Positions 1 to 64,000 of a stretch of 64,000 nt of DNA are shown one piece after another. How positions within the stretch are numbered: the stretch's first letter is position 1; each line of letters begins with the position of its first letter. The stretch comes from Microtetraspora niveoalba (GTDB lineage Bacteria > Actinomycetota > Actinomycetes > Streptosporangiales > Streptosporangiaceae): assembly GCF_001570405.1 (NCBI RefSeq), contig NZ_BBYM01000027.1, positions 62,001-126,000 of the forward strand, read 5' to 3'. A program made the translations under genes and the position numbers. The notes under the pieces are model-generated. The model was given only the letters and a program-made list of their open reading frames with translations. It did not search any database and had not been told where the DNA came from.

Positions 1-2
1 AC

Positions 3-698
3 AACGCGAACGTCCCGACCGACGAGGGCTACGCCGACCAGCTCTACGCCAAGCTCAGCGCGGACGAGCCGACGCTGCGCCTGGTGAAACTCGGCTGCAT
101 GGGCGAGACCACCAAGTCCTTCGTCCAGGGCGGCGTCTGCTCGTACGACGGAGCGAAGTCGCAGCTCGCCGCGGCGAAGAGGTTCCTGCGCGAGAACGGC
201 GCCAAGGTCAGGTACGTGACCGTCAGCATCGGCGCGCAGGACGTCTACGGGTGCATCACGCCCGACGGCGGAGCCGACACCGGGTGCATGCTCAAGGGCA
301 CCGCGTCGGCCGCCCTCTACATGCCGCAGGTGACCGGCGGCCTGAAGCTCGCCGCGCACCGCTCGGCCCGCCTCATCGGCATGGACTGGTACAACCCGGG
401 CGTGGCCGCCTGGCTGCTCGGCGACGACGGCAAGAGCCAGGCCAAGCAGTCGGTGCTGCTCAACGACACCCTCAACAGCACCATGAAGGTCAACTACGGC
501 GCCTGGGGCTTCAAGGTCGCCAAGGTCAACGCCGACTGGCAGGCCAAGAACTGGACCGAGGACACGCCGTTCGGCTGGCCGCGCAACGTGTGGGAGCTGG
601 TCGCGCGGAGCTGGATCGCGAACGTGCCCGGCGACTGGCTGCCGAAGGGCCACGGGTACGGCAACATCGCCGACACGTTCTACGCCGTCGCCCGCTGA
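3..698 (+). CDS. SGNH/GDSL-type hydrolase, 3' part (5' end outside window)
   Basis: This is the C-terminal 231 residues of a protein whose start lies before the window; the open frame is entered at base 3 and ends at TGA 696-698. The opening stretch (NANVPTDEGYADQLYAKL, then LGCMGETT) resembles the second block of actinobacterial SGNH-fold esterases and lipases, which are usually secreted. The block-III Asn (family GxND) is Gln here (IGAQDV), and the end of the protein has GHGYGNIADTF where relatives carry the block with the catalytic His. The nucleophile Ser would be upstream and cannot be checked. Cysteines are frequent, as in exported proteins. The next gene converges on it from the minus strand. 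The fold is fairly sure; activity is uncertain because of the block-III change. Confidence 0.7.
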   Translation, partial: NANVPTDEGYADQLYAKLSADEPTLRLVKLGCMGETTKSFVQGGVCSYDGAKSQLAAAKRFLRENGAKVRYVTVSIGAQDVYGCITPDGGADTGCMLKGTASAALYMPQVTGGLKLAAHRSARLIGMDWYNPGVAAWLLGDDGKSQAKQSVLLNDTLNSTMKVNYGAWGFKVAKVNADWQAKNWTEDTPFGWPRNVWELVARSWIANVPGDWLPKGHGYGNIADTFYAVAR

Positions 699-738
699 CC
701 GGGCGCGCCGGGCTCAGGGGCCGCGATCAGGGGCGCGA

Positions 739-2655
739 TCAGGGGGTGGTGCCGGGGACCGGGGTTCCGAGCACCACCCCGGTCACGCACAACTTCACCG
801 ACCGGTCCGCCAGGGTGAGCGTCATCGCCTCGCCGACCCCCTTGACGGGGAAGTACGCCCCCGCCGGCCCCGCGCCCAGTGACAACTCCGCCCGCGCCTC
901 CCCGAGCCGGACCGTCGCCGAGGTGGGCCGGTCGGCCTCGTAGGTGAACCCGCCCACCGCGTAGTCCCCGTTCGACCGGACCGGGAGCGTGACCGTGCCC
1001 GCCGACCGCGGGAAGCAGCGCGCTCCCCGTTCCGGCACCGCGTACCCGCCGAGGATCCGCGGCGGCACCAGGCCGCGGCCGTCCTCGGCGAGGACCAGCG
1101 GCGAGGCGGCGGGCCGCGGGTGCCGCATCCGGTCGCGCAGCGGCTCGGGGGCGAGCGGGCTGAGCACGTGCGAGCTGAGGTTGCCCTCGCCGAAGCCGTA
1201 GATCAGCACGTCGGCGGGCAGCGGCTGCGGGTAGACGTCGGCCGTCGCGGGGGTCTTCGCCAGCGTCGCGCCGGCCGCCTCGACGTAGCCGCGCGCCCGC
1301 GCCCGCTGCGCCGCGAACTGCGCCGCGTACGCGTCCCCCGAGGCGTACGACGCGACGAGGAACACGCACACCAGCACGGCCGAGACCGCCGGCACGGCGA
1401 GGCCGCGCGGCGGCAGCGCCCGGTACGGCCGCGGCTCCTCCGGCAGCGGCAGCGTCGTCAGCCCGGCGCAGAGGGCGAGCACGACGGCGGCGTCGGCGAC
1501 GTAGCGCGGTTCGAGGGCCTGCGCCTCGAACACGCCGCGCCCGAGCAGCACCGGGACGAGGTCGGCGAGCACCAGGTAGGCGAGCAGGATCGCCCACGCC
1601 CGGGCCGCCCGCGCCCGCAGCGCCAGGGTCGCCGCCGCGTACAGCGCGAGCACCGCCCACGCGAGCGCGATGACCGGCCAGGACGGCGCGACGAGCCCGC
1701 CGAACCAGGTGCCGGGACCACCGACCGCCGCCGTGGGGAACGTCTCACCCAGCAGCCTCCCGGCGAACAGCGCGGTGTCGCCGGCCGGGGGCAGCCGCAC
1801 CGGCTGGTCGCCGGTGTCGGCCCGGGAGAGGTACACCACGGCCGCGGGCGCGAGGACCGCGGCGAGCGCGCCCCAGATGGGCAGGTTCCCGCGCAGCGCG
1901 GCCCACCACCCCCGCCACCACGGACCGGCGGTGAAGTACGCGGCGGTGAGCAGGAACAGCAGCAGCGGGATGCCGACCGCCGCCTTGAGGAAGAACGAGG
2001 CCAGCCCGAGCAGGAACCACCCGGCGACCGCGACGACGTGCCGGATCCGCCGCGTCCGCACGTAGTGGACCTGCGAGGTGAGGGCCAGGCAGATCGCGAG
2101 CTGCAACGGCACCAGCTCCAGCCCGGCGGCCCACCACAGCAGCCCGGGGAGCGTCAGCGGCGTGAAGAGGTACAGCGCGAGCGGCACCAGGATCAGCGGG
2201 CGCGCCCCGAACAGCACCCGCAGCAGCCGGTACACCGCGAGCGAGGCCGCGGCCTGGAGCGCCAGCAGCGCGCCGCTCGCCAGCTCCCAGCCGTACGCGT
2301 CGAGGTGGGTGACGACCCAGGCGAGCGCGAACCCGGCGGGCAGGAGCTTGGGGCCCCACGGCGCGGTGAGGTAGTCCCACCCGAAGCCGCGCTCGGCCGC
2401 CCTGGCGACGAAGGCGAAGTCGTCGCCCCAGAAGTAGCCGCGGGTGAACAGCGACCACTTCCAGAGCAGTTGCGCCGCGACGAGCACGAGCGCGGCGGAC
2501 GGCAGCGCCCATCGGCGCAGGAACGGCACGCTCAGCCAACGCGGCAGCTCGATCTCGAAGCTCCTCGCCCCCGCCCTGCCGGGGTCGGCGGGGGCGCCGG
2601 AACCTGCCGGAAGGTCCGCGTCCCCAGGGGTTGTCGCTCCAGCTCTCGGTTGCAC
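739..2655 (-). CDS. Polytopic membrane protein A, candidate GT-C glycosyltransferase
   Basis: About 638 residues with many hydrophobic segments and a soluble C-terminal domain of about 200 residues. I start it at GTG 2655 because AGAGGAG lies 8 nt upstream; GTG 2718 and ATG 2706 are also in frame but lack a good ribosome site. After the first membrane segment comes GYFWGDDFAF (Asp78-Asp79), then WDYLT and LPAGFALAWV. Acidic pairs at this place, in the first external loop, are the hallmark of GT-C enzymes that use polyprenyl-phosphate sugars. It is a clear paralogue of the genes at 16429-18324 and 20171-22057, sharing this motif, an evenly spaced membrane core, and two Cys and a G-x-VP ending in the C-terminal domain. 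Glycosyltransferase function and any arabinose specificity are inference. It may be transcribed from 2656-2827, where a half-operator is seen. Confidence 0.65.
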   Translation of the reverse strand: MQPRAGATTPGDADLPAGSGAPADPGRAGARSFEIELPRWLSVPFLRRWALPSAALVLVAAQLLWKWSLFTRGYFWGDDFAFVARAAERGFGWDYLTAPWGPKLLPAGFALAWVVTHLDAYGWELASGALLALQAAASLAVYRLLRVLFGARPLILVPLALYLFTPLTLPGLLWWAAGLELVPLQLAICLALTSQVHYVRTRRIRHVVAVAGWFLLGLASFFLKAAVGIPLLLFLLTAAYFTAGPWWRGWWAALRGNLPIWGALAAVLAPAAVVYLSRADTGDQPVRLPPAGDTALFAGRLLGETFPTAAVGGPGTWFGGLVAPSWPVIALAWAVLALYAAATLALRARAARAWAILLAYLVLADLVPVLLGRGVFEAQALEPRYVADAAVVLALCAGLTTLPLPEEPRPYRALPPRGLAVPAVSAVLVCVFLVASYASGDAYAAQFAAQRARARGYVEAAGATLAKTPATADVYPQPLPADVLIYGFGEGNLSSHVLSPLAPEPLRDRMRHPRPAASPLVLAEDGRGLVPPRILGGYAVPERGARCFPRSAGTVTLPVRSNGDYAVGGFTYEADRPTSATVRLGEARAELSLGAGPAGAYFPVKGVGEAMTLTLADRSVKLCVTGVVLGTPVPGTTP

Positions 2656-2715
2656 CGGCTCCGCTCCTCTGTGAGGTCGGCATCCCCCCGCGACGGCCGA
2701 AATCATGCCGGGAGT

Positions 2716-2725
2716 CACGTTCTAC
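2716..2725. promoter_or_regulatory. Half copy of the AACnnGTTCTA palindrome
   Basis: The bases CACGTTCTA match the right half of the palindromes described at 3972, 4054, 8529 and 18385, about 60 bp before the chosen start of membrane gene A. The left half is degenerate. It is listed only because full copies precede neighbouring genes. Confidence 0.3.
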
Positions 2726-2827
2726 CGCAGATCACCTCAAGGGGATGAGCACGCGGCGATAACGTTTGATCGCGGAGCCGATGTATCCGTTCTCTCGTGA
2801 TTCATGTCGTGATGCGCCGGTCCGGGA

Positions 2828-3940
2828 TCAGTCCCCGGTGATGCGGCCGAGGCGCTCCATCGCCTCGACGTAGCCCTCGACCAGGTCGAACACGACCTGG
2901 CTGGCCGGCTTCACCTGGTTCATGGTGCCGATGATCTGGCCCGCCGGGAACGTGGCCAGCTCGCCCGCGTCCGACCGGCCGATCCGGCGCAGCGCGTCGG
3001 AGACCAGCATGAACTGGAGCGGCATCGGCAGGGTGCCGGGCGACTCCTCCGACTCCCAGGCGTCGGTCCACTCGTTCTTGAGCAGCCGGGCGGGCTTGCC
3101 GGTCCAGCTCCGCGACCGCACGGTGTCGCGCGAGGTGGCGGTCAGGATCCGGCGCCGGGCCAGCTCGGGCGTGTCGGCCTCCTCGACCGTGAGCCAGATG
3201 GAGCCGGTCCACACCCCCTCCGCGCCGAGCGCCATGCCCGCCGCCATCTGGCGGCCGTCGCCGATGCCGCCCGCGGCCAGGACCGGCACGTCCACCGCGT
3301 CCACGACCTGGGGGATGAGCACCATCGTGGAGATCTCTCCGGTGTGGCCGCCCGCCTCGGTGCCCTGGGCGACGACGACGTCCACGCCGACCTCGACCTG
3401 CTTGACGGCGTGGCGCGGCGTGGAGGCGAGCGCGGCAACCTTGACCCCGCGCGCGTGCGCCTGCTCCACGACGTCGGCCGGGGGCGGGCCGAGCGCGTTG
3501 GCGAGCAGCGCGATCGGGTGCCGCAGCGCCACCTCGACCTGCGGCCGGGCCGTCGCGTCGGTCCAGCCGAGCAGCACCTTGCCCGGGTCGTCCCCGGTGA
3601 GCGGCGGCACGTCGTGACCGGCCAGCAGGTCCTCGACGAACTTCCGGTGGCCGTCCGGGATCATGCCCTGCAGCCGGGCGACCAGGTCGGCGGGCGAGTC
3701 GACGCCGAGGTCGGCCCCCTCGTAGGAGGCGGGCATGACCACGTCCACGCCGTACGGCCGGCCGCCGACGTGCTCGTCGATCCACTTGAGCTCCAGTTCG
3801 AGCTCTTCGGGGGTGAAGTAGAGGGCGCCGAGCACTCCCATGCCGCCGGCGCGGCTGACCGCGGCGACGACATCCCGGCAATGACTGAACGCGAAGATCG
3901 GGAACTCGATCCCGAACATGTCGGTGACACGTGTCCGCAT
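2828..3940 (-). CDS. Nitronate monooxygenase (2-nitropropane dioxygenase family)
   Basis: 370 residues, a FMN-dependent TIM-barrel enzyme. The start MRTRVTDMFGIEFPIFAFSH is typical of the family, and residues about 185-200 read VAQGTEAGGHTGE, the glycine-rich FMN phosphate-binding loop with the conserved His. Family members oxidise nitronates such as propionate-3-nitronate, but relatives in actinomycetes also reduce CoA-thioester intermediates of steroid ring degradation (IpdC), so the substrate is open. The ATG at 3940 is chosen over an in-frame codon 12 residues upstream because the family N-terminus begins there. Two AACnnGTT palindromes lie 32 and 114 bp upstream, so a TetR-type repressor probably controls it. 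It stands on the same strand as, and 172 bp before, membrane gene A. Confidence 0.85.
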   Translation of the reverse strand: MRTRVTDMFGIEFPIFAFSHCRDVVAAVSRAGGMGVLGALYFTPEELELELKWIDEHVGGRPYGVDVVMPASYEGADLGVDSPADLVARLQGMIPDGHRKFVEDLLAGHDVPPLTGDDPGKVLLGWTDATARPQVEVALRHPIALLANALGPPPADVVEQAHARGVKVAALASTPRHAVKQVEVGVDVVVAQGTEAGGHTGEISTMVLIPQVVDAVDVPVLAAGGIGDGRQMAAGMALGAEGVWTGSIWLTVEEADTPELARRRILTATSRDTVRSRSWTGKPARLLKNEWTDAWESEESPGTLPMPLQFMLVSDALRRIGRSDAGELATFPAGQIIGTMNQVKPASQVVFDLVEGYVEAMERLGRITGD

Positions 3941-3971
3941 GGCCTCGACTGTATGTCCGGCTCCTCCGCAC

Positions 3972-3985
3972 TGCAACGTGTTCTA
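3972..3985. promoter_or_regulatory. KstR-like operator, site 1
   Basis: TGCAACGTGTTCTA matches the pattern TnnAACnnGTTnnA at every fixed position. It is 32 bp upstream of the nitronate monooxygenase start; on that gene's strand a TTGTCA, which could be a -35 element, lies directly beside it. Binding by a KstR-type TetR regulator is inferred from the pattern only. Confidence 0.5.
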
Positions 3986-4053
3986 GTGACAACCTTTCCG
4001 GCGTTTTCCGGAACGCCTTCCTACTGATCGGTAACCAGGGGCGGACATATCGA

Positions 4054-4067
4054 TAGAACGCGTTCTA
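4054..4067. promoter_or_regulatory. KstR-like operator, site 2 (perfect palindrome)
   Basis: TAGAACGCGTTCTA is a perfect 14-bp palindrome and matches TnnAACnnGTTnnA. It lies about 114 bp before the nitronate monooxygenase start. The 106 bp to its right contain no recognisable gene. Confidence 0.55.
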
Positions 4068-4105
4068 ATGATCATTTCGTGATATGGCCCCGGGTCTCCT
4101 CGCCC

Positions 4106-4266
4106 GCCCACGCGGATCAGCGCGGGCCGGTCGGCCCGGATCGATCAGCGCTGGCGGGTCGGCGTGAGCCCGTCAGCGCGGCATCCGCCGCCCGTGCGGC
4201 CCGAGGACCAGGCACGGCGGGCGCCGCCTCCCTCCGCCCACGCGGATCAGCGCGGCATCCGCCGCC
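4106..4266. repeat. Imperfect duplication around the 3' end of dprE2
   Basis: Two pairs of 20-bp direct repeats lie here. GCCCACGCGGATCAGCGCGG occurs at 4106 and 4236. TCAGCGCGGCATCCGCCGCC occurs at 4173 and 4247; the second copy is the last five codons and stop of dprE2, and the first is an extra copy downstream. The stretch 4068-4246 otherwise shows no gene. It looks like a small local duplication of the gene end. Confidence 0.6.
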
Positions 4267-5005
4267 AGACGGCCCGGGGCAGCAGCCGCATGACGGCGAA
4301 GGCCGGGCCCAGCCGCGCCGGGACCCACACCACCCGCGCCCGCGACCGGAGCGCCGCGACCACGGCGTCGGCGACCTCGTCCACCCCCACCGACATGGGG
4401 GCGGGCGTCATCCCCTCGGTCATCCGCCCGATGACGAACCCCGGCCGGACGACCAGCACCCGCGCGCCCGAGCCGTGCAGGGCGTCCCCCAGCCCCTGCG
4501 CGAAGCCGTCCAGGCCCGCCTTGGCCGAGCCGTACACGAAGTTGGCCCGGCGGACCCGCACCCCCGCCACCGACGACAGGACCACCAGCGTGCCGTGGCC
4601 CTGCTCGCGCAGCCGGCGCGCCGCGGCGAGCCCGGCCGAGACGTGGCCGCCGAAGTTGACCGCGACGTCCCGGGCCGCCGCCTCCGGGTCGCCGTCGTAG
4701 ACCGCCTGGCTGCCGAGCACGCCGAAGGCCGGGATCACGACGTCGAGATCCCCCAGCCGGTCCACGGCCGTGTCGATCAGGGCCTGGTGCGTCTCGGGCC
4801 GGGAGGCGTCGAAGTCGGCCACGTGGACCTCGGCGCCCAGCTTCCGCAGCCGCGCCAGCTCCTCCTCCGGGACCGTGCCGCCGCGCGCCGCCAGCATCAC
4901 CCGGCTCGCGCCGTCGCGGACCAGCCGGGTGACGATCGCCAGGCCGATCTCGCTCCGGCCGCCCAGCAGCAGCACCGTGTCCACCGATCCCAGCGCGTTC
5001 CTCAC
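4247..5005 (-). CDS. dprE2: Decaprenylphospho-erythro-pentofuranosid-2-ulose 2-reductase (DprE2-like SDR)
   Basis: 252 residues, a classical short-chain dehydrogenase. Seen: nucleotide-binding glycine segment LLLGGRSEIG (13-21), Ser-Ser at 144-145, and the catalytic pair in YGSAK (Tyr158, Lys162). The RSEIG form of the glycine motif is that of DprE2. In mycobacteria DprE2 uses NADH to reduce the 2-keto intermediate made by DprE1, giving decaprenyl-phospho-arabinose on the cytoplasmic or periplasmic face of the membrane. GTG 5005 is taken as start because AGGAGG lies 7 nt upstream (5013-5018); a GTG at 5011 is too close to it. It lies 161 bp downstream of dprE1 on the same strand. The assignment is strengthened by the dprE1 and phosphoribosyltransferase neighbours. 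Confidence 0.88.
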   Translation of the reverse strand: MRNALGSVDTVLLLGGRSEIGLAIVTRLVRDGASRVMLAARGGTVPEEELARLRKLGAEVHVADFDASRPETHQALIDTAVDRLGDLDVVIPAFGVLGSQAVYDGDPEAAARDVAVNFGGHVSAGLAAARRLREQGHGTLVVLSSVAGVRVRRANFVYGSAKAGLDGFAQGLGDALHGSGARVLVVRPGFVIGRMTEGMTPAPMSVGVDEVADAVVAALRSRARVVWVPARLGPAFAVMRLLPRAVWRRMPR

Positions 5006-5166
5006 GCCCACCCCTCCTCGTACGGCCGGCCTGCCCGGCCACCGGTTCACCGATTTCTCCGGAAATTTCCGTCTATGAGATATCTCCGGGGGACGCCGGG
5101 CGCATCAGGGCCCGGAGGGACGCGGCCTCCGGGAGCGGCGACCCGGCCGAGCCCGGACGGCCGACG

Positions 5167-6585
5167 TCAAAGACGCAGTCTCCTGGCCAGGTCGGACCGG
5201 AACAGGCCGTCCGGGTCGGCGGCGTCCCTGATGGCGCGCCACTCCTCCAGCCTGGGGTACCCGGCGGCCACCACCGAGGCCGACGTACGGGAGTCCTTGG
5301 CCAGGTAGAGCCGCCCGCCCGCCGCCACGACCCACTCGTCGAACACCCGCAGCAGCCCGGCCAGCCCGGGCACGCCCGCCGGGATGTCCAGCGCCAGCGT
5401 CCAGCCGGGCATCGGGAACGACAACATCCCGGGGGTGCCCGCGCCGAACCGCTTCAGCACGGTGAGGAACGACACCACCCGCCGGGTGGACAACGCGCCG
5501 ACCACCCGGCGCAGGGTGTCCTCCGCCCCGAACGGCACCACGAACTGGTACTGCACCAGCCCGCGCGAGCCGTACATCCGGTTCCAGCCCGCGACCGCGT
5601 CCAGCGGGTGGAAGAAGGGGGTGATGCCCTGGATCAGCCCCCTGCGCTCCCTGGGCGCCTTGGCGTACCAGACGGCGTTGAAGGCGCCGACGGTTGCCCG
5701 GTTGAGCAGGCCGTCCGGCACCCGGGGCGGCGCGGACAGCCGCTGCCGGGGCGCGAACGCGAGGGGGTCGCCGCGCACGTGGCCGCGTACGTCCTCGCGG
5801 GTCGCGTGGTCGCCGCGGGTCAGCACGCTGCGCCCGGTGCGGCCGCCGCGGGCCATCAGGTCGATCCAGGCCACCGTGTAGCGGTAGCGGTCGTCGGTCG
5901 CGGTCATCACGTCGAGCGTCTCGTCCAAGTCGCGGGTCCGCTCGACGTCCACCCGCATCCGGGACGTCTCGATCGGGACGCACGCGAACGTGGCCTCGAC
6001 GATCACCCCGGTCAGGCCCATGCCGCCCACGGTCGCCCAGAAAAGGTCGTCGGACGGGCCGAGCACCCGGGCGCTCCCGTCGGCCGTCACCAGGGTCAGC
6101 GAGCGTACGTGCGCGCCGAACGACGAGTCGACGTGGTGGTTCTTGCCGTGGACGTCGGCCGCGATGGCCCCGCCGACGGTGACGTACCGGGTGCCCGGGC
6201 TGACCGGCACGAACCAGCCGCGCGGCACCAGGCCGGTCATCAGGTCGTGCAGGCTGGTCCCCGCCGACGCGGTGACCAGGCCCGACTCCGGGTCCAGGGT
6301 CCAGGACGGCCGCAGGGCGGCGCAGTCCAGGACCGTGCCGCCCGCGTTCTGCGCCGCGTCGCCGTAAGACCGGCCGAGCCCCCGGGCGACCAGACCGCGC
6401 GAGCCGTGTCCCACACGCGCCGGGTCCGCGCCGTTCCCTTTTCGCGCCGGGTCCGCGCCGTTCCCTTTTCGCGCCGGGTCCGCGCCGATCTCCTTGACCA
6501 GCGCCGCGACCTCGTCGGCCGAACGCGGGCGCGCGAGCGTGGCGGGGGTCGGGGCGGTGCGTCCCCAACCGGTCAGAAGCGTCAT
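5167..6585 (-). CDS. dprE1: Decaprenylphosphoryl-beta-D-ribose 2'-oxidase (DprE1)
   Basis: 472 residues, a VAO-type FAD enzyme that oxidises the 2'-OH of polyprenyl-phospho-ribose, first half of the epimerisation to the arabinose donor. Seen: TGWGRTAP at the N-terminus, GLGRSYGDAAQN (69-80), VTVGGAIAADVHGKNHH (135-151) for FAD binding, GWNRMYG, and LAKDSRT with the FAD-contacting Lys430. The residue matching the benzothiazinone-target Cys387 of the mycobacterial enzyme is Ala398 (PMPGWTLALD). Residues 34-57 hold a nine-residue unit GADPARKGN repeated two and two-thirds times, absent from mycobacterial DprE1. ATG 6585 overlaps the stop of the phosphoribosyltransferase gene (ATGA), so the two are translationally coupled. 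Length and motifs make the call firm. Confidence 0.93.
   Translation of the reverse strand: MTLLTGWGRTAPTPATLARPRSADEVAALVKEIGADPARKGNGADPARKGNGADPARVGHGSRGLVARGLGRSYGDAAQNAGGTVLDCAALRPSWTLDPESGLVTASAGTSLHDLMTGLVPRGWFVPVSPGTRYVTVGGAIAADVHGKNHHVDSSFGAHVRSLTLVTADGSARVLGPSDDLFWATVGGMGLTGVIVEATFACVPIETSRMRVDVERTRDLDETLDVMTATDDRYRYTVAWIDLMARGGRTGRSVLTRGDHATREDVRGHVRGDPLAFAPRQRLSAPPRVPDGLLNRATVGAFNAVWYAKAPRERRGLIQGITPFFHPLDAVAGWNRMYGSRGLVQYQFVVPFGAEDTLRRVVGALSTRRVVSFLTVLKRFGAGTPGMLSFPMPGWTLALDIPAGVPGLAGLLRVFDEWVVAAGGRLYLAKDSRTSASVVAAGYPRLEEWRAIRDAADPDGLFRSDLARRLRL
6415..6486 (-). repeat. 27-bp in-frame tandem repeat inside dprE1
   Basis: Two full 27-bp units and a third of about 18 bp before divergence encode GADPARKGN twice and then GADPAR. 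The insert sits between the N-terminal helix and the first FAD-binding strand, so the protein gains about 24 residues without a frameshift. Confidence 0.8.
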
Positions 6586-7562
6586 GTCACGTATATCCCG
6601 ATGGCGAGCAGGAGGAGCAGCAGGACGAGGAAGACCTGCAGCGGCCGGTCCCTCAGGGCCAGTTCCTCAGGTTCCTCCCCAATGCCGCGATCCACAAGTA
6701 GCGCGTGTCTCAGGACGACGAGGACGAACGGGACGATGCTCAGCGCGTAGAAGCCGAGCGCCGTCCCCTGGTGCTCCTGCAGCGCCCAGAGGCAGTACGT
6801 GACGATCATCGCGCCCGAGGTCATCGAGCGGACACCGGCCAGATAGGACGTCGTGTACACGCTGAGCGTCGACCGGGTGGCCGCGGGTTTCCCGGCGTTC
6901 CGGCCTTTCGCGGGGTTTGCAACTTTCACGCCCTTGCGCTCCTGCGCGCGCAGCTCGGCCTCCCGCTTGCCCGCGACCAGCAGCAGCGAGCCCAGCGTGA
7001 TCACGACCAGGAACCAGCTCGTGACCGGCACCGCCACCGCCACCGCGCCCGCGTACGCCCTGATCACGTGGCAGCCGGCCACCGCGACGAGATCGACCAC
7101 CGGCTGGTGCTTGAGCCAGACCGTGTAGCAGAACGTCAGCACGAGATAGCCGGCGACGACCGCGCCGAGCCGCCATCCCCCGGCCAGGCCGGTCGCCAGA
7201 CCGGCGGCCAGCAGCACCACTCCGGCGGCCCGGGCCACCGGGACCGGCACGATCCCCGCCGCGATCGGCCGGAACCGCTTGCGCGGGTGGTTGCGGTCGG
7301 CCGCCACGTCGGCGGCGTCGTTGAAGAGGTACGTGGCGCTCGCCGCGAGGCAGAACGCGGCGAACGCGATCAGGGAGCCGCGCAGGCCCGGCCAGGTCGT
7401 CAGCACTCCGGCGGCGGCCGGGGCCGCGAACGTGAGCGCGTTCTTCAGCCACTGGCGGGGCCGGCAGGCCCGCACCAGCCCGATCGCGACGGACCCGCGC
7501 GCGCGAAAGCCCGCCGGCGGCTGAGCCACCGGCGGGCGGACGGGCGCGCGTCCGCGCCCCAT
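6582..7562 (-). CDS. Decaprenyl-phosphate phosphoribosyltransferase (UbiA family)
   Basis: 326 residues, about eight to nine membrane segments. The first aspartate motif NDAADVAADRNHPRKRF (81-97) is the NDxxDxxxDxxHPxKRF form found in Rv3806c-type enzymes, which transfer phosphoribose from PRPP to polyprenyl phosphate, the committed step of the arabinose donor pathway. A basic, Lys-rich cytosolic loop (about 198-222) precedes TTSYLAGVRSM. The start ATG at 7562 touches the stop of the DUF3068 gene (TGATG), and its own stop overlaps the dprE1 start, so DUF3068-ubiA-dprE1 is a tight operon with dprE2 161 bp behind. Product assignment rests on motif plus context. Confidence 0.88.
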   Translation of the reverse strand: MGRGRAPVRPPVAQPPAGFRARGSVAIGLVRACRPRQWLKNALTFAAPAAAGVLTTWPGLRGSLIAFAAFCLAASATYLFNDAADVAADRNHPRKRFRPIAAGIVPVPVARAAGVVLLAAGLATGLAGGWRLGAVVAGYLVLTFCYTVWLKHQPVVDLVAVAGCHVIRAYAGAVAVAVPVTSWFLVVITLGSLLLVAGKREAELRAQERKGVKVANPAKGRNAGKPAATRSTLSVYTTSYLAGVRSMTSGAMIVTYCLWALQEHQGTALGFYALSIVPFVLVVLRHALLVDRGIGEEPEELALRDRPLQVFLVLLLLLLAIGIYVT

Positions 7563-8482
7563 CAGGCGTCGCGGGACGAGGGAACGCGCAGCAGCACGAC
7601 CCCGCCGAGGATCAGGGCGATGCCCAGGATCAGCGAGACCAGGGGGATCGTGGTCGAGACGAGGGTGATCTGGCTCAGGTTGTCCTTGACCGTGCCGACC
7701 AGGTCGGCGACGGACCCGGGCGTCATGACGGCGGTCGCGATGAACGCCGGCTGGCGCTCGACGCCGTCCTTGGTCTTGAGCACCTCGTGGCGCTGCTGCT
7801 CCTGCTTCACCGGGGCTCCGGTCCTCGGCTCCACCCAGAACGTGTTCACGCCGTCGTACACGCGGTCGGTCGCGACGTCGCCGGTCTCGGTCATGCCGAG
7901 CACCGAGGCCGGGACGTTCAGGGTCTCGGTGACCGTCGGGGGCACCTTCTGCACGAACTTGTAGACCGTGAGGCCGTCGATCGTCTCCTCACCCTCGAAC
8001 GTCGCGTCGAAGGCCTTGCGCACCGACGAGTTGAAGACCTTGTACGTCTTCTTCTCCACCCCGAACGGGAACAGGTAGATCTGGCCTTCGAGCTGCACCG
8101 GCTCGGTGTCCACGTTCGCGCCGCAGCAGTTCACGCCGACGCCGTCGTACTTGTTGAACGCGCTGCGGAACTGCGTCATGGAGATGAACGGCCGCGCGTT
8201 GGTGACGTCGTTGGCGACGGTGACCTGGTCCCAGACGACGTGGTCGTCCTTCGCCTCCTTGACGTCGCCGCGCGTGGTGACGGTGATGTCCACCGTCCCG
8301 TTGAGCACCTTCAGATCCGGAACGCTGAAGTACTGGGCGTTCTCCGCCGTGAGCCGGGTGATCCCGTACTGGTCGGCGGGGGCCTGGATCAGTTTGCCCG
8401 CCGCGTAGAACTTGACCAATGGTGCGAGAACGATGAAGAACGCGCCGGCTGCCAACAGAACCACACCAACTAAGCGGCGCAT
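7562..8482 (-). CDS. DUF3068 (PorA-family annotated) membrane protein 1
   Basis: 306 residues: an N-terminal membrane segment (about 3-25), an extracytoplasmic domain of about 240 residues with VNCCGANVD near residue 120, and a C-terminal membrane segment followed by a short basic tail. The adjacent cysteines and the flanking helices are shared with the second copy at 19158-20174. The family is often labelled porin PorA, but this two-helix topology does not look like a porin; its function is unknown to me. It heads the ubiA-dprE1 operon, so a role with polyprenyl-linked arabinose or its polymer is a reasonable guess. The start ATG 8482 has a strong AGGAGGAG site. A near-palindromic operator lies at 8529-8542, in the promoter region shared with the divergent acyltransferase. 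Confidence 0.82.
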   Translation of the reverse strand: MRRLVGVVLLAAGAFFIVLAPLVKFYAAGKLIQAPADQYGITRLTAENAQYFSVPDLKVLNGTVDITVTTRGDVKEAKDDHVVWDQVTVANDVTNARPFISMTQFRSAFNKYDGVGVNCCGANVDTEPVQLEGQIYLFPFGVEKKTYKVFNSSVRKAFDATFEGEETIDGLTVYKFVQKVPPTVTETLNVPASVLGMTETGDVATDRVYDGVNTFWVEPRTGAPVKQEQQRHEVLKTKDGVERQPAFIATAVMTPGSVADLVGTVKDNLSQITLVSTTIPLVSLILGIALILGGVVLLRVPSSRDA

Positions 8483-8528
8483 CGGCTCCTCCTGGGGGGC
8501 GAGGGGGTATCGTCTGCCGTTTTGTTCT

Positions 8529-8542
8529 GAAAACCGGTTCTA
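8529..8542. promoter_or_regulatory. KstR-like operator, site 3
   Basis: GAAAACCGGTTCTA fits TnnAACnnGTTnnA except for the first base and has the palindromic core AACCGGTT. It lies between the divergent DUF3068 (start 8482) and acyltransferase (start 8596) genes, in position to control both. Confidence 0.45.
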
Positions 8543-8595
8543 TTTCGCGATATGTTAGTGCGCAGAGTGATCCACGTCACGAGGGATGCGGAAAA

Positions 8596-9924
8596 GTGAC
8601 CGAAACAGGTTCTAGCAACGGCCCGCTCTCCGTCCCTCCCCCGGCCCCCGGCTCCCCCGGGTCCGGGTCCCCGGAACGCGCCGCCGCCGGACCGCAGGCG
8701 ATCGAGCCGCCCGCCGTCACCGGGCACCAGACGTCGCTGGACGGCCTGCGCGCCGTCGCCGCGTTCGGCGTCCTGCTGTTCCATGTCGCGATCGAGACCG
8801 GGGTCGCGCTGCGCGACGGCTTCGCCGGCGGCCTGCTGGCCCGGGGCGAGGTGGGCGTGCCCATCTTCTTCACGCTGTCCGGGCTGCTGCTGTACCGGCC
8901 GTGGGCCCAGTCGGTGCTCGCCGGCGGCGCCGAGCCCGACACGCAGACGTACCTGTGGAAGCGGTTCTTCCGCATCATGCCCGCGTACTGGCTGGTCGTC
9001 GTGGTCGCCCTGCTGCTGTGGGCGGAGGAGCACCGCACGGACGCCTGGACGTGGACGGAGATGCTGCTGCTCCTGCACAACTACGACATCGACCACTGGT
9101 GGTTCGGCCTCGGCCCCCGGGGGCTCGGCCAGATGTGGAGCCTCTCGGTCGAGGTCGCGTTCTATCTCACCCTGCCGATCATGGCCGCGCTGCTCCGCGC
9201 GTACGCGACGCGAGGGGGCGTCACCGACGTCGCCCGCCGGGCCAGGCGGCTGCTGGTCGCCCTCGCCGTCGTGGGCGCGCTCTCGTACGTCTACACGATC
9301 TTCGAGTTCCATCCGGAGTACCGGCCCTGGATGAACCTGTGGCTGCCGCGCTCGTGGACGTTCTTCGTCCCCGGCATGATGCTCGCGGTGATCGCCGCCT
9401 GGGCCCGCCTGGACGACGGCCGGCCGCGCCGCTTCTGCCACGCCGTCACCTCGTCGACCGGGACCCTCTGGCTGGTCGCGGTCCTGGCGTACGTCATCGC
9501 CTCGACGCCCGTCACCGGGGCGCGCTTCGTGGGCATCGACGGCCTGTGGACCGGGCTGTTCGAGCAGATCCTCTACACGACCGTGGCCTTCTGCCTGGTC
9601 GCGCCGGCCGCGCTCCAGCCCGACCGGCCGAACCTCGTGCGCTCCCTGCTCGGCAACCGTGTGATGAGCTATCTCGGCCGGATCTCCTACGGCGTGTTCC
9701 TCTGGCAGTTCGTCGTCCTCTACCTGTGGTACGACTTCACCGGCCAGCAGACGTGGACCGGCGACCTGCTGCTGAACTTCGTCCCGGTGGCCGTGATCAC
9801 CGGGCTGGTCGCGCATCTGACCTACCGGTTCGTGGAGGAGCCCGCCCGCCGGCTCATCCGGTACGTCGTCACCACCCCGCGACCCGCGGAGCCGAAGGAG
9901 CGGGCCCTCGAACCCGCCCCCTGA
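8596..9924 (+). CDS. Acyltransferase family 3 (OafA/YrhL-like)
   Basis: 442 residues with about ten membrane helices. LDGLRAVAAFGVLLFHVAIETG (49-69) carries the conserved His63 of the acyltransferase-3 family, and RFFRIMPAYWLVVVVALLL and the later SYGVFLWQF are family landmarks. These enzymes move acetyl or other acyl groups from the cytoplasm onto sugars or polymers outside the membrane. A Pro/Ser/Gly-rich N-terminus of about 45 residues precedes the domain. The start is GTG 8596. The gene diverges from the DUF3068-ubiA-dprE1 operon, and a second operator-like element (8601-8614) overlaps its first codons, so the arabinose pathway and this modification enzyme are probably co-regulated. The acyl acceptor is unknown. 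Confidence 0.87.
   Translation: MTETGSSNGPLSVPPPAPGSPGSGSPERAAAGPQAIEPPAVTGHQTSLDGLRAVAAFGVLLFHVAIETGVALRDGFAGGLLARGEVGVPIFFTLSGLLLYRPWAQSVLAGGAEPDTQTYLWKRFFRIMPAYWLVVVVALLLWAEEHRTDAWTWTEMLLLLHNYDIDHWWFGLGPRGLGQMWSLSVEVAFYLTLPIMAALLRAYATRGGVTDVARRARRLLVALAVVGALSYVYTIFEFHPEYRPWMNLWLPRSWTFFVPGMMLAVIAAWARLDDGRPRRFCHAVTSSTGTLWLVAVLAYVIASTPVTGARFVGIDGLWTGLFEQILYTTVAFCLVAPAALQPDRPNLVRSLLGNRVMSYLGRISYGVFLWQFVVLYLWYDFTGQQTWTGDLLLNFVPVAVITGLVAHLTYRFVEEPARRLIRYVVTTPRPAEPKERALEPAP
8601..8614. promoter_or_regulatory. KstR-like operator, site 4 (within first codons)
   Basis: CGAAACAGGTTCTA matches TnnAACnnGTTnnA except for the first base. It starts 5 nt after the first base of the acyltransferase GTG, where a repressor could block transcription or initiation. 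As coding sequence it may also be chance. Confidence 0.3.
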
Positions 9925-9935
9925 CCGCTGCGGAG

Positions 9936-10424
9936 CTACTTCTGACGCTCCCGCGCCCTGCGCGCCTGCTGCGGCCCCTCGGCCGGGGTCGCGAGATGGC
10001 CGGTGACCAGGCGGTTCAGGGCGCGGACCAGGACCTCGCGCTCGTCGTCGGGCAGGGCGTTCAGGGCGGCGCGGTGCACGCCGTCCACGATCTCCTGGCT
10101 GCGCGCGGCGATCGCCGCGCCCGTGTCCGTGACCGCGATGATCCGCGCCCGCCGGTCCGTGCCGGACGGGCGGCGCTCGGCGTACCCGGCCTTCTCCAGC
10201 GCGTCCACGGTCACCACCATCGTGGTCTTGTCCATGTCGCCCAGCTCGGCGAGCTGGATCTGGGTGCGCTCCTCCTCCAGCGCGTGGACGAGCACGCAGT
10301 GCATGCGCGGCGTCAGCCCGATCTCGGCCAGCGCCGCCGTCATCTGCGAGCGCAGCACGTGGCTGGTGTGGTCCAGCAGGAAGGACAGGTCCGTCTCGGT
10401 GCGGGCGGGGGCCATCGCTGTCAT
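9936..10424 (-). CDS. MarR-family transcriptional regulator
   Basis: 162 residues with the winged-helix core at about 30-130: LTPRMHCVLVHALEEE, the recognition region LGDMDKTTMVVTVDALEKAGY, and the wing RRPSGTDRRARIIAVTDTG. MarR dimers bind palindromic DNA and release it on contact with small aromatic compounds. The ATG at 10424 is taken; a second ATG three codons on is possible. The gene converges on the acyltransferase with 11 bp between their ends, and lies 105 bp from the end of the acylase gene on the same strand, so it could be read by run-through from the acylase operon or from its own promoter. The target is unknown. Confidence 0.9.
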   Translation of the reverse strand: MTAMAPARTETDLSFLLDHTSHVLRSQMTAALAEIGLTPRMHCVLVHALEEERTQIQLAELGDMDKTTMVVTVDALEKAGYAERRPSGTDRRARIIAVTDTGAAIAARSQEIVDGVHRAALNALPDDEREVLVRALNRLVTGHLATPAEGPQQARRARERQK

Positions 10425-10529
10425 GCCGCCAGCCTATCCAAGACGTCCCGGAGCGGATTATCCGCGAAGGGACGGAGTTTCGGCACGTGACCGGGGCCGC
10501 TCACCGCCGTCGAGACGACGTCGGATGCC

Positions 10530-12851
10530 TCACCCGCTCACGGTGGCGGTCCGCAGACGCGGGTCGGCGGCGATCTCGGCTTCGGTGAAGCGCGCGGTGA
10601 CCCACCGGCCGCGCGAGAACAACACGGTCTGGTCGGTGTGGTGGGGCGAGGCGGGGTTGGCGGAGAGGGAGTAGGTGAGGACGGTGCGGGCGCGGGGGCC
10701 GCCGGGGGTGAGCTCGACGGCCATCAGGAAGCTGGATCCGGTGTCCACCTCCGGATAGCGCCCGTCGGCGCCGAGCTCGCCGCGCATGCGCACCCTGTCG
10801 AAACAGCCCTCGCCCTCGGTGCAGCCGGGAAGCGGGATCGAGGAGTAGTGCTGCGCCTGGCCCGCGGTGAGCGTCAAGGGGACGCGGTCGGCCTGGAAGA
10901 AGAGCACCGCGTCGGCGAGGGCCTGCCGCACCACCGGCTCGTCGTGCTTGAGTCCGCGAGGGGTGGTCAGCGGACGCGCGGGGTCGAACGGCACCCGCCA
11001 CGGGCTGAAAACAGGCTCTCCCGGCCTGGTGGGACGCCGCAGCCGGGTGAAGAACTCGCGCCAGAGCACGGCCCCCCGGCTGTCCAGGGTGGCGCGCCCG
11101 TTCCAGTTCCGCAGCGTCTCGCACGCCTCGCGGACGTTCACCCGCCTGCCGTCGGACGAGGACGGCTCAGGGTGGCTGCGGCACAGCTTCAGCAGGTCCG
11201 AACGCATGAGCTCGAAGCTGTGGTTGCGCTTGCCGTACACGGTGGCCTGCAGTGTCTCCAGCGTGAAGCCGGGCGCGCCGAGCCCGTCGGTCCCGGACAG
11301 CCGCCGGGCGATCATGTCCAGGCTGACCCTGGGGCGCGGCTCCAGCTCGGTGCGCGCCTCGCCCCACGCGCGCTGGAAGCCGGTGAGCGGCGCCGACGGG
11401 TTCGTCATCCAGAAGGTGTTGTTGGAGTTGGCCACGTAGTCGGCGCGGGTCAGCCTGGGCTGGTTGCCCGGCCCGAAGACGCCGGGCACGACGGCGTCGC
11501 GATCCTCGCCCCACAGGCACGCGGAGGTCGAGCCGTCCAGGACGTACGCCTCCAGCCCCGGGATGGGCGACGGCTTCTCGCAGCGGCGCGCCTGGGCGTC
11601 GGTGACGTTGGGGACGACCGAGCTGTCGGCGAAGTAGGCGGTCCCGCCGGCGTCGGTGGCGAGCGTGTGGACGAACGGCATGCCCTGATGGGCGTCCTGA
11701 GCCGCGCGTAGCTGGGTGAGGTCTTTCGCTCTGGCCATCGCCAGCCACTCGTCGGCCGCGCGCAGGTTGGCGGCGTTGGGGTCGGCCAGCGCGTAGGCGA
11801 CCTCGTCGGTGTGCCCGACGGCGAGCACCGGGCCGTACCGCGAGGTGTAGAGCGTGTGGCCGGTGATCGTGCCGTCCGGCAGGGTGACCTCCACCTCCTG
11901 GCGGCCCAGCGGCTCCGCCCGGCCGTCCACCATGTAGCTGGTGCGGTCGCCCGCGAGCTTCAGCCGGTAGACGGTGAAGCGCTGGGCGTGGGAGACGGTG
12001 TGGGTCCAGGCCACGCTCGCGTTGTGGCCGATCTGGACGACCGGCGTGCCGTACAGGCTGCCGCCGGAGACGTCGAGCACGCCGGGGATGGTGAGCTGCA
12101 CCTGGTAGAAGCGGCGGATCCCGTTCCACGGGAAGTGCGGGTCGGCCAGCAACATGCCGTGGCCGTCGCGCGTGGCCTCGCGGCCCAGTGCCCAGCCGTT
12201 GCTGCCCGCGGCCGGTTTCCTGGCCGGGCCTTCGGCCTCGGGCTCGCCGGCCCCGGTGACGGCCTCCTTGAGCCGGGAGCTTCCGAGCATGCGGTTGAGG
12301 TCGAGCAGGTTGTTCCAGATGTCGGTGGCGGTGATGGGGCCGACCCAGGCCTTGCCGCGGCAGGTGGGGTCGGGCAGGTTCGCCACGCCGGTGTCCGCCA
12401 GGTAGCGGTTGTATCCGGCGACGTAGCCGTCGACCATGCGGCGCAGGTCGTCGCTCGGCCCCACCGGCGCGGGCCGGGCCAGCAGCCGCCGCACGACGCC
12501 CGAGTCCGCGACGCTCTTGTAGTAGACGTCGCTGGCGAAGTTGGTGACCGGGCTGACCGGGTCGTCGGAATCGGCGGTGGCACCGAAGTACCGGGATCGC
12601 TCGCCCCGCAGTGTCACCGCCCACGAGGCCAGCGTGCACAGGTTGTCCTGCGCGAAGGCGTAGCCGTACCCGAATCCGAGGCCGCCGTAGTCCTTGGCGG
12701 AGATGTGCGGGATGCCGTACTCGGTGCGCCGGATCGTGGCGGAGTAGCGCGCGTCGTCGGCCGCGGCGGGCGCGTTCGTGCCCGGCAGCACCACGGCGGA
12801 GGCGAGCAGGACCGGCGCGATCAGCGCGGCCGGTCGCGATCTGAGCTTCAT
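10530..12851 (-). CDS. Penicillin acylase family protein (Ntn hydrolase, exported)
   Basis: 773 residues. A signal peptide (about 1-31, ending APAAADDARY) leads to an alpha-chain region, and GSNGWALG places the N-terminal nucleophile of the beta chain at Ser217, where autocleavage after Gly216 would occur. VQIGHNASVAWTHTVS and NNTFWMTNP further on are also family-typical. Relatives cleave amide bonds in penicillins, acyl-homoserine lactones (PvdQ, QuiP) or acylated peptides; the substrate here cannot be told. AGGAG lies 6 nt before ATG 12851, and only 7 bp separate it from the ABC permease stop, so it is the last gene of a padR-ATPase-permease-acylase operon. That link hints at detoxification or processing of an acylated compound handled by the exporter. 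Confidence 0.88.
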   Translation of the reverse strand: MKLRSRPAALIAPVLLASAVVLPGTNAPAAADDARYSATIRRTEYGIPHISAKDYGGLGFGYGYAFAQDNLCTLASWAVTLRGERSRYFGATADSDDPVSPVTNFASDVYYKSVADSGVVRRLLARPAPVGPSDDLRRMVDGYVAGYNRYLADTGVANLPDPTCRGKAWVGPITATDIWNNLLDLNRMLGSSRLKEAVTGAGEPEAEGPARKPAAGSNGWALGREATRDGHGMLLADPHFPWNGIRRFYQVQLTIPGVLDVSGGSLYGTPVVQIGHNASVAWTHTVSHAQRFTVYRLKLAGDRTSYMVDGRAEPLGRQEVEVTLPDGTITGHTLYTSRYGPVLAVGHTDEVAYALADPNAANLRAADEWLAMARAKDLTQLRAAQDAHQGMPFVHTLATDAGGTAYFADSSVVPNVTDAQARRCEKPSPIPGLEAYVLDGSTSACLWGEDRDAVVPGVFGPGNQPRLTRADYVANSNNTFWMTNPSAPLTGFQRAWGEARTELEPRPRVSLDMIARRLSGTDGLGAPGFTLETLQATVYGKRNHSFELMRSDLLKLCRSHPEPSSSDGRRVNVREACETLRNWNGRATLDSRGAVLWREFFTRLRRPTRPGEPVFSPWRVPFDPARPLTTPRGLKHDEPVVRQALADAVLFFQADRVPLTLTAGQAQHYSSIPLPGCTEGEGCFDRVRMRGELGADGRYPEVDTGSSFLMAVELTPGGPRARTVLTYSLSANPASPHHTDQTVLFSRGRWVTARFTEAEIAADPRLRTATVSG

Positions 12852-12858
12852 CGGGCTC

Positions 12859-15078
12859 CTATTCGAAACGGGCGTTGTCGGGCGAGGTCATGCGCCTCAG
12901 CAGGGGCAGGCCCGCCAGGATCACCAGCAGTGAGGCGGCGAGACCGCCGCCGACGGTCGCGAAGTAGACGGGCCCGGGCATCGCCAGGGAGGCGCTCTTC
13001 ATCGCGAGCTGGTCGATGAACGGCTCGGCCACGCCGAACCCGGCGCCGGCGGCGAGTACGGAGGCCAGGACGAGCGGCAGCGCGGACTCCAGCAGCACCA
13101 CCCCGGCCAGGGTGCGGGTGGGGGTGCCGGCCAGCCGCAGCAGGGTGAACGGCTGCCTGCGCTCCACCAGCCCGCCGCCGACCGCCACCACGAGGCTGCA
13201 GCCGCCGACGATCAGGGTCAGCGCGACCATGGCCAGCGCGACGTTCTCGATCTGGGTGTAGAGCGTCGCTCTGACCTGGGCGACTTCGGCGAAGGTCATC
13301 GGGGCGTCGGCGGTGTGCTCCGCCAGCAGCGTGCGGAGCCGCTCCACCTCCGCCGGGTCGGCCGTGCTGATCAGGATCGACTCCAGGTCGAGGCCGGAGG
13401 TGGTGGAGACGGGTTCGCCGGCGGGTCCCGCGAGGGGGAGGATCTTGTCGATGGTGAGCGGGTTGTCGACGTTGACCACGCGGTAGAAGGCCCCCGCCAC
13501 GGCCTGCGCGCCCGCCGGGCACCGCCCGAGCACGGGGAAGCGGGCCAGGCTCGCGCAGTCGACGACGGCCACCGGGGGCGGTGAATCGTCGGCGGGCATC
13601 GGAATGCTCGCCTTGTCCGCCCTGGTGTAGATCGGCAGCACGTCCACGCCCGGGTGGTCGCGCAGGCGGGTGAGCAGGTCCGCCTGCGCCTGCTGGGACA
13701 ACCCCGTGACGCCGGGCCGGGCGAACTGGGCGCGAAGCACGTGGTTCAGCGCACCGTCGGCCACGGCCCGCTGGCCGGAGAGCACCGCGGGCACGAGGCA
13801 CGCGATCGCCGTGCCGATGAACACCGCCAGCACGAGCCCGCTGACCGCGCGGAAGGCGGCCTTGGGGTCGGCGGCCATCCGCCGCGCGGCCAGCAGCGTC
13901 GCCGCGCTCCGGGTCAGCCGGGCGGCCAGGTGTGCGGCCCGCATCGTCAGCCAGGGCCCGGCCAGGACCAGCCCCACCATGATCAGCACAAGCCCCGCGC
14001 CGGCCAGCAGGGGATCGGACTCCTTGCCGTTCCGGTACAGCGGGACCGCGAACAGCGCCAGCCCGGCCAGCAGCGGGATCACCCGCCACGCCCTCGGCGG
14101 GGGCGACGCGGCCTTCCTGACCGCGCCGAGCGGCGAGATCCGTACGCGGCGCATCGACCACAGCGCGGCGCACGCCGCGACGATCGGCACGCAGACGAGC
14201 GCGGCCGCGTACTGCCAGGGGCGCGGGGCGATCAGCTCGGGAAAGAAGCGGGCGCCGGTGATCCGCACCCCGGCCAGCGCGGGCCGCACCACCTGGAAGA
14301 GCGCGAGGCCGGCCAGCGCGCCGAGCAGCGCGCCGAGGGCGGCGTCCACCGTGGCGAGCACGTCGACCTGCCGGGAGGTGGCTCCCACCAGCCGGATCGC
14401 CGCCAGGCGCGCCTCGCGCCGTGCCGCCGCCAGCCGGGTGGCCGTGCCCACGAGCACCACCAGCGGGACGATCAGCCCGACGGCGGCGACGACGAATCCG
14501 AACCGGTAGATGTCGGCGTTGTCGTCGACCGCGCGCTCGGTGGCGAGCGTGTCGACCTGCCGCGCGCCGGGCATCGCGGCGACCTGCCGCGGCGTCATCC
14601 CCACGACGATGGCCAGCTCGTCCGGCCCGGACAGCGCGGCCGGGCCGATCGATCCGGCGCGGGTGCCGGGGAAGCGGTCGGCGAGCTGCTCCTTCGGAGC
14701 CGAGTCCAGCAGCCTGGCCAGCGCGGGCGAAGCGTAGTACTGGCCGGGGCCGGGCATGCGGGACAGGCCGGGGATGACCGGCGCCCGGGAGCCGAGCGCG
14801 GCGACGTCCAGCCTTGTGATCGTCTGGCCCGCGTAGTAGTCCTCGTGGCGGTTCCACAGCGCGCCGTCGGCGGTGGCGTCGAGTGCCCAGCCGTTGGGCG
14901 CCGTGCCGCGCGTGCACTCCCAGCACAGGCGGTCGTTGGTGGCCTGGAAGGCGTTGAAGAGCGACAACGTGGCCAGCAGCACCGTGACGCCGACCGCCAC
15001 CCCGGCGACGATCAGCGCCAGCCTGGCCGCGGCCTCCCTCCCGGCGCGCAGGGACAGCCGCAGGCCCAGCAGGATCAT
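12859..15078 (-). CDS. ABC transporter permease with two FtsX domains
   Basis: About 739 residues. It begins MILLGLRLSLRAGREAAARLALIVAGVAVGVTVLL, has a large outside domain (about 45-175), a first FtsX four-helix core (about 180-330), further helices, a second outside domain and a C-terminal FtsX core with AMVALTLIVGGCSLVVAVGGG. This is the layout of MacB/BceB-type exporters that move peptides or lipophilic compounds. ATG 15078 overlaps the stop of the ATPase gene by ATGA. The partner ATPase is directly upstream, and the acylase gene follows after 7 bp. Confidence 0.88.
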   Translation of the reverse strand: MILLGLRLSLRAGREAAARLALIVAGVAVGVTVLLATLSLFNAFQATNDRLCWECTRGTAPNGWALDATADGALWNRHEDYYAGQTITRLDVAALGSRAPVIPGLSRMPGPGQYYASPALARLLDSAPKEQLADRFPGTRAGSIGPAALSGPDELAIVVGMTPRQVAAMPGARQVDTLATERAVDDNADIYRFGFVVAAVGLIVPLVVLVGTATRLAAARREARLAAIRLVGATSRQVDVLATVDAALGALLGALAGLALFQVVRPALAGVRITGARFFPELIAPRPWQYAAALVCVPIVAACAALWSMRRVRISPLGAVRKAASPPPRAWRVIPLLAGLALFAVPLYRNGKESDPLLAGAGLVLIMVGLVLAGPWLTMRAAHLAARLTRSAATLLAARRMAADPKAAFRAVSGLVLAVFIGTAIACLVPAVLSGQRAVADGALNHVLRAQFARPGVTGLSQQAQADLLTRLRDHPGVDVLPIYTRADKASIPMPADDSPPPVAVVDCASLARFPVLGRCPAGAQAVAGAFYRVVNVDNPLTIDKILPLAGPAGEPVSTTSGLDLESILISTADPAEVERLRTLLAEHTADAPMTFAEVAQVRATLYTQIENVALAMVALTLIVGGCSLVVAVGGGLVERRQPFTLLRLAGTPTRTLAGVVLLESALPLVLASVLAAGAGFGVAEPFIDQLAMKSASLAMPGPVYFATVGGGLAASLLVILAGLPLLRRMTSPDNARFE

Positions 15079-15767
15079 CGGCCGACCCCGCTCGCGTACG
15101 GGTCGGTGACCCGCCCGTCCCGTACGACGATCTCGCGGTCGGCGGAGGCGGCCACGCGGGCGTCGTGGGTCACCACGATCACGGTGGTGCCCTCCTCGCG
15201 GGCCAGGGCCACCAGCAGCTCCATCACCAGCTCGCCGGTGAGCGAGTCGAGCGCGCCGGTCGGCTCGTCGGCGAAGACGACCCGCGGCCCCGTCACCAGC
15301 GCCCTGGCGATGGCCACCCGCTGTGCCTGCCCGCCGGACAGCTCCCCGGTGCGCCGGCCGCCCAGGTCGGCCAGCTCCAGCCGTTCCAACCAGGAGGCGG
15401 CCCGCGCGTAGGCGTCCTTGCGCCTGGTACGGCCGAGCAGCAGCGGCAGCGCCACGTTGTCGGCGACGGTCAGCTCCGGCACGAGCTGGCCGAACTGGAA
15501 GACGAACCCGAACGCGGTGCGCCGCAGTTCGCTGCGGCGTCCGTCGTCCAGCGTGTCCAGCCGCCGCCCGTCGAACCACACCTCGCCGCTGTCCGGGGTG
15601 AAGATCCCGGCCAGGCAGTGCAGCAGCGTCGACTTGCCGGAACCGCTGGGCCCCATGACCGCCAGGACCTCGCCCGCGGTCACCGACAGGCTGGCCTCCC
15701 GCAGCGCGGGCGTGTCGCCGTAGGAGCGGCTGATCTCCTCGGCCCGCAGCAGAGCGTTGACGATCAC
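15075..15767 (-). CDS. ABC transporter ATP-binding protein (MacB/LolD-like)
   Basis: 230 residues. Walker [10 protein letters not shown], signature LSGGQAQR, Walker B VVFADEPTG and the H-loop VVTHDARV are all intact, so the ATPase should be active. It resembles the ATPases that pair with FtsX-domain permeases. The start is GTG 15767, overlapping the padR stop by GTGA; its stop overlaps the permease start. Transcription should depend on the PadR regulator encoded first in the operon. Confidence 0.92.
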   Translation of the reverse strand: MIVNALLRAEEISRSYGDTPALREASLSVTAGEVLAVMGPSGSGKSTLLHCLAGIFTPDSGEVWFDGRRLDTLDDGRRSELRRTAFGFVFQFGQLVPELTVADNVALPLLLGRTRRKDAYARAASWLERLELADLGGRRTGELSGGQAQRVAIARALVTGPRVVFADEPTGALDSLTGELVMELLVALAREEGTTVIVVTHDARVAASADREIVVRDGRVTDPYASGVGR

Positions 15768-16291
15768 CGGTCGCGCACCGCCTCCGCCAGCGCGCCGAGC
15801 CGGGCCTGGGTGATGTCGATCCACCGCAGGTCGGCCTCGAGGCGGAACATGCCGTGATCGGCCAGGAGCGCGTCGACCAGGTTGCCGGTGCGCTTGATCT
15901 CGGTCAGCTCGCGCATGCGTCGGAGATGGGTCGCACGCTGGGCGTCGAGGTAGCCCGCCGCGTCGCGCCCCAGCATCAGGGACAGCACGACCTTGGTGAA
16001 CAGCACCGTGTGCAGGTACGGCTCGGCCGCGACCGGCTCGGCCAGCCACGCCTCGACCTCGCCGCTGCCCAGGGGGGTGATGGCATAGCGCTTGCGGTCG
16101 GGCCCGTCTCCCGGTTCGTTCTGCCCGGCGGTGACCTTGCCGTCTCTGGCCAGCCGGCCGAGCGTGGAATAGACCTGCCCGAAGGGCAGGGACTTGCCCC
16201 CGCCGAAGAAGGTGTCGTAGTCGCGTTTCAGGTCGTATCCATGGCTCGGCTCCCGTTCCAGCAGGCCGAGCAATGCCAGGGGCACACTCAT
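15764..16291 (-). CDS. PadR-family transcriptional regulator
   Basis: 175 residues: an N-terminal winged helix (LALLGLLEREPSHGYDLKRDYD, PFGQVYSTLGRLARDGKV, then a basic wing) and a C-terminal coiled helix (about 100-172), the PadR subfamily-2 layout seen in regulators of ABC exporters such as LadR or LmrR. It is first in the operon with the ABC exporter and the acylase and probably represses it until a drug-like ligand binds. ATG 16291 is only 9 bp from an inverted repeat that includes a TATAGT hexamer, so the mRNA is probably leaderless or nearly so. Confidence 0.92.
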   Translation of the reverse strand: MSVPLALLGLLEREPSHGYDLKRDYDTFFGGGKSLPFGQVYSTLGRLARDGKVTAGQNEPGDGPDRKRYAITPLGSGEVEAWLAEPVAAEPYLHTVLFTKVVLSLMLGRDAAGYLDAQRATHLRRMRELTEIKRTGNLVDALLADHGMFRLEADLRWIDITQARLGALAEAVRDR

Positions 16292-16298
16292 GATCGTC

Positions 16299-16317
16299 AC
16301 TATACTCTGAGGGTATA
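16299..16317 (-). promoter_or_regulatory. Probable padR promoter -10 overlapping an operator
   Basis: TATAC-N7-GTATA (16301-16317) is an inverted repeat, and on the minus strand TATAGT (16304-16299) resembles a -10 hexamer ending 7 nt before the padR ATG. Autoregulation by PadR binding over the -10 is the simple reading. No convincing -35 is visible. Confidence 0.5.
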
Positions 16318-16428
16318 CACGGTGCGCATAACGAATCCGGCTCCGGGCATGGACGGGCCGGCCGCGGACTCCTGCGGCTCTCTCGCGTTCCTCTGGGTGT
16401 TCGTCGGGCCCCGGCGGCGCGCGCGGGC

Positions 16429-18324
16429 TCAGGGAGCGCCGGCGGGGACGGCGGCGCCGAAGGCCACGGCCTTGAGGCAGAACCCGGTGGCCTCCGGGTC
16501 GTCGAGGGCCACCCGCAGCCCCGTTCCGGCTCCCGCGTGCGGGAAGTAGACGAGCCGGTTCTGGGCGGTCGGGGGCAGGTCCAGCCGCCGGGACACCGCG
16601 CCGAGGGAGACCTCGACGGTCACGGGCCGCGCGCTGGTGTAGGCGAGCGCGCCGACCCCTTCGGGGCCGCCGAACGACTCGACGGGGAAGGCGGCGGCGC
16701 CGGCCCGCAGGGCGTAGCACTCGCGCCCCTTGCCGCGGGCGTCGCCGTTCAGGTTCTCGACCATGTCGAAGTATCCGAAGAGGTGGTCGACCGGCACGAT
16801 CCGCCCCGCGTCGTCCACGACGTACGGGCGCTCGGCGGGGGCGGGGTCGCGCATGCGGGCCCGCAGCGCCTCGCCGGCGAGGGGGGCGAGGACGCGGGAG
16901 GTCAGCCGCCGGTCGCCGTTCCACGGCAGGACCACGTGCGGGGGGACCGGCCTGGGGTAGATCTGCGCGTCCTCGGGGAGCCGGGCCAGGGAGTCCCGCA
17001 CGTTCTCCACGTACGGCCGGATGCGGTCGGCGGCGGTTACGGTGCCGCTGTACGCGTTGACGGACGCCACCGAGGCGACCAGGAACGCGACGGTCAGCAG
17101 GGTCGTGGTCAGCGGCGTCACGCCGGGAAGCGGCCTCCGGTAGGTGTCCTCCTCCCCGCGGAGCGGCAGCGCGCTGAGCGCGAGGCAGAGCGCGAAGACG
17201 ACGACGGCGTCGGCCACGTACCGGGTCTCGGTGCCGACCAACGCCGTGTACCTGCCGCGGGCGAGGACGGTCGGGAGCACGTCGGCGATGACGACGTAGA
17301 GCGCGGCGATCGTCCACGCCCGCCACGCGGACCTGCGGTGGAGGCAGGTGAACACGACCAGGCCGGCGAGGGCGAGCCACGCCGTCACGACCATGGCGAC
17401 CGGCGGGTCCGCGAGCCCTCCGGTGCCGGCCAGGCCGCCCCAGTTCAGCGGGCCGCCGACGACGCCGGCCGGGAAGGTGCGGCCGAGCAGCCAGCCGACG
17501 AGGCCCAGGGCGACGTCCGCCTTGGGGATGCCCGCCCCCTCCTCTCCCGCCGTCCCCTGGCGCAGCAGATAGAGCAGGCCGTAGCCGCCGAGCAGCACGG
17601 CGTACGCGGCCCAGACCCGGGTCCGGGCGCGCAGCTCCCGGACGATCGCCCGCGCCCAGCCGCCCGCGTTCCCCGCCCCGAAGTACGCGGTGGTGAGGGC
17701 GAAGGTGACGAGGGGCAGGAAGGCGCCCTTGGTGGAGAAGGCCATGCCGGCGGCGGCCCAGGCCAGGCCGTGCCAGGCGTGGCGCGGGGTCCCCGAGCGC
17801 AGGAACCGCACGTGCGCGGCCAGCGAGAACACCATGGCGACCTGGAGCGGCACGGCGTTGAGCGCGGCCGACCACCAGCTCAGCGCGGGCACGGTCAGCG
17901 GCGCGAAGAGGTACAGCGCGAGCGGGACGAGGATGCCGGCCCGGTCGCCGAAGAGGCGGCGCAGGAGGAGCAGCATCCCGCCGGAGGCCGCCGCCTGCAG
18001 GGCCAGCATGACGGAGGCGACGAGGAACCAGTTGTAGGGGGCGACCCGGGAGAGCACCCAGACGAGGGCGAGGGCGCCGGGCATGAGGTGCCCCTTGTGG
18101 ACCCGGGTGAGGTAGTCCCAGGTGAGGCCGTGCTCGTACGCGTCACCGACGAAGAGGAAGTCGTCCTCGATGAAGTAGCCGCGGGCGAGCACGCCCGCCT
18201 TGAGCACGAGCGAGATCACGATCAGCGCGAGCGCGGCGACGACGACCGGGCCGAGCCTCAGCGAGGGGATGCGGATCTGGACGACCTCGGGCCGCCCGTC
18301 GCGCTCGACGTCCGTCTCGGTCAT
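16429..18324 (-). CDS. Polytopic membrane protein B, candidate GT-C glycosyltransferase
   Basis: 631 residues, about eleven to thirteen membrane helices and a C-terminal soluble domain of about 190 residues. The first external loop reads GYFIEDDFLF (Glu53-Asp54-Asp55), followed by LTWDYLTRVHKGHLMPGALALVW, almost the same as in proteins A and C. The tail domain has CYALRAG and GFCLKAVAFGAAVP, whose Cys and closing pattern recur in the paralogues. The acidic loop motif is what GT-C sugar transferases use for catalysis or metal binding; donor and acceptor are unknown. ATG 18324 has AAGGG 6 nt upstream. It is divergent from a methyltransferase gene, with two operator copies between them, and its stop lies 137 bp from the padR start. 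Confidence 0.66.
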   Translation of the reverse strand: MTETDVERDGRPEVVQIRIPSLRLGPVVVAALALIVISLVLKAGVLARGYFIEDDFLFVGDAYEHGLTWDYLTRVHKGHLMPGALALVWVLSRVAPYNWFLVASVMLALQAAASGGMLLLLRRLFGDRAGILVPLALYLFAPLTVPALSWWSAALNAVPLQVAMVFSLAAHVRFLRSGTPRHAWHGLAWAAAGMAFSTKGAFLPLVTFALTTAYFGAGNAGGWARAIVRELRARTRVWAAYAVLLGGYGLLYLLRQGTAGEEGAGIPKADVALGLVGWLLGRTFPAGVVGGPLNWGGLAGTGGLADPPVAMVVTAWLALAGLVVFTCLHRRSAWRAWTIAALYVVIADVLPTVLARGRYTALVGTETRYVADAVVVFALCLALSALPLRGEEDTYRRPLPGVTPLTTTLLTVAFLVASVASVNAYSGTVTAADRIRPYVENVRDSLARLPEDAQIYPRPVPPHVVLPWNGDRRLTSRVLAPLAGEALRARMRDPAPAERPYVVDDAGRIVPVDHLFGYFDMVENLNGDARGKGRECYALRAGAAAFPVESFGGPEGVGALAYTSARPVTVEVSLGAVSRRLDLPPTAQNRLVYFPHAGAGTGLRVALDDPEATGFCLKAVAFGAAVPAGAP

Positions 18325-18384
18325 GGGAGGCCCTTCCGCCGAAATCGCCGTTCGAATTCGCCCCGAAAATCACATCGCATTGGA

Positions 18385-18415
18385 TGCAACACGTTCTATA
18401 TCGCAACACGTTCTA
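18385..18415. promoter_or_regulatory. Tandem KstR-like operators, sites 5 and 6
   Basis: GCAACACGTTCTATAT occurs twice, at 18386 and 18403, exactly 17 bp apart. The first copy with its leading T (18385-18398) matches TnnAACnnGTTnnA fully; the second (18402-18415) differs at the first base. They lie in the 113-bp divergent promoter between membrane gene B and the methyltransferase. The CTATATAC at the end of the second copy could serve as the methyltransferase -10. Confidence 0.55.
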
Positions 18416-18437
18416 TATACCGTGTAGGCTCCGCCGC

Positions 18438-19217
18438 GTGGAGACCCATGAGGTGTTCCGTCCCGATCCGTCCGGGGTCGCGCCGTTCCGCGCCGACGTC
18501 GCCCGCTCCGTCCGGCTGCTGAGCGCGTTCCGCAAGGAGCAGACCGACCCCGACTTCTTCTACGGCCTGCTCGCCGCGGACACGGTGGCCCAGCTTCGCG
18601 GCTACACCCGCCTGGACGGGGCGTTGGTCGTGGACGTCGGCGGCGGCCCGGGATACTTCGCCGACGCCCTGCGCCGGGCCGGCGCGCGCACGGTCTGCGT
18701 GGACTGCGACGCGGGCGAGATGCGGGCCAGGGACGGCGCGATGCCGGAGGGCGCGGTGCTCGGCAGCGCCCTGTGCCTGCCGCTGCGGACCGGCTCGGTG
18801 GACGTCTGCTTCTCCTCCAACGTGCTGGAACACGTTCCCGATCCGCGCGCGATGGCCGCCGAGATGGTGCGGGTCACCCGCCCGGGAGGGCTCGTCTACC
18901 TCTCGTACACGAGCTGGTTCTCGCCGTGGGGCGGGCACGAGACCTCGCCGTGGCACTACCTGGGCGGCCACCGCGCGGCGCGCCGCTACGAGCGCCGGCA
19001 CGGCAGGCGCCCCAAGAACGTCTACGGCGAGAGCATGTACGCGGTGACGGTGGCGGAGATGCTCGCCTGGGCCCGCCGCGAGCACCGCGAGGGGGACGCC
19101 GAGCTGGTCGAGGCGCTCCCGCGTTATCACCCCCGGTGGGCCAGGCACGTGGTCCTCCTACCGGGCGTCCGCGAGGTGGTGACCTGGAACCTGCTCCTCG
19201 TCCTGCGCAGGCGCTGA
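18438..19217 (+). CDS. Class I SAM-dependent methyltransferase
   Basis: 259 residues. Motif I VVDVGGGPGYFADAL (64-78), the acidic VCVDCD, and FSSNVLEHVPDPRAMAAEMVRVTRPGG are the standard SAM-binding landmarks of the family-11 fold. The insert with SPWGGHETSPWHYLGGHRAARR is typical of enzymes acting on sugars or lipid-linked glycans, so methylation of an envelope sugar is plausible but not shown. The start is GTG 18438, 22 bp after the second operator copy. Its last 60 bp overlap, tail to tail, the end of the second DUF3068 gene on the other strand. Confidence 0.85.
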   Translation: METHEVFRPDPSGVAPFRADVARSVRLLSAFRKEQTDPDFFYGLLAADTVAQLRGYTRLDGALVVDVGGGPGYFADALRRAGARTVCVDCDAGEMRARDGAMPEGAVLGSALCLPLRTGSVDVCFSSNVLEHVPDPRAMAAEMVRVTRPGGLVYLSYTSWFSPWGGHETSPWHYLGGHRAARRYERRHGRRPKNVYGESMYAVTVAEMLAWARREHREGDAELVEALPRYHPRWARHVVLLPGVREVVTWNLLLVLRRR

Positions 19218-20174
19218 CCGGCGCAGCAGCAGGATCCCCGCGCCGGCCAGCGCGGCGCCGAGCGCGACGCCCGCGATCGGGAGGACCGTGCGGATCCACA
19301 TGGTCCACGACGAGTACGCCCCGGCCTCGGCCAGGTTGCCGGCCAGCTCCTCCGCCGGGGTGAGCAGGTCGGCCCGGAGGGCGACGAGCCGGTCCACGCC
19401 GTCGGCGGTGCGGAAGGTGTGGCGGAGCCGCTCCTCGGTCTTGACCGGCACGCCGCTGACCGGTTCCACCCAGATCGTCCGCTCGGTCCGCGCCCAGCGG
19501 GTCACCGGCACGTCCCGCCGGCCCGGCAGGCCGAGCAGCCGGCCGGGCAGCGGCGCCGCGACGTCCTCGATCTTCACCGGCGGCGTGCGCTGCGTGTACC
19601 GGTAGGTGAGCGTGCCGTTCAGCGTCTGCGTGCCGTCGAACGTGACCGGGAGCGCGCGCCGCGCCTCGACGTCGTAGAACTCGTAGTCGCGCTCCTGCGC
19701 GCCGAGGGGCCACCGGAAGGCCAGGCCGGCCTGCCGGGCGGAGGTGTCGCCGTCGACGTACTCGCCGCAGCAGTTCACGATCGCCCCGGTGCGCCGGTCG
19801 AAGGCGACCCGCCGCTCGTGGTAGCCGATCCGGTCGCCTTCGAGCGTGGTGAGCGAGGAGAACTCGATCCACACCGCGCGGTCGTCGTCCCCGGCCTTCG
19901 CGTCGCCGGTGACCGTCCGGGTCAGCACGATCGGCCCCGTGCGCGTCCGCTGGGTCGCCGGGTCGAAGAACGTCGCGGACTTCGCGTACATGCGGGTGAC
20001 CGACGACCGGTCCAAGGGGGCGCGGACGACCTGGTCGTACACGTAGCCGCGCAGCAGCGGCACCAGCGTCAGCAGGAAGCCGCCCGCGCCGACCAGCACC
20101 AGCGCCAGGGCGCGCCGCGTGGCGGCCGCCCGCACGAAGGGGGCGCTCATGAGCGCCGCGAAGGCCCGGTTCAC
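19158..20174 (-). CDS. DUF3068 (PorA-family annotated) membrane protein 2
   Basis: 338 residues, paralogue of the protein at 7562-8482. It has an N-terminal membrane segment (about 20-45), an outside domain containing VNCCGEYVD, ERTIWVEPVSGVPVKTEE, and a C-terminal membrane segment with a basic tail. Adjacent cysteines and the WVEP-x-G-x-PVK motif are shared by both copies. GTG 20174 overlaps the stop of membrane gene C by GTGA and is preferred for that reason; ATG 20150 is an alternative. It is the last gene of the GT4-aftD-C-DUF3068 chain. Function is unknown; the repeated association with arabinose-polymer genes is the main clue. Confidence 0.8.
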   Translation of the reverse strand: MNRAFAALMSAPFVRAAATRRALALVLVGAGGFLLTLVPLLRGYVYDQVVRAPLDRSSVTRMYAKSATFFDPATQRTRTGPIVLTRTVTGDAKAGDDDRAVWIEFSSLTTLEGDRIGYHERRVAFDRRTGAIVNCCGEYVDGDTSARQAGLAFRWPLGAQERDYEFYDVEARRALPVTFDGTQTLNGTLTYRYTQRTPPVKIEDVAAPLPGRLLGLPGRRDVPVTRWARTERTIWVEPVSGVPVKTEERLRHTFRTADGVDRLVALRADLLTPAEELAGNLAEAGAYSSWTMWIRTVLPIAGVALGAALAGAGILLLRRSAPAQDEEQVPGHHLADAR

Positions 20175-22057
20175 GGCGCCGGTACGGCTTCGCCGACGGT
20201 GACGTCGCCGGTGCAGAAGCCGCTGCCCGCCGGGACGTCGGTCACCAGCACCCGGTCGACGCCGGGAGGGGCGAGGAAGAAGACCTTCCCGAAGCCCTCC
20301 CTGAGGCCGAGCGCCGTGCTCCGGTCGCCGATCCACAACGTCACCCGGACCGGCACGCGCGAGGCGTAGCCGAGCCGGACCAGCGTCCCCGCCGGGGAGC
20401 CGGGCGGCGAGCCCGCCGCGACCGGCCTCCTGAGCGGCACCTCGACCGCGGCTCCGGACGCCGGCCAGCACCCGTCGGGCGTGGTCGGCACGGTCTTCTC
20501 CCCCTTCACCTCGACCGGGACCAGCCGCCCGGCGTCGTCGAAGACGAGCCCGACCGGCGACGCCGGGGGCCGGTACATCTGCACCCGCCGCCCGGGCGTC
20601 GCGAGCGGCCCGAGCAGCCGCGACGTCAGCGCGTACGAGCGGTAGGACGGCGGCAGGACGTCGACGGGCGCCGCGCGGTCGTAGACGACGGCGTCGGCGG
20701 GCGCGGCGGCCAGCGCCCGCCCGGCCTCGCGCAGGTAGGAGTGGCGCCGCTCGTTGCCGAGGTGGCCGGCGAACACGGCCGTGGACGCGAGGGAGGCGAC
20801 CGTGAACCCGCCCACCACCAGGCCGCCGAGGCCGTACACGACCTCGCGGGACGGCGGCGGCCTGCGGTACGGCTCGGCCTCGCCCACGATCGGCAGCACG
20901 GCGAGGGCGGCGACGAGCGCGAGCAGCGGCACGGCGTCCGCCACGTACCGCGAGTCGGCGCCCGCGAAGGCGCCCATCAGGTAGACGCGGCCGTAGAGCG
21001 GCGGCGCGATGTCCGCCACCACGAGGTACGCCAGCAGGAGCGCCCACGCGGCGGCCGCGTGGCGGCGGTACCGGACGGTGACGGCGAACAGGACGGCGGC
21101 CACCACGAAGGAGAGCACGACGAGTGTTCCGGGCGGCGACGTCACCGCCCAGTCGGTGCCGGAGAACCACTTCCACGGCCCGCCGAGGACGGTCGGCAGG
21201 AACGTGTGCGCGAGCAGCTCCCACACGAACCCGATCGCGTCGTCCGGCGCGGGGATCCGGCCGGACTCGGCGTCGGCGGCCACCGAGCGGAACAGGTAGA
21301 GCGCGAGGTAGGCGAGAAGCGTCCCGCCGTACAGGAGCCAGACCCGGGCGTGCCGCCGCAGCGCGGCGCGCGGCCCGCCGAAGTAGACGGCGGTCAGCGC
21401 GAAGAGCGTGAGCGGGATCGCGTACGCCTTGAGGAAGAAGGCCAGCCCGAACAACGTCCACCAGGCGGCCGCGGCGGCGTGGCGGGCGCGCCCGGTGCGC
21501 AGGTACAGCACGTGGGAGGCGACCGCCATGGGCAGCGCGATCTGCAGCGGCGCGGTGTTGAGCCCGGCCGCCCACCAGGCGAGCGCGGGCACGGTCACCG
21601 GGGCGACGAGGAAGACGAGCAGCGGCGCGATGACGGCCGGCCGCGGCCCGAACACCACCCGGAGCATCCGGAAGACGGCGAGGCCCGCGCACGCGTGCAG
21701 GGCGAGCACGGCGCCGCTCGCCAGCCCCCAGTCGTACGGCGCGAGACGGCCGGTCACCCACGCGAGCAGGAAGCCGCCGGGCATGAACTGGCCGTAGTGG
21801 ACCCGGGTGAGGTAGTCCCAGGAGAGCCCGCTCTCCACGGCGCGCGCCATGAACTCGAAGTCGTCCTCCTTGAAGTACGCCTCGGCGACGACGGACGCCT
21901 TCCAGGCGGTCTGCAGCAGGACGAGCCCGAGCGCGGTGAGCAGGAGGCCGTGGCGGCGGAGGAGGTCACGCGCGCCGCGGAGGAAGGAGACGAGTTCGGG
22001 CGAGAGCGTGATCCGGATCTTCGCCGTTCCCTCGACGGGCGTGATCACGTTTGTCAC
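20171..22057 (-). CDS. Polytopic membrane protein C, candidate GT-C glycosyltransferase
   Basis: 628 residues, the third paralogue with A and B. AYFKEDDFEF (Glu64-Asp65-Asp66) lies in the first external loop, followed by LSWDYLTRVHYGQFMPGGFLLAWV. The core has about a dozen membrane helices and the last about 200 residues form a soluble domain with GCWPASGAAVEVPLRRP and GFCTGDVTVGEAVPAP. The GTG start at 22057 overlaps the aftD stop (GTGA), and the stop overlaps the next start. Direct coupling to aftD is the strongest hint that the A/B/C family works on the same polymer, perhaps with the same polyprenyl-phospho-arabinose donor. The reaction is inferred, not seen. Confidence 0.68.
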   Translation of the reverse strand: MTNVITPVEGTAKIRITLSPELVSFLRGARDLLRRHGLLLTALGLVLLQTAWKASVVAEAYFKEDDFEFMARAVESGLSWDYLTRVHYGQFMPGGFLLAWVTGRLAPYDWGLASGAVLALHACAGLAVFRMLRVVFGPRPAVIAPLLVFLVAPVTVPALAWWAAGLNTAPLQIALPMAVASHVLYLRTGRARHAAAAAWWTLFGLAFFLKAYAIPLTLFALTAVYFGGPRAALRRHARVWLLYGGTLLAYLALYLFRSVAADAESGRIPAPDDAIGFVWELLAHTFLPTVLGGPWKWFSGTDWAVTSPPGTLVVLSFVVAAVLFAVTVRYRRHAAAAWALLLAYLVVADIAPPLYGRVYLMGAFAGADSRYVADAVPLLALVAALAVLPIVGEAEPYRRPPPSREVVYGLGGLVVGGFTVASLASTAVFAGHLGNERRHSYLREAGRALAAAPADAVVYDRAAPVDVLPPSYRSYALTSRLLGPLATPGRRVQMYRPPASPVGLVFDDAGRLVPVEVKGEKTVPTTPDGCWPASGAAVEVPLRRPVAAGSPPGSPAGTLVRLGYASRVPVRVTLWIGDRSTALGLREGFGKVFFLAPPGVDRVLVTDVPAGSGFCTGDVTVGEAVPAP

Positions 22058-25000
22058 GGTACTCCCGAAAGGCTGGGATCACGAGTGCCGATCGCGACCG
22101 GAGGCGGCGGAGCGGGCGGCGCGGGAGCCGGGACGGCGGCCGGGACGCCGGGGATGTTCCCGAACAGGCCGGCGAGCAGCGGCAGGCAGAGGAGCTGGGG
22201 CACCAGATCGGTGAGCGGGCGGCCCCACGCGGCGTTCTCCACGCCGAGCAGGTACGTCCCCACCGCCAGGCTGAGCCCGGCGAGGACGAACGACGCGGGC
22301 CCGAGACGCGGCGAGGCGAGCGCACGCAGCACGTGGAACAGGACACCGCGCCTGGCATGCGCGGCGGCCGAGACCCGGCGGAACCACACGCCCGCGGCGA
22401 ACAGCGCGGTCAGCACGGCGAGCCCGGCCACGCCGCCCGTCCAGAAGCCGTACGCGGCGGCCACCGGCCAGAGCCACCGCGCCGGGACGGCCCTCGGCAC
22501 GCAGGAGGGTGGGACGAGACCTCCCAGCGGGCCGCGGCGGCGGGCGGGCACGAGGGCGAGCGCGACCACGAGGAGGGCGAGGACGCCGCCCGCCAGCAGC
22601 CCGGCGCGGTACACGGCGTCCGGCTCGTAGCGCATGGTGACGGTCCCCGACGTGCCCTGGGGAAGGATCCACGCCTGCCGCCAGCCGTCGAGCCGGACCG
22701 CGGCCAGCTCGCGGTCTCCGGCGTAGGCGTGCCAGCCCTCGTTGAAGTTCTCGTTGACGACCAGGTAGCTCTTCCGGTCCGCCTCGACCCGGACCCGGCG
22801 CTCCCAGCCGGTCCACTCCCGCTCCTCGGCGGCCCGCATCACGGTGGCGGTCCCGCCGGACGCCCCGGTCGCGGCCTCCGGGGCGCGCACGACCGCCGAC
22901 CGGATCCGGTACGGGTCGTCGGCGGACGCGGTCAGCCGGGTCTCCCCCGGGAGCACGTTCACTCGCTCGCACGAGGCGTACGTCAGCGCCCGGCCGGCCA
23001 GGACGTCGGCCAGCGTTCCGCCGACGATCTCGGTGTTCACCGGCACGTCGTTGACCCGCAGCGTCGGGCCGAAGCCGCACGGCAGCCGCAGCGGGAACCC
23101 GCCCAGCCCGCCGAGGGGGCGCACGCCGGGGATCGTGATGTCGACGACCTCCAGCGAGCGCGAGCTGGGCGCGCTGAACTCGACGGTCAGCTCGCGCGTT
23201 CTGAGCGCAGGGAAGGTGACCCAGCCGTCCCGCCCCACCCAGCCCTCGCGGACGCCGCCGTCCTTCGCCCGCAACGTCACCCGTACGGGAGGGGCCCCGA
23301 GATGGGAGTCGGGGAAGACGACCTTGATCCGGGACAGCGTCATGGCGCGGGCCAGCCGGACGTCCAGCGACGGCCTGCGGTCGAACGGGTACGCGTACCA
23401 GACCGTCTTGGGGTCGCCGTCGAAGGCCGACCTGGCGAGCGCCGCCGGGTGGCCGGTGAACGTCGAGGTCGTCGTGACGGTGAGCGGGTCGCCCGGGAGC
23501 GAGGCGAGCTTCTCGATCGCCGAGCGGTCGGTGAGCACGGCCTGGCCGGTGACGACCCGGTCCCCCGAGCCCTGCGAGACGTAGGAGCGGTCGAAGCCGT
23601 ACCCGTCCTCGCCCAGCACCTCCAGCCGCCCCGCGCACGCCCACACGTACGAGCCGCGCATGCAGGCGGGCACGTCCCCGCTCCGGGTGAACGACACGGC
23701 GGCCTCGCCCGACCGGTCGCCGGGCACCTCGGGGACGACGATCGTGCGGCCCGGCGTGACCCCGGGGACGGATAGCTCGCGGACGCCGACCCGGCTGCCG
23801 AGGGTCGTCTTCGGCGGATAGGCCAGCTTGGTGACCCGGACCCGGACCCGGCTCGTCTCGCCCGGGGGGACGGCGAGCCGCTGGTCGTCCTCCGTCGCGC
23901 GTACCGTCTGGCGCAGCGTGCCCGCGTCGGTCTCCACCTCGATCTCCGAGGGCGGCGGCCCGATCGGGGCCTGCTCGAGCGCGATCGTCACATACTGCAG
24001 GCGGGTCGGCCCGGGGAGGCGCACCTCCAGCCACTCGCCGACCGCGCCCTTCCATCCGGTCGAACGCCAGCTCGTACGCCGGTCGCCGTCGAGCGCCGCG
24101 TAGGGCTGGTGCCCGGGGTCGCGGGAGTCCGGCATCGCGGTCACGTCCGACTCGGACGAGGAGGCGCGCACGTCCACGACCTCGAACAGCCGGGCCGTCG
24201 ACTGGAACGTCTCCCACGCCGGGTCGGTCAGGTCGCTGCCCGGGTCGGGGTCGTCGCGGGTGAGGGTGGCGGTGGCGGCCTGCCTGAGGTCGCTGACCGC
24301 GACCCCCCTCTTGCGCAGGGTGTCGGTGACGATCGTGTCGGACGGCGGGATCTCCAGCGCGCCGGGGTCGTCCCCGAGGATCACCGGGCGGTCGCCGGAG
24401 AGGAGGCCCTGCTCGGCGAGGGTCAGCACGGCCTCCGGCGCGCCGCCCACCCGCAGCGCGCCCTCGACCGGCACGGTCCCGGCGCGCGGCGCGGGATCCT
24501 CCACGCGGTAGATCTCCACCGCGTGGTACGGCTGGTCGAGCCAGCCGGAGGCGGTGTCGTTCCGGCCGATCCCGATGCCGGGGCCGAACCGCGCGACCTG
24601 GGTGAGGCCGGGTGAGTCCTCGATCGCCTGGTGGACGCGCGCCGGCCAGGCCCCGCCGATCGTGCGCCGGTCGAGGTCGTTCCGTACGACGAGGTGGGAG
24701 ACGCCGATCCTGCGCAGGGTGGCGGTCAGCCCGGCCGACCCCTGGCCGCTGGAGAAGCGGTCGTCCACGGCCGCGAGCAGCCGGGTGACGCCCGCCGACC
24801 CCCACGGCACGATCGTGTGCGTCGCCCAGCGGGCGGTGAGCAGCGGCTGCATGGGCTCGTCGAGGGGGCGGCCCCACAGGTACTCGCCGCGCTTGGACCC
24901 GGGCAGGGCGAGCACCATGCCGTCGCCCGCGTTCTCGTCCAGCCAGGTGGTGGCCTGCTTCCAGTAGCCGGGGATCTCCGCGAACGCGCCGGTGGGGGCG

Positions 25001-26307
25001 AGCCCCTGGGCGGCGACGGGCAGGCAGGTGAGCGCGACCAGCGCGCCGCTCGCCGCGGCGAGCGGGGGCCGCCACCGGGCCCGGGCCAGGGCGAGGAGCC
25101 CGGCCAGGCCGAGCGCCATGGGCAGCCGGATCAGGGCGTCGAACTTGTGCAGGTTGCGGAACGGCGCGAGCGCGCCGTCGAGCAGGTCGAGCACCGGCGG
25201 GTTGAGCGGCCCGGCGATCGCGCTCGCGTGCCCGGCCACCACGATCGCCACCCCGGCGAGCAGCGAGATCAGGAGGAAGGGACGCTCCGGCAGGTCGCGT
25301 CGCAGCAGGCCGGCCAGCCCGAGGCACGTGATCAGCACCGTGACGACGATCAGCCAGGGGCGCAGCGCGTGCTCGTAGGCCGCCGCCATCCACGGCTCGC
25401 CGTCCACCGACAGGAACGCGAGCCAGCTCGACGTGCCGCGCAGGGTGTTGGTGAGCGAGGTGACCTGGGTCGTGGCGGCGGCGTTCTCGATGTACGGCAG
25501 GAACGAGAAGACGTACCGGCCCATGACCAGCAGCGGGACCAGCCACCAGCAGGAGGCGGCCGCGACCACGCCGAGCCACCAGGCGAGCAGCCGCCGCCGT
25601 CGCGGCCCCGGCCTCCGGGTGAGCAGATAGACGAACGGGACGATCAGCACGGCCAGCTCGGCGGCGGCGTTGACGCCCCCGCAGAACAGGAACGCGACCC
25701 CCGACAGGGCCGCCGCCCGGCGCGGCCCCAGCTCGCCGCGCGCCCCCTTGACCAGCGGCAGCATGACCCACGGCAACACGGCGCTCGGCAGGAACTCCGA
25801 GGAGTTGATGCCGATCAGCGCCTGCGCGTGCGGGGCCAGCGCGTACGCCAGTCCGGCGAGGATCCGCGTGCCGGGCGTGCCGATCCGCAGCGCGCGGGCG
25901 AGCTGCACGGTGCCGAGGAAGGCGGCGCACAGCACGAACGACATCCACAGCCGCTGGACGTTCCACGCGGGCATGTCCAGCGCGAGGAACAGCGCGTAGA
26001 AGGGCCCCATCGGGAACAGGTAGCCGTACGCCTGGTTCTGCAGGTGGCCGAAGTAGGCGTCGTCCCACAGGTGCAGCGCGCGGCCGAGGAACGCGACCGG
26101 GTTGACCGCCATGTCGAGCTTGGTCTCGGCGATGATCTTCTCGGTGGCGGTGTTGAAGGCCACCGCGACGAGGAGCAGGCAGCCGGCGAGCAGCCGCAGC
26201 CGGTGCCGGAAGCGCCCGCTGTACGACTCCGCCTCCGGGACGGGCCCGGGGTGGTTCTCGGGGACTTCCGGGGGTGCCACCTGGCGGATCCAGCCGGCAA
26301 GGGTCAC
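22054..26307 (-). CDS. aftD: AftD-type alpha-(1->3)-arabinofuranosyltransferase
   Basis: 1417 residues, close to mycobacterial AftD (about 1400). The N-terminal DUF3367 membrane domain includes AETKLDMAVNPVAFLGRALHLWDDAYFGHLQNQAYGYLFPMG, with the acidic residues of GT-C enzymes, then about ten helices to residue 470. Two beta-sandwich regions (about 680-800 and 930-1050) look like discoidin/CBM domains, e.g. YAALDGDRRTSWRSTGWKG and SAFDGDPKTVWYAYPFDRRPSLDVRLARAM. Three or four helices close the protein. AftD adds arabinofuranose to cell-wall arabinan from decaprenyl-phospho-arabinose. GTG 26307 overlaps the GT4 stop, and its stop overlaps gene C. With DprE1/DprE2 in the same window the donor pathway is present. 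Specificity for a mycobacterial-type arabinan is not certain. Confidence 0.88.
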   Translation of the reverse strand: MTLAGWIRQVAPPEVPENHPGPVPEAESYSGRFRHRLRLLAGCLLLVAVAFNTATEKIIAETKLDMAVNPVAFLGRALHLWDDAYFGHLQNQAYGYLFPMGPFYALFLALDMPAWNVQRLWMSFVLCAAFLGTVQLARALRIGTPGTRILAGLAYALAPHAQALIGINSSEFLPSAVLPWVMLPLVKGARGELGPRRAAALSGVAFLFCGGVNAAAELAVLIVPFVYLLTRRPGPRRRRLLAWWLGVVAAASCWWLVPLLVMGRYVFSFLPYIENAAATTQVTSLTNTLRGTSSWLAFLSVDGEPWMAAAYEHALRPWLIVVTVLITCLGLAGLLRRDLPERPFLLISLLAGVAIVVAGHASAIAGPLNPPVLDLLDGALAPFRNLHKFDALIRLPMALGLAGLLALARARWRPPLAAASGALVALTCLPVAAQGLAPTGAFAEIPGYWKQATTWLDENAGDGMVLALPGSKRGEYLWGRPLDEPMQPLLTARWATHTIVPWGSAGVTRLLAAVDDRFSSGQGSAGLTATLRRIGVSHLVVRNDLDRRTIGGAWPARVHQAIEDSPGLTQVARFGPGIGIGRNDTASGWLDQPYHAVEIYRVEDPAPRAGTVPVEGALRVGGAPEAVLTLAEQGLLSGDRPVILGDDPGALEIPPSDTIVTDTLRKRGVAVSDLRQAATATLTRDDPDPGSDLTDPAWETFQSTARLFEVVDVRASSSESDVTAMPDSRDPGHQPYAALDGDRRTSWRSTGWKGAVGEWLEVRLPGPTRLQYVTIALEQAPIGPPPSEIEVETDAGTLRQTVRATEDDQRLAVPPGETSRVRVRVTKLAYPPKTTLGSRVGVRELSVPGVTPGRTIVVPEVPGDRSGEAAVSFTRSGDVPACMRGSYVWACAGRLEVLGEDGYGFDRSYVSQGSGDRVVTGQAVLTDRSAIEKLASLPGDPLTVTTTSTFTGHPAALARSAFDGDPKTVWYAYPFDRRPSLDVRLARAMTLSRIKVVFPDSHLGAPPVRVTLRAKDGGVREGWVGRDGWVTFPALRTRELTVEFSAPSSRSLEVVDITIPGVRPLGGLGGFPLRLPCGFGPTLRVNDVPVNTEIVGGTLADVLAGRALTYASCERVNVLPGETRLTASADDPYRIRSAVVRAPEAATGASGGTATVMRAAEEREWTGWERRVRVEADRKSYLVVNENFNEGWHAYAGDRELAAVRLDGWRQAWILPQGTSGTVTMRYEPDAVYRAGLLAGGVLALLVVALALVPARRRGPLGGLVPPSCVPRAVPARWLWPVAAAYGFWTGGVAGLAVLTALFAAGVWFRRVSAAAHARRGVLFHVLRALASPRLGPASFVLAGLSLAVGTYLLGVENAAWGRPLTDLVPQLLCLPLLAGLFGNIPGVPAAVPAPAPPAPPPPVAIGTRDPSLSGVP

Positions 26308-27554
26308 TGAGCTGCTCCGTGGAGGGGGATGCTCTTGGCGAGCTCGGCGGCGATGAGATCCGCCATGCTAGCTCCGGTTTTGCCCCATGTGAACTCCCTT
26401 GCCCAGTTTCGGCAGGCCTCCTGGATCCGGGCACGCCGCTCCGGGTCGGCCAGCTCCTTGAGCGCGTGTTCGACGACGGCGGCCAGGCTGTCGCCCTCGC
26501 GTACGAGCCAGCCCGTCACCCCGTCGTTGACGGAGTCGCGCAGCCCGGCCACGTCGTACGCCACGGTGGGCACACCGAGCGCCGCCGCCTCGATCACCGT
26601 GAGCCCCCAGCCCTCGAACTCCGAGGCCGTCACATTGAGCACCGCCGCCTTGATGACGGCGTTCTTCTCGGGCTCCGCCAGGTATCCGTGCAGGCGCACC
26701 CGGTCGGCCACGCCCCGCTCCTCCGCCCGGTGCGCGAGCCGGTCCAGCTCGGGGCCGCGCCCGACCACGTGCACGGCGAGGCCGGGCCACGCCTCACGCA
26801 GATCGGCGGCGAGGTCCACGACCCGGTCGATCCGCTTGTGGCCGACGAGGCGGCCCACGTACACGACGGCGGGCTCCCCCTCCACCGGCATGTCGGCGAC
26901 GGGCCGGGCGACCGGGCTCCCGTTGGGGATGATCACGATCGGCGCCCGCCAGCGCAGCCGGGCGCGCAGTTCCTCGCGCGACGACTCCGAGACCGTGATC
27001 GTGGTCCTGTTCCGGTACACCAGGCGGGCCACCGGTCCCTCGACGAAGCAGCCGACGCGCGCCAGCCACCGGGGGAAGAACGCGTAGAACTGCCGGTCGT
27101 GGACGTGGTGGACCAGCGACACGACGGCGGTGCGCCGCGCGACGACCAGGGGCGCGAAGAACGGGATGCCGTTCATCGAGTCGACGACCAGGTCGAACCT
27201 GCGCCGCCTGAGCAGCAGCCACAACGGCACCAGCAGGTAGACGAGGTAGCGGTTCCCCATCCGCCGCAGCTCGATGCCGTCCCGCCGCTCGGCCGCCCGC
27301 TGCCCCGGCTCGCGGCTGGTGACGAAGTGGACCAGCGCGCCCTCGCCCACCAGGAAGCGGCTGACCTGCCAGGCGTACTCCTCGGCGCCTCCGGCGACGG
27401 ACTGGAGGGGTTCGCGGAAGTTGAGCACGGCCACCCGCACGCCGCGCAGGGAGGGCTGCGGGGCGCGGGCGGTCCCGAGGAGCTGGGGACGGGCCGCGCC
27501 GAGTCGCCCGGGGGCGAACGGGGCGCCGCTCGCGCCCACATCCGGTACGGCCAC
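26304..27554 (-). CDS. Glycosyltransferase family 4
   Basis: 416 residues with the GT-B two-domain layout. The N-domain starts at VRVAVLNFREPLQSVAGGAEEYAWQ (the glycine loop), and the C-domain holds VVYVGRLVGHKRIDRVVDLA and the nucleotide-sugar E-x7-E motif in EFEGWGLTVIEAAALG. It is a cytoplasmic retaining enzyme that moves a sugar from a nucleotide donor to a lipid or glycan. GTG 27554 is preferred over 27560 because GGAGG then has a 7-nt spacing. It is first of four genes joined by 4-bp overlaps (GT4, aftD, membrane protein C, DUF3068), so it likely works on the same envelope glycan. The first 35 residues are Pro/Ala-rich and look disordered. Confidence 0.9.
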   Translation of the reverse strand: MAVPDVGASGAPFAPGRLGAARPQLLGTARAPQPSLRGVRVAVLNFREPLQSVAGGAEEYAWQVSRFLVGEGALVHFVTSREPGQRAAERRDGIELRRMGNRYLVYLLVPLWLLLRRRRFDLVVDSMNGIPFFAPLVVARRTAVVSLVHHVHDRQFYAFFPRWLARVGCFVEGPVARLVYRNRTTITVSESSREELRARLRWRAPIVIIPNGSPVARPVADMPVEGEPAVVYVGRLVGHKRIDRVVDLAADLREAWPGLAVHVVGRGPELDRLAHRAEERGVADRVRLHGYLAEPEKNAVIKAAVLNVTASEFEGWGLTVIEAAALGVPTVAYDVAGLRDSVNDGVTGWLVREGDSLAAVVEHALKELADPERRARIQEACRNWAREFTWGKTGASMADLIAAELAKSIPLHGAAQ

Positions 27555-27846
27555 GATCACTCCTCCCGTTCCTGGTACGGCTTCCTTGTCCGGTGCCGCC
27601 GCACGCTGCTTCCTGGTACGGCTCCGCTCTGCTTGCCGCCGCGGCGCCGCCGAGCGCTGCTTCCTCGCGCGGCTCCGCCACGCTCTGCGGAGAAAGTCGA
27701 AAAGGCGGGAAATCTACGGGGAAATCTGCGGGGAATTGCGGGACTTTCATGGCCGCCGGAAAAAGGCATGGCGAAACAGAACTCATCGCCCGCCGGAGGC
27801 CGGGAACCGGATGATCCGGTGATCTAGTTCAGCGAGATCGAAAAGA
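27555..27846. other. Intergenic region with short repeats and a 15-bp palindrome
   Basis: No gene is seen in these 292 bp. The part nearest the GT4 gene has imperfect copies of CTGCTTCCTGGTACGGCTCC; near 27710-27745 the element CGGGGAAATCTG recurs with small changes. ACCGGATGATCCGGT (27806-27820) is a perfect palindrome about the central G, just downstream of the DUF2613 stop; it may be a terminator stem or an operator. A promoter for the GT4 operon is expected here but I cannot place it. Confidence 0.45.
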
Positions 27847-27978
27847 TCAGCGAGTGCCGTAGTTGTAGAGCGGCTTGTTCGGAGGCTCTGGCGTCGGCGA
27901 AGCGACGTTGACGACCGCCACCGAGGCGACGCCGGCGAGCACCGCTCCGACCGCCAGAGCGGCCAGCACCTTCAACAT
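27847..27978 (-). CDS. DUF2613-family small membrane protein
   Basis: 43 residues, MLKVLAALAVGAVLAGVA at the start (one membrane helix or uncleaved signal), then SVAVVNVASPTPEPPNKPLY and NYGTR. The Pro-rich tail with a closing Tyr is the pattern of the DUF2613 family. In mycobacteria the family member Rv0236A lies beside aftD (Rv0236c); here the gene is just upstream of the GT4-aftD operon on the same strand, so the pairing is conserved. GAGAGG lies about 5 nt before ATG 27978. A near match to the shared operator is 42 bp upstream. The function is unknown; a small partner of the arabinosyltransferase is a guess. Confidence 0.82.
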   Translation of the reverse strand: MLKVLAALAVGAVLAGVASVAVVNVASPTPEPPNKPLYNYGTR

Positions 27979-28019
27979 CGTGCCTCTCCCTCCCGGATCC
28001 GTACGCAGTGTGCCGAGAG

Positions 28020-28033
28020 TAGAACGTGATACA
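28020..28033. promoter_or_regulatory. KstR-like operator, site 7 (one core mismatch)
   Basis: TAGAACGTGATACA has the left half TAGAAC exactly and one mismatch (GAT for GTT) in the right half. It lies 42 bp before the DUF2613 start. On its own it would be weak; it gains weight from the copies at the other envelope promoters. Confidence 0.35.
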
Positions 28034-28114
28034 GGTCATAAGCCAGAGCGTTAGTCAAACCGTGACAATGCAAGTTACCCTCTGGTACCGGTCAAATTGG
28101 CGGGTAATCGCAGC

Positions 28115-29893
28115 TCACAGCCGCAACAAGAGCAGCTCTCCGGCACGGAGAACCGGCCGCGCGCCCGGAAGCCGAGACAAGAACTCGTTCTCATTAACTT
28201 GCGCGATGAGAACGAATCTCACGCCCTCGCGGGTGAGCGCCGAGGTGAGCGGGCCGTGCCCGTCCCGGATCAGGGCGCCGATCCGGCGCGCCGCCGGAGC
28301 CTCGGGCGCGACCCTGATCGCTCCCCCGGCCCGTCGCTCGACCACGAGCGTGTCGTCCCACAGGACCGGGCGGGCGAACATCTTGACGGCCGGATCGAGG
28401 ATCACCCGCCCGCCGTTCCACGCGAACGCGCGGTGCGCCCCCCACGGCAGCGACACCAGCGCGCCCGGGGCGGGGTCGGCGTTCACGAGGGCCTGGACCC
28501 GGCGCCACTCGTCCGGATAGTCCACCGCCGCAAGCCGCCCGAAGGCGCCCAGGGCGAACGTGGGCAACACCAGCACGGGAACGGCCGCCGCCGCCGGGCC
28601 CACCCGCCCCAGCCGGTCCACCGCGAAGCCGAACCCGAGCGCCTGGCACAACACGAGAGGCGCGATGAAGAGCTGGCCGTCGCGGAACGGGCCGAACCCC
28701 GGCCACCACCCGATCAGCCCCCGGAGCACGCCGGGCGCGAACGCGCCCAGGCAGGCCACCCCCAGGCCGACGACCGCCGCCGCCGCCAATCCACGCCCGA
28801 ACCGCGGCCCATTCACGCGGGCGTCCCGCCGCTCACGCACCCTGGCGATCGCGGTGAACCCGGCGAACCCGATGAACCGGGCGAACCCGGCCAGCGCGAC
28901 CAGGCTGAGGGCCAGACGCACGGCCGCGACGCTCCATGAGCCCTGCCCCGGCACCTCCGCCTCGGCGTTCCAGACGCCGCCGAGGCTGAGCAGGCTGCCC
29001 AGCGTGCCGAACGGGCCGTCCGCCCGCGCCGCGAACGCCTCCACGCCCGCCGGATCGGTCACCGCGTCCGAGCGCAGGGCCGGGACCAGCCACGGCAGGC
29101 TGAGCACCGCGACGACCAGCGCGGTCACCGGCACGCGCGCCCGCGCGACACGTGGCGGCCCGGAAAGGGCCGCCACGGGCAGCACGGTGATCGCGGTGAC
29201 CAGCATGGCCTGGAACCCGCCGACCGCCGCCGGAACGAGCGCCGCCGCCAGCCGTACGGCGTACCACCGGCCGGAGCTCTCACCCCCGGCGGCGCACCCC
29301 GCACCGCCCATGGCCCCGCCCTCGGCGGCGCCGTCCGTGGAGGCGCCCCACCCGGCGGCGCGCCACGTCGTGCCCGCCGCCGCGCGGACCGCCCAGGGCA
29401 GCCCCGCGAACCCCAGGAGCAGCGCCCACTGGCCGAGCAGCAGCCGCTGCGCGAGATAGGCGTTCCACGCGTAGAAGGCCGCCGCCGCGAGCCGCGCCGC
29501 CGTACGCTCTCCCGGCAGCAGGGCCGCCGCCCCCGACGCCGCGAGCACGAAGACGCCGAGCAGCAGCGCCTTCTGCACCATGTCCGCCGGGAGCGCGAGC
29601 GACAGCAGCGCCACGACCTGGTCGCTCGGCACCGCACGCGGGAAACCGCCGGCCCCCAGGGCCGGCCCGAAGGCCGGCGGCGGGTCCGGCACGAACACCA
29701 TGTCGTACCGCAGCACGAACCCCGGCCCCAGCGCGGGCCCGAGCGCGAGCATCCCGAGCAGCAGCCCGAGCGCCGCCGGGGCCAGGCGGGCGAGCCGGCC
29801 GCCGACGCCCGCCCGGCCCGGAGGCCGGGGAGAGAGCGGAGGGACGCCCGCCGGCCGGCGAAGGGACAGGGGGACGAGCCGGGGCAGGGACAA
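28115..29893 (-). CDS. Polytopic membrane protein, unknown (GT-C-like architecture)
   Basis: 592 residues, Ala/Leu/Gly-rich with about twelve membrane helices. After the first helix the loop reads LRYDMVFVPDPPP, then RAVPSDQVVALLSLALPADMVQKALLL, and later AWNAYLAQRLLLGQWALLLGFAGLPWAVRAA. The WN-x-Y and LGQWALL elements resemble loops of membrane glycosyltransferases and YfhO-like proteins, but I do not recognise the family firmly. The start is TTG 29893, 7 bp after the acyl-CoA dehydrogenase stop, so the two are likely cotranscribed; a weak ribosome site makes the start unsure. A long insert (about 170-200) is Gly/Ala-rich. The DUF2613 gene starts 136 bp beyond its end on the same strand. Confidence 0.65.
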   Translation of the reverse strand: MSLPRLVPLSLRRPAGVPPLSPRPPGRAGVGGRLARLAPAALGLLLGMLALGPALGPGFVLRYDMVFVPDPPPAFGPALGAGGFPRAVPSDQVVALLSLALPADMVQKALLLGVFVLAASGAAALLPGERTAARLAAAAFYAWNAYLAQRLLLGQWALLLGFAGLPWAVRAAAGTTWRAAGWGASTDGAAEGGAMGGAGCAAGGESSGRWYAVRLAAALVPAAVGGFQAMLVTAITVLPVAALSGPPRVARARVPVTALVVAVLSLPWLVPALRSDAVTDPAGVEAFAARADGPFGTLGSLLSLGGVWNAEAEVPGQGSWSVAAVRLALSLVALAGFARFIGFAGFTAIARVRERRDARVNGPRFGRGLAAAAVVGLGVACLGAFAPGVLRGLIGWWPGFGPFRDGQLFIAPLVLCQALGFGFAVDRLGRVGPAAAAVPVLVLPTFALGAFGRLAAVDYPDEWRRVQALVNADPAPGALVSLPWGAHRAFAWNGGRVILDPAVKMFARPVLWDDTLVVERRAGGAIRVAPEAPAARRIGALIRDGHGPLTSALTREGVRFVLIAQVNENEFLSRLPGARPVLRAGELLLLRL

Positions 29894-29900
29894 CCGGACG

Positions 29901-32132
29901 TTACCTGCCGGGTTCCGGGTCGCGGGGCAGGCCCAGCATCCGCTCGGCGATGATGTTGAGCTGCACCTCGGTCGTGCCTCCGTAGATCGTCATCGCGCGG
30001 GTGGCGAGGACGGCCCGGTTCCAGTAGCCGGCGTCGCCGAGCTTCCAGTCGGCCGCGGTCACCGCGGCCGCGCCGAGGAGGCCGACCGCCACCTGCGCCA
30101 CGTTCTGGGCGTGCGCGGTGGACAGCAGCTTGCGCACCGACGCGTCCGCGCCGGGCTCGGTCCCGGCGAGCTGCTTGAGCGTGACCCGCAGCGACAGCGC
30201 GTTGATCGAGTGGCTCTCGCAGACGACGCGGGCGAGTTCCTGCCGCTCCACCGGGGTCAGCTCCCGGCCGAGCCTGCGGCACAGCCCGAGCAGGTCGGGC
30301 ACCGACGCGCCGGTACCGCCGGAGCCGGACGACAGCGACACCCGCTCGTTGGACAGCGTGTTGCGGGCGACCTTCCAGCCCTCGTTCACCTCGCCCACGA
30401 CGAGGTCGTCCGGCACGAACACGTCGTCGAGGAAGACCTCGTTGAACAGGTTCTCGCCGGTCATCTCGGTCAGCGGCCGCACGGTCACGCCCGGCGACTT
30501 CATGTCCACGATGAAGTACGTGATGCCCTCGTGCTTGGGCTTGGAGGGGTCCGAGCGGGCGATGCAGATCGCCCATTCGGCGAAGTGCGCGACGGAGGTC
30601 CAGATCTTCTGGCCGTTGAGCCGCCAGCCGCCCTCGACCTTCTCCGCCTTCATCTGGAGCGAGGCGAGGTCGGAGCCCGCGCCCGGCTCGGAGAAGAGCT
30701 GGCACCAGATCATCTCGCCGCTCAGCGTCGGCGGCAGGAAACGCTCCTGCTGCTCCCGCGTGCCGTACGTGACGACGGACGGCACGACCCAGGCGCCGAT
30801 GATCATCTGCGGCGGCTTGACCTTCGCCGCGCGCAGCTCCTGGTGGATCAGCACCTGCTCCAGCGGCGTGGCGTCGCGCCCCCACGGCTTGGCCAGGTGG
30901 GGCAGGACGAGCCCGGCGGCGGCGAGCGCCCGCTTCTGCTCGCTGCCCCGCCCGCCGGGGCCGTCCGGCTCGGTGGACAGCTCCGCGATCCGGGCGATCT
31001 CCTCGCGGAGGGCGGCGCGCAGCGGCTCCGCGTCCTCGGGCAGGTCGATCTCCATCTCGCGGGAGACGCCGTCGAGCGCGAGCGAGGCGACGGTCTCGGC
31101 CCAGTCGGCCGAGGACCCGAGCAGCGCCCGCACGCTCAGCGCGCGCCGATAGTACAGGTGCGCGTCGTGTTCGAACGTGTAGCCGATGCCGCCGAACGTC
31201 TGGATGGCGTCCTTGGCGCACTGCACCGCGGCGTCGGGGGCCGTCACGCCCGCGACGGCGGCGGCGTACGCCAGCTCCTCGCCCGTGGCCCGGGTCGCGT
31301 CCCACACCGTGGCCCTGGCCTGCTCCAGCGCGACCAGCATCCGCGAGATCTTGTGCTTGATGCCCTGGAACTGGCCGATCGGGCGGCCGAACTGCACGCG
31401 CACCTTGGCGTACTCGGCGGCGGCCGAGACGCACCACGAGGCGACGCCCGCCGCGTCGGCGCCGAGGACGATCGCGGCCAGGTTGAGGACGTCCGGACCC
31501 TCCAGCCCGTCGAGGACGCGCTCCTCGGGCACGGCCACTCCATCGACCTCGACCTTGGCCACGCCGCGGGTGAGGTCGAGCGACGGGATCGGGGTGACGG
31601 TCGCCCGCGCGGCGTCCAGCGCCACCCACTCCTCGCCGCGGTCGGTCGAGACCGGCAGCACCAGCACGTCGGCGAGGGTCGCGCCGAGCACGGGCTCGGC
31701 GACGCCGCTGATCGTCAGCACACCGCCTTCGCGTACGCCGGAGATCGCGCCGGTCAGCGCGACCGCCCCGACCAGCGTGCCGTCGGCGAGGCCGGGCAGC
31801 AGCTCCGCGTGGGCCTTGCCGTCGGCCTTCAGGATCGCCGCGCCGGCGAGCACCGTCGAGGCGATGGGGCCGGGGGCCACCCGCTCCGACAACGCCTCGA
31901 TCGCCACCGCCGCCTCCAGCAGGCCGTACCCGGACCCGCCGTGCTCCTCGGGGATGTGCAGCCCGAGCAGTCCCTGCTCCGCCAGGCCGGACCAGAAGGG
32001 AGGACGCTCCTCGACTCCGCCGCCGGCGGCCGCCACCGCACCCCGCACCACGTCGGCGGGGACGGCGCGCTCGGCCCATCGGGTGACCGACTCGCGCAGC
32101 GCCTCGTGTTCCTCGCTCAGACCGATCGCCAT
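29901..32132 (-). CDS. Fused two-domain acyl-CoA dehydrogenase (FadE34-like)
   Basis: 743 residues made of two acyl-CoA dehydrogenase domains. The N-terminal half (about 1-365) ends in the family helix QTFGGIGYTFEHDAHLYYRRA; the C-terminal half (about 400-743) has QLFSEPGAGSDLASLQ, NGQKIWTS, and the final helix AMTIYGGTTEVQLNIIAERMLG. Single-chain fusions of this kind include FadE34 (ChsE3) of actinobacteria, which dehydrogenates steroid side-chain CoA esters; other bulky CoA esters are possible. ATG 32132 is preferred: GGAGGG lies about 7 nt upstream and the family starts there, whereas ATG 32180 lies inside a palindrome. A TetR-type operator upstream suggests acyl-CoA-responsive control. 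Confidence 0.88.
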   Translation of the reverse strand: MAIGLSEEHEALRESVTRWAERAVPADVVRGAVAAAGGGVEERPPFWSGLAEQGLLGLHIPEEHGGSGYGLLEAAVAIEALSERVAPGPIASTVLAGAAILKADGKAHAELLPGLADGTLVGAVALTGAISGVREGGVLTISGVAEPVLGATLADVLVLPVSTDRGEEWVALDAARATVTPIPSLDLTRGVAKVEVDGVAVPEERVLDGLEGPDVLNLAAIVLGADAAGVASWCVSAAAEYAKVRVQFGRPIGQFQGIKHKISRMLVALEQARATVWDATRATGEELAYAAAVAGVTAPDAAVQCAKDAIQTFGGIGYTFEHDAHLYYRRALSVRALLGSSADWAETVASLALDGVSREMEIDLPEDAEPLRAALREEIARIAELSTEPDGPGGRGSEQKRALAAAGLVLPHLAKPWGRDATPLEQVLIHQELRAAKVKPPQMIIGAWVVPSVVTYGTREQQERFLPPTLSGEMIWCQLFSEPGAGSDLASLQMKAEKVEGGWRLNGQKIWTSVAHFAEWAICIARSDPSKPKHEGITYFIVDMKSPGVTVRPLTEMTGENLFNEVFLDDVFVPDDLVVGEVNEGWKVARNTLSNERVSLSSGSGGTGASVPDLLGLCRRLGRELTPVERQELARVVCESHSINALSLRVTLKQLAGTEPGADASVRKLLSTAHAQNVAQVAVGLLGAAAVTAADWKLGDAGYWNRAVLATRAMTIYGGTTEVQLNIIAERMLGLPRDPEPGR

Positions 32133-32170
32133 CTGACCCTCCACGCTCGAACCCGCGTACCGTGAATTTC

Positions 32171-32187
32171 CCAGAATCATATTCTGG
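32171..32187. promoter_or_regulatory. Perfect 17-bp palindrome, probable operator of the dehydrogenase gene
   Basis: CCAGAAT-CAT-ATTCTGG is a perfect inverted repeat 39 bp before the dehydrogenase start and 134 bp or less from no other gene start. The length and place suit a TetR-family repressor. Its half-site differs from the AACnnGTT elements. Confidence 0.55.
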
Positions 32188-32213
32188 AAGGTTGTTCTCC
32201 GGCTATATCCCGG

Positions 32214-33038
32214 TCACATCGGGCGAAGGGTCCAGACGAGCATGTTCAGGTCCCGGTACAACCCCGGATGGGTGTCGGGCACCGTGGCGAACAGCAGCGC
32301 CGGTTTCTTCCCCGCGCCGCTACCCCCACCGTTCGCCGCGCTTTTCGTGCCGCTTGTACCGACCACCGCCACGATCGCCTCCGACGTGTGGCCACGCCCG
32401 CCGACCCGGTACGTCACCCGGTAGCCGAGCAGCCATCCGCTCCCCCGTCGCAGCGGTTGCGACGCCGTCCAGGCGAGCGAGGCGCCCTCCGGCTGGAAGC
32501 GCAGCGTCCACTTGGCCGCCCGCGCCGCCACCTTCCGGTACTCGGCCCGCGTGGTGAGCGACTGCGGCACCGCGCCCGGCATCGGGCTGGAGACGATCAG
32601 CGCCCGCCCCGCCCGCTGCGCGTACGCGAACGGAGCCGGGTCGGCGGCGGCGCGCCACGGCGGCCCGAACCCCGCGTACCCGATGCCCGATCTCTCGTCC
32701 ACGACGAAGCTCGCCGCCGGGGTGCCCCGCCCGGGGTGGACGACCATGGACAGCGCGGCCGGGACCGGGGGCAGGCGGACCGCCGCCGGGGAGGACGAGG
32801 GCGACGCGGAGGCGGCGGGACCGGTCGCGGGCGCGCTCGCCGACCGCCCCTGGTGGAGGGACGCGGGCCCGGCCCCGGGCCGGTCGCCGGAGAACGCCGC
32901 GAACACCAGCACGATGGCGACGACCGTCCCGGCGCCCGCGAGCGCGGTGTAGACGAGGCGGGGCCTCCAAGCGGCGGGGGGCGGCTCGGGCGGCACCCGG
33001 GGCATGGGGGTCGTGAACGGCTCACCAGCCTCGGCCAT
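32214..33038 (-). CDS. Hypothetical membrane-anchored protein
   Basis: 274 residues. A Pro-rich cytoplasmic N-terminus (1-26) is followed by one membrane helix (about 29-47, LVYTALAGAGTVVAIVLVFAAF), a Ser/Ala/Pro linker (about 50-90) and an outside domain of about 180 residues with FVVDERSGIGYAGFGPPWR and RAEYRKVAARAAKWTLRF. I do not recognise the domain. ATG 33038 is the only good start. It diverges from the HtrA-like protease across 90 bp, which suggests a shared extracytoplasmic setting. It has no cysteines in the outside domain that would suggest disulfides. Confidence 0.72.
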   Translation of the reverse strand: MAEAGEPFTTPMPRVPPEPPPAAWRPRLVYTALAGAGTVVAIVLVFAAFSGDRPGAGPASLHQGRSASAPATGPAASASPSSSPAAVRLPPVPAALSMVVHPGRGTPAASFVVDERSGIGYAGFGPPWRAAADPAPFAYAQRAGRALIVSSPMPGAVPQSLTTRAEYRKVAARAAKWTLRFQPEGASLAWTASQPLRRGSGWLLGYRVTYRVGGRGHTSEAIVAVVGTSGTKSAANGGGSGAGKKPALLFATVPDTHPGLYRDLNMLVWTLRPM

Positions 33039-33128
33039 GCCCGCAGATTACGCGACGAACGCCCGATCGCGGGGGCATTGTCATGGTCGGCCGGGAATAC
33101 CTCCGTCCACGGGGGTAGTCGCTCGCGC

Positions 33129-34232
33129 ATGGCACGTTCACGCACCCTCGCCCGCACTGCGGCGTCGATGGCGCTGCTCGCCTGCGCGGCCTGTACAAGC
33201 CCGATGGCCGGCCTCACGTCAGGAGGTTCCGTCGCGACCGCGCCACCCGGCCCGTCCAGCCCGGCCCCGGCCGCCTCGCCCACGGCGGCCCCGTCGCCCA
33301 CGGGCGGCGCGGGAGGGCTGCAGACCACGTACGAGCAGGTCATCAAGAAGGTCCTGCCGTCGATCGTGCAGATCACGACCAGCGAGGGCCTCGGCTCCGG
33401 CATCGTGTACGACACGGACGGGCACATCCTGACGAACGCCCACGTCGTGCAGGGGGCGGAGAAGTTCTCCGTCACCCTCGCGACCGGCGGGAAGAAGCGC
33501 ACCGCCCGCCTGCTGAACGTCTTCCCGGCCGGCGACCTCGCCGTGATCAAGGTGGACAACACGCAGGGGCTGCGCCCCGCGTCCTTCGGCCGCTCGGGGG
33601 ACCTCAAGGTGGGCCAGATCGTGCTGGCGATGGGGAACCCGCTCGGCTACTCCGGCAGCGTCACCGAGGGCATCGTCTCCGCGCTCGGCCGCACGGTCAG
33701 CGGATCGAGCGGCCAGGGCACGCCCACCTCGACGATCCCGAACGCCATCCAGACCTCGGCCGCGATCAACCCGGGCAACAGCGGCGGCGCGCTCGTGGAC
33801 ATGGGCGGCCGGGTCGTCGGCATCCCGAGCCTGGCCGCGGTCGACCCCCAGCTCGGCGCGGCCGCGGGCATCGGCTTCGCCATCCCGAGCGACACGGCCA
33901 CCGACATCGCGAACCAGATCATCAAGAACGGCAAGGTCGTCAACAGCCACCGGGCCGGGCTCGGCATCCAGGCGGGCACCGCCGTGGACGCGCTGGGCTC
34001 GCCGGTCGGCGTGCTCGTCGGCAGGGTCACCAACGGAGGCGCCGCCGAGACGGCCGGGATCAGGCCGGGCGACGTGATCGTCAAGGTCGACGACACCCGG
34101 ACTCCGGACACCACCGCGCTGTCCGAGGCGCTCGCGCGGCACCAGCCCGGCGACAGCGCGAAGGTCACCCTGCTGTACCCGAGCGGGCGCACCAGCACCG
34201 TCACGGTCACCCTGGGCCAGCTTCCCGGTTGA
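33129..34232 (+). CDS. HtrA/DegP-like S1C serine protease with PDZ domain, probable lipoprotein
   Basis: 367 residues. The signal peptide ends LLACAAC (Cys19 or Cys22 would be lipidated), followed by a Pro/Ala/Ser linker to about 62. The trypsin-like domain has His105 (TNAHVV), Asp136 (GDLAVIK) and Ser218 (NPGNSGGAL), so the triad is complete. A single PDZ domain (about 275-365) has VGRVTNGGAAETAGIRPGDVIVKVDD. It should degrade or refold damaged proteins outside the membrane. ATG 33129 is chosen because the export signal starts there. The neighbour on the left is a divergent membrane-anchored protein of unknown function. Confidence 0.93.
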   Translation: MARSRTLARTAASMALLACAACTSPMAGLTSGGSVATAPPGPSSPAPAASPTAAPSPTGGAGGLQTTYEQVIKKVLPSIVQITTSEGLGSGIVYDTDGHILTNAHVVQGAEKFSVTLATGGKKRTARLLNVFPAGDLAVIKVDNTQGLRPASFGRSGDLKVGQIVLAMGNPLGYSGSVTEGIVSALGRTVSGSSGQGTPTSTIPNAIQTSAAINPGNSGGALVDMGGRVVGIPSLAAVDPQLGAAAGIGFAIPSDTATDIANQIIKNGKVVNSHRAGLGIQAGTAVDALGSPVGVLVGRVTNGGAAETAGIRPGDVIVKVDDTRTPDTTALSEALARHQPGDSAKVTLLYPSGRTSTVTVTLGQLPG

Positions 34233-34304
34233 TCCTGACATTGTTGTGTGAGAATGGACGTTTCGACTTGGTACGCGGCGGGCGGCCGTTGTTACGGTCG
34301 TGCG

Positions 34305-35342
34305 GTGACCGCTCCTGACCTCACCGGTTTCATCGCCGGACTGCCCAAGGCCGAGTTGCACGTTCACCACGTGGGCTCCGCGTCGCCCCAGATCGTGGCC
34401 GAGCTGGCCGCGCGCCACGAGGGCTCGACGCCCGTCCCGGCCGACCCCGGGCTCCTCGCCGACTACTTCGTCTTCCGCGACTTCGCGCACTTCATCGAGG
34501 TGTACCTCGCCGTCGTCGACCTGATCAGGGACCCCGAGGACGTGTGGGCGCTCTTCCACGGCGTCGGTCGCGACCTGGCCGCGCAGCGGGTCAGGTACGC
34601 CGAGCTCACGGTCACGCCGCACCTGCACGTGTCCCGGGGGTTCGCCGCCGCCGAGTTCTGCGAGGTGATCGAGGACGCCCGCGTCGCGGTCGAGCGCGAC
34701 TTCGGCACGATCCTGCGCTGGTGCTTCGACATCCCGGGCGAGGACGGCGTCCACGGCGCCGACCAGACTCTGAAGGTGGCCCTGGAGCAGCGGCCGGACG
34801 GCCTGGTCAGCTTCGGCCTCGGCGGGCCGGAGATCGGGGTGCCCCGCACCCAGTTCGCGCCGCACTTCGCCGCCGCCCGAGCCGCCGGGCTGCGCTCCGT
34901 GCCCCACGCCGGCGAGACGACCGGCGCGGCGACGGTCTGGGAGGCGATCCGCGAGCTGAAGGCCGAGCGCATCGGGCACGGCGTGCACAGCGTCGAGGAC
35001 CCCGCCCTGCTCGACCACCTCGTCGCCGAGGGCATCACCCTGGAGGTGTGCCCCACGTCGAACGTGCGGACCCGCGCGGTCGAAAGCCTCGCCGAGCACC
35101 CGCTCGCCACCCTGGTCAAGGCCGGTGTGCCCGTCACGATCAACTCCGACGACCCGCCCATGTTCGGCACCACCCTGAACGACGAGTACGCGGTGGCGGC
35201 GGAGCTGCTCGGGCTCGACCAGGACGGCGTGGCCGACCTGGCCCGCAACGCCGTGCGGGCGTCGTTCCTCACCTTCGAGGGCAAGGCCGCCCTGCTCGCC
35301 GAGATCGACGCGTACGTCGCGGACGCCGTGACGGGGGGCTGA
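34305..35342 (+). CDS. Adenosine deaminase family enzyme (possible aminofutalosine deaminase)
   Basis: 345 residues, an amidohydrolase TIM barrel. Metal and catalytic residues are present: His19 and His21 in ELHVHHVGSA, HAGE (His201, Glu204), IGHGVHS (His225) and SDDPP (Asp282). The HVHHVGSASP start differs from the HLHLEG or HxHLDG of classical adenosine deaminases. Actinomycetes that make menaquinone by the futalosine route have a deaminase of this group acting on 6-aminodeoxyfutalosine, so that is a real alternative. GTG 34305 is the start; TACGGT ends 6 nt before it, which suggests a leaderless mRNA. A strong stem-loop follows the stop. Confidence 0.82.
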   Translation: MTAPDLTGFIAGLPKAELHVHHVGSASPQIVAELAARHEGSTPVPADPGLLADYFVFRDFAHFIEVYLAVVDLIRDPEDVWALFHGVGRDLAAQRVRYAELTVTPHLHVSRGFAAAEFCEVIEDARVAVERDFGTILRWCFDIPGEDGVHGADQTLKVALEQRPDGLVSFGLGGPEIGVPRTQFAPHFAAARAAGLRSVPHAGETTGAATVWEAIRELKAERIGHGVHSVEDPALLDHLVAEGITLEVCPTSNVRTRAVESLAEHPLATLVKAGVPVTINSDDPPMFGTTLNDEYAVAAELLGLDQDGVADLARNAVRASFLTFEGKAALLAEIDAYVADAVTGG

Positions 35343-35350
35343 GAACGCGC

Positions 35351-35397
35351 CGAGGGGCGGCCCCGCCGGTGATGTCCACCGACGCGACCGCCCCTCG
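35351..35397 (+). terminator. Stem-loop after the deaminase gene
   Basis: CGAGGGGCGG (35351-35360) pairs perfectly with CCGCCCCTCG (35388-35397), 8 bp after the deaminase stop. There is no T tract, as is common in high-G+C genomes. Confidence 0.6.
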
Positions 35398-35432
35398 CGA
35401 CTCCTGCCCCTGGGTTTCCCGGGCAGCACAAA

Positions 35433-35503
35433 GACCCGCGGAAGACGGCCAAGGCCATCGACCACGGGTCTCATCCCGGGGGTTCCAGGGGGTCGCCCCC
35501 TGG
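35433..35503. terminator. Additional hairpins between the deaminase gene and ssrA
   Basis: GACCCG (35433-35438) pairs with CGGGTC (35465-35470), and CCAGGGGG-TCG-CCCCCTGG (35485-35503) is a perfect hairpin. The first hairpin shares the block GCGGAAGACGGCC with the one at 35514-35552, as if a terminator had been copied. Confidence 0.5.
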
Positions 35504-35513
35504 GCAAAACAAA

Positions 35514-35552
35514 GACCTGCGGAAGACGGCCGGAGGCCGCCGACCGCAGGTC
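35514..35552 (-). terminator. ssrA terminator
   Basis: GACCTGCGG (35514-35522) pairs with CCGCAGGTC (35544-35552). Read on the minus strand, the stem starts 8 nt after the tmRNA 3' end and is followed by TTTGTTTT, a good intrinsic terminator. Confidence 0.75.
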
Positions 35553-35560
35553 GGGCAAAG

Positions 35561-35943
35561 TGGAGGTGGCGGGAATCGAACCCGCGTCCTTCAACACCAA
35601 GACAGGGCTTCTCCGGGTGCAGCCTGCTGCGATTTTCTCAGCCCCGGCGATCACACAGGCATGTCGCCGACGGGCTCAGTCACTGTTTGATTTCCCGATC
35701 GACCCCGTGACCGGGTCTCTCGGTTGAGCCTCCTAGCGATGTCAGGTCCGGGCCGGAGGCGGTCCCGGGCTGACAGAGGTCTCTCGCTGCTTAGGCGGCG
35801 AGGGCCAGGGAGCCCTGGCTGACCTCAGTGCGCTTGTTATTGGCACTTATTGGTTTGCGGTCACAGTGTTAACGAGGTTATGTCCGCAGTCCTCGACCCG
35901 CTTCCCCTGACTTGCAATGTCGAAGTCGAAACCGGTCACCCCC
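35561..35943 (-). ncRNA. ssrA: tmRNA
   Basis: About 383 nt. The ends form a tRNA-like acceptor stem: GGGGGTG at the 5' end (35943-35937) pairs with CACCTCC (35568-35562), then a discriminator A; CCA is not encoded. GGTTCGATTCCCGCC supplies the T arm and GACCGGTTTCGACTTCGACA the conserved 5' region. The reading frame for the tag is visible inside. tmRNA with SmpB rescues stalled ribosomes. The gene follows smpB on the same strand, separated by a degenerate penicillin-binding-protein gene, and short frames within it are not protein genes. Confidence 0.95.
35791..35844 (-). other. tmRNA tag reading frame (ANNKRTEVSQGSLALAA)
   Basis: Starting at resume codon GCC (35844-35842) the frame reads ANNKRTEVSQGSLALAA and stops at TAA (35793-35791). 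The LALAA ending is the usual proteolysis signal, and the ANxKR start is like the Streptomyces tag. Confidence 0.88.
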
Positions 35944-36117
35944 TGTTGAGTTGTCAACCCGGGCCCCGTGGGGACCGGCATCGCAACCATACATCCCCCA
36001 ACACCGGGCACGCGAACCCAATTCCCGATCACCGGCGGAGACGATGAAGCCCCCGGAGGCGCGCCATCACGCACGCCCCCGGGGGCCGACCGGCAGGGTC
36101 GAGCCGGTCCGGACGGC

Positions 36118-36193
36118 AGGGCTCCCCCCGAGATGGAGCCCTGGTCTCATCACGGTGACTGAGTCCGCAACCCCCCAAGCGGTGCTCAGTCAC
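36118..36193 (-). terminator. Two stem-loops after the penicillin-binding-protein homologue
   Basis: AGGGCTCC (36118-36125) pairs with GGAGCCCT (36135-36142), and GTGACTGAG (36155-36163) with CTCAGTCAC (36185-36193). Both lie within 130 bp beyond the stop at 36249. The remaining bases from 35944 to 36117, upstream of ssrA, show no clear gene; a sigma-70 type promoter for ssrA must be there but none is convincing. Confidence 0.6.
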
Positions 36194-36248
36194 TTAGAGA
36201 GACGCCTCCGGAGGCCGGAATGGTTGCTCGCCCCCCAGATTTTTTCTC

Positions 36249-38132
36249 TCAGAGTTTTTTCAGCCCGGCCGAGCGGAAGAACCGGCCCGCGACCGCCGAC
36301 GCGGCGGAGGCGTCGGTGCTCTCCGCCAGCACGGCGACCGCGATGTCGTCCTGCCAGCCGACGAACCAGGACAGGTCGCGCCGCTGCTTCTTCACGACGT
36401 AGCCGATGCCCGCGGCGACGCCGTAGACGGGGTCGCCGGGAGCGGCCGCGGCGCGGGCCGACCCCGAGGTCACCCCGGCGCGCATGAGCGTACGGATCTG
36501 CTCGACGACGGTGGGGTCGAGCGGGACGGGGGCGGGCGGCGCGGCCGGGGCCACCTCGGCGGTGGGATCGGGCGACGACGGCGAGGTGACCAGCACCGGG
36601 GGACGCCAGGTGCCGGACTTGACGGCGCCGGCGACGAGCGCCATGGTCAGCGGGCTCACCCGCACGGTCTGCCCCGCGATGATCTTCGCGGTGGCGGCGT
36701 CGCTCGCCGGGTCGGGCACGGAGCCGCTGAACGAGGCGAGCGGCAGCTCCCACGGGCTGGCGATGCCGTACTTCGCCGCGCTGGCGACGATCGCGTCGCC
36801 GCTGACCCTCCGGGCCAGGGAGGCGAGCGCGGTCACGCACCCGTGCGCGAAGTCGGCCGCGAACGTCGGGGTGGTCGCCCCGGTGGCCCCCGCGTACTGG
36901 AACCTCGCGCCGGACACGGACCGGTCGGCGCTGCACGGCACCTTCTGCTTGGGGTCGAAGCCGTTCTTGAGCAGCGCGTCCGCGGCGATGATCGAGAAGG
37001 CGGTGCCCGCGGGGTACTTCCCGGCCAGGGCGTCCTTCTGCTGGCTCATCCCCTGCGTGGCGACCGCCCGGATCTCGCCGGTGGACGCCTGGACCGCGAC
37101 GAGCGCGACCCGCGGCGACGCCGCGACGGCGCCGTCGGCGGCGGCCTGCAGGCCGGAGTCGATGGTCGTGCGGACCGAGGTGTTCGCCCGGCCCGGCCAC
37201 GCCTTGAGCTCCTTGACCTGCTTGCCGGAGGCGTCGAGGATCACGACCCGGGTCTCGGTGGAGCCGGTGAGCTGGTCCTGGTACGCCTTCTGCAGGCCGT
37301 CCCGGCCCACCGTGTCACCGGCCCGCTGCGGGCCGCCGAGCTGCTGCTCCGCCTCCGGGGTGATCGCGGCGACGCGGCCGACGATGTCCTTCGGCGACTT
37401 GGGCGCGACGGGGATGCTGTCGGTCGTGATGAAGATGCCGCTGATGGCCTTGAGCTTGTCCTTGACCTGGTTGAAGGTCTTGCCGCCGAACGTCGCGAGC
37501 GGCACGAACGACTGCGGCGGCGACGACAGGATGCGGCTGAGCAGGCGGTCCTCGGCGAACCCGGTGACCTTGGACAGCTCCTCGCACAGCGCCGTCTTGT
37601 CGGCGATCTTGTTCGGGTACACGCCCGCGACGTAGCGGATCGTCTCGTCCTGCAGGGACTCGCCCGCGCTGTCCAGGATCGGCTGCCTGGCCTGGGGCTC
37701 CACGTCCACGGCGAACCGCTGTCCGGCGTGCAGCTCGGGGTGGATCACGCTCGGCGACCACTTGATCTTCCACTGGCCGCCGGCCAGGTGGAGCGGCAGC
37801 GTGCTGTCGTACTCCCACAGGGGGTTGTTCTCCCCCAGGTCCACCTCGGCGTGGTACTCGGCCTTGGCGGTGTCGCCGTCACGCTTCACGCCCTTGAGGG
37901 AGAACCGGAACGACGCGGCGTCGAGCTGGACGCCGACGTCCTCCAGGGCCTTCCGAACGACGGCGGGGTCGCCGTCCGCCCTGCGGGCCGCGCCCGCGTA
38001 GTCCCCGCTCTGCCAGCCCACGAGGAAGTCTCGTACGGCGTCGAGCGGGGTCGGCTCCTCGAAACAGGCGGTCAACATGGGCACGGCCAGCCCCAGAGCC
38101 AGAGCCGCCCGTACGGCTTTCGCGGCGGACAC
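36249..38132 (-). CDS. Penicillin-binding protein homologue with degenerate catalytic motifs, probable lipoprotein
   Basis: 627 residues. A lipobox MLTAC puts the lipid on Cys23. Residues 28-135 form a MecA-N/NTF2-like domain (AVRDFLVGWQSGDYAGAA), 150-290 a linker or dimerisation region, and 320-620 a transpeptidase fold. None of the three active-site motifs is intact. The SxxK site reads TAFS (377-380, in YPAGTAFSII), the SxN site GCV (431-433), and KTG is GIG (575-577). The intact homologue at 57849-59447 has STFK, SCN and KTG at the same places, so the alignment is easy. A non-catalytic cell-wall scaffold or regulator is likely. GTG 38132 lies 3 bp after the smpB stop, so it is in the ftsEX-smpB transcription unit. 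Confidence 0.85.
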   Translation of the reverse strand: MSAAKAVRAALALGLAVPMLTACFEEPTPLDAVRDFLVGWQSGDYAGAARRADGDPAVVRKALEDVGVQLDAASFRFSLKGVKRDGDTAKAEYHAEVDLGENNPLWEYDSTLPLHLAGGQWKIKWSPSVIHPELHAGQRFAVDVEPQARQPILDSAGESLQDETIRYVAGVYPNKIADKTALCEELSKVTGFAEDRLLSRILSSPPQSFVPLATFGGKTFNQVKDKLKAISGIFITTDSIPVAPKSPKDIVGRVAAITPEAEQQLGGPQRAGDTVGRDGLQKAYQDQLTGSTETRVVILDASGKQVKELKAWPGRANTSVRTTIDSGLQAAADGAVAASPRVALVAVQASTGEIRAVATQGMSQQKDALAGKYPAGTAFSIIAADALLKNGFDPKQKVPCSADRSVSGARFQYAGATGATTPTFAADFAHGCVTALASLARRVSGDAIVASAAKYGIASPWELPLASFSGSVPDPASDAATAKIIAGQTVRVSPLTMALVAGAVKSGTWRPPVLVTSPSSPDPTAEVAPAAPPAPVPLDPTVVEQIRTLMRAGVTSGSARAAAAPGDPVYGVAAGIGYVVKKQRRDLSWFVGWQDDIAVAVLAESTDASAASAVAGRFFRSAGLKKL

Positions 38133-38135
38133 GGC

Positions 38136-38618
38136 CTAGCGGCCCCCCCGCCGCCGGACGGCGTTGGACATCGCCCGCGCCATCTCGCGGTCGGCCTGCT
38201 TCTCCATCAGGGTCTGCCGCTTGTCGTAGTCCTTCTTACCGCGCGCGATGCCGATCTCGATCTTGGCCTTGCCGTCCTTGAAGTACAGGGCGAGGGGCAC
38301 CAGCGTCAGGCCGCGCTCCTTGAGGACCTGCTGGATCTTGCCGATCTCCTTGCGGTGCAGCAGCAGCTTGCGGGTCCGCCGCGCGGCGTGGTTGGTCCAC
38401 GTGCCCTGGCTGTACTCAGGGATGTACACGTTGATCAGCCATGCCTCACCGCCGTCCACGGTGGCGTAGCCGTCGGTGAGATTGGCCTTTCCGGCCCGGA
38501 GGGACTTGACCTCCGTGCCGGTGAGGACGAGCCCGGCCTCGTACGTGTCCTCGATGAAGTAGTCGTGCCGGGCACGCTTGTTCTGAGCGATGAGCTTGCG
38601 CCCGATCTCACGTGGCAT
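38136..38618 (-). CDS. smpB: SsrA-binding protein SmpB
   Basis: 160 residues with the OB-fold core ([29 protein letters not shown], 16-44; [14 protein letters not shown]) and a basic C-terminal tail ([21 protein letters not shown]). SmpB binds tmRNA and places it in the empty A site of stalled ribosomes. Its RNA partner is encoded 2.2 kb away on the same strand, with the degenerate penicillin-binding-protein gene between. It follows ftsX by 60 bp. The identity is secure. Confidence 0.97.
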
Positions 38619-38678
38619 ATAGGGAGCCTACCGGCGGCCGGCGCGTCGAACGGCGCGGGAGAGCGCGACCATGCCCCG

Positions 38679-39578
38679 TCACACCCTCAGGTAGCGGCGC
38701 AGGGTCACGAAGGACGCGAGGAGACAGATCACCACGCCCACGACCATGGTCAGCGTGATCACTCCGGCGAGTGTGTTCCAGCTCAGCGGCGCGGACATGT
38801 ACATCTGGATCTGGTCGAAGATGATGACCTTCGTGACGATCAGCAGGACCGCCGCGAAGACGCCGCCGATCAGGCCGGCGATGACGCCTTCCATGACGAA
38901 CGGAAGCTGGATGTAGACGTTCGAGGCGCCCACCAGCCGCATGATGCCGGTCTCCCTCCGGCGGTTGTACGCCGAGAGCCGCACCGTGTTGCCGATCAGC
39001 AGGGTGGCCGCGATCACCATCAGGATGGCGATCGAGAGGGCCATGTACTTGAGCTTCTCCATGAAGCCGAACGCCGTGTCGAGGATCTGGCGCTGGTTCA
39101 CGATGTTGGAGACGCCCGCCTGGCCCTTGAGGCTCTGCTCCACCGCGGACGCCTTGTCCGGGTCCTTGAGCTTCACCCGGAAGGACTCGGGCAGGTCCTC
39201 CGGCTTGAGCACCGAGAGCAGGATGTTGTTGTTCCCGCCCTCCTTGAAGTTCTGGTACGCCCGGTTCTGGTCCTCGTAGTCGACCTTCTCGACGTCGGGC
39301 ATGCTCTCGATCGTCTGCTTCAGCTTGGCCTTCTGGTCCGCGGTGATCGCGCCCTTGTTCTTGCAGGCGGGGAACGCGTCGTTCTTCCCGCAGAGGAAGA
39401 CCGAGAGCTCGACCTTGTTCATCCAGACGTTGGTCAACGACGAGACCTGGGAGTTGATCATCAGCCCGATGCCGAGCAGGCCCATGCCGACCGCGACGGT
39501 CACGACGACCGCGATGGTCATCGTGAGGTTTCGGCGGAGGCCGATCCAGACCTCGGAGAAGATGAAATTGGCCCGCAT
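38679..39578 (-). CDS. ftsX: Cell division protein FtsX
   Basis: 299 residues. One helix near the N-terminus (about 21-43), an outside domain (45-165) with a Cys pair (FLCGKNDAFPACKNKG) typical of actinobacterial FtsX, and three C-terminal helices around RRRETGIMRLVGASNVYIQLPF. With FtsE it forms the ABC-type complex that activates peptidoglycan hydrolases at the division site, in actinobacteria usually RipC-like NlpC/P60 enzymes; none is encoded in the window. ATG 39578 is 73 bp after the ftsE stop. Confidence 0.96.
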   Translation of the reverse strand: MRANFIFSEVWIGLRRNLTMTIAVVVTVAVGMGLLGIGLMINSQVSSLTNVWMNKVELSVFLCGKNDAFPACKNKGAITADQKAKLKQTIESMPDVEKVDYEDQNRAYQNFKEGGNNNILLSVLKPEDLPESFRVKLKDPDKASAVEQSLKGQAGVSNIVNQRQILDTAFGFMEKLKYMALSIAILMVIAATLLIGNTVRLSAYNRRRETGIMRLVGASNVYIQLPFVMEGVIAGLIGGVFAAVLLIVTKVIIFDQIQMYMSAPLSWNTLAGVITLTMVVGVVICLLASFVTLRRYLRV

Positions 39579-39651
39579 GCTCCCCGTTACTCCAAACTGA
39601 CTACGCGGCGTCCAGGCGGCGCCTGGCGCCGGCCCGTCCGCCGCTCGTGGG

Positions 39652-40341
39652 CTAGTACGCCTGGCCGTACACGCCGCGCGACTGGTCCCGGACGATCTTG
39701 CCGTCCTCCAGCTCGACCACACGCTTGCGCATGGAGTCGACGATGGCCGCGTCGTGCGTGGCCATCAGCACGGTGGTGCCGGTCCTGTTGATGCGGTCGA
39801 GCACCTTCATGATGCCGATGCTCGTCGCCGGGTCGATGTTCCCGGTCGGCTCGTCGGCAAGGAGGATCATAGGACGGTTCACGAACGCGCGGGCCATGGC
39901 CACCCGCTGCTGCTCGCCACCCGACAGCTCCTCCGGCATGCGGTGGGCCTTGCCCTCCAGGCCGACGAGTTCGATGACCTCGGGCACGACCTTGCGGATG
40001 AAGCGCCTGGGCTTTCCGATGACCTCGAGGGCGAACGCCACGTTCTCGTAGACGTTCTTCTTCGGCAGCAGCCGGAAATCCTGGAAGACGCATCCGATAC
40101 GGCGCCGCAGGTGCGGCACCTTGAAGTTCGAGAGCTTCGCGAGATCCTTTCCGGCGACATGGATCGCGCCGGAATTGGGCCGCTCCTCCTTGAGGACCAG
40201 CCTGAGGAAGGTGGACTTCCCCGATCCCGACGGACCGACGAGGAACACGAACTCGCCCTTGTCGACGTCCACGCTCACGTGGTCGAGGGCGGGCCGGTTC
40301 TGGTTCGCGTAGACCTTGCTGACATTATCGAAATGGATCAC
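39652..40341 (-). CDS. ftsE: Cell division ATP-binding protein FtsE
   Basis: 229 residues. [11 protein letters not shown] begins the protein at GTG 40341. Walker [10 protein letters not shown], signature LSGGEQQR and Walker [10 protein letters not shown] with the following GNIDPATS are intact. It is the cytoplasmic ATPase of the FtsEX complex. The region upstream, 40342-40521, holds two copies of a TAGACT-containing element that may be its promoters. Confidence 0.96.
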
Positions 40342-40357
40342 GGGCGCATCACGGCAA

Positions 40358-40448
40358 GCCAGTCTAGGGGTTGGGACATCGGGCTCGGGGGGCGCCGGTC
40401 TCTTTGCGAAGGATCGACGTTCCGATTGGCCGAAGGCCAGTCTAGGGG
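40358..40448 (-). promoter_or_regulatory. Twin GCCAGTCTAGGGG elements upstream of ftsE
   Basis: GCCAGTCTAGGGG occurs at 40358-40370 and 40436-40448, 78 bp apart. On the ftsE strand each gives TAGACT, a possible -10 hexamer, so two tandem promoters are likely. No matching -35 is clear. Confidence 0.4.
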
Positions 40449-40521
40449 GTAACACTGGCATGGAACGTCCATAACGGAAACAAAACGATTAGGGTCTGCC
40501 TGGCGGGAAGGAAGAGGTGCC

Positions 40522-40707
40522 ATGAGCTGTGAACATCTGATCTGCGCCGCGTGCGCCGGCCCCGTGGTCGAGGGCCGCTGCCCGGTGTGCCGGGAGGGCC
40601 GGGCCAAGGTCCACCACCACGGCTTCTTCGGGCTGCCGCCGGCGGTCATCGCCCTGACGGTGATCCTCGCCCTGGCCCTGCTCGCCCTCAAACACGTCAG
40701 CGGCTGA
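40522..40707 (+). CDS. Small Cys-rich single-pass membrane protein
   Basis: 61 residues. The first 25 contain Cys3, Cys8, Cys11, Cys20 and Cys23 (HLICAACAGP and GRCPVCREG), spaced as CxxC pairs that could bind zinc. A His cluster (KVHHHGF) leads into one membrane helix (about 37-57, PPAVIALTVILALALLALKH). GAAGAGG lies about 5 nt before ATG 40522, a good ribosome site. It sits between ftsE and prfB on the opposite strand. I do not know the family; a zinc-ribbon membrane tether is a description, not a function. Confidence 0.65.
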   Translation: MSCEHLICAACAGPVVEGRCPVCREGRAKVHHHGFFGLPPAVIALTVILALALLALKHVSG

Positions 40708-40827
40708 GGGCGTTTATTGACCTCGCTGTGTTCATGGCGCTCGCTTCGCTCGCGCGGGCTCGGGGCGCCCTCAGGCGCTGTCTTCCCTCGTCACTCGGAG
40801 TCGCTCGTCCCTCGCTCCCCACTCGCT
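40708..40827. other. Gene-free stretch leading into the tandem repeats
   Basis: No gene or clear terminator is seen. The sequence is rich in TCGCTCG and CTCGCTC elements and runs directly into the 95-bp repeats. Confidence 0.4.
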
Positions 40828-41114
40828 CCTCAGTCCGGACACCGCCGCGCCCCTCGCGCGATGGCCGGCCACCGTAACGATCGATGGCGCTCGGCGGTTC
40901 GGGTGCCTGAAGTTGGCTCGTGCCTCAGTCCGGACACCGCCGCGCCCCTCGCGCGATGGCCGGCCGCCGTAACGATCGATGGCGCTCGGCGGTTCGGGTG
41001 CCTGAAGTTGGCTCGTGCCTCAGTCCGGACACCGCCGCGCCCCTCGCGTGATGGCTGGACGCCGTAATGATGGAGGGTGCTCGCGCGGCTCGGGGCGACT
41101 GAAGTCGGCTTGTG
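40828..41114. repeat. Three tandem copies of a 95-bp repeat
   Basis: Copies begin at 40828, 40923 and 41018 with CCTCAGTCCGGACACCG. The first two differ by one base; the third drifts in its second half and is about 97 bp. The period is not a multiple of three and no frame runs cleanly through it, so it is non-coding. Each unit has the palindromic centre CGATCGATGG region and ends GGCTCGTG. The array lies between the Cys-rich protein gene and the end of prfB. Confidence 0.85.
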
Positions 41115-41174
41115 CGGGGCGCGGGCTCCTCGCCCCTCGCGGCTCGCGAGGGGGAGGAGAGGAGCTCCGGGAGG

Positions 41175-42284
41175 TTACTGGTTCTCCTGGCGGCGCATCC
41201 AGCGGATCTCGCCCTCGATGAACTCGTCGAGGTCGCCGTCCAGGACGGCGCTGGGGTTGCCGGCCTCGACGCCCGTGCGCAGGTCCTTCACGATCTGGTA
41301 CGGGTGCAGGACGTAGTTCCGGATCTGGGTGCCCCAGGAGGTCGTCGTCTCGCCGCGCAGCTCGTTCATCGCGGCGGCCTCCTCCTGGCGCTTGCGCTCC
41401 AGCAGCTTGGCCGACAGGACCGCCATCGCGGTCGCCCGGTTCTGGAGCTGGGACCGCTCGTTCTGGCAGGAGACCACGATGCCGGTCGGCAGGTGGGTGA
41501 TGCGGACCGCCGAGTCGGTCGTGTTGACGCCCTGCCCGCCCGGGCCCGATGAGCGGTAGACGTCGACGCGGATGTCGTCCTCGTTGATGTCGATATGGTC
41601 GGTCTGCTCCACGACGGGCACGACGTCCACGCCCGCGAAGGACGTCTGGCGGCGGCCCTGGTTGTCGAAGGGGCTGATCCGGACCAGGCGGTGCGTGCCG
41701 TGCTCGCCGCGCAGCGTGCCGTACGCGTAGGGCGCCTTGACCGTGAACGTGGCCGACTTGATGCCGGCCTCCTCGGCGTACGACGTCTCGTAGACCTCGG
41801 TCGGGTAGCCCTTGCGCTCGGCCCAGCGCAGGTACATGCGGAGGAGCATCTGCGCCCAGTCGGCCGCGTCCACGCCGCCGGCCTGCGAGTTGATCGTGAC
41901 GAGCGCCTCGCGGGAGTCGTACTCGCCGGACAGGAGCGTGCGCACTTCGAGGGCGCCGACGTCCGACTTGAGCGAGGCCAGCTCCTTCTCCGCCTCGGCG
42001 AGCGCCTCCTCGTCACCCTCCTCGGCGGCGAGCTCGAACATCACCGGCAGGTCGTCGAGGCGGCTGGCCAGGCCCTCCACCCGGTTGACCTCGCCCTGCA
42101 GGTGGGAGAGCTTGCTGGTGACCCGCTGCGCCTTCTCCACGTCGTTCCACAGATCGGGCGCGGCAGCCTGCTCCTCCAGCTCGGCGATCTGCTTGTGCAG
42201 AGCGTCGAGGTCGAGCACGTCCTGAATGCCCTTCAGGGTGCCGGTAAGCTCGTTGATCTCTTCGGCTGGATCGATGACTGCCAC
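41175..42284 (-). CDS. prfB: Peptide chain release factor 2
   Basis: 369 residues. The catalytic GPGGQG (GGQ at 249-251) and the SPF stop-codon recognition motif (204-206, RISPFDNQG) identify RF2, which reads UGA and UAA. The N-terminal helical domain runs to about residue 120. GTG 42284 starts the gene; no in-frame or +1 UGA of the programmed-frameshift type is seen near codon 25, so the frame is continuous. It is encoded on the same strand as ftsEX-smpB, the usual order, but a repeat array and an opposite-strand gene separate them here. Confidence 0.97.
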
Positions 42285-42407
42285 GTCTGTAAAGGGTACG
42301 CGAACACGGGACCCTGTTGAGTACGGCGCCTTGGCTACGATGTGGCCGGGATGTGGCCCCTCATGCGGCCGCTGTGGGCGTGCCGACACGCGAGAGGAGG
42401 CCACGGG

Positions 42408-43466
42408 GTGGACGGAGCCGCGCGCGTGCTCGCGTTCGCCTGCCGTCCGGCGCTCGTGCTCGCCCTCGCCGCCACCGCGGCCTGCGCGGGAGCCGCGCCC
42501 GCCCCCTCGCCCAGCCCGGTCGCCGCCACGGCGAGCGCGTCGCCGTCGCCGAGCCGGCCGCCCGCCGCGCCCGCAGTGACGCTCGCGGAGGCCCGTACGG
42601 CGCTGGACTCCTATCTCGCGACCGATGACGTGGTCTGGGCCGGCCGGGCACAGCGTTGGATGATCCAGCTCTCCAGGGACGGGCAGCGCCCGATCACCAT
42701 CGCCCAGTACCACGCCTCCGGCGGGAAGCCGCCCCGTTACACGTGGGGTGAGCGCACGCTGCTGGTGCCCCGGCTTCCGGCCAAGGCGTCCCGCCAGTGG
42801 TTCGCCGCGACCGTCGAGCGCCGCGACTCCTCCGGCGAGGTCAGGACGGCCGTGCTCACGTTCGTACGGCAGAACGCGAAGGCGGCGTGGCAGAACAGCT
42901 TCGCCACGCTGCTGTACGAGGGCGAGAAGGCGCCACAGGCGGCCCTCGACGAGGACGGCTACGCGATCCCCCTCGACTCCCGCGACCAGAGTGTGGCGAT
43001 CAGCCCCAACCTGATGGGGCCGCTGCACGCGACGATCGCCGAGGAGGGCAAGGACGGCTTCGCCTCCGGCCTGATCGCGCCCGGCCCGCAGACCACCGGG
43101 TACGCCACCGAGATCAAGCAGCGGCGGGAGAAGGCGCGCCAGGCCGACTGCATGAACTTCGACTCGCTGTTCGCCGCCGCCGTGGACTATCCGGTCTTCG
43201 CGCTGCGCACGAAGGACGGCGGCGGCCTCATCCTGTACACGCTGCTGCGGACCAGCACGTGGTCGCCGGTGCTGAGCTGCGGGTACGGCCGTCCGCTCGC
43301 CGTGCCGAAGGACGCCAAGTGGGACCTGGGCAACCCGGTGGTGCGCAGGGAGCGGCGGATCATCGAGACGCAGCAGTACGCGAGCGCGGTGCCGCCCAAG
43401 AGCTCCACCGCGCCCGCGCACGTCATCGGCTACGACGGCCGGGTGACCAAGGCCACGACCCGCTGA
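42408..43466 (+). CDS. Hypothetical secreted protein or lipoprotein
   Basis: 352 residues. A signal peptide (about 1-25, [13 protein letters not shown]) is followed by a Pro/Ser/Ala linker (about 27-50). TAAC is not a perfect lipobox, so lipidation is uncertain. The outside domain has [36 protein letters not shown] and [19 protein letters not shown] do not recognise it. AGGAGG lies 8 nt before GTG 42408. It diverges from prfB and converges on the glutamate dehydrogenase gene with 21 bp between stops. Confidence 0.78.
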
Positions 43467-43487
43467 CCCCGGTCACCCGGCGCGTCC

Positions 43488-46400
43488 TCACTCGTCGGTG
43501 TGCGGCAGGTTGCTCGACGCGACGAGGGTGCGCACCGCGCGCAGCGCCACCGAGAGGGTGGCGAGGTCGAAGTGGTCGCTCTCCCAGATCTCCGACAACG
43601 TCTGCCGCGCGCGTCCGACGGCCGCCTCGTTCGCCTCCGACCAGCGGGCCAGCCGCTCCTCGGGCGACAGCCCCGAGTCGCTGTGCAGCAGCACGCCCCT
43701 GGTGAGGGTGGCGTGCGCGGCGTACAGGTCGTCACGGAGCGCGGAACGCGCCATCGAGTTCCACCGGTTGTCCCGGGGCAGCGCGATGACCCGCTCCCTG
43801 AGCCGGGCGAGCTGCAGCCGGTCGGCGAGGTCGAAGTAGACCTCGGCGACCTCGTTCAGCGGGAGCCCGGTCAGCGAGGCGATCTCGACCACGTCGAACG
43901 TGGAGTACGCGGGCACCATCGCGGCGACCCGCTCGGCCAGCTCGTCCGGCACGCCGCGCGCGACGAAGCCGTCCCTGCGCTCCTCGTACGCGACGAGGTC
44001 GCGGCCGGTGAGCAGCTTGGGCAGGTGCGGCAGCAGCGCGCTCGCGCCGTCGGCGAAGAACCGGGCGGTGGTCGCGAGGTCGAGCGGCGGCCTGCGGTTG
44101 CCGAGCAGCCAGCGGGTGCCGCGCTCGGACAGCTTGCGTCCCTCCAGCAGCATCGCGATCTGGGTCGCGGTGTCGACCTCGTTGTCCAGTGCCTCGACCT
44201 GGCGGGTGAGGCTCGGCAGGTCGAAGACCTCGCGGGCCACCAGGTAGGCCCGGACGATGTCCGGGGTGGATGCGCCGGTCTCCTCGCCGAAACGGTAGAC
44301 GAAGCTCGTCCCGCCGAAGTTGACCACGTCGTTCACGACCCGGGTCGTGATGATCTCCCGCCGGAGCGGGTGCGCGTCCATGGAGCCCTCGAACCGCTCC
44401 CGCAGCGCCGACGGGAAGTAGGACACGAGCCACGGGGCGAGGTAGGGGTCGTCGGGCAGGTCGGAGGCGAGCAGTTCGCCGTCCACCACGAGCTTGGTGT
44501 AGGCGAGCAGCACCGAGAACTCCGGCTGGGTGAGCCCGAGGCCCGCCTGCCGCCGCTCGGCCAGGACCTTGTCCGAGGGGAGGTTCTCCAGGTCGCGGTT
44601 GACGAGCCCGGCCCGCTCCAGCTTCCGCAGGTAGCGGGCGTGGATGTGGAGCATGTCGGACGCCTGGGCGCCGGCCGCCCCGAGCACCACGTTCTGCGCG
44701 TAGTTGTCGCGCAGCACCAGCTCGCCGACCTCGCCGGTCATGTCGAGGAACAGCTTGTCGCGCTGCTCGTCGGTCATGTCGCCGTCGCGGACGGCCTGGT
44801 CGAGCAGGATCTTGATGTTCACCTCGTGGTCGGAGGTGTCCACGCCGGCCGAGTTGTCGATGAAGTCGGTGTTGATCAGCCCGCCGTTCAGGGCGAACTC
44901 GATGCGTCCGAGCTGGGTGAAGCCCAGGTTGCCGCCTTCGCCGACGACCTTGCAGCGCAGGTCGGCGCCGTTGACGCGCAGGCCGTCGTTGGCCTTGTCG
45001 CCGACGTCCGCGTGGCTCTCCGACGCGGCCTTGACGTACGTGCCGATGCCGCCGTTCCACAGGAGGTCCACGGGGGACGTGAGGATCGCGCTGATGAGGT
45101 CGTTGGGCGCGAGGGCGGTGACGCCCTCGGGGATGCCCAGCGCGGCCCGCATCTGCGGCGACACCGGGATCGACTTGGCGGTGCGCGGCCACACGCCGCC
45201 GCCCGCCGAGATCAGCGACGCGTCGTAGTCGGCCCAGGAGCTGCGCGGCAGCGCGAACAGGCGGCGGCGCTCGGCGTGGCCGGTGGCCGCGTCGGGCGCC
45301 GGGTCGACGAAGACGTGCCGGTGGTCGAAGGCGGCCACCAGCCGGATGTGCTCCGACAGGAGCATCCCGTTGCCGAAGACGTCGCCGGACATGTCGCCGA
45401 TGCCGACGACGGTGAAGTCGGTGGTCTGGACGTCCACGCCCAGGCCCCGGAAGTGGTACTTCACCGACTCCCAGGCGCCCCTGGCGGTGATGCCCATGCC
45501 CTTGTGGTCGTACCCGACCGAGCCGCCGGAGGCGAAGGCGTCGCCGAGCCAGAAGCCGTACTCCTCGGCCACCTCGTTGGCGATGTCGGAGAACGACGCG
45601 GTGCCCTTGTCTGCGGCGACCACGAGGTAGGTGTCGTCGCCGTCGTGCCGGACGACGTCACGCGGCGGGACGACCTCGCCGTTCACCAGGTTGTCGGTGA
45701 TGTCCAGCAGGCCGGAGATGAACTGGCGGTAGCAGGCGACGCCCTCGGCCAGCACCTCGTCCCTGCCGCCCGCGGGCGGGTGCTTCACGACGAAGCCGCC
45801 CTTGGACCCGGTGGGGACGATGACGGTGTTCTTCACCATCTGGGCCTTGACCAGGCCGAGGATCTCGGTGCGGAAGTCCTCCATGCGGTCCGACCAGCGC
45901 AGGCCGCCGCGGGCGACCTTCCCGAACCTGAGGTGCACGCCCTCGACACGCGGCGAGTACACGAAGATCTCGTACTTCGGCCGCGGCAGCGGCAGCACGC
46001 TGATCGCCTGCGGGTCGAACTTGAGCGAGATGTACGGCTTGCGCCCGCCGCCCTCGGCGGACTGGTAGAAGTTCGTCCGCAGGGTCGCGGCGATCATCTC
46101 CAGGTAGGCCCGCAGGATGCGGTCCTCGTCGAGCGACGCGACCTCGTCGAGCGAGGCGAGGACCTCCTCCTGGAGCGCGTCGCACAGCTCCGACCGGACC
46201 TCCTCCGAACGGCCGGGCGCGAGCCGCGCCTCGAAGAGCCGCACGAGCAGCCGGGCCAGCCGGACGTTGCCGAGCAGCACCTTCTCGATGTACTCCTGGC
46301 TGAACGTGCTGCTCGTCTGGCGCAGGTACTTGGCGTACGCGCGGAGGATCTCGGCCTGCTCCCAGGTGAGGCCCCCGGCCAGCACGAGCGCGTTGAAGCC

Positions 46401-48455
46401 GTCGTTCTCGACCTCGCCGCGCCACAGGGCGCCGAAGGCGGCGTGGAAGAGCCGCTTGACGTCGTTCCTGTCGACCTCGCCGGAGGGGGTGTAGCGCAGG
46501 CCGAAGTCGTAGATCCAGGCGTCCTTGACCGTGTCGCCGTCCCGCCTGATCTCGTACGGGCGCTCGTCGACGACCTCGACGCCCATGCGCTGCAGCAGCG
46601 GCAGGGCGTGCGACAGCGAGATGGGCGCGCCGATCCGGTAGATCTTGAACCGCCGCTCCCCCTCGGCCGCGCCGTACGGCTCGTAGAGGTTCATCCCGAT
46701 GTCGCCGGAGTCGTCGGCGGAGAGCTCCTCCAGCCGCTTCAGGTCGGTGACGGCGGTGCTCGCGGGGAAGTCGGCCTTGTAGCCCTCGGGGAAGGCGTTG
46801 GCGTACCGGGCGATCAGGGCGGGGCTCTCCTCCGGGGAGCAGAGCTCGGTGACGGCGGCGGCCAGGTCGTCGTCCCAGGAGCGGGTTGCGGCCGCGATCC
46901 GGGCCTCCAGCTCCTCGACGTCGACCGGGACCTCCGCGAGCGACCTGCCGCGCTCGCCCCGGATCACGATGTGGAGGCGGGCCAGCGGCTGCTCACCGAT
47001 CATCGTGCTGTAGTCGAGCGAGGCGCCGCCGAGCGTCTTGAGCAGGATCTCCTGCATCCGCAGCCGGATCTTGGTGGTGTACCGGTCGCGGGGGAGGTAG
47101 ATCAGGCAGGAGATGTAGCGGCCGTAGTCGTCCCTGCGCAGGAACAGTTTGACCTGCTTGCGCTCGCGCAGCCGGAGCACGCCGAGCGCGATCGGCAGCA
47201 GCTCGTCCACCGGGATCTGGAACAGCTCGGCCCGGGGGTAGGTCTCCAGGATCTCCTTCAGGTCCTGACCGTCGTGGCTGTCGGCGGCCAGCCCGGCCCG
47301 GTCGAGCACGTCGGCGAGCTTGCGTCCCAGCACGGGGATCCGCGCGATCGACTCGTTGTACGCCACGTGGGTGAACAGGCCGAGGAAACGGCGCTCGCCG
47401 ATGACCTCGCCCTGCGGCGAGAAGAGCTTGACGCCGATGTAGTCGAGGTAGGCCGGGCGGTGCACGGTGGCGCGGCTGTTGGCCTTAGTGACGATCAGGA
47501 GCTGCTTCTCGCGGGCCTTGGCGCGCACCTTCGGCGGCAGCGCGGCGAAGCTGTCGGAGCCCGCCTTGTCGGCGCGGAGGATGCCGAGGCCGGTGCCGGG
47601 GATGGCGCGCAGCGCGTCGCCCTCCTCGGTCTGCTCCAGGCGGTACTCCCGGGAGCCGAGGAACGTGAAGTGGTCGTCGGCGAGCCAGCGCAGCAGCTCG
47701 ACGCTGTCGGCGACCTCGGCCTGGCTGAGCGGCGGCGGGTCGGCGGCGACGTCCTCCGCCGTGTTGACGGCCAGCGCGCGCATCTTGGGGAAGTCCTCGC
47801 CGGCCTGGCGGACGTCCTGCAGGACCCGCTGGAGATCGGCCTCCAGCTCCTTGAGCACGGCGGGGTCGGTCTGCCGGTCGATCTCGATGTGCATCCACGA
47901 CTCGGGCAGGACCTGGCCGGCGGCCTCCTCCTGGCCGGGGCCGAGCATCGCGCCGGCCATGTCCCGGCGGACGCGCATCTGGGGGTGGACGAGGAGGTGG
48001 ATGCCGATGTGGTGCCGGTCGAGCTCCATCGTCACCGAGTCGACGAGGAACGACATGTCGTCGGTGACGACCTGGATCACGGAGTGGCCGGGGTCCCAGC
48101 CGCACTCCTCCATGGTCGGCGTGTAGGCGCTGACCAGCGCCCTGCCCTGGGGCCGGTGCTCGGCGAGCCGCCGGTGGGCCATGGCCGGGCCGTACACGTC
48201 CGCGGGGTCGCGGTCGGCCAGGTCCTCGATGGGGACGTGGCGGTAGTAGTCACGGAGGAAGGCGAGGACGTCCCCGCCCGAGGAGGATTCCGGGGCGGGC
48301 GCGCACTTCTCGGCGGCGTCGCGGAGCAGCCTGTCCAGCGCCTCCCCCGGTCCGCGCCCCACCCGTGCCCCGTCAGGTTCCGGCTCCGTCTGGGCCGTTT
48401 CCGATCCGCGCGCCGTTCCCGGTCCGCGCCGGCTCCCCGCCGTCTCGAGCGGCAT
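43488..48455 (-). CDS. NAD-dependent glutamate dehydrogenase, large (180 kDa) type
   Basis: About 1655 residues. The N-terminal regulatory half (ACT-like modules) leads to the catalytic part from about residue 770, with FGKVARGGLRWSDRMEDFRTE, the nucleotide/substrate segment IVPTGSKGGFV and GIGDMSGDVFGNGMLLS. The helical C-terminus runs to the end. Members are about 1600 residues, convert glutamate to 2-oxoglutarate and ammonium with NAD, and serve catabolism. ATG 48455 is chosen because AAGGAG lies upstream; earlier in-frame starts to 48539 lack ribosome sites and the extra residues are not conserved-looking. The first 60 residues are low-complexity. A long open frame on the opposite strand is a codon-bias artefact. 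Confidence 0.95.
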   Translation of the reverse strand: MPLETAGSRRGPGTARGSETAQTEPEPDGARVGRGPGEALDRLLRDAAEKCAPAPESSSGGDVLAFLRDYYRHVPIEDLADRDPADVYGPAMAHRRLAEHRPQGRALVSAYTPTMEECGWDPGHSVIQVVTDDMSFLVDSVTMELDRHHIGIHLLVHPQMRVRRDMAGAMLGPGQEEAAGQVLPESWMHIEIDRQTDPAVLKELEADLQRVLQDVRQAGEDFPKMRALAVNTAEDVAADPPPLSQAEVADSVELLRWLADDHFTFLGSREYRLEQTEEGDALRAIPGTGLGILRADKAGSDSFAALPPKVRAKAREKQLLIVTKANSRATVHRPAYLDYIGVKLFSPQGEVIGERRFLGLFTHVAYNESIARIPVLGRKLADVLDRAGLAADSHDGQDLKEILETYPRAELFQIPVDELLPIALGVLRLRERKQVKLFLRRDDYGRYISCLIYLPRDRYTTKIRLRMQEILLKTLGGASLDYSTMIGEQPLARLHIVIRGERGRSLAEVPVDVEELEARIAAATRSWDDDLAAAVTELCSPEESPALIARYANAFPEGYKADFPASTAVTDLKRLEELSADDSGDIGMNLYEPYGAAEGERRFKIYRIGAPISLSHALPLLQRMGVEVVDERPYEIRRDGDTVKDAWIYDFGLRYTPSGEVDRNDVKRLFHAAFGALWRGEVENDGFNALVLAGGLTWEQAEILRAYAKYLRQTSSTFSQEYIEKVLLGNVRLARLLVRLFEARLAPGRSEEVRSELCDALQEEVLASLDEVASLDEDRILRAYLEMIAATLRTNFYQSAEGGGRKPYISLKFDPQAISVLPLPRPKYEIFVYSPRVEGVHLRFGKVARGGLRWSDRMEDFRTEILGLVKAQMVKNTVIVPTGSKGGFVVKHPPAGGRDEVLAEGVACYRQFISGLLDITDNLVNGEVVPPRDVVRHDGDDTYLVVAADKGTASFSDIANEVAEEYGFWLGDAFASGGSVGYDHKGMGITARGAWESVKYHFRGLGVDVQTTDFTVVGIGDMSGDVFGNGMLLSEHIRLVAAFDHRHVFVDPAPDAATGHAERRRLFALPRSSWADYDASLISAGGGVWPRTAKSIPVSPQMRAALGIPEGVTALAPNDLISAILTSPVDLLWNGGIGTYVKAASESHADVGDKANDGLRVNGADLRCKVVGEGGNLGFTQLGRIEFALNGGLINTDFIDNSAGVDTSDHEVNIKILLDQAVRDGDMTDEQRDKLFLDMTGEVGELVLRDNYAQNVVLGAAGAQASDMLHIHARYLRKLERAGLVNRDLENLPSDKVLAERRQAGLGLTQPEFSVLLAYTKLVVDGELLASDLPDDPYLAPWLVSYFPSALRERFEGSMDAHPLRREIITTRVVNDVVNFGGTSFVYRFGEETGASTPDIVRAYLVAREVFDLPSLTRQVEALDNEVDTATQIAMLLEGRKLSERGTRWLLGNRRPPLDLATTARFFADGASALLPHLPKLLTGRDLVAYEERRDGFVARGVPDELAERVAAMVPAYSTFDVVEIASLTGLPLNEVAEVYFDLADRLQLARLRERVIALPRDNRWNSMARSALRDDLYAAHATLTRGVLLHSDSGLSPEERLARWSEANEAAVGRARQTLSEIWESDHFDLATLSVALRAVRTLVASSNLPHTDE

Positions 48456-48946
48456 CTCGCTACTCACTCCTTTGTGAGGTTCTGGATATTCGTTGCGGTC
48501 CTGGTGGTACTGCCCCATGGCGAGGCGATCGTTCCGCAAAAGGGGGAATGTATGTGGTCGGCACCCGATGTCGGGTTCGCGATGATCTCAGCGGAGGGTC
48601 CGGGACCTCGTGATAGGAGGCGGACCGGTCACGCCGGCAGAGGACGGTGCGACCAGCATCCCACAGCGCGGGGTGCAGCCCCCGCGACCCGACCGACGCG
48701 TCCCCGACATGTCATCTCCTCAGGTGCCCGTTCGTCTCCCGATCCCCATTGACCCGGAGCTCCACGCCACCCACGATCCCGATACCACCTCAGAACGCCA
48801 CACACGTCAACTTGACCACCCGGGCCGATCGCCGTACCACGCCGGGGTTCCCGCGCCGCCGAGACGGCGCGGTGACCCGAATGTGACCAAACCATCATCG
48901 ATCATGGCGCGTCTCACGAGGGAGATCGAACCTCGGGGAGTGAACC
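48456..48946. other. Divergent intergenic region
   Basis: 491 bp between the dehydrogenase start and the Tat-exported flavoprotein. No coding frame I trust. CGCGGGG (48667-48673) pairs with CCCCGCG (48680-48686), a small hairpin. GGGGAG before 48947 is the ribosome site of the flavoprotein. Promoters for both genes must be here but are not evident. Confidence 0.5.
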
Positions 48947-50422
48947 ATGATCGACCGGCGCGCCTTCCTCCGCGTCTCGGCGCTGGCCGGTACGGCCCTC
49001 GCGTCGGGCGCCGCCCTCGCCTCCGGCACGCCCGCCTGGGCCGGCCCCCGGCCCGCGGACTGGACCGCGCTCGCCCGCGGCCTCGGCGGGCGGCTGATCC
49101 GCCCCGGCGACGCGTCCTACGACGCGGCGCGTCTGGTGTTCAACACCGCGTTCGACGCGACGCGGCCCGCCGCCGTGGCGTACTGCCGGAGCGCCGCGGA
49201 CGTGGCGGAGTGCCTCGCCTTCGCCCGCAGGTACGGCGTCGCGGTGACCTCGCGGTCGGGCGGCCACAGCTACGCGGGCTGGTCCACCGGTCCCGGCCTG
49301 GTCGTCGACGTGTCGCCGATGAGCACGGTCGGGTACTCCGCCGGGCGGGCCACCGTCGGCGCGGGCGCCCGGCTGGTCGACGTCTACGCCCAGCTCGGGA
49401 AGCACGGCGTGAGCATCCCCGCCGGGTCGTGCCCGACCGTCGGCGTCGCCGGGCTGACGCTGGGCGGCGGCATCGGCGTCGTCTCCCGCAAGTACGGCCT
49501 GACCTGCGACGTGCTGGAGTCGGCGCGCATCGTGACCGCCGACGGGCGGACCCTCACCTGCTCGGCCACCGAGCACCCCGACCTCTACTGGGCGTCACGG
49601 GGAGGCGGCGGCGGCAACTTCGGCGTGGCGACGTCCTTCACCTTCCGGACCCACACCACCCGCGACGTCACCGTCTTCTTCCTGCACTGGCCGTGGAAGA
49701 AGGCGGCCGCGGCCGTACGGGCGTGGCAGGCGTGGGCGCCGCACGCGCCGGACGCCATGTGGTCCAACCTGCACCTGAACCACGACCCCTCGCTCGACGT
49801 GCAGATCGGCGGCCTGTACGTCGGCGGCCGGGCGGGCTGCGAACGCCTGCTCGCCGACCTCGTCCGCCGGGTGGGGTCGGACCCCTCCAGCCGGTGGATC
49901 TCCCCGACCTCGTACGGCCACGCCATGATGATCATGGCCGGATGCTCGACGATGTCGGTCTCGCAGTGCCACCGCCCCGGCTCGTTGCCGGGGCAGACCT
50001 CGAACGGGCGGCTGGTGCGCGACGCGTTCTCCGCCAAGTCGCACATGGCGTACGCGCCGCTGTCCGGGGCGGGGATCGGCGCGCTGCTCGGGCAGGTGGC
50101 CGCGTCCGGGCGGCACTCGGTGCTGCTCGACGCGCTCGGCGGCGCGGTCGGCAGGATCGCGCCGGGCGCGACCGCCTTCCCGCACCGCCGGGCCCTGTTC
50201 AGCGTGCAGTACTACGCCCACCGGGCGGGGGCCGCCGCCTGGACCCGGGCCGCCCACGCGGCGATGCGGCCCCACTTCGGCGACCACGCGTACGTCAACT
50301 ACATCGACCCGGAGCTGACCGGCTGGCGGCGGCAGTACTACGGGGCCAACGCCGAGCGGCTGGCCCGGGTCAAGGCCGCCTACGACCCGGGCCGCCTGTT
50401 CCGCCTCCCCCAGGGCGTCTGA
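48947..50422 (+). CDS. Tat-exported BBE-type FAD oxidoreductase
   Basis: 491 residues. RRAFLRV (4-10) and the following hydrophobic stretch make a Tat signal with cleavage near AWAGP. The FAD domain has RSGGHSYAGWS with His107 and PAGSCPTVGVAG with Cys162, the two attachment points of bicovalent FAD, and LGGGIGVVSRKYG. The C-terminus YYGANAERLARVKAAYDPGRLFRLPQ is the berberine-bridge motif. Relatives oxidise sugars or natural products; the substrate is unknown. It is a single gene, followed at 12 bp by the end of the converging ABC permease gene. Confidence 0.93.
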   Translation: MIDRRAFLRVSALAGTALASGAALASGTPAWAGPRPADWTALARGLGGRLIRPGDASYDAARLVFNTAFDATRPAAVAYCRSAADVAECLAFARRYGVAVTSRSGGHSYAGWSTGPGLVVDVSPMSTVGYSAGRATVGAGARLVDVYAQLGKHGVSIPAGSCPTVGVAGLTLGGGIGVVSRKYGLTCDVLESARIVTADGRTLTCSATEHPDLYWASRGGGGGNFGVATSFTFRTHTTRDVTVFFLHWPWKKAAAAVRAWQAWAPHAPDAMWSNLHLNHDPSLDVQIGGLYVGGRAGCERLLADLVRRVGSDPSSRWISPTSYGHAMMIMAGCSTMSVSQCHRPGSLPGQTSNGRLVRDAFSAKSHMAYAPLSGAGIGALLGQVAASGRHSVLLDALGGAVGRIAPGATAFPHRRALFSVQYYAHRAGAAAWTRAAHAAMRPHFGDHAYVNYIDPELTGWRRQYYGANAERLARVKAAYDPGRLFRLPQGV

Positions 50423-50434
50423 CCGTTCCCCGCC

Positions 50435-51232
50435 TCAGGCGTCGCGACGGCGCAGCAGGACCGCCGCGGCGGCGAGCGGCGCCACGACGTACGCCGCGAG
50501 CACGGCCCACGCCCAGCCGGGCGGGAGGAACGCGACCCGCGCCCACGGCCCCGTCGTGATCCCGGTGTCGAAGACGGCCCCGACGAGCTGGGTGGGCAGG
50601 TCGGGCAGCATCACCGCGCCGACGCGGACGTTCCACGGACCGGGCAGGTAGCTCACGATGACCGGGATCACGAAGAGCACCGCGACGACGCAGACCACCC
50701 CCGCCGCCGTGGAGCGGGTGGCCGCGCCGAGCGCCAGGCCGACCACGGCGAACACCGCGACCGAGAGCCCCAGGCACAGCAGCAGGGGGAGCTCCTCCGG
50801 CAGCGGCGACGTGTGGTTGGGGAAGGGGCGATCGCCGATCAGCGCGCGGCTGACGGCGAACGTCCCGAACACCGCCGCCTCTCCGGTGACCAGCCCGGCG
50901 GCGCCGACGACGGCGGCCTTGGCGGCCAGCACCCCGATCCGCCCGGGGACGGCAACGAGGGTCGGCCTGATCAGGCCGGTGGCGTACTCGGAGGAGACGG
51001 CCAGCACGCCGAGCACGCCCATGCAGAGCTGGGGGACGAACACGAGGTACTGCTCGATGGGGATGCCCTGCCAGCGGGCCCGCACTTCCGGCGGCTGCCG
51101 GTCCCAGGCGACCACGGCCGGCCAGGTGAGCAGGGCCGCGAGCAGCACGGCCGACGCGGCCACCGCGACCAGGGCGTACGTCGAGCGCACCGAGCGGAGC
51201 TTGAGCCACTCGGCGGAGAGCAGCGCGTTCAC
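50435..51232 (-). CDS. ABC-2 type transporter permease
   Basis: 265 residues with about six membrane helices: LRSVRSTYALVAVAASAVLLAALL at the start, MGVLGVLAVSSEYATGLIRPTL, and the terminal PLAAAAVLLRRRDA. This is the ABC-2/NosY-like permease type that couples to the ATPase encoded just upstream. GTG 51232 overlaps the ATPase stop by GTGA. The pair diverges from a two-component system, a common arrangement for stress-induced exporters. Confidence 0.9.
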   Translation of the reverse strand: MNALLSAEWLKLRSVRSTYALVAVAASAVLLAALLTWPAVVAWDRQPPEVRARWQGIPIEQYLVFVPQLCMGVLGVLAVSSEYATGLIRPTLVAVPGRIGVLAAKAAVVGAAGLVTGEAAVFGTFAVSRALIGDRPFPNHTSPLPEELPLLLCLGLSVAVFAVVGLALGAATRSTAAGVVCVVAVLFVIPVIVSYLPGPWNVRVGAVMLPDLPTQLVGAVFDTGITTGPWARVAFLPPGWAWAVLAAYVVAPLAAAAVLLRRRDA

Positions 51233-51948
51233 CGGGCCGCCTCGCGTGCCGGGCCGCGCGCGGTCAGCCGCAGGTAGACGTCCTCCAGCGACCCGCCGTC
51301 CGGCACGAGGTCGCGCATCGGCGAGTCCGCGACCAACCGGCCGCCGTCGATGATCACGAGGTGGTCGGCGGTGAGCTCCATCTCGCTCATCAGATGGCTG
51401 GACAGCAGGACGGTGCGGCCCTCGGCGGCGAGCGAGCGCAGCAGCCCGCGGATCCACCGCACGCCCTCGGGGTCCAGGCCGTTGACCGGCTCGTCGAGCA
51501 TGAGCACGGCGGGGTCGCCGAGCAGCGCGGCGGCGATCCCCAGCCGCTGCCTCATGCCGAGCGAGAACTCCTTCACCCGCTTCCTCGCCGCACCGGCCAG
51601 CCCGACCTCCTCCAGCAGTCCGGCCACCCGGCGCGGCCCGATGCCGTTCGTCCGGCCCAGCGCGCGCAGGTGGTCGTACCCGCTGCGGCCGGGGTGGACC
51701 GCGCTCGCGTCCAGGAGCGCGCCCACGTGGTGCAGCGGCCCGCGGATCGACGCGTAGCGCCGGCCGTCGACGAGCGCCTCACCGGAGGTGGGCGCGTCGA
51801 GGCCGAGGACCACCCGCATCGTGGTCGACTTGCCCGCCCCGTTGGGCCCGAGGAAGCCGGTGACCCGTCCCGGGCGCACCGTGAAGGACAGCCGGTCGAC
51901 GGCCGTCGTCCGGCCGTACCGCTTGACCAGGTCGCGTATCTCGATCAT
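51229..51948 (-). CDS. ABC transporter ATP-binding protein
   Basis: 239 residues. Walker A GPNGAGKST, an LSGGQ-like FSLGMRQRL and Walker B VLMLDEPVNGLDPEG mark the drug- and bacitracin-exporter group (BcrA-like). ATG 51948 is the start; no strong ribosome site precedes it. Its stop overlaps the permease GTG. Across about 100 bp it faces the histidine-kinase gene, so the NarL-type system probably regulates it. Confidence 0.92.
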   Translation of the reverse strand: MIEIRDLVKRYGRTTAVDRLSFTVRPGRVTGFLGPNGAGKSTTMRVVLGLDAPTSGEALVDGRRYASIRGPLHHVGALLDASAVHPGRSGYDHLRALGRTNGIGPRRVAGLLEEVGLAGAARKRVKEFSLGMRQRLGIAAALLGDPAVLMLDEPVNGLDPEGVRWIRGLLRSLAAEGRTVLLSSHLMSEMELTADHLVIIDGGRLVADSPMRDLVPDGGSLEDVYLRLTARGPAREAAR

Positions 51949-52048
51949 GGGCTCACGATGGCGCGTGACACCGGTCCCGCACATCGGACCACGGGCTGTC
52001 AGTCCTGGGGCTGAGGCGCGGTGGGAGCGGCACGGGTACCGTCGCCGG

Positions 52049-53263
52049 GTGGACGATTCCCCGCGGGACGCCGGGCACCGGGCGTGGCCGGTCTCCCGGC
52101 GCACGCTGGTCGCGCTCGACTGCCTGGTGGCCGCCGTGTACACCGGGGTGCTGCTCACGCAGACGCTCGCCCCCGGCCGGGCGCACGCCCCCGGGGTGCC
52201 GCTGTGGGTGGACGCGCTGGTCGCGGCCGTGGTGGGCCTGCCCGGGGCCCTCCGGCGGCTGTGGCCGGTCCCTGTCCTCTGCGCCGTCATGGCGGCGTCG
52301 CTCGCGGCGGTGCTCCTCGGTGTCTTGCGTGACCCGTTCCTCGCCGCCTGCTACGCCCTCTACACGATCGCGTCCACCCGCCGCCCCCGGGGCGGGGCCG
52401 CCGTACCCGCCCTCGGCGCGGCCACGGCGGCGGGGTTCGTCGGGCTGCTGGCCTTCGGGCTGTCCGTTCCGGCGGTCCCCCCGCGGTGGGCGAACCACCT
52501 GGGCCTGGTCCCCGCCGGTTTCGTCGCCATGGCCGGCACGTTCACGGTCGGCCACGCCGTACGGGAGCGGCGGGCGTACGCGGCCCGGTGGGCCGACCAG
52601 CTCGCACGGCGGGCCGTGACGGAGGAGCGCCTGCGCATCGCCCGCGAGCTGCACGACATCGTCGCGCACAGCCTGAGCCTGATCACGGTCAAGGCGGGCA
52701 CGACCCACCACGTCGCGACGCGGGCCGGGGCGCGGCCGGACGACGCGGTCGAGGCGCTGCGCGTGATCGAGGCCGAGGGCAGGGGCGCCCTGACCGAGAT
52801 GCGGCGGATGCTGGGGGTGCTCCGTTCCGAGACGGCCGAGGATCTCGCGCCCGCGCCGGGGGTCGCCGCGCTGCCCGCGCTGGCCGAGCGGGCCGCGGCG
52901 GCCGGGGTCCGCGTCGACCTCGACGTACGCGGCACGGACGGCCTGCCGGAGGGCGTCGAGCTGTCGATCTACCGGATCGTGCAGGAGGCCGTGACGAACG
53001 TGGTGAAGCACGCGGCGCCGGCCCGCTGCAGGGTGCGGATCCGGGCGGACGGGCGTGAGGCGCGGATCGACGTGACCGACGACGGCCCCGGCCGCCGCGT
53101 CCTTCCCCCCGACGCCGCCGGACACGGCCTGACCGGGATGCGCGAGCGCGCCATGATGTACGGCGGGACTTTCACGGCGGGGCCGCGGCCCGAGGGAGGG
53201 TTCGGCGTGTCCGCCCGCCTGCCGTACGGGCCGGCGGGCGCGAGGACGGGAGTGGAACAGTGA
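52049..53263 (+). CDS. Sensor histidine kinase (NarL/DesK-type)
   Basis: 404 residues with four to five membrane helices (about 17-170), the HisKA_3 domain RIARELHDIVAHSLSLITVKAG with phospho-accepting His202, and an HATPase domain with EAVTNVVKHA and DDGPG. GTG 52049 starts it. It overlaps the response-regulator gene by GTGA (53260-53263). The target is likely the divergent ABC-2 exporter. Confidence 0.94.
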   Translation: MDDSPRDAGHRAWPVSRRTLVALDCLVAAVYTGVLLTQTLAPGRAHAPGVPLWVDALVAAVVGLPGALRRLWPVPVLCAVMAASLAAVLLGVLRDPFLAACYALYTIASTRRPRGGAAVPALGAATAAGFVGLLAFGLSVPAVPPRWANHLGLVPAGFVAMAGTFTVGHAVRERRAYAARWADQLARRAVTEERLRIARELHDIVAHSLSLITVKAGTTHHVATRAGARPDDAVEALRVIEAEGRGALTEMRRMLGVLRSETAEDLAPAPGVAALPALAERAAAAGVRVDLDVRGTDGLPEGVELSIYRIVQEAVTNVVKHAAPARCRVRIRADGREARIDVTDDGPGRRVLPPDAAGHGLTGMRERAMMYGGTFTAGPRPEGGFGVSARLPYGPAGARTGVEQ

Positions 53264-53934
53264 GCGAGCCGGTGAGCGAGCCGGTGCGTGTGCTGGTCGC
53301 CGACGACCAGGCCCTGCTGCGCGGCAGTTTCCGGCTCCTGGTCGAGACCGCGCCGGGGCTGACGGTGGTCGGCGAGGCGGCCACCGGCGCGGAGGCGGTG
53401 GAGCTGGCCCGCGCCGAACGGCCCGACGTCGTCCTCATGGACGTCCGGATGCCCGAGATGGACGGCATCGAGGCGACCCGCCGGATCTGCGGCTCGCCCG
53501 AGACGGCCGGGGTGCGGGTCCTCATCCTCACGACGTTCGACCTGGACGTCTACGTGTACGGCGCGCTGCGGGCGGGGGCGAGCGGCTTCCTGCTCAAGGA
53601 CACGCCGCCGGCGGACCTGCTCGCCGCGATCGGGGTCGTCGCCGCGGGCGACGCCCTGCTCGCGCCCGGCGTGACCCGCCGCCTCATCGCGGAGTTCGCC
53701 CGCCGGCCGGAGCCGGCGCGGCCGCTCACCCGCACGCTGGACGGGGTGACGGAGCGCGAGCGCGAGGTGCTCGGGCTGATCGCCCGCGGGTTGTCCAACA
53801 CCGAGATCGCCGAGCACCTGCGCCTCAGCCTGGCCACGGTCAAGACCCACGTCGGCCGGCTGCTGACCAAGCTGGACGCCCGCGACCGCGCCCAGCTCGT
53901 CATCGTCGCCTACGAGAGCGGCCTCAGGTCGTAG
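53260..53934 (+). CDS. LuxR-type response regulator (NarL family)
   Basis: 224 residues. The receiver domain holds Asp15-Asp16 (ADDQALLR), phosphorylation site Asp61 (VVLMDVRMPEMDG) and a Lys at SGFLLKDTPP. The C-terminal HTH reads LTEREREVLGLIARGLSNTEIAEHL and VKTHVGRLLTKLDARDRAQLV. GTG 53260 overlaps the kinase stop. Its last 11 bp overlap the end of the converging acetoacetyl-CoA synthetase gene. Confidence 0.95.
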   Translation: MSEPVSEPVRVLVADDQALLRGSFRLLVETAPGLTVVGEAATGAEAVELARAERPDVVLMDVRMPEMDGIEATRRICGSPETAGVRVLILTTFDLDVYVYGALRAGASGFLLKDTPPADLLAAIGVVAAGDALLAPGVTRRLIAEFARRPEPARPLTRTLDGVTEREREVLGLIARGLSNTEIAEHLRLSLATVKTHVGRLLTKLDARDRAQLVIVAYESGLRS

Positions 53935-55840
53935 CCTGCGGCACGAAGTGGGCGAGGACCTCGGGGTTGGCCATGGCGTCGCGGTTGGCGGCCTTCTCGA
54001 CCGGGGTGCCGAGCAGGATCTTCCGTACGGGGACCTCCAGCTTCTTGCCGGAGAGGGTCCTCGGGATGCCGGGGACCGGATGGAACTCGTCCGGCACGTG
54101 GCGGGGGGACAGCTCGGTCCGCAGGGCCGCGCGCAGCCGGGCGACCAGCTCGTCGGACAGCTCGGCGCCGGGGACGAGGGTCACGTAGAGCAGCAGCCGC
54201 CCGTCCTGGCCGAGCTGCCCGGTGTCGATCACCAGGCTGTCCTCGATCTCCTCGAACCGCTCGACGACCCGGTAGAACTCGCTGGTCCCCATGCGGACGC
54301 CGCCCCGGTTGAGCGTGGAGTCGGACCGGCCGTAGATGACGCATCCGCCGTCCGGCAGGATCTTGATCCAGTCGCCGTGCCGCCACACGCCCGGATAGTC
54401 CGCGAAGTACGACTCGCGGTAGCGGTCGCCGGCCGGGTCGTTCCAGAACATGACCGGCATCGAGGGCATGGGCGCGGTCACCACCAGCTCGCCCACCTCG
54501 CCGACCACGGGCGTGCCCGCAGGGTCGAACGACTCGACGCGGGCGCCGAGGCAGCGGCACGGGATCACCCCCGCCCTGATCGGCAGCAGCGGCGTCGCGC
54601 CCACGAACCCCGTGCAGACGTCCGTGCCGCCGGAGAACGACCCGAGCTGCACGTCCGGCTTGACGTCCGCGTAGATCCACGCGAAGCCCTCGGGCGGCAG
54701 CGGCGACCCGGTCGAGCCGATGCCCCGCAGCCGCTCCAGCCCGGTGGGCCGCAGGCCCGCCTTCATCGAGGCCACGATGTACGGCGCGCCGGTGCCGAAG
54801 TAGGTGACGCCCTCCTCCGCGGCCAGCTCCCACAGCGCGCCGGTGTCCGGATGGGCGGCGCTGCCGTCGTACAGCACGACGGTGGAGCCGACGAGCAGGC
54901 CGCCGATGAGGAAGTTCCACATCATCCAGCCGGTGGTGGTGTACCAGAAGAACACGTCGCCCTCGCCCAGGTCCTGGTGGAAGCTGAGCGCCTTGAGGTG
55001 TTCGAGCACGATGCCGCCGTGGCCGTGCACGATCGGCTTGGGCAGGCCGGTGGTGCCGGAGGAGTAGAGCACCCACAGCGGGTGGCCGAAGGGGACCCGC
55101 TCGAACTCGGGCTCGGCCGCCTCGGCGCGCAGGGCCGCCCAGTCCAGCCCCTCTCCGGCGGCGTCCGGGGTGGAGGAGATCCAGACCGTCGCGGCCAGGC
55201 CGGGCAGCTTGGCGGCGATGTCGCGGACGACGCCGGCCCGGCCGAACTCCTTGCCGTTGTAGCGGTAGCCGTCGACGGCGATGAGGACCTTCGGCTCGAT
55301 CTGGGTGAACCGGTCGATGACGCTCGGCGCGCCGAAGTCGGGCGAGCAGGACGACCAGATCGCCCCGAGCGAGGCCGTGGCCAGGAAGGCGATCAGCGCC
55401 TCGGGGATGTTCGGCACGTACGCGGCGACCCGGTCGCCCCGACCCACGCCGAGCCGGACCAGGCCCGCCCGGACCCGGCCGACCTCGGCCCGCAGCTCGC
55501 CCAGCGTGTACGTCCGCCCGTTTCCGGACTCATCACGAAATATCACGGCAAGGCGGTCGGGATCACCGCGCAGCGCGTTCTCGGCGTAGTTGAGGGTCGT
55601 GCCCTCGAACCAGGTGACGTCGGGCATCGTCCCACTGAGGACCGGGCCGTCCCCGCGCTCGCCCACCACACCGAAGTAGTCCCAGATCGACGTCCAGAAC
55701 TCGGCCGGCGACTCGACCGACCAGCGCCATATGTCCTGATAGTCACCCTCCCTGCCGAGCCATTCGGCATAGCGGGTGATCTTCGCGTTGCGCACGACCT
55801 CCGCGGTGGGTTCCCACAGCAGAGCACCTTCCTCGACCAT
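53924..55840 (-). CDS. Acetoacetyl-CoA synthetase
   Basis: 638 residues, an ANL-superfamily ligase. The P-loop SSGTTGLPKPIVHGHGG, the adenylate-binding GYGR-type segment VIYGRSDSTLNRGGVRMG and the C-terminal GKKLEVPVRKIL with the catalytic Lys are intact. The N-terminus (RNAKITRYAEWLGREG, FWTSIWDYFG) is typical of acetoacetate-CoA ligases, which make acetoacetyl-CoA for lipid or ketone-body use. ATG 55840 is the start. The downstream-encoded hydrolase operon ends 62 bp upstream on the same strand. Confidence 0.93.
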   Translation of the reverse strand: MVEEGALLWEPTAEVVRNAKITRYAEWLGREGDYQDIWRWSVESPAEFWTSIWDYFGVVGERGDGPVLSGTMPDVTWFEGTTLNYAENALRGDPDRLAVIFRDESGNGRTYTLGELRAEVGRVRAGLVRLGVGRGDRVAAYVPNIPEALIAFLATASLGAIWSSCSPDFGAPSVIDRFTQIEPKVLIAVDGYRYNGKEFGRAGVVRDIAAKLPGLAATVWISSTPDAAGEGLDWAALRAEAAEPEFERVPFGHPLWVLYSSGTTGLPKPIVHGHGGIVLEHLKALSFHQDLGEGDVFFWYTTTGWMMWNFLIGGLLVGSTVVLYDGSAAHPDTGALWELAAEEGVTYFGTGAPYIVASMKAGLRPTGLERLRGIGSTGSPLPPEGFAWIYADVKPDVQLGSFSGGTDVCTGFVGATPLLPIRAGVIPCRCLGARVESFDPAGTPVVGEVGELVVTAPMPSMPVMFWNDPAGDRYRESYFADYPGVWRHGDWIKILPDGGCVIYGRSDSTLNRGGVRMGTSEFYRVVERFEEIEDSLVIDTGQLGQDGRLLLYVTLVPGAELSDELVARLRAALRTELSPRHVPDEFHPVPGIPRTLSGKKLEVPVRKILLGTPVEKAANRDAMANPEVLAHFVPQATT

Positions 55841-55902
55841 GCCCCCATCCTGACGAGGCCGGCCCGCCGTGTCACCATCTCCACCCACATACGGCGGACC
55901 TG

Positions 55903-56796
55903 TCATATGGGGCCCGTCCCCATGAACGGCGCGCGCAGATGATCCACCGCGACCCGGGCGGCGGTGCCGATCACCGCGTCCGCGCGCGGCTGGTTCTGGG
56001 CGGTGCCGATCGACCGGGTGAAGACGGCGATCGCGTAGCGGCCCCCGTCGGGATACTCGATGACGCCCACCTCGTTCCTGATCGTCGGAAGCGTCCCGGT
56101 CTTGCCGCTCACCGCCACGTCGTCGTACGGGAAGCCGGAGGCGAGCCGGTGCGGCCAGACCTGCAGGCCCATCAGGCGGCGTACGGCGGCGCACGAGGCG
56201 GACCCGGCGGCCTCGTCCCGCCAGATCATGCCGAGCAGCCGGGTCATGTCCCGGCACGTGCCGCGGCTGGTCCTGGCCGGGTCGAGCACGCGCAGCCGGG
56301 AGAGCACAGCCGGGTCGGTGGTCATCTGGGAGAGCTCGGCCATGTCCGCCGCCCTCGCGTCCTCCCGCATCGCCGTGAACAGGTCGGCGCACGAGTGCTC
56401 GACCCACGTGTGGGACAGGCCGAGGTCCGCGAGCGCGGCGTTGACCTCGTCGAGGCCGACCCGCGCGAGCAGTGTGTCCGCCGACGCGTTGTCGCTCACG
56501 CTGATCATGAGGTAGGCGAGGTCCCTGAGCGAGGCCGTGACCTCGTCCAGCATGGCCGAGACGCCGGTGCCGCCCCCGGCGCGCCCCTCCGGGGAGACGG
56601 TGACCCGCTCCGCCGGGTCGATCAGCCCGCGCTCCGCCTGCCGGTAGAACGCGACCAGCAGCGGCACCTTGAACACCGAGGCGAGCACGACCGGCTCGTC
56701 GGCGCCCAGGCCCACCTCGCGGCCGGTGTCGATGTCCACCGCGTGCAGCCACCCGGTGACCCCCGCCGTACGGAAGATCTGTTCGAGCTGCCTCAT
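55903..56796 (-). CDS. Class A beta-lactamase-like serine hydrolase without export signal
   Basis: 297 residues. ASVFK gives Ser40 and Lys43, SDN is at 101-103, and KTG at 231-233 (VSGKTGTL), the three penicilloyl-serine transferase motifs. The omega-loop Glu of real class A enzymes (ExxLN) is not visible; the region reads RLRVLDPARTSRGTCRDM. No signal peptide precedes residue 1, so it should stay in the cytoplasm, odd for a beta-lactamase. ATG 56796 overlaps the LysR stop (ATGA), so regulator and hydrolase are cotranscribed. It may act on another ester or amide, or be a peptidase-like enzyme. Confidence 0.85.
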   Translation of the reverse strand: MRQLEQIFRTAGVTGWLHAVDIDTGREVGLGADEPVVLASVFKVPLLVAFYRQAERGLIDPAERVTVSPEGRAGGGTGVSAMLDEVTASLRDLAYLMISVSDNASADTLLARVGLDEVNAALADLGLSHTWVEHSCADLFTAMREDARAADMAELSQMTTDPAVLSRLRVLDPARTSRGTCRDMTRLLGMIWRDEAAGSASCAAVRRLMGLQVWPHRLASGFPYDDVAVSGKTGTLPTIRNEVGVIEYPDGGRYAIAVFTRSIGTAQNQPRADAVIGTAARVAVDHLRAPFMGTGPI

Positions 56797-57740
56797 GACA
56801 GGAACCCCGTGGCGGGGCGGGGGGCCACCCACGTTCGCGGCGACGCGCCTTCGTCGGACATCCCCGCATCCTCCCGCAGAACGCGGGTCGTGAGATCGGC
56901 GAACCCGGCCACGTGCTCGGACGGCTCGCCGCGCCAGGCGGTGGAGGTCCGCCAGACCAGCGGGGAGCCGGCCAGCGGGCGCCACGCCACCCCCGGCACG
57001 TCCGCGGACCGCCCGAACGCGACCGCGCTGCCGGCGAGGACCAGCCCGATCGTGAACTGGCCGTGCACGGCGTGCCTGACCTCGGCCGGGACGAAGCCGT
57101 ACCGGCGGCAGCCGGCGAGGGTCTCGTCGTGCAGGCCGGGTTCGAGCGCGCGCGGCGGCAGCACCAGCTCGCGTCCGGCCAGGTCGGCCAGGTGCACCGT
57201 CGCCAGCCCGGCGAGCTCGTCCTCCTCGCGCAGCAGCACCCCGGGATGCTGGACCAGGATCGGGCCGAAGCCGAGCCCGGACGCCGCGACCGGATGGCGC
57301 AGCACCCCCAGGTCGAGCTCCCCGCCCAGCAGCGCGTCCACCTGGTCCGACGTGCCCATCTCGGCCGGCGTGAGCCGTACGTCGGGGTGGCCGGCGCGGA
57401 ACCGGGCGATCAGCGCGGCGAGCACGGACGCGCCGAGATCGGGTGGGACGGCGGCGCGCAGGCTCGCCGTGTCGCCCCGTACCGTCCGCGCCATCAGCTC
57501 CCTGATCCGCTCCGCCCTGGCCACGAGGTCGCGCGCCTCGGGCAGCAGCAGCCGCCCGGCGTCCGTCAGCCTGACCTGGCGGCTGGTCCGGTCGAACAGC
57601 CGCACGCCCAGCTCGTCCTCCAGCCGCTTCACCCGCTGGCTGAGCGGGGGCTGCGCCATGCCGAGCCGGGCCGCCGCGTTCCCGAAGTGCAGTTCCTCGG
57701 CGATGACGACGAAGTACCTCAGATGCCGTACGAGGTCCAT
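56793..57740 (-). CDS. LysR-family transcriptional regulator
   Basis: 315 residues. The winged-helix HTH LRYFVVIAEELHFGNAAARLGMAQPPLSQRVKRLEDELG (7-46) is followed by the effector domain; RAAVPPDLGASVLAALIARFRAGHPDVRL and the FGPILV segment are family-like. It is the first gene of a two-gene unit with the serine hydrolase and diverges from the intact penicillin-binding protein across 108 bp, so it may control both. Confidence 0.92.
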   Translation of the reverse strand: MDLVRHLRYFVVIAEELHFGNAAARLGMAQPPLSQRVKRLEDELGVRLFDRTSRQVRLTDAGRLLLPEARDLVARAERIRELMARTVRGDTASLRAAVPPDLGASVLAALIARFRAGHPDVRLTPAEMGTSDQVDALLGGELDLGVLRHPVAASGLGFGPILVQHPGVLLREEDELAGLATVHLADLAGRELVLPPRALEPGLHDETLAGCRRYGFVPAEVRHAVHGQFTIGLVLAGSAVAFGRSADVPGVAWRPLAGSPLVWRTSTAWRGEPSEHVAGFADLTTRVLREDAGMSDEGASPRTWVAPRPATGFLS

Positions 57741-57750
57741 GACCGGCAAT

Positions 57751-57768
57751 GATATCGAAACTGCTATC
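57751..57768. promoter_or_regulatory. Possible LysR operator
   Basis: GATA-N10-TATC is an inverted repeat of the T-N11-A type, 11 bp before the LysR start and about 80 bp before the penicillin-binding-protein gene. Confidence 0.35.
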
Positions 57769-57848
57769 GCTCCGGACCTCATATCTCTATTGGACATGAA
57801 TACCCCACGTCTGGTCCTCTTGCCTGCACGGACACGCAAGGGGGAAAT

Positions 57849-59447
57849 GTGGTGGAAATTTCGCGACATCGGCCACGAGCCGGCGAGAAGAGGCGGCGCC
57901 GCCGCTGGCCGCTCGTGACGGCTGCCGTACTGGTGCCGGTCGTGGCGGCGGGGGGCGCCGTCTGGGCGTTGCGCACGCAAGGGTCGCCAGAGGAGACCGC
58001 CGCGGCCTTCCTCGCCGCCTGGTCCAGGTCCGACTACGGGGCGATGCGCGCGCTCACCGCCGACCCGCCCGCCGACTTCCAGCGCGTGTACGGCGACTTC
58101 CGCACCGGCCTCAAGGTGACGTCCGCCCGGTTCGCCGTGAAGGGGAAGGCGCGCGAGAGCGGGAACGGGGGCAGCGCCGTACGCTTCCGCGCCGCTCTCG
58201 ACGGCGCGGTCGACTTCTCCTACGACGGCGAGCTGCGCCTGGTGGAGCACGACCGCGCCTGGCGGGTGTCGTGGACGCCCGCCGCCGTCCACCCGGGACT
58301 CACCCGCGGCGGCAGGTTCAAGGTCACCACGGTCAAGCCGGAACCGGCACCCATCACCGCGGCCGACGGCACCCGGATCGACACCACATCCGCGCCCGGC
58401 TCCGTCCAGCAGCTCGTCGAGGCGCTCAAGGAGCAGTACGGCTCCCGCCTCATGGGCACCCCGTCCAGCCAGGTCGAGCTGGTCGGCCCGGACGGCACGG
58501 CCCGCACGGTCGCCACCACCGAGAAGGCCGCGGGCAAGGCGTTGACCACCACGATCGACCTGGACGTCCACCGGGCCGGGGCCCGGGCGCTGGATGACGT
58601 GTCCAAGCCCGCCTCGCTCGTCGCGCTGCGCCCCTCGACCGGCGAGATCCTCGCGGTCGTGAACAAGCCGGGCGGCTTCAACCGCGCGCTGCTCGGCGCG
58701 TACCCGCCGGGATCGACGTTCAAGGTGGTGACCGCGTCGGCGCTCGTCGCGGACGGCATGAGCGCCACCGAGACCGTGGAGTGCCCGGCGGAGCGGACGA
58801 TCGGCGGCTACACCTTCCACAACGCCGAGTACGAGGACTTCGGCACGATCCCGCTGCTCGACGCCTTCGCCCACTCGTGCAACACCACGTTCGGCGACCT
58901 CGCCGTCAAGCGGCTCGGCTCGAAGCGGATGAGCGCGGTCGCCTCCGGCTTCGGCTTCGGCCTGCCGATCCAGCCCGGCGTGCCCGCCGTACGCGCCCAG
59001 TTCCCCGACCCCAACGACGCGACCGACCTCGCCTCGGCCTCGATCGGCCAGGGCCGGGTGCTGGCCAGCCCGCTCAACATGGCCGCCGTCGCCGCCGCCA
59101 TCGCGAACGGCACCTGGCGTCCGCCGCGGCTCGTGCCCGCCGACCTCGTCCCTTCCGGGGGCTCCGCGCCGCGTGAGCTGGAGCCGGGCGTCGTACGCGC
59201 CCTGCGCAAGCTCATGCCCGCGGTCGTGAGCGAGGGCACCGCCCGGGGCATCGCCTTCCCCGCAGGCACGGCCGGCAAGACCGGGACCGCCGAGTACGGC
59301 TCGGGTGAGGAACCGCCGACGCATTCGTGGTTCATCGGCTACCGGGGCGACCTGGCGTTCGCCGTCATCGTCGAGGGCGGCGGCACGGGCGCCGCCGTGG
59401 CGGCCCCCGCCGCCGCCCGCTTCCTGAACGGCCTCACCGGCCGGTAG
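57849..59447 (+). CDS. Penicillin-binding protein, transpeptidase with NTF2-like N-domain
   Basis: 532 residues. After a basic start (HRPRAGEKRRRRRW) comes one membrane helix (about 21-40), a MecA-N/NTF2-like domain (about 48-155, AAAFLAAWSRSDYGAMR), and a transpeptidase domain with Ser289-x-x-Lys292 (GSTFK), Ser343-Cys-Asn345 and Lys477-Thr-Gly. All motifs are canonical, so it should cross-link peptidoglycan and bind beta-lactams. GTG 57849 has GGGGG 5 nt upstream. No separate dimerisation domain of full length is seen, so it is shorter than PBP2/PBP3. It is the intact counterpart of 36249-38132. Confidence 0.93.
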   Translation: MVEISRHRPRAGEKRRRRRWPLVTAAVLVPVVAAGGAVWALRTQGSPEETAAAFLAAWSRSDYGAMRALTADPPADFQRVYGDFRTGLKVTSARFAVKGKARESGNGGSAVRFRAALDGAVDFSYDGELRLVEHDRAWRVSWTPAAVHPGLTRGGRFKVTTVKPEPAPITAADGTRIDTTSAPGSVQQLVEALKEQYGSRLMGTPSSQVELVGPDGTARTVATTEKAAGKALTTTIDLDVHRAGARALDDVSKPASLVALRPSTGEILAVVNKPGGFNRALLGAYPPGSTFKVVTASALVADGMSATETVECPAERTIGGYTFHNAEYEDFGTIPLLDAFAHSCNTTFGDLAVKRLGSKRMSAVASGFGFGLPIQPGVPAVRAQFPDPNDATDLASASIGQGRVLASPLNMAAVAAAIANGTWRPPRLVPADLVPSGGSAPRELEPGVVRALRKLMPAVVSEGTARGIAFPAGTAGKTGTAEYGSGEEPPTHSWFIGYRGDLAFAVIVEGGGTGAAVAAPAAARFLNGLTGR

Positions 59448-59472
59448 TCCACCCCGCGCCGGAACGGCCCGG

Positions 59473-59490
59473 CCGGCCCGGCCGGGCCGG
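59473..59490. terminator. Bidirectional terminator palindrome
   Basis: CCGGCCCGGCCGGGCCGG is a perfect 18-bp palindrome between the converging penicillin-binding-protein and HAD genes. It lacks a T tract. Confidence 0.45.
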
Positions 59491-59502
59491 AACAACCCGG
59501 TG

Positions 59503-60204
59503 TCAGCGATCCGTAAGGCGGGCGACGGCCGCCACCACCTCGGAGGCGTTGGACAGGTCGGGCAGCACGATGTCCGCGCCCGCGTCCCGGAGCTCGGCGG
59601 CCGTCGACCGGCCCGACGCGACCGCGATCATGGCCGCGCCGCCGATGCGGGCGGCCTGGACGTCGCGTGCCGAGTCGCCGATCAGGACGGTGTTCGCCGA
59701 CGTGAACGCCGCGCCGTACCGCTCCTTGGCCCGGCCCTGCGCCACCTGGAGCAGCGTGGCCTTGGGATAGACCTCCTCGCCGTATCCCCCGACCTCGAAG
59801 TCGATCGCCTTGTCCAGCCCGAACGCCTTGAGCTTGTGGACCGCGTTGCTCCGGATCGTCCCGGTGAGGACCGACTGGATCACTCCGTCGAGCCGGGACA
59901 CCGCCTTCAACGCGTCCTTCGCCCCCGGCATCGCCCGGCCCTCCGAGGGGAGCCGCTTGCGCCTGGCCGCGAAGCTCACCGCCAGCGCGTCGAGGAACTT
60001 GGGCAGGTGGTGGTCCTCGACCGCGATGCCGTTGACCGCCAGCGTCTCGAAGATGATCTCGGAGTCCGGTCGGCCCATCGCCGGGGCGAGCTTCACCAGC
60101 GGCCGCCCGGTGACCATGCGGAACGCGTCGGCGTACGCCTCCCTGGCGACGATGGTGACGTCCACCAGGGTGAGATCGACGTTCCAGAGAACGAGGCGGT
60201 TGAT
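59503..60204 (-). CDS. HAD-superfamily hydrolase 1, unusual start and first motif
   Basis: About 233 residues if begun at ATC 60204; 221 if begun at GTG 60165. The HAD first motif VLWNVDLTLVD lies between these two points, so the GTG start would remove it. No ATG, GTG or TTG precedes it in frame; GGAGG lies 5 nt before ATC, a good spacing for a rare ATC start. In the motif the nucleophile Asp is Asn (WNVDLT). Motif II (SVLTGTIRSN) and the motif-III/IV region VLIGDSARDVQAAR are visible. HAD enzymes are mostly phosphatases; this one may be altered or have a variant family motif. The start is the main doubt. Confidence 0.7.
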   Translation of the reverse strand: MNRLVLWNVDLTLVDVTIVAREAYADAFRMVTGRPLVKLAPAMGRPDSEIIFETLAVNGIAVEDHHLPKFLDALAVSFAARRKRLPSEGRAMPGAKDALKAVSRLDGVIQSVLTGTIRSNAVHKLKAFGLDKAIDFEVGGYGEEVYPKATLLQVAQGRAKERYGAAFTSANTVLIGDSARDVQAARIGGAAMIAVASGRSTAAELRDAGADIVLPDLSNASEVVAAVARLTDR

Positions 60205-60229
60205 CGTGGCCTCCGTGGGGGATCAGGCC

Positions 60230-60304
60230 GGTTCGCATCGAGCCGGTTCACATCGAGCGGGTTCACATCGAGCGGGTTCACATCGAGCGGGTTCACATTG
60301 AGCC
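60230..60304. repeat. 15-bp tandem repeat, five copies
   Basis: GGTTCACATCGAGCG (with small changes) is repeated five times, just upstream of the HAD 1 start. Translations through it are repeats only and show no protein. Confidence 0.85.
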
Positions 60305-60463
60305 GGCCCTGAGCTGAGCGGTGCAGGTTGAGCGGTGCAGGTTGAGCCGGTCGCGACCCGGGCTCAGATCGGAGCGGTTCCGGTCAGGGCCATTGAGATC
60401 GGGCCGATTCGACAGGTGGGCTCCTGAGCAGGTGGGTCGTGAGCTGAGTGGTTCAGGCCGGGG
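60305..60463. other. Gene-free stretch between the two repeat arrays
   Basis: No gene. The sequence carries degenerate GAGCGGTT, GAGCTGAGTGGTTCAGG and CAGGTTGAGC elements that look like decayed relatives of the flanking repeats. Confidence 0.5.
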
Positions 60464-60673
60464 GGTTCAGAGCAGGCGAGCTCTGAGCTGAGTGGTTCAA
60501 GCCGGGGTTCAGAGCAGGCGAGCTCTGAGCCGAACGGATTGGGCCGGGGTTCAGAGCAGACGAGCTCTGAGCCGAACGGATTGGGCCGGGGTTCAGAGCA
60601 GACGAGCCCTGAGCCGAGCGGACCAAGCCGAGGTTCAGAACAGACGAGCCCTGAGCCGAGCGGACCAAATCGG
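60464..60673. repeat. 42-bp tandem repeat, five copies
   Basis: Units starting GGTTCAGAGCAGACGAGC begin at 60464, 60506, 60548, 60590 and 60632. The period is a multiple of three, so long frames run through both strands as 14-residue repeats, but they lack a start with a ribosome site and read as artefacts. The array ends 21 bp before the stop of HAD 2. Confidence 0.88.
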
Positions 60674-60694
60674 GGCAGATCAGATCGGGGCGGT

Positions 60695-61327
60695 TCAGAG
60701 CAGGTCGAGGGCGTTCGCGAGGGCGTCGACGACGGGGACGCCGACGCTCTCCAGTTCGGCGCGGCTGCTCATGCCGCCCGTGTAGAGGATGGCCCGCGCG
60801 CCGACATGCTGCGCGGCGTGCGCGTCGTCCACGCTGTCTCCGATCACCACGACCTTCCCCGGGTCGAGGCCGAGCGCCAGGATGTGCGCCGCCATGTGCT
60901 CGGCCTTGTGCCCACCGGAGCCGCCGCGCAGGCCGTCCACCCGGTTGAAGTGCCGGGTGATGCCCATCTCGTCGATCTTGGTCACCAGCCGCTCATGGTG
61001 CCACATGGACAGCAGCGACTGCGTCCGCCCGGCCGCCTCCCACTCGCGGAGGCTGGCCAGTGCGTCCCCGGCCAGCCCGCAGGCGAGCATCAGGCGGTGG
61101 TAGTGATCGTGGAACCCCTCGTCGAGCCGCTCCCACTCGCCGTCGTGGAGCGACCTGCCGAGCATCCGCTCGTACGCCACCCAGATGGGGCGGGTGTAGA
61201 CGGCGCGGAAGCCGTCGGGGTCGTAGGGGCCGATACCGTATGGACGGAAGACCTCGTTCGTCGCGCCCACCACGGCGTCGATGTCGTGGAACAGGGTCCC
61301 GTTCCAGTCCCAAACAATGTGTGTCAT
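60695..61327 (-). CDS. HAD-superfamily hydrolase 2
   Basis: 210 residues. Motif I reads VWDWNGTLFHD, with the nucleophile Asp kept but the usual second Asp replaced by Asn, as in some phosphoglycolate-phosphatase-like proteins. A helical cap (about 20-100) and VVVIGDSVDDAHAAQHVGAR for motifs III-IV follow. The fold and length fit a small-molecule phosphatase. ATG 61327 overlaps an inverted repeat. The 229 bp to the next gene (61328-61556) have no gene that I can see. Confidence 0.87.
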   Translation of the reverse strand: MTHIVWDWNGTLFHDIDAVVGATNEVFRPYGIGPYDPDGFRAVYTRPIWVAYERMLGRSLHDGEWERLDEGFHDHYHRLMLACGLAGDALASLREWEAAGRTQSLLSMWHHERLVTKIDEMGITRHFNRVDGLRGGSGGHKAEHMAAHILALGLDPGKVVVIGDSVDDAHAAQHVGARAILYTGGMSSRAELESVGVPVVDALANALDLL

Positions 61328-61344
61328 ATCAGGATGGATGATAT
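61326..61344. promoter_or_regulatory. Inverted repeat over the start of HAD 2
   Basis: ATATCA-N7-TGATAT is a perfect 6-bp inverted repeat that includes the AT of the HAD 2 start codon. It could be an operator of a leaderless or nearly leaderless gene. Confidence 0.4.
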
Positions 61345-61556
61345 CTAGGCACGACAGCTGCGCATGAGAACCTCCGTCATGTGTCGACTCACCGCCCCAC
61401 GCTCCGCCCTCGGACGCCCCCTACCGGTTCCGATATTTCACGCCGGCCCCGATGTCCCGGACGCCCCGCCCTCCGGTAGGACCGCCGGCCGATGGGACCG
61501 CCCTCCCAGCAGGACCACCCGCCGGTGGAAGCACCCGGAGCTCGATGGTGTGCCCG

Positions 61557-62114
61557 TCAGGTCAGCAGGTCGGGGATCTCCTGGGTGGCATACCACATCA
61601 GCTCGTGGGCCTCGGCGCCGTCCACGGTGAACCGGGCGTCGTCGTCGCCGAGGTCGGCGGCGGGCAGCGCGGCCACGGCCGCCTCGACGTCGGGGGCGGC
61701 GTCGGGGTCGTCCACGTGAGCCGAGGCGACCCGTGACATGGGGATCGGCTCGGTGAGCCGCACCCGCGCCCGCTCGTCAATGTCGGCGCTCGCCGCGACG
61801 GCGGCGTCCGGCACCTCGGCCGCCAGCACGACCCGCCTGGCCGGCACCCCGGCCTTCCCCGCGCCGCCCTCCTCGGCCGGTCCCCCCGCGGGCCCGCCCG
61901 CGAGCTCCGCCGCGCCTTCCTCGGCGAGCATCCGCAGCGAGGCCCGCGCCGCCTCGGTCATGGCGACGTACTCCAGCTCCTCGGTGTCGCCGGAGGCGTA
62001 CCACTCGACCAGGGCCGGAGTCACCGCGTACCCGATCAGCGGCGCGGGGCCGAGCTCGCCCCGCGCGACCACGCGGGCCAGCGCGGGAAGCGTGCACGGG
62101 AGATAGACGCGCAT
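61557..62114 (-). CDS. DUF6912-like hypothetical protein
   Basis: 185 residues. It begins MRVYLPCTLPALARVVARGELG and ends ELMWYATQEIPDLL, the pattern of an actinobacterial family recorded as DUF6912, by my recall. LEYVAMTEAARASLRMLAEE and RRVVLAAEVPDAAVA are in the body; residues about 68-90 are Gly/Ala-rich and probably a loop. It has no signal or membrane segment. The function is unknown. It is 21 bp downstream of HAD 3 on the same strand, so probably cotranscribed. Confidence 0.7.
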   Translation of the reverse strand: MRVYLPCTLPALARVVARGELGPAPLIGYAVTPALVEWYASGDTEELEYVAMTEAARASLRMLAEEGAAELAGGPAGGPAEEGGAGKAGVPARRVVLAAEVPDAAVAASADIDERARVRLTEPIPMSRVASAHVDDPDAAPDVEAAVAALPAADLGDDDARFTVDGAEAHELMWYATQEIPDLLT

Positions 62115-62135
62115 GGGAACCTCTCGTCGGTCACG

Positions 62136-62777
62136 TCAGGGGCGCAGCGGCAGGCCGAACAGGCCCTCCAGCTCGCCGATGGTGGCGGTGGCGTCGCTGT
62201 GGTGGATGCCGACCAGCCCGAGGGCCCGGGCGGCGGCGATGTTCGCCTCGATGTCGTCGATGAAGACACACTCCTCGGCCGGCAGCCCGACGAGATCGAG
62301 GGCGTGGTGGAAGATCCGCGGCTCGGGCTTGCGCATGCCGACCTCTCCCGAGATGACGATGGCGTCGAACAGCCCGTCCCAGGAGTCGCGGGGATAGTCG
62401 TTGGCCCAGGAGTTGGACACCAGGCAGGTGCGGATCCCGGCCGCGCGGGCCAGCCGCAGCATCTCGTTCATCTCCTCGACCGGCTCGAAGCCGAGGAACA
62501 TCCGGGCGAGCAACCCGTCGGCCACCGGCGGGACGCCGTCGAGGGTCATCAGCCTGGCCGCGAGGTCCCGCTCGAAGTCGGCCGCCGAGATCTCGCCACG
62601 TTCGAGCGCGTGGATGGCGCTCTCGCCGCCGCCATCGTAGGCGTGCAGGATCAGCTCACGCATCACGTCCTTGTAATGCGAGGCGTCGATCCGGTCCTGG
62701 GCGATCCAGCCCGCGATCGAGTCGGTGAGGCTGGTGGTCAGCACCCCGCCCCAGTCGATCAGCACTCCCTTGAGCAC
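62136..62777 (-). CDS. HAD-superfamily hydrolase 3 (HAD-IA)
   Basis: 213 residues. Motif I is LIDWGGVLT (DxGxV form), motif II CLVSNSW, then the Lys region GMRKPEPRIFHHALD and the acidic FIDDIEANIAAARALG. This is the YihX/epoxide-hydrolase N-domain type of HAD-IA protein. GTG 62777 is chosen as start, with GGGAGG upstream. It forms a small unit with the DUF6912-like gene behind it. The substrate is unknown. Confidence 0.9.
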   Translation of the reverse strand: MLKGVLIDWGGVLTTSLTDSIAGWIAQDRIDASHYKDVMRELILHAYDGGGESAIHALERGEISAADFERDLAARLMTLDGVPPVADGLLARMFLGFEPVEEMNEMLRLARAAGIRTCLVSNSWANDYPRDSWDGLFDAIVISGEVGMRKPEPRIFHHALDLVGLPAEECVFIDDIEANIAAARALGLVGIHHSDATATIGELEGLFGLPLRP

Positions 62778-62816
62778 GACACCTCCCACTGGAATCTGGT
62801 TCAAAAGGATAGAGCG

Positions 62817-64000
62817 TCAGGGGAGGCTCGCCTTACGGGCGATACGCCGGGCGGCGCTCAGGTGGGCGGCCGACCGCACCACCCCCGGGTTCGTCGTCAC
62901 CGCGCCGAACATGCCCCGCTTCTCCTTCAGGCGCAGGATCCGGGTGACCGACGCGTCCAGCCGCGCGGCGGAGATCCGGCCCGACTTCACCGCCGCGAGG
63001 ACCGCGCCGTACGCCTTGGGCATGTCCGGCGGCATGAGCAGCACGTCCGCCCCGGCCAGGACGGCGCGCACCGCCACCTCGGCGTCGCCGTACTTCTCGC
63101 GCACCCCGGCCATGTTGAGCGCGTCGGTGCTGATCACCCCGTCGAAGCCCAGCTCGTCGCGCAGCAGCCCGGTCAGGATCGTGCGGGACAACGTCGCCGG
63201 ATCGCCGGAGGGGTCGAGCTTGGGCATGACGACGTGCGCCGACATGATCGCGTCGATGCCGTGTGCGATGGCCTCGCGGAACGGCGGCGCGTCGAGCTTG
63301 CGCCACTGCGCCTTCGAGTGCTGGATCACGGGGAGACCGGTGTGGCTGTCCGTCGAGGTGTCGCCGTGCCCGGGGAAGTGCTTGGCGGTCGAGGCGATGC
63401 CGGCCGCGTGGAAGCCGTCCACCGCGGCGCCGACCATGGCGGCGACCTTGCCCGGGTCGGAGCCGTACGCCCGGGGGCCGATCACCGGGTTGCGCGGGTT
63501 GATGTTGACGTCGGCGACCGGCGCGAAGTCCATGGTGATGCCGAGGGCGCGCAGCTCGGTGCCGGTGAGCCGGGCGGCGGCCCGCGCGTTCGCCGGGTCG
63601 CCCGTCGAGCCGATGGCGCTCGCTCCCGGGAGCTTGGTGACGATCGAGGAGAGCGGCGAGACGGTGCCGTTCTCCTGGTCGACGCCGATCATGAGCGGGA
63701 CCCGCGACGCCTTGCGGAGCCCGGTGGTCAGCGCGGCGAGCTGCCGGGCGTCCGAGACGTTGCCGGCCCAGGGAAAGATGATCACGCCGCCCGGGTGGTA
63801 CTTCTCGACCGCCTCCGCCGGGGTGGCGACGCCGAACCGCGCGGTGTTCTCCTGGTGCTTCGAGTCGGCGCGCGAGCCGTACACCACCGGCATGAAGAGC
63901 TGGCCGACCTTCTCCTGCACGCTCATCCGGGCGAGCGTCGCGGCGACGTCGCCCGTGGCGCCTCCCGTCCCCCCGCCTCCTGTCTCCGCCTCTCCCCCGC
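62817..64000 (-). CDS. GH3 beta-N-acetylhexosaminidase, 5' end beyond window
   Basis: At least 394 residues are in the window and the frame stays open at its edge. LARMSVQEKVGQLFMPVVYG begins the domain after a Gly/Ala-rich linker, so an exported or lipidated N-terminus is likely outside. KHFPGHGDTSTDSHTGLP is the NagZ-type motif with the acid/base His, and GVISTDALNM carries the nucleophile Asp. It would release N-acetylglucosamine from wall fragments. In mycobacteria the related lpqI lies near aftD; here the two are 36 kb apart. Confidence 0.93.
   Translation of the reverse strand, partial: GGEAETGGGGTGGATGDVAATLARMSVQEKVGQLFMPVVYGSRADSKHQENTARFGVATPAEAVEKYHPGGVIIFPWAGNVSDARQLAALTTGLRKASRVPLMIGVDQENGTVSPLSSIVTKLPGASAIGSTGDPANARAAARLTGTELRALGITMDFAPVADVNINPRNPVIGPRAYGSDPGKVAAMVGAAVDGFHAAGIASTAKHFPGHGDTSTDSHTGLPVIQHSKAQWRKLDAPPFREAIAHGIDAIMSAHVVMPKLDPSGDPATLSRTILTGLLRDELGFDGVISTDALNMAGVREKYGDAEVAVRAVLAGADVLLMPPDMPKAYGAVLAAVKSGRISAARLDASVTRILRLKEKRGMFGAVTTNPGVVRSAAHLSAARRIARKASLP

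Follow-up and report, generated by a model that had tools for sequence, protein, structure and literature searches.

The UbiA, DprE1 and DprE2 families are known to produce decaprenyl-phospho-ribose and then decaprenyl-phospho-arabinofuranose (DPA). In Corynebacterineae, the genes TmaT-LmcA/PgfA-MmpA-GT-MtrP form a locus together with AftD, NCgl2757-2764 in Corynebacterium glutamicum (available parts of PMC7775120 and PMC8698533). The precise role of AftD is described as unclear, and MmpA as having no recognisable catalytic domain and no homologues beyond corynebacteria and mycobacteria (PMC8698533). Assays of the C. glutamicum AftD used DPA, and the enzyme was described as an alpha1-5 arabinofuranosyltransferase (accessible text of PMC6034362). 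Emb and AftD carry carbohydrate-binding modules (CBMs), and the founder of family GT136, ORF12 of Citrobacter youngae, is a ribosyltransferase with a GT-C fold and a C-terminal CBM (PMC11127046, in the part available).

Here we compare with these systems a locus of the soil actinomycete Microtetraspora niveoalba, located in the window, i.e. the whole stretch of 64,000 nucleotides that was analysed. We will argue that it is one envelope-glycan locus assembled from modules; as the best explanation of the whole, this reading has in our estimate a probability of about 0.55. The MtrP-like, GT4, MmpA, PgfA/LmcA, TmaT-like and AftD genes are the Corynebacterineae block for trehalose-mycolate export and LM/LAM: the gene families and the neighbourhood are the same, with the host GT4 standing where the corynebacterial locus has its GT gene. 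The host locus differs in that PgfA is duplicated and that UbiA-DprE1-DprE2 and three further proteins, called A, B and C, lie inside it. Unlike Corynebacterineae, the host family, Streptosporangiaceae, is recorded as lacking mycolic acids (available part of PMC6113628). The comparison suggests that part of this tuberculosis-type coat machinery works on another surface glycan too.

At the right-hand end of the locus, an acyl-CoA dehydrogenase double protein (29901..32180, minus strand), a neighbour of MmpA in several loci, is followed by MmpA of the Rv0226c/NCgl2761 family, without CBMs (28115..29893, minus; NF053599, 324 bits, cut-off 210), the GT4 glycosyltransferase (26304..27560, minus; PF00534), an AftD homologue with a GT-C domain and F5/8-type CBMs (22054..26307, minus; PF11847 at 762 bits, cut-off 26, PF24607 and PF00754), C (20171..22057, minus) and PgfA2 (19158..20174, minus), a second DUF3068/PgfA-LmcA protein (PF11271; NF053601, 253 bits, cut-off 160) that matches the LmcA structure 7n3v with E 4.4e-12. 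GTGA overlaps join GT4 to AftD, AftD to C and C to PgfA2. Beyond these lie a SAM methyltransferase in the MtrP position (18384..19217, plus; PF08241), B (16429..18324, minus), an acyltransferase-3 in the TmaT position (8596..9924, plus; PF01757, E 5e-35), PgfA1 of the DUF3068/PorA/PgfA-LmcA family (7562..8482, minus; PF11271; NF053601, 285 bits, cut-off 160), the UbiA family decaprenyl-phosphate phosphoribosyltransferase (DPPR synthase; 6582..7562, minus; NF008978, 388 bits, cut-off 207), the decaprenylphosphoryl-ribose oxidase DprE1 (5167..6585, minus; NF053785, 592 bits, cut-off 500) and the decaprenylphospho-2-keto-erythro-pentofuranose reductase DprE2 (4247..5050, minus; NF053786, 291 bits, cut-off 250). 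UbiA starts on the stop codon of PgfA1 (TGATG), and DprE1 on that of UbiA (ATGA). A nitronate-monooxygenase-like gene (2828..3976, minus; PF03060), a common neighbour that occurs in DprE-less loci as well, separates DprE2 from A (739..2718, minus).

The clustering of ubiA, dprE1, dprE2 and aftD, proposed in the earlier note, is real, all four passing curated or Pfam cut-offs, and Pfam matches confirm the GT4, acyltransferase-3, methyltransferase and two DUF3068 proteins that it had placed with them. Its DUF2613 assignment fell away: the possible small membrane protein of 43 aa (27847..27978, minus) matches PF11021 at a non-significant E of 0.55 (10.8 bits, cut-off 22.1). The MmpA gene lies within the range covered by that note but was unnamed there, and A, B and C, for which it gave no coordinates, were assigned here by paralogy. 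A segment encoding MarR, a penicillin amidase, an ABC permease and ATPase, and PadR (9936..16300, minus, right end approximate) is probably an insert outside the cluster, because in Microtetraspora malaysiensis (L013) and M. fusca (L014) the two flanking genes lack this stretch (about 9.9-16.3 kb) between them.

The order MmpA-GT4-AftD-(C)-PgfA2 / methyltransferase / B / acyltransferase-3 / PgfA1-UbiA-DprE1-DprE2 recurs over 79 loci, and because of this repetition the cluster is more than chance. Within the flanking DNA retrieved for each locus, the methyltransferase is present in 78 of the 79, the acyltransferase-3 in 74, PgfA1 in 72, DprE1 in 71, UbiA in 70, DprE2 in 65 and AftD in 50. The same block is found in other family groups (loci L120-L128). 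The acyltransferase-3 and the methyltransferase of the host passed no curated model; what is observed is their position and their identity to the L120 equivalents (32% and 54%, respectively; GT4, 36%). The MmpA model NF053599, on the other hand, was passed in 68 of the 197 genomes surveyed across the class (13 family groups by hand count), in contrast to the published limit to corynebacteria and mycobacteria. Its profile matches that of AftD with E 1.2e-21 (hhalign) and its Asp64, after the first helix, is invariant; by sequence comparison, MmpA is an AftD-like GT-C protein. For the DUF3068 proteins, the proposed assistance to an arabinose polymer is less likely because in Mycobacterium smegmatis PgfA is a TMM-binding protein that changes LM/LAM (PMC9678360, as far as available), and by analogy a role in lipid or lipoglycan trafficking appears likelier.

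A, B and C are mutual paralogues (A shares 42% identity with both B and C, and C is 38% identical to B) and belong to no Pfam or NCBIfam family. At E values up to 5, A and B have no Pfam match and C matches only DUF420 (0.37); over 74 family members, the best Pfam match is PMT_2, in 2 of the 74 at 0.0025. The predicted model of B (pLDDT 93.7, pTM 0.91) shows a GT-C core of multiple helices whose first outer loop carries Asp residues, and Asp54 and Asp55 are invariant in all 74 alignment rows. The top Foldseek match is chain A of the EmbA-EmbB complex 7bvf (E 1.5e-5), with AftD at rank 22 (E 5.8e-3). In the VIA comparison, OST and Pmt4 outrank the arabinosyltransferases, with Z values of 20.0 for OST 8agb (4.6 Å, 321 aa), 16.9 for both AftD 6w98 (5.4 Å, 375 aa) and ArnT 5ezm (4.9 Å, 336 aa), 16.0 for AftB 9dlh (4.5 Å, 336 aa), 14.0 for EmbB and 12.9 for AftA 8if8 (5.2 Å, 341 aa). 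Residues 516-626 match the CBM35 structure 2w46 at Z 7.0 (2.9 Å, 100 aa), which is under the value of 8 where VIA warns of merely common arrangements.

According to this model, B is a GT-C protein with a C-terminal CBM35-like domain. The GT-C fold expected for all three proteins is thus supported by a confident model for B, while A and C would be GT-C family members by their roughly 40% identity to B; A retains the two Asp residues that follow the first helix, with W replacing H76 and alanine (A) replacing K199 in B numbering. Together the three look like a family new to Pfam and NCBIfam that resembles sugar-transferring enzymes.

Co-occurrence was surveyed in 297 genomes of the host's order, with presence defined by our own thresholds and each genome counted singly, irrespective of kinship. 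AftD is present in 250 genomes; DprE1 is missing from 126 of these, UbiA and DprE1 both from 119, and the odds ratio of AftD against DprE1 is 1.03. AftD does not follow the arabinose donor in its distribution, and the earlier note's assumption that it uses a DprE-made donor breaks down across the order. For the A/B/C family the odds ratio against DprE1 is 9.4: 117 of the 161 carriers have DprE1 and 44 lack it by our threshold, and the family is therefore not one found mainly in dprE1-less genomes. AftD is present in 160 of the 161 carriers. DprE1 accompanies UbiA in 142 of 149 genomes, and 7 AftD genomes, 3 of them with A/B/C, have UbiA without DprE1. In one such genome, G297, the UbiA (E 6.7e-59) would probably miss the curated cut-off. 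In G271, the sole family copy (L110) stands alone, the rest of the cluster being absent over about 9 kb around it.

Among the paralogues, B tracks the donor genes best, its orthologues following DprE1 in the trees much better than the others do. Clade membership was assigned individually for 58 of the 117 DprE1-positive carriers (40, 8 and 10), leaving 59. A B-clade copy is found in 40 of 40 high-scoring single-copy DprE1-positive genomes, a set drawn from the upper part of the list of scores, which favours B, and including some of the same strains as the locus set; in 2 of 10 low-scoring DprE1-positive genomes; and in 2 of the 44 DprE1-less carriers, each with a single family copy, which in the other 42 sits outside the B clade. 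Within Nonomuraea the figures are 8 of 9 DprE1-positive genomes (8 of 8 with two copies) versus 0 of 30 DprE1-less ones. B is not strictly required alongside the donor module, because eight of the examined DprE1-positive carriers (G071, G080, G091, G236, G248, G275, G291 and G296) have no B-clade copy. The DprE1-less exception G105 keeps B, with DprE1 and DprE2 both gone from the locus and UbiA adjoining the nitronate-monooxygenase gene; in G059, B is present and UbiA and DprE1 are both below threshold. Overall, the interpretation given in the earlier note is partly supported.

It is unlikely, in view of these data, that the earlier note holds in full, with AftD, A, B and C all acting as DPA-dependent arabinosyltransferases on one arabinan-like wall polymer, assisted by DUF3068 proteins. 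The donor genes beside all four, the odds ratio of 9.4 and the C. glutamicum assay speak for it, and the assay indeed fits it better than our doubt about the AftD donor. Against it stand the AftD genomes without DprE1, the 42 DprE1-less carriers whose only copy is outside the B clade, and an unfavourable sugar report for Microbispora catharanthi CR1-09, a strain with UbiA-DprE1-DprE2-B in its locus L028: the whole-cell sugars given in the available part of PMC8049491 are galactose, glucose, madurose and little xylose, with no arabinose listed, in a TLC profile that may miss minor sugars.

Another option is that the donor module serves chiefly for ribofuranose, UbiA providing decaprenyl-phospho-ribose for ribosylation of a glycan and DprE1/DprE2 adding an optional epimerisation, in the manner of three-component pentofuranose systems. 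The 7 UbiA-only AftD genomes and the G105 locus fit this scenario, as do the GT136-like architecture of B (PMC11127046, in part) and the ribose among the whole-cell sugars of Nonomuraea corallina (available part of PMC10694255). However, whole-cell ribose may derive from RNA and DprE1 accompanies UbiA in nearly all cases (142 of 149), and we consider this option quite improbable. That the envelope genes are clustered by descent without joint function, with A/B/C acting elsewhere, e.g. in protein O-glycosylation, would suit the protein-acting oligosaccharyltransferases and Pmt4 at the top of the VIA matches and the isolated copy in G271, but is very improbable given the GTGA overlaps from GT4 to PgfA2, AftD in all but one carrier, and the joint presence or absence of B and the donor genes within a single genus, Nonomuraea.

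In the modular reading that we prefer, the core would consist of the acyl-CoA dehydrogenase, MmpA, GT4, AftD, the TmaT-like acyltransferase-3, the MtrP-like methyltransferase and a PgfA/LmcA protein, and would be common to the corynebacterial/mycobacterial locus and to many actinomycetes of an order whose key family is recorded as mycolate-free. PgfA1-UbiA-DprE1-DprE2 would be an optional donor module, and B, mostly co-inherited with it, as well as C and A, would be transferases added to the core. The analysis establishes the gene identities, the conservation of their order, the co-occurrence and the predicted fold of B; donor, acceptor, linkage and direction of transport are inferred. The lipid donor, for which decaprenyl-phospho-arabinose is the best reading in the case of B, would be flipped to the outer side and bound in the GT-C site of B, whose first outer loop holds the invariant pair Asp54/Asp55; B would then add D-arabinofuranose to an acceptor glycan held by its own CBM, or ribofuranose where DprE1/DprE2 are lost and UbiA is kept. 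C and AftD, whose genes overlap within one operon, would work on the same polymer. C and A probably share the donor of AftD, which in DprE-less genomes could not be DprE-made DPA. The TmaT-like, MtrP-like and MmpA proteins may acylate the product or aid its export, and the PgfA proteins may be carriers of its lipid portion.

The polymer is probably a lipoglycan or wall polysaccharide and not arabinogalactan. EmbABC (PF04602), AftA and GlfT2 gave 0 matches each in the host genome, with the C. glutamicum control positive each time; the lack of EmbA-C noticed earlier in the window thus extends to the whole genome.

A broader proposition, which we put forward tentatively and hold to be somewhat doubtful, is that the MmpA-GT4-AftD-TmaT-MtrP-PgfA block arose early in actinobacteria as a machine that assembles and exports a surface glycan or glycolipid with acyl groups, and was recruited to mycolates later; acquisition of the block, or its retention after mycolates were lost, would be the alternatives to this direction. 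MmpA and AftD would be related GT-C transferases whose donor was originally not DPA, and the B clade would be the pentofuranose-dependent branch of the new A/B/C family. If so, the role of AftD in mycobacteria needs re-examination. Research on AftD, MmpA, PgfA, TmaT and MtrP treats them as proteins of mycolates, lipoglycans or arabinan. With the block in a family recorded as mycolate-free and AftD in 119 genomes that by our thresholds have neither UbiA nor DprE1, their basic chemistry is testable in harmless soil actinomycetes, and Nonomuraea offers a natural contrast between strains with B and the donor genes and strains with neither.

Compared with the known transferases, B shares in its predicted model the GT-C fold of EmbA/B/C, AftA, AftB and AftD, and like Emb and AftD it combines this fold with a carbohydrate-binding module (PMC11127046, available part). 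A/B/C are unlike the Emb/Aft proteins in having no Pfam family, no match of their profile to PDB chains of Emb, AftA, AftB or AftD at E up to 10, and a weak match to the AftD profile (hhalign probability 29, E 5.9e-4). By architecture, B can be likened to ORF12 of GT136, GT-C and a C-terminal CBM being common to both, and the GT136 three-component system and the host also have in common a polyprenyl-phospho-pentofuranose donor made via a phosphoribosyltransferase (same source, in part).

The earlier note, which saw an arabinose-donor pathway clustered with AftD, three candidate GT-C paralogues and two DUF3068 proteins, proves largely right as an observation. UbiA (DPPR synthase), DprE1 and DprE2 all pass their curated models, AftD with its CBMs is likewise confirmed by a curated model, and acyltransferase-3, methyltransferase and GT4 genes are found in the window, while DUF2613 is only suggested. 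The gene at 28115-29893, which lies in the range of the note but is not mentioned there, passes the curated model for MmpA. Both DUF3068 proteins, PgfA1 (7562-8482) and PgfA2 (19158-20174), pass the PgfA model. A porin function, as in PorA, was rejected for them, since the NCBIfam model and a match to LmcA indicate PgfA/LmcA; the Pfam name PorA traces to a single corynebacterial member, according to a passage of PMC9678360. As an interpretation, the proposed arabinose-polymer cluster holds best for paralogue B (16429-18324, minus strand) together with UbiA-DprE1-DprE2. The better frame for AftD, paralogue C (20171-22057, minus strand), MmpA, PgfA and the TmaT-like and MtrP-like genes (the acyltransferase-3 and the methyltransferase) is an envelope-glycan block that mycolate producers have as well, with the donor module as an optional addition.

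Some neighboring genes were discarded as parts of the cluster. Between the acyltransferase-3 and B (9936-16300) lie MarR, penicillin amidase, ABC permease/ATPase and PadR genes, which we rejected because Microtetraspora malaysiensis and M. fusca (L013, L014), the species with the closest named relatives of B (84%), lack them at this position. The frame at 8470-9816 (minus strand) was rejected as a gene, as it has no family and is antisense to the acyltransferase. Further along, a large NAD-glutamate dehydrogenase gene (43488-48539, minus strand) has a 1750-aa open frame on its opposite strand; such long opposite-strand frames are common in high-GC DNA.

The three paralogues have no significant Pfam or NCBIfam family match, and B has no sequence match in the PDB. 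Paralogue A (739-2718, minus strand) is 42% identical to B and also to C. Structure prediction for B, based on 74 family rows, gave a model with pLDDT 93.7 and pTM 0.91. In Foldseek, this model matches chain A of the EmbA-EmbB complex 7bvf best (E 1.5e-5); oligosaccharyltransferases and further Emb chains come next, and AftD is at rank 22 (E 5.8e-3). With VIA, the Z scores are 20.0 for the oligosaccharyltransferase 8agb (4.6 Å, 321 aa), 18.7 for Pmt4 9i5k (4.5 Å, 347 aa), 16.9 for both AftD 6w98 (5.4 Å, 375 aa) and ArnT 5ezm (4.9 Å, 336 aa), 16.0 for AftB 9dlh (4.5 Å, 336 aa), 14.0 for EmbB 6x0o (14.1 Å, 435 aa) and 12.9 for AftA 8if8 (5.2 Å, 341 aa). At residues 516-626 the model resembles CBM35 domains, with Z 7.0 (2.9 Å, 100 aa), in a range below Z 8 where the tool advises caution. 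The guess that B is a GT-C protein is thus well supported by the predicted fold and its matches, and at this level of prediction the fold is shown; A and C are likely GT-C proteins as well. Since the oligosaccharyltransferase and Pmt4 outrank the arabinosyltransferases, the model does not point to one GT-C enzyme as the functional counterpart of B.

The family alignment consists of 74 of the 107 available rows, 33 likely near-duplicates having been excluded by hand. All 74 rows share Asp54 and Asp55, which follow the first membrane helix, as well as Arg368-Tyr369, Asp372 and, in the C-terminal domain, two cysteines. His76 (68/74) and Lys199 (71/74) are both substituted in A. Designed Ig-like proteins also match the alignment profile, at about 509-565 (E 6.9e-5 and 1.6e-4); these matches were presumed to reflect chance or composition and not kinship.

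We now consider the gene order in 79 loci, taken from the best 80 of 123 relatives and therefore biased to close kin, with flanks of at most 10 kb that in some cases are ended by contig ends. The recurrent order is MmpA-GT4-AftD-(C)-PgfA2 / methyltransferase / B / acyltransferase-3 / PgfA1-UbiA-DprE1-DprE2-(NMO)-(A), where NMO is a nitronate-monooxygenase-like gene. Within these flanks, the methyltransferase is found in 78 loci, acyltransferase-3 in 74, PgfA1 in 72, DprE1 in 71, UbiA in 70, DprE2 in 65, PgfA2 in 52, AftD in 50, GT4 in 49 and MmpA in 41. Many Nocardiopsis loci contain the part from the methyltransferase through B, acyltransferase-3 and PgfA1 to UbiA-DprE with no AftD in the flank, which indicates that the two halves of the locus are separable. 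In the window, GTGA overlaps join GT4 to AftD, AftD to C, and C to PgfA2, while PgfA1 overlaps UbiA (TGATG) and UbiA overlaps DprE1 (ATGA). One PgfA, together with C, is thus coupled to AftD; the second is coupled to the donor genes. In Thermobifida fusca (L059), core genes and donor genes are accompanied by a gene of the B type. In Streptosporangiaceae bacterium NEAU-GS5 (L018, 15270-18817) two more tandem family members lie by NMO-DprE2-DprE1, apart from B. The record of Glycomyces fuscus TRM 49117 (L062, L063) has two identical rows of the family on two contigs, nested among Nocardiopsis rows; it is perhaps misnamed or mixed.

Over 297 genomes of the order, the A/B/C family is present in 161, AftD in 250, DprE1 in 147 and UbiA in 149. 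DprE1 was called at an author-set E of 3.7e-59 or better (138 genomes are over the curated cut-off), and UbiA at 6.7e-59 or better (147 over the cut-off, the extra two probably being G137 and G297). UbiA and DprE1 coincide, with both in 142 genomes, UbiA alone in 7 and DprE1 alone in 5. AftD, which had been taken to use the decaprenyl-phospho-arabinofuranose (DPA) made by this module, does not follow DprE1: the latter is present in 124 and absent from 126 of the AftD genomes, against 23 and 24 of the AftD-less ones (odds ratio 1.03). Neither UbiA nor DprE1 is found in 119 of the 250 AftD genomes, 41 of which have the A/B/C family. The family itself is not found mainly in dprE1-less genomes, as DprE1 is present in 117 and absent from 44 of its carriers, compared to 30 and 106 of the non-carriers (odds ratio 9.4). 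AftD accompanies the family in 160 of 161 carriers, the exception being G251, an 85% complete genome. It is important to stress that these tests are descriptive because the genomes are related; the counts ignore kinship, and the sole control for phylogeny is a contrast within Nonomuraea. Eight AftD loci (L129-L136) from genomes without the family all have MmpA, GT4, AftD and PgfA, with the methyltransferase and acyltransferase-3 in 7 each, and no UbiA or DprE gene is found in these loci; one of the genomes, G058, has DprE1 elsewhere. Four genomes (G019, G217, G241 and G297, the last with a borderline UbiA) combine AftD and UbiA with no DprE1 over the author threshold and no A/B/C.

The association with DprE1 is strongest for B. 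A tree was built from 123 rows. Its B clade (79 rows, SH-aLRT 99) comprises 72 with DprE1, 2 without and 5 undecided, the wider C-type clade (31 rows, SH-aLRT 97) has 19, 10 and 2, and the A group (5 rows, SH-aLRT 99) has 4 with and 1 without. The label denotes a DprE1 match within the examined flank, except for L115 of G080, where DprE1 is about 22 kb off (L119), and the 14 rows without it come from genomes hand-picked or given by the scan as DprE1-less. An extended tree has 210 rows, to which 83 of 85 added loci gave a row (the fragments L180 and L181 gave none). In the FastTree runs the C clade as cut has 24 of 210 or 31 of 171 rows, so that C counts are soft, while the B assignments of DprE1-less genomes are identical in the two trees.

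Each of the 44 DprE1-less carriers has a single family copy, and in only 2 of them, G105 and G059, does this copy fall in the B clade. G059 lacks UbiA too. G105 has kept UbiA, but its locus (L107, 4379-7613) no longer contains DprE1 or DprE2; there UbiA adjoins PgfA1 and is separated from the NMO gene by about 90 bp, and this could possibly be a natural ribose-only variant. The B clade is present in all 40 high-scoring single-copy DprE1-positive genomes and in 2 of the 10 low-scoring ones examined (G090, G139). Altogether, 58 of the 117 DprE1-positive carriers were classed, and B is present in 50 of these; those outside the B clade are G071, G080, G091, G236, G248, G275, G291 and G296. In Nonomuraea, where carriers were counted by hand, each of the eight two-copy DprE1-positive genomes combines a B with a C, the ninth DprE1-positive carrier (G080) has no B, and no B copy occurs among the 30 DprE1-less carriers. 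Of the three paralogues, B is thus the prime candidate for an enzyme using DPA or decaprenyl-phospho-ribose.

As to the polymer itself, the published whole-cell sugar lists comprise madurose, ribose, mannose and glucose for Nonomuraea corallina (PMC10694255), and galactose, glucose, madurose and a little xylose for Microbispora catharanthi CR1-09 (PMC8049491), whose locus (L028) carries the full donor module. Since these lists omit arabinose, it is not a major reported sugar in either species, although such TLC could miss a pentofuranose that occurs in minor amounts on a lipoglycan. Mycobacterial-type arabinogalactan is unlikely in the host, as EmbABC, AftA and GlfT2 have no match in its genome (8.47 Mb, 98 contigs), while all three were matched in the C. 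glutamicum control. Mycolic acids are stated to be absent from Streptosporangiaceae in a passage of PMC6113628. An established scheme, as outlined in PMC11127046, combines a lipid donor made by a phosphoribosyltransferase with a CBM-bearing GT-C enzyme for pentofuranose side chains.

MmpA was found to resemble the GT-C part of AftD. The alignment of a profile of 26 MmpA rows (one from G031, of family group f6) to the AftD GT-C domain spans 473 columns (probability 99.4, E 1.2e-21), and Asp64, which follows the first helix, does not vary. The model of MmpA is weak (pLDDT 66.8, 14 rows), and the GT-C reading thus rests mainly on the profile match; its best structural match is AftD 6w98 (Foldseek E 3.9e-5; VIA Z 18.9, rmsd 10.0, 433 aa), and the first match of non-GT-C type over the membrane part is at Z 5.2. 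A common family of MmpA and A/B/C was rejected (hhalign probability 2.7 over 68 columns). A distant A/B/C relative (28%) does occur in G031 (L118, 8980-10788), with genes for topoisomerase I and the delta subunit of DNA polymerase III nearby; its start overlaps a 400-aa ORF, and neither has a Pfam family.

In a search of open-licence titles and abstract openings, we found no description of this locus outside Corynebacteriales. A partial likeness between MmpA and AftD has been noted, with that part of AftD taken as membrane-anchoring (PMC8698533). Pfam describes the same part as a GT-C domain, and a transferase or transferase-derived role would therefore be the better guess for MmpA. The same study found no MmpA homologue beyond corynebacteria and mycobacteria, in contrast to the 68 of 197 genomes of the class that pass the cut-off here. 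In MmpA-centred loci (L120-L128) from eight genomes, which represent four further family groups of the class, GT4 and MmpA are present in all eight, the methyltransferase and AftD in 7 each, and acyltransferase-3 and PgfA in 6 each. In G031, the order is methyltransferase-GT4-MmpA-PgfA-acyltransferase-3, with AftD about 10 kb further (L120, L121). This equals the corynebacterial order MtrP-GT-MmpA-LmcA-TmaT, as given in section 3.1 of PMC8698533 and in a legend of PMC7775120, with AftD in addition.
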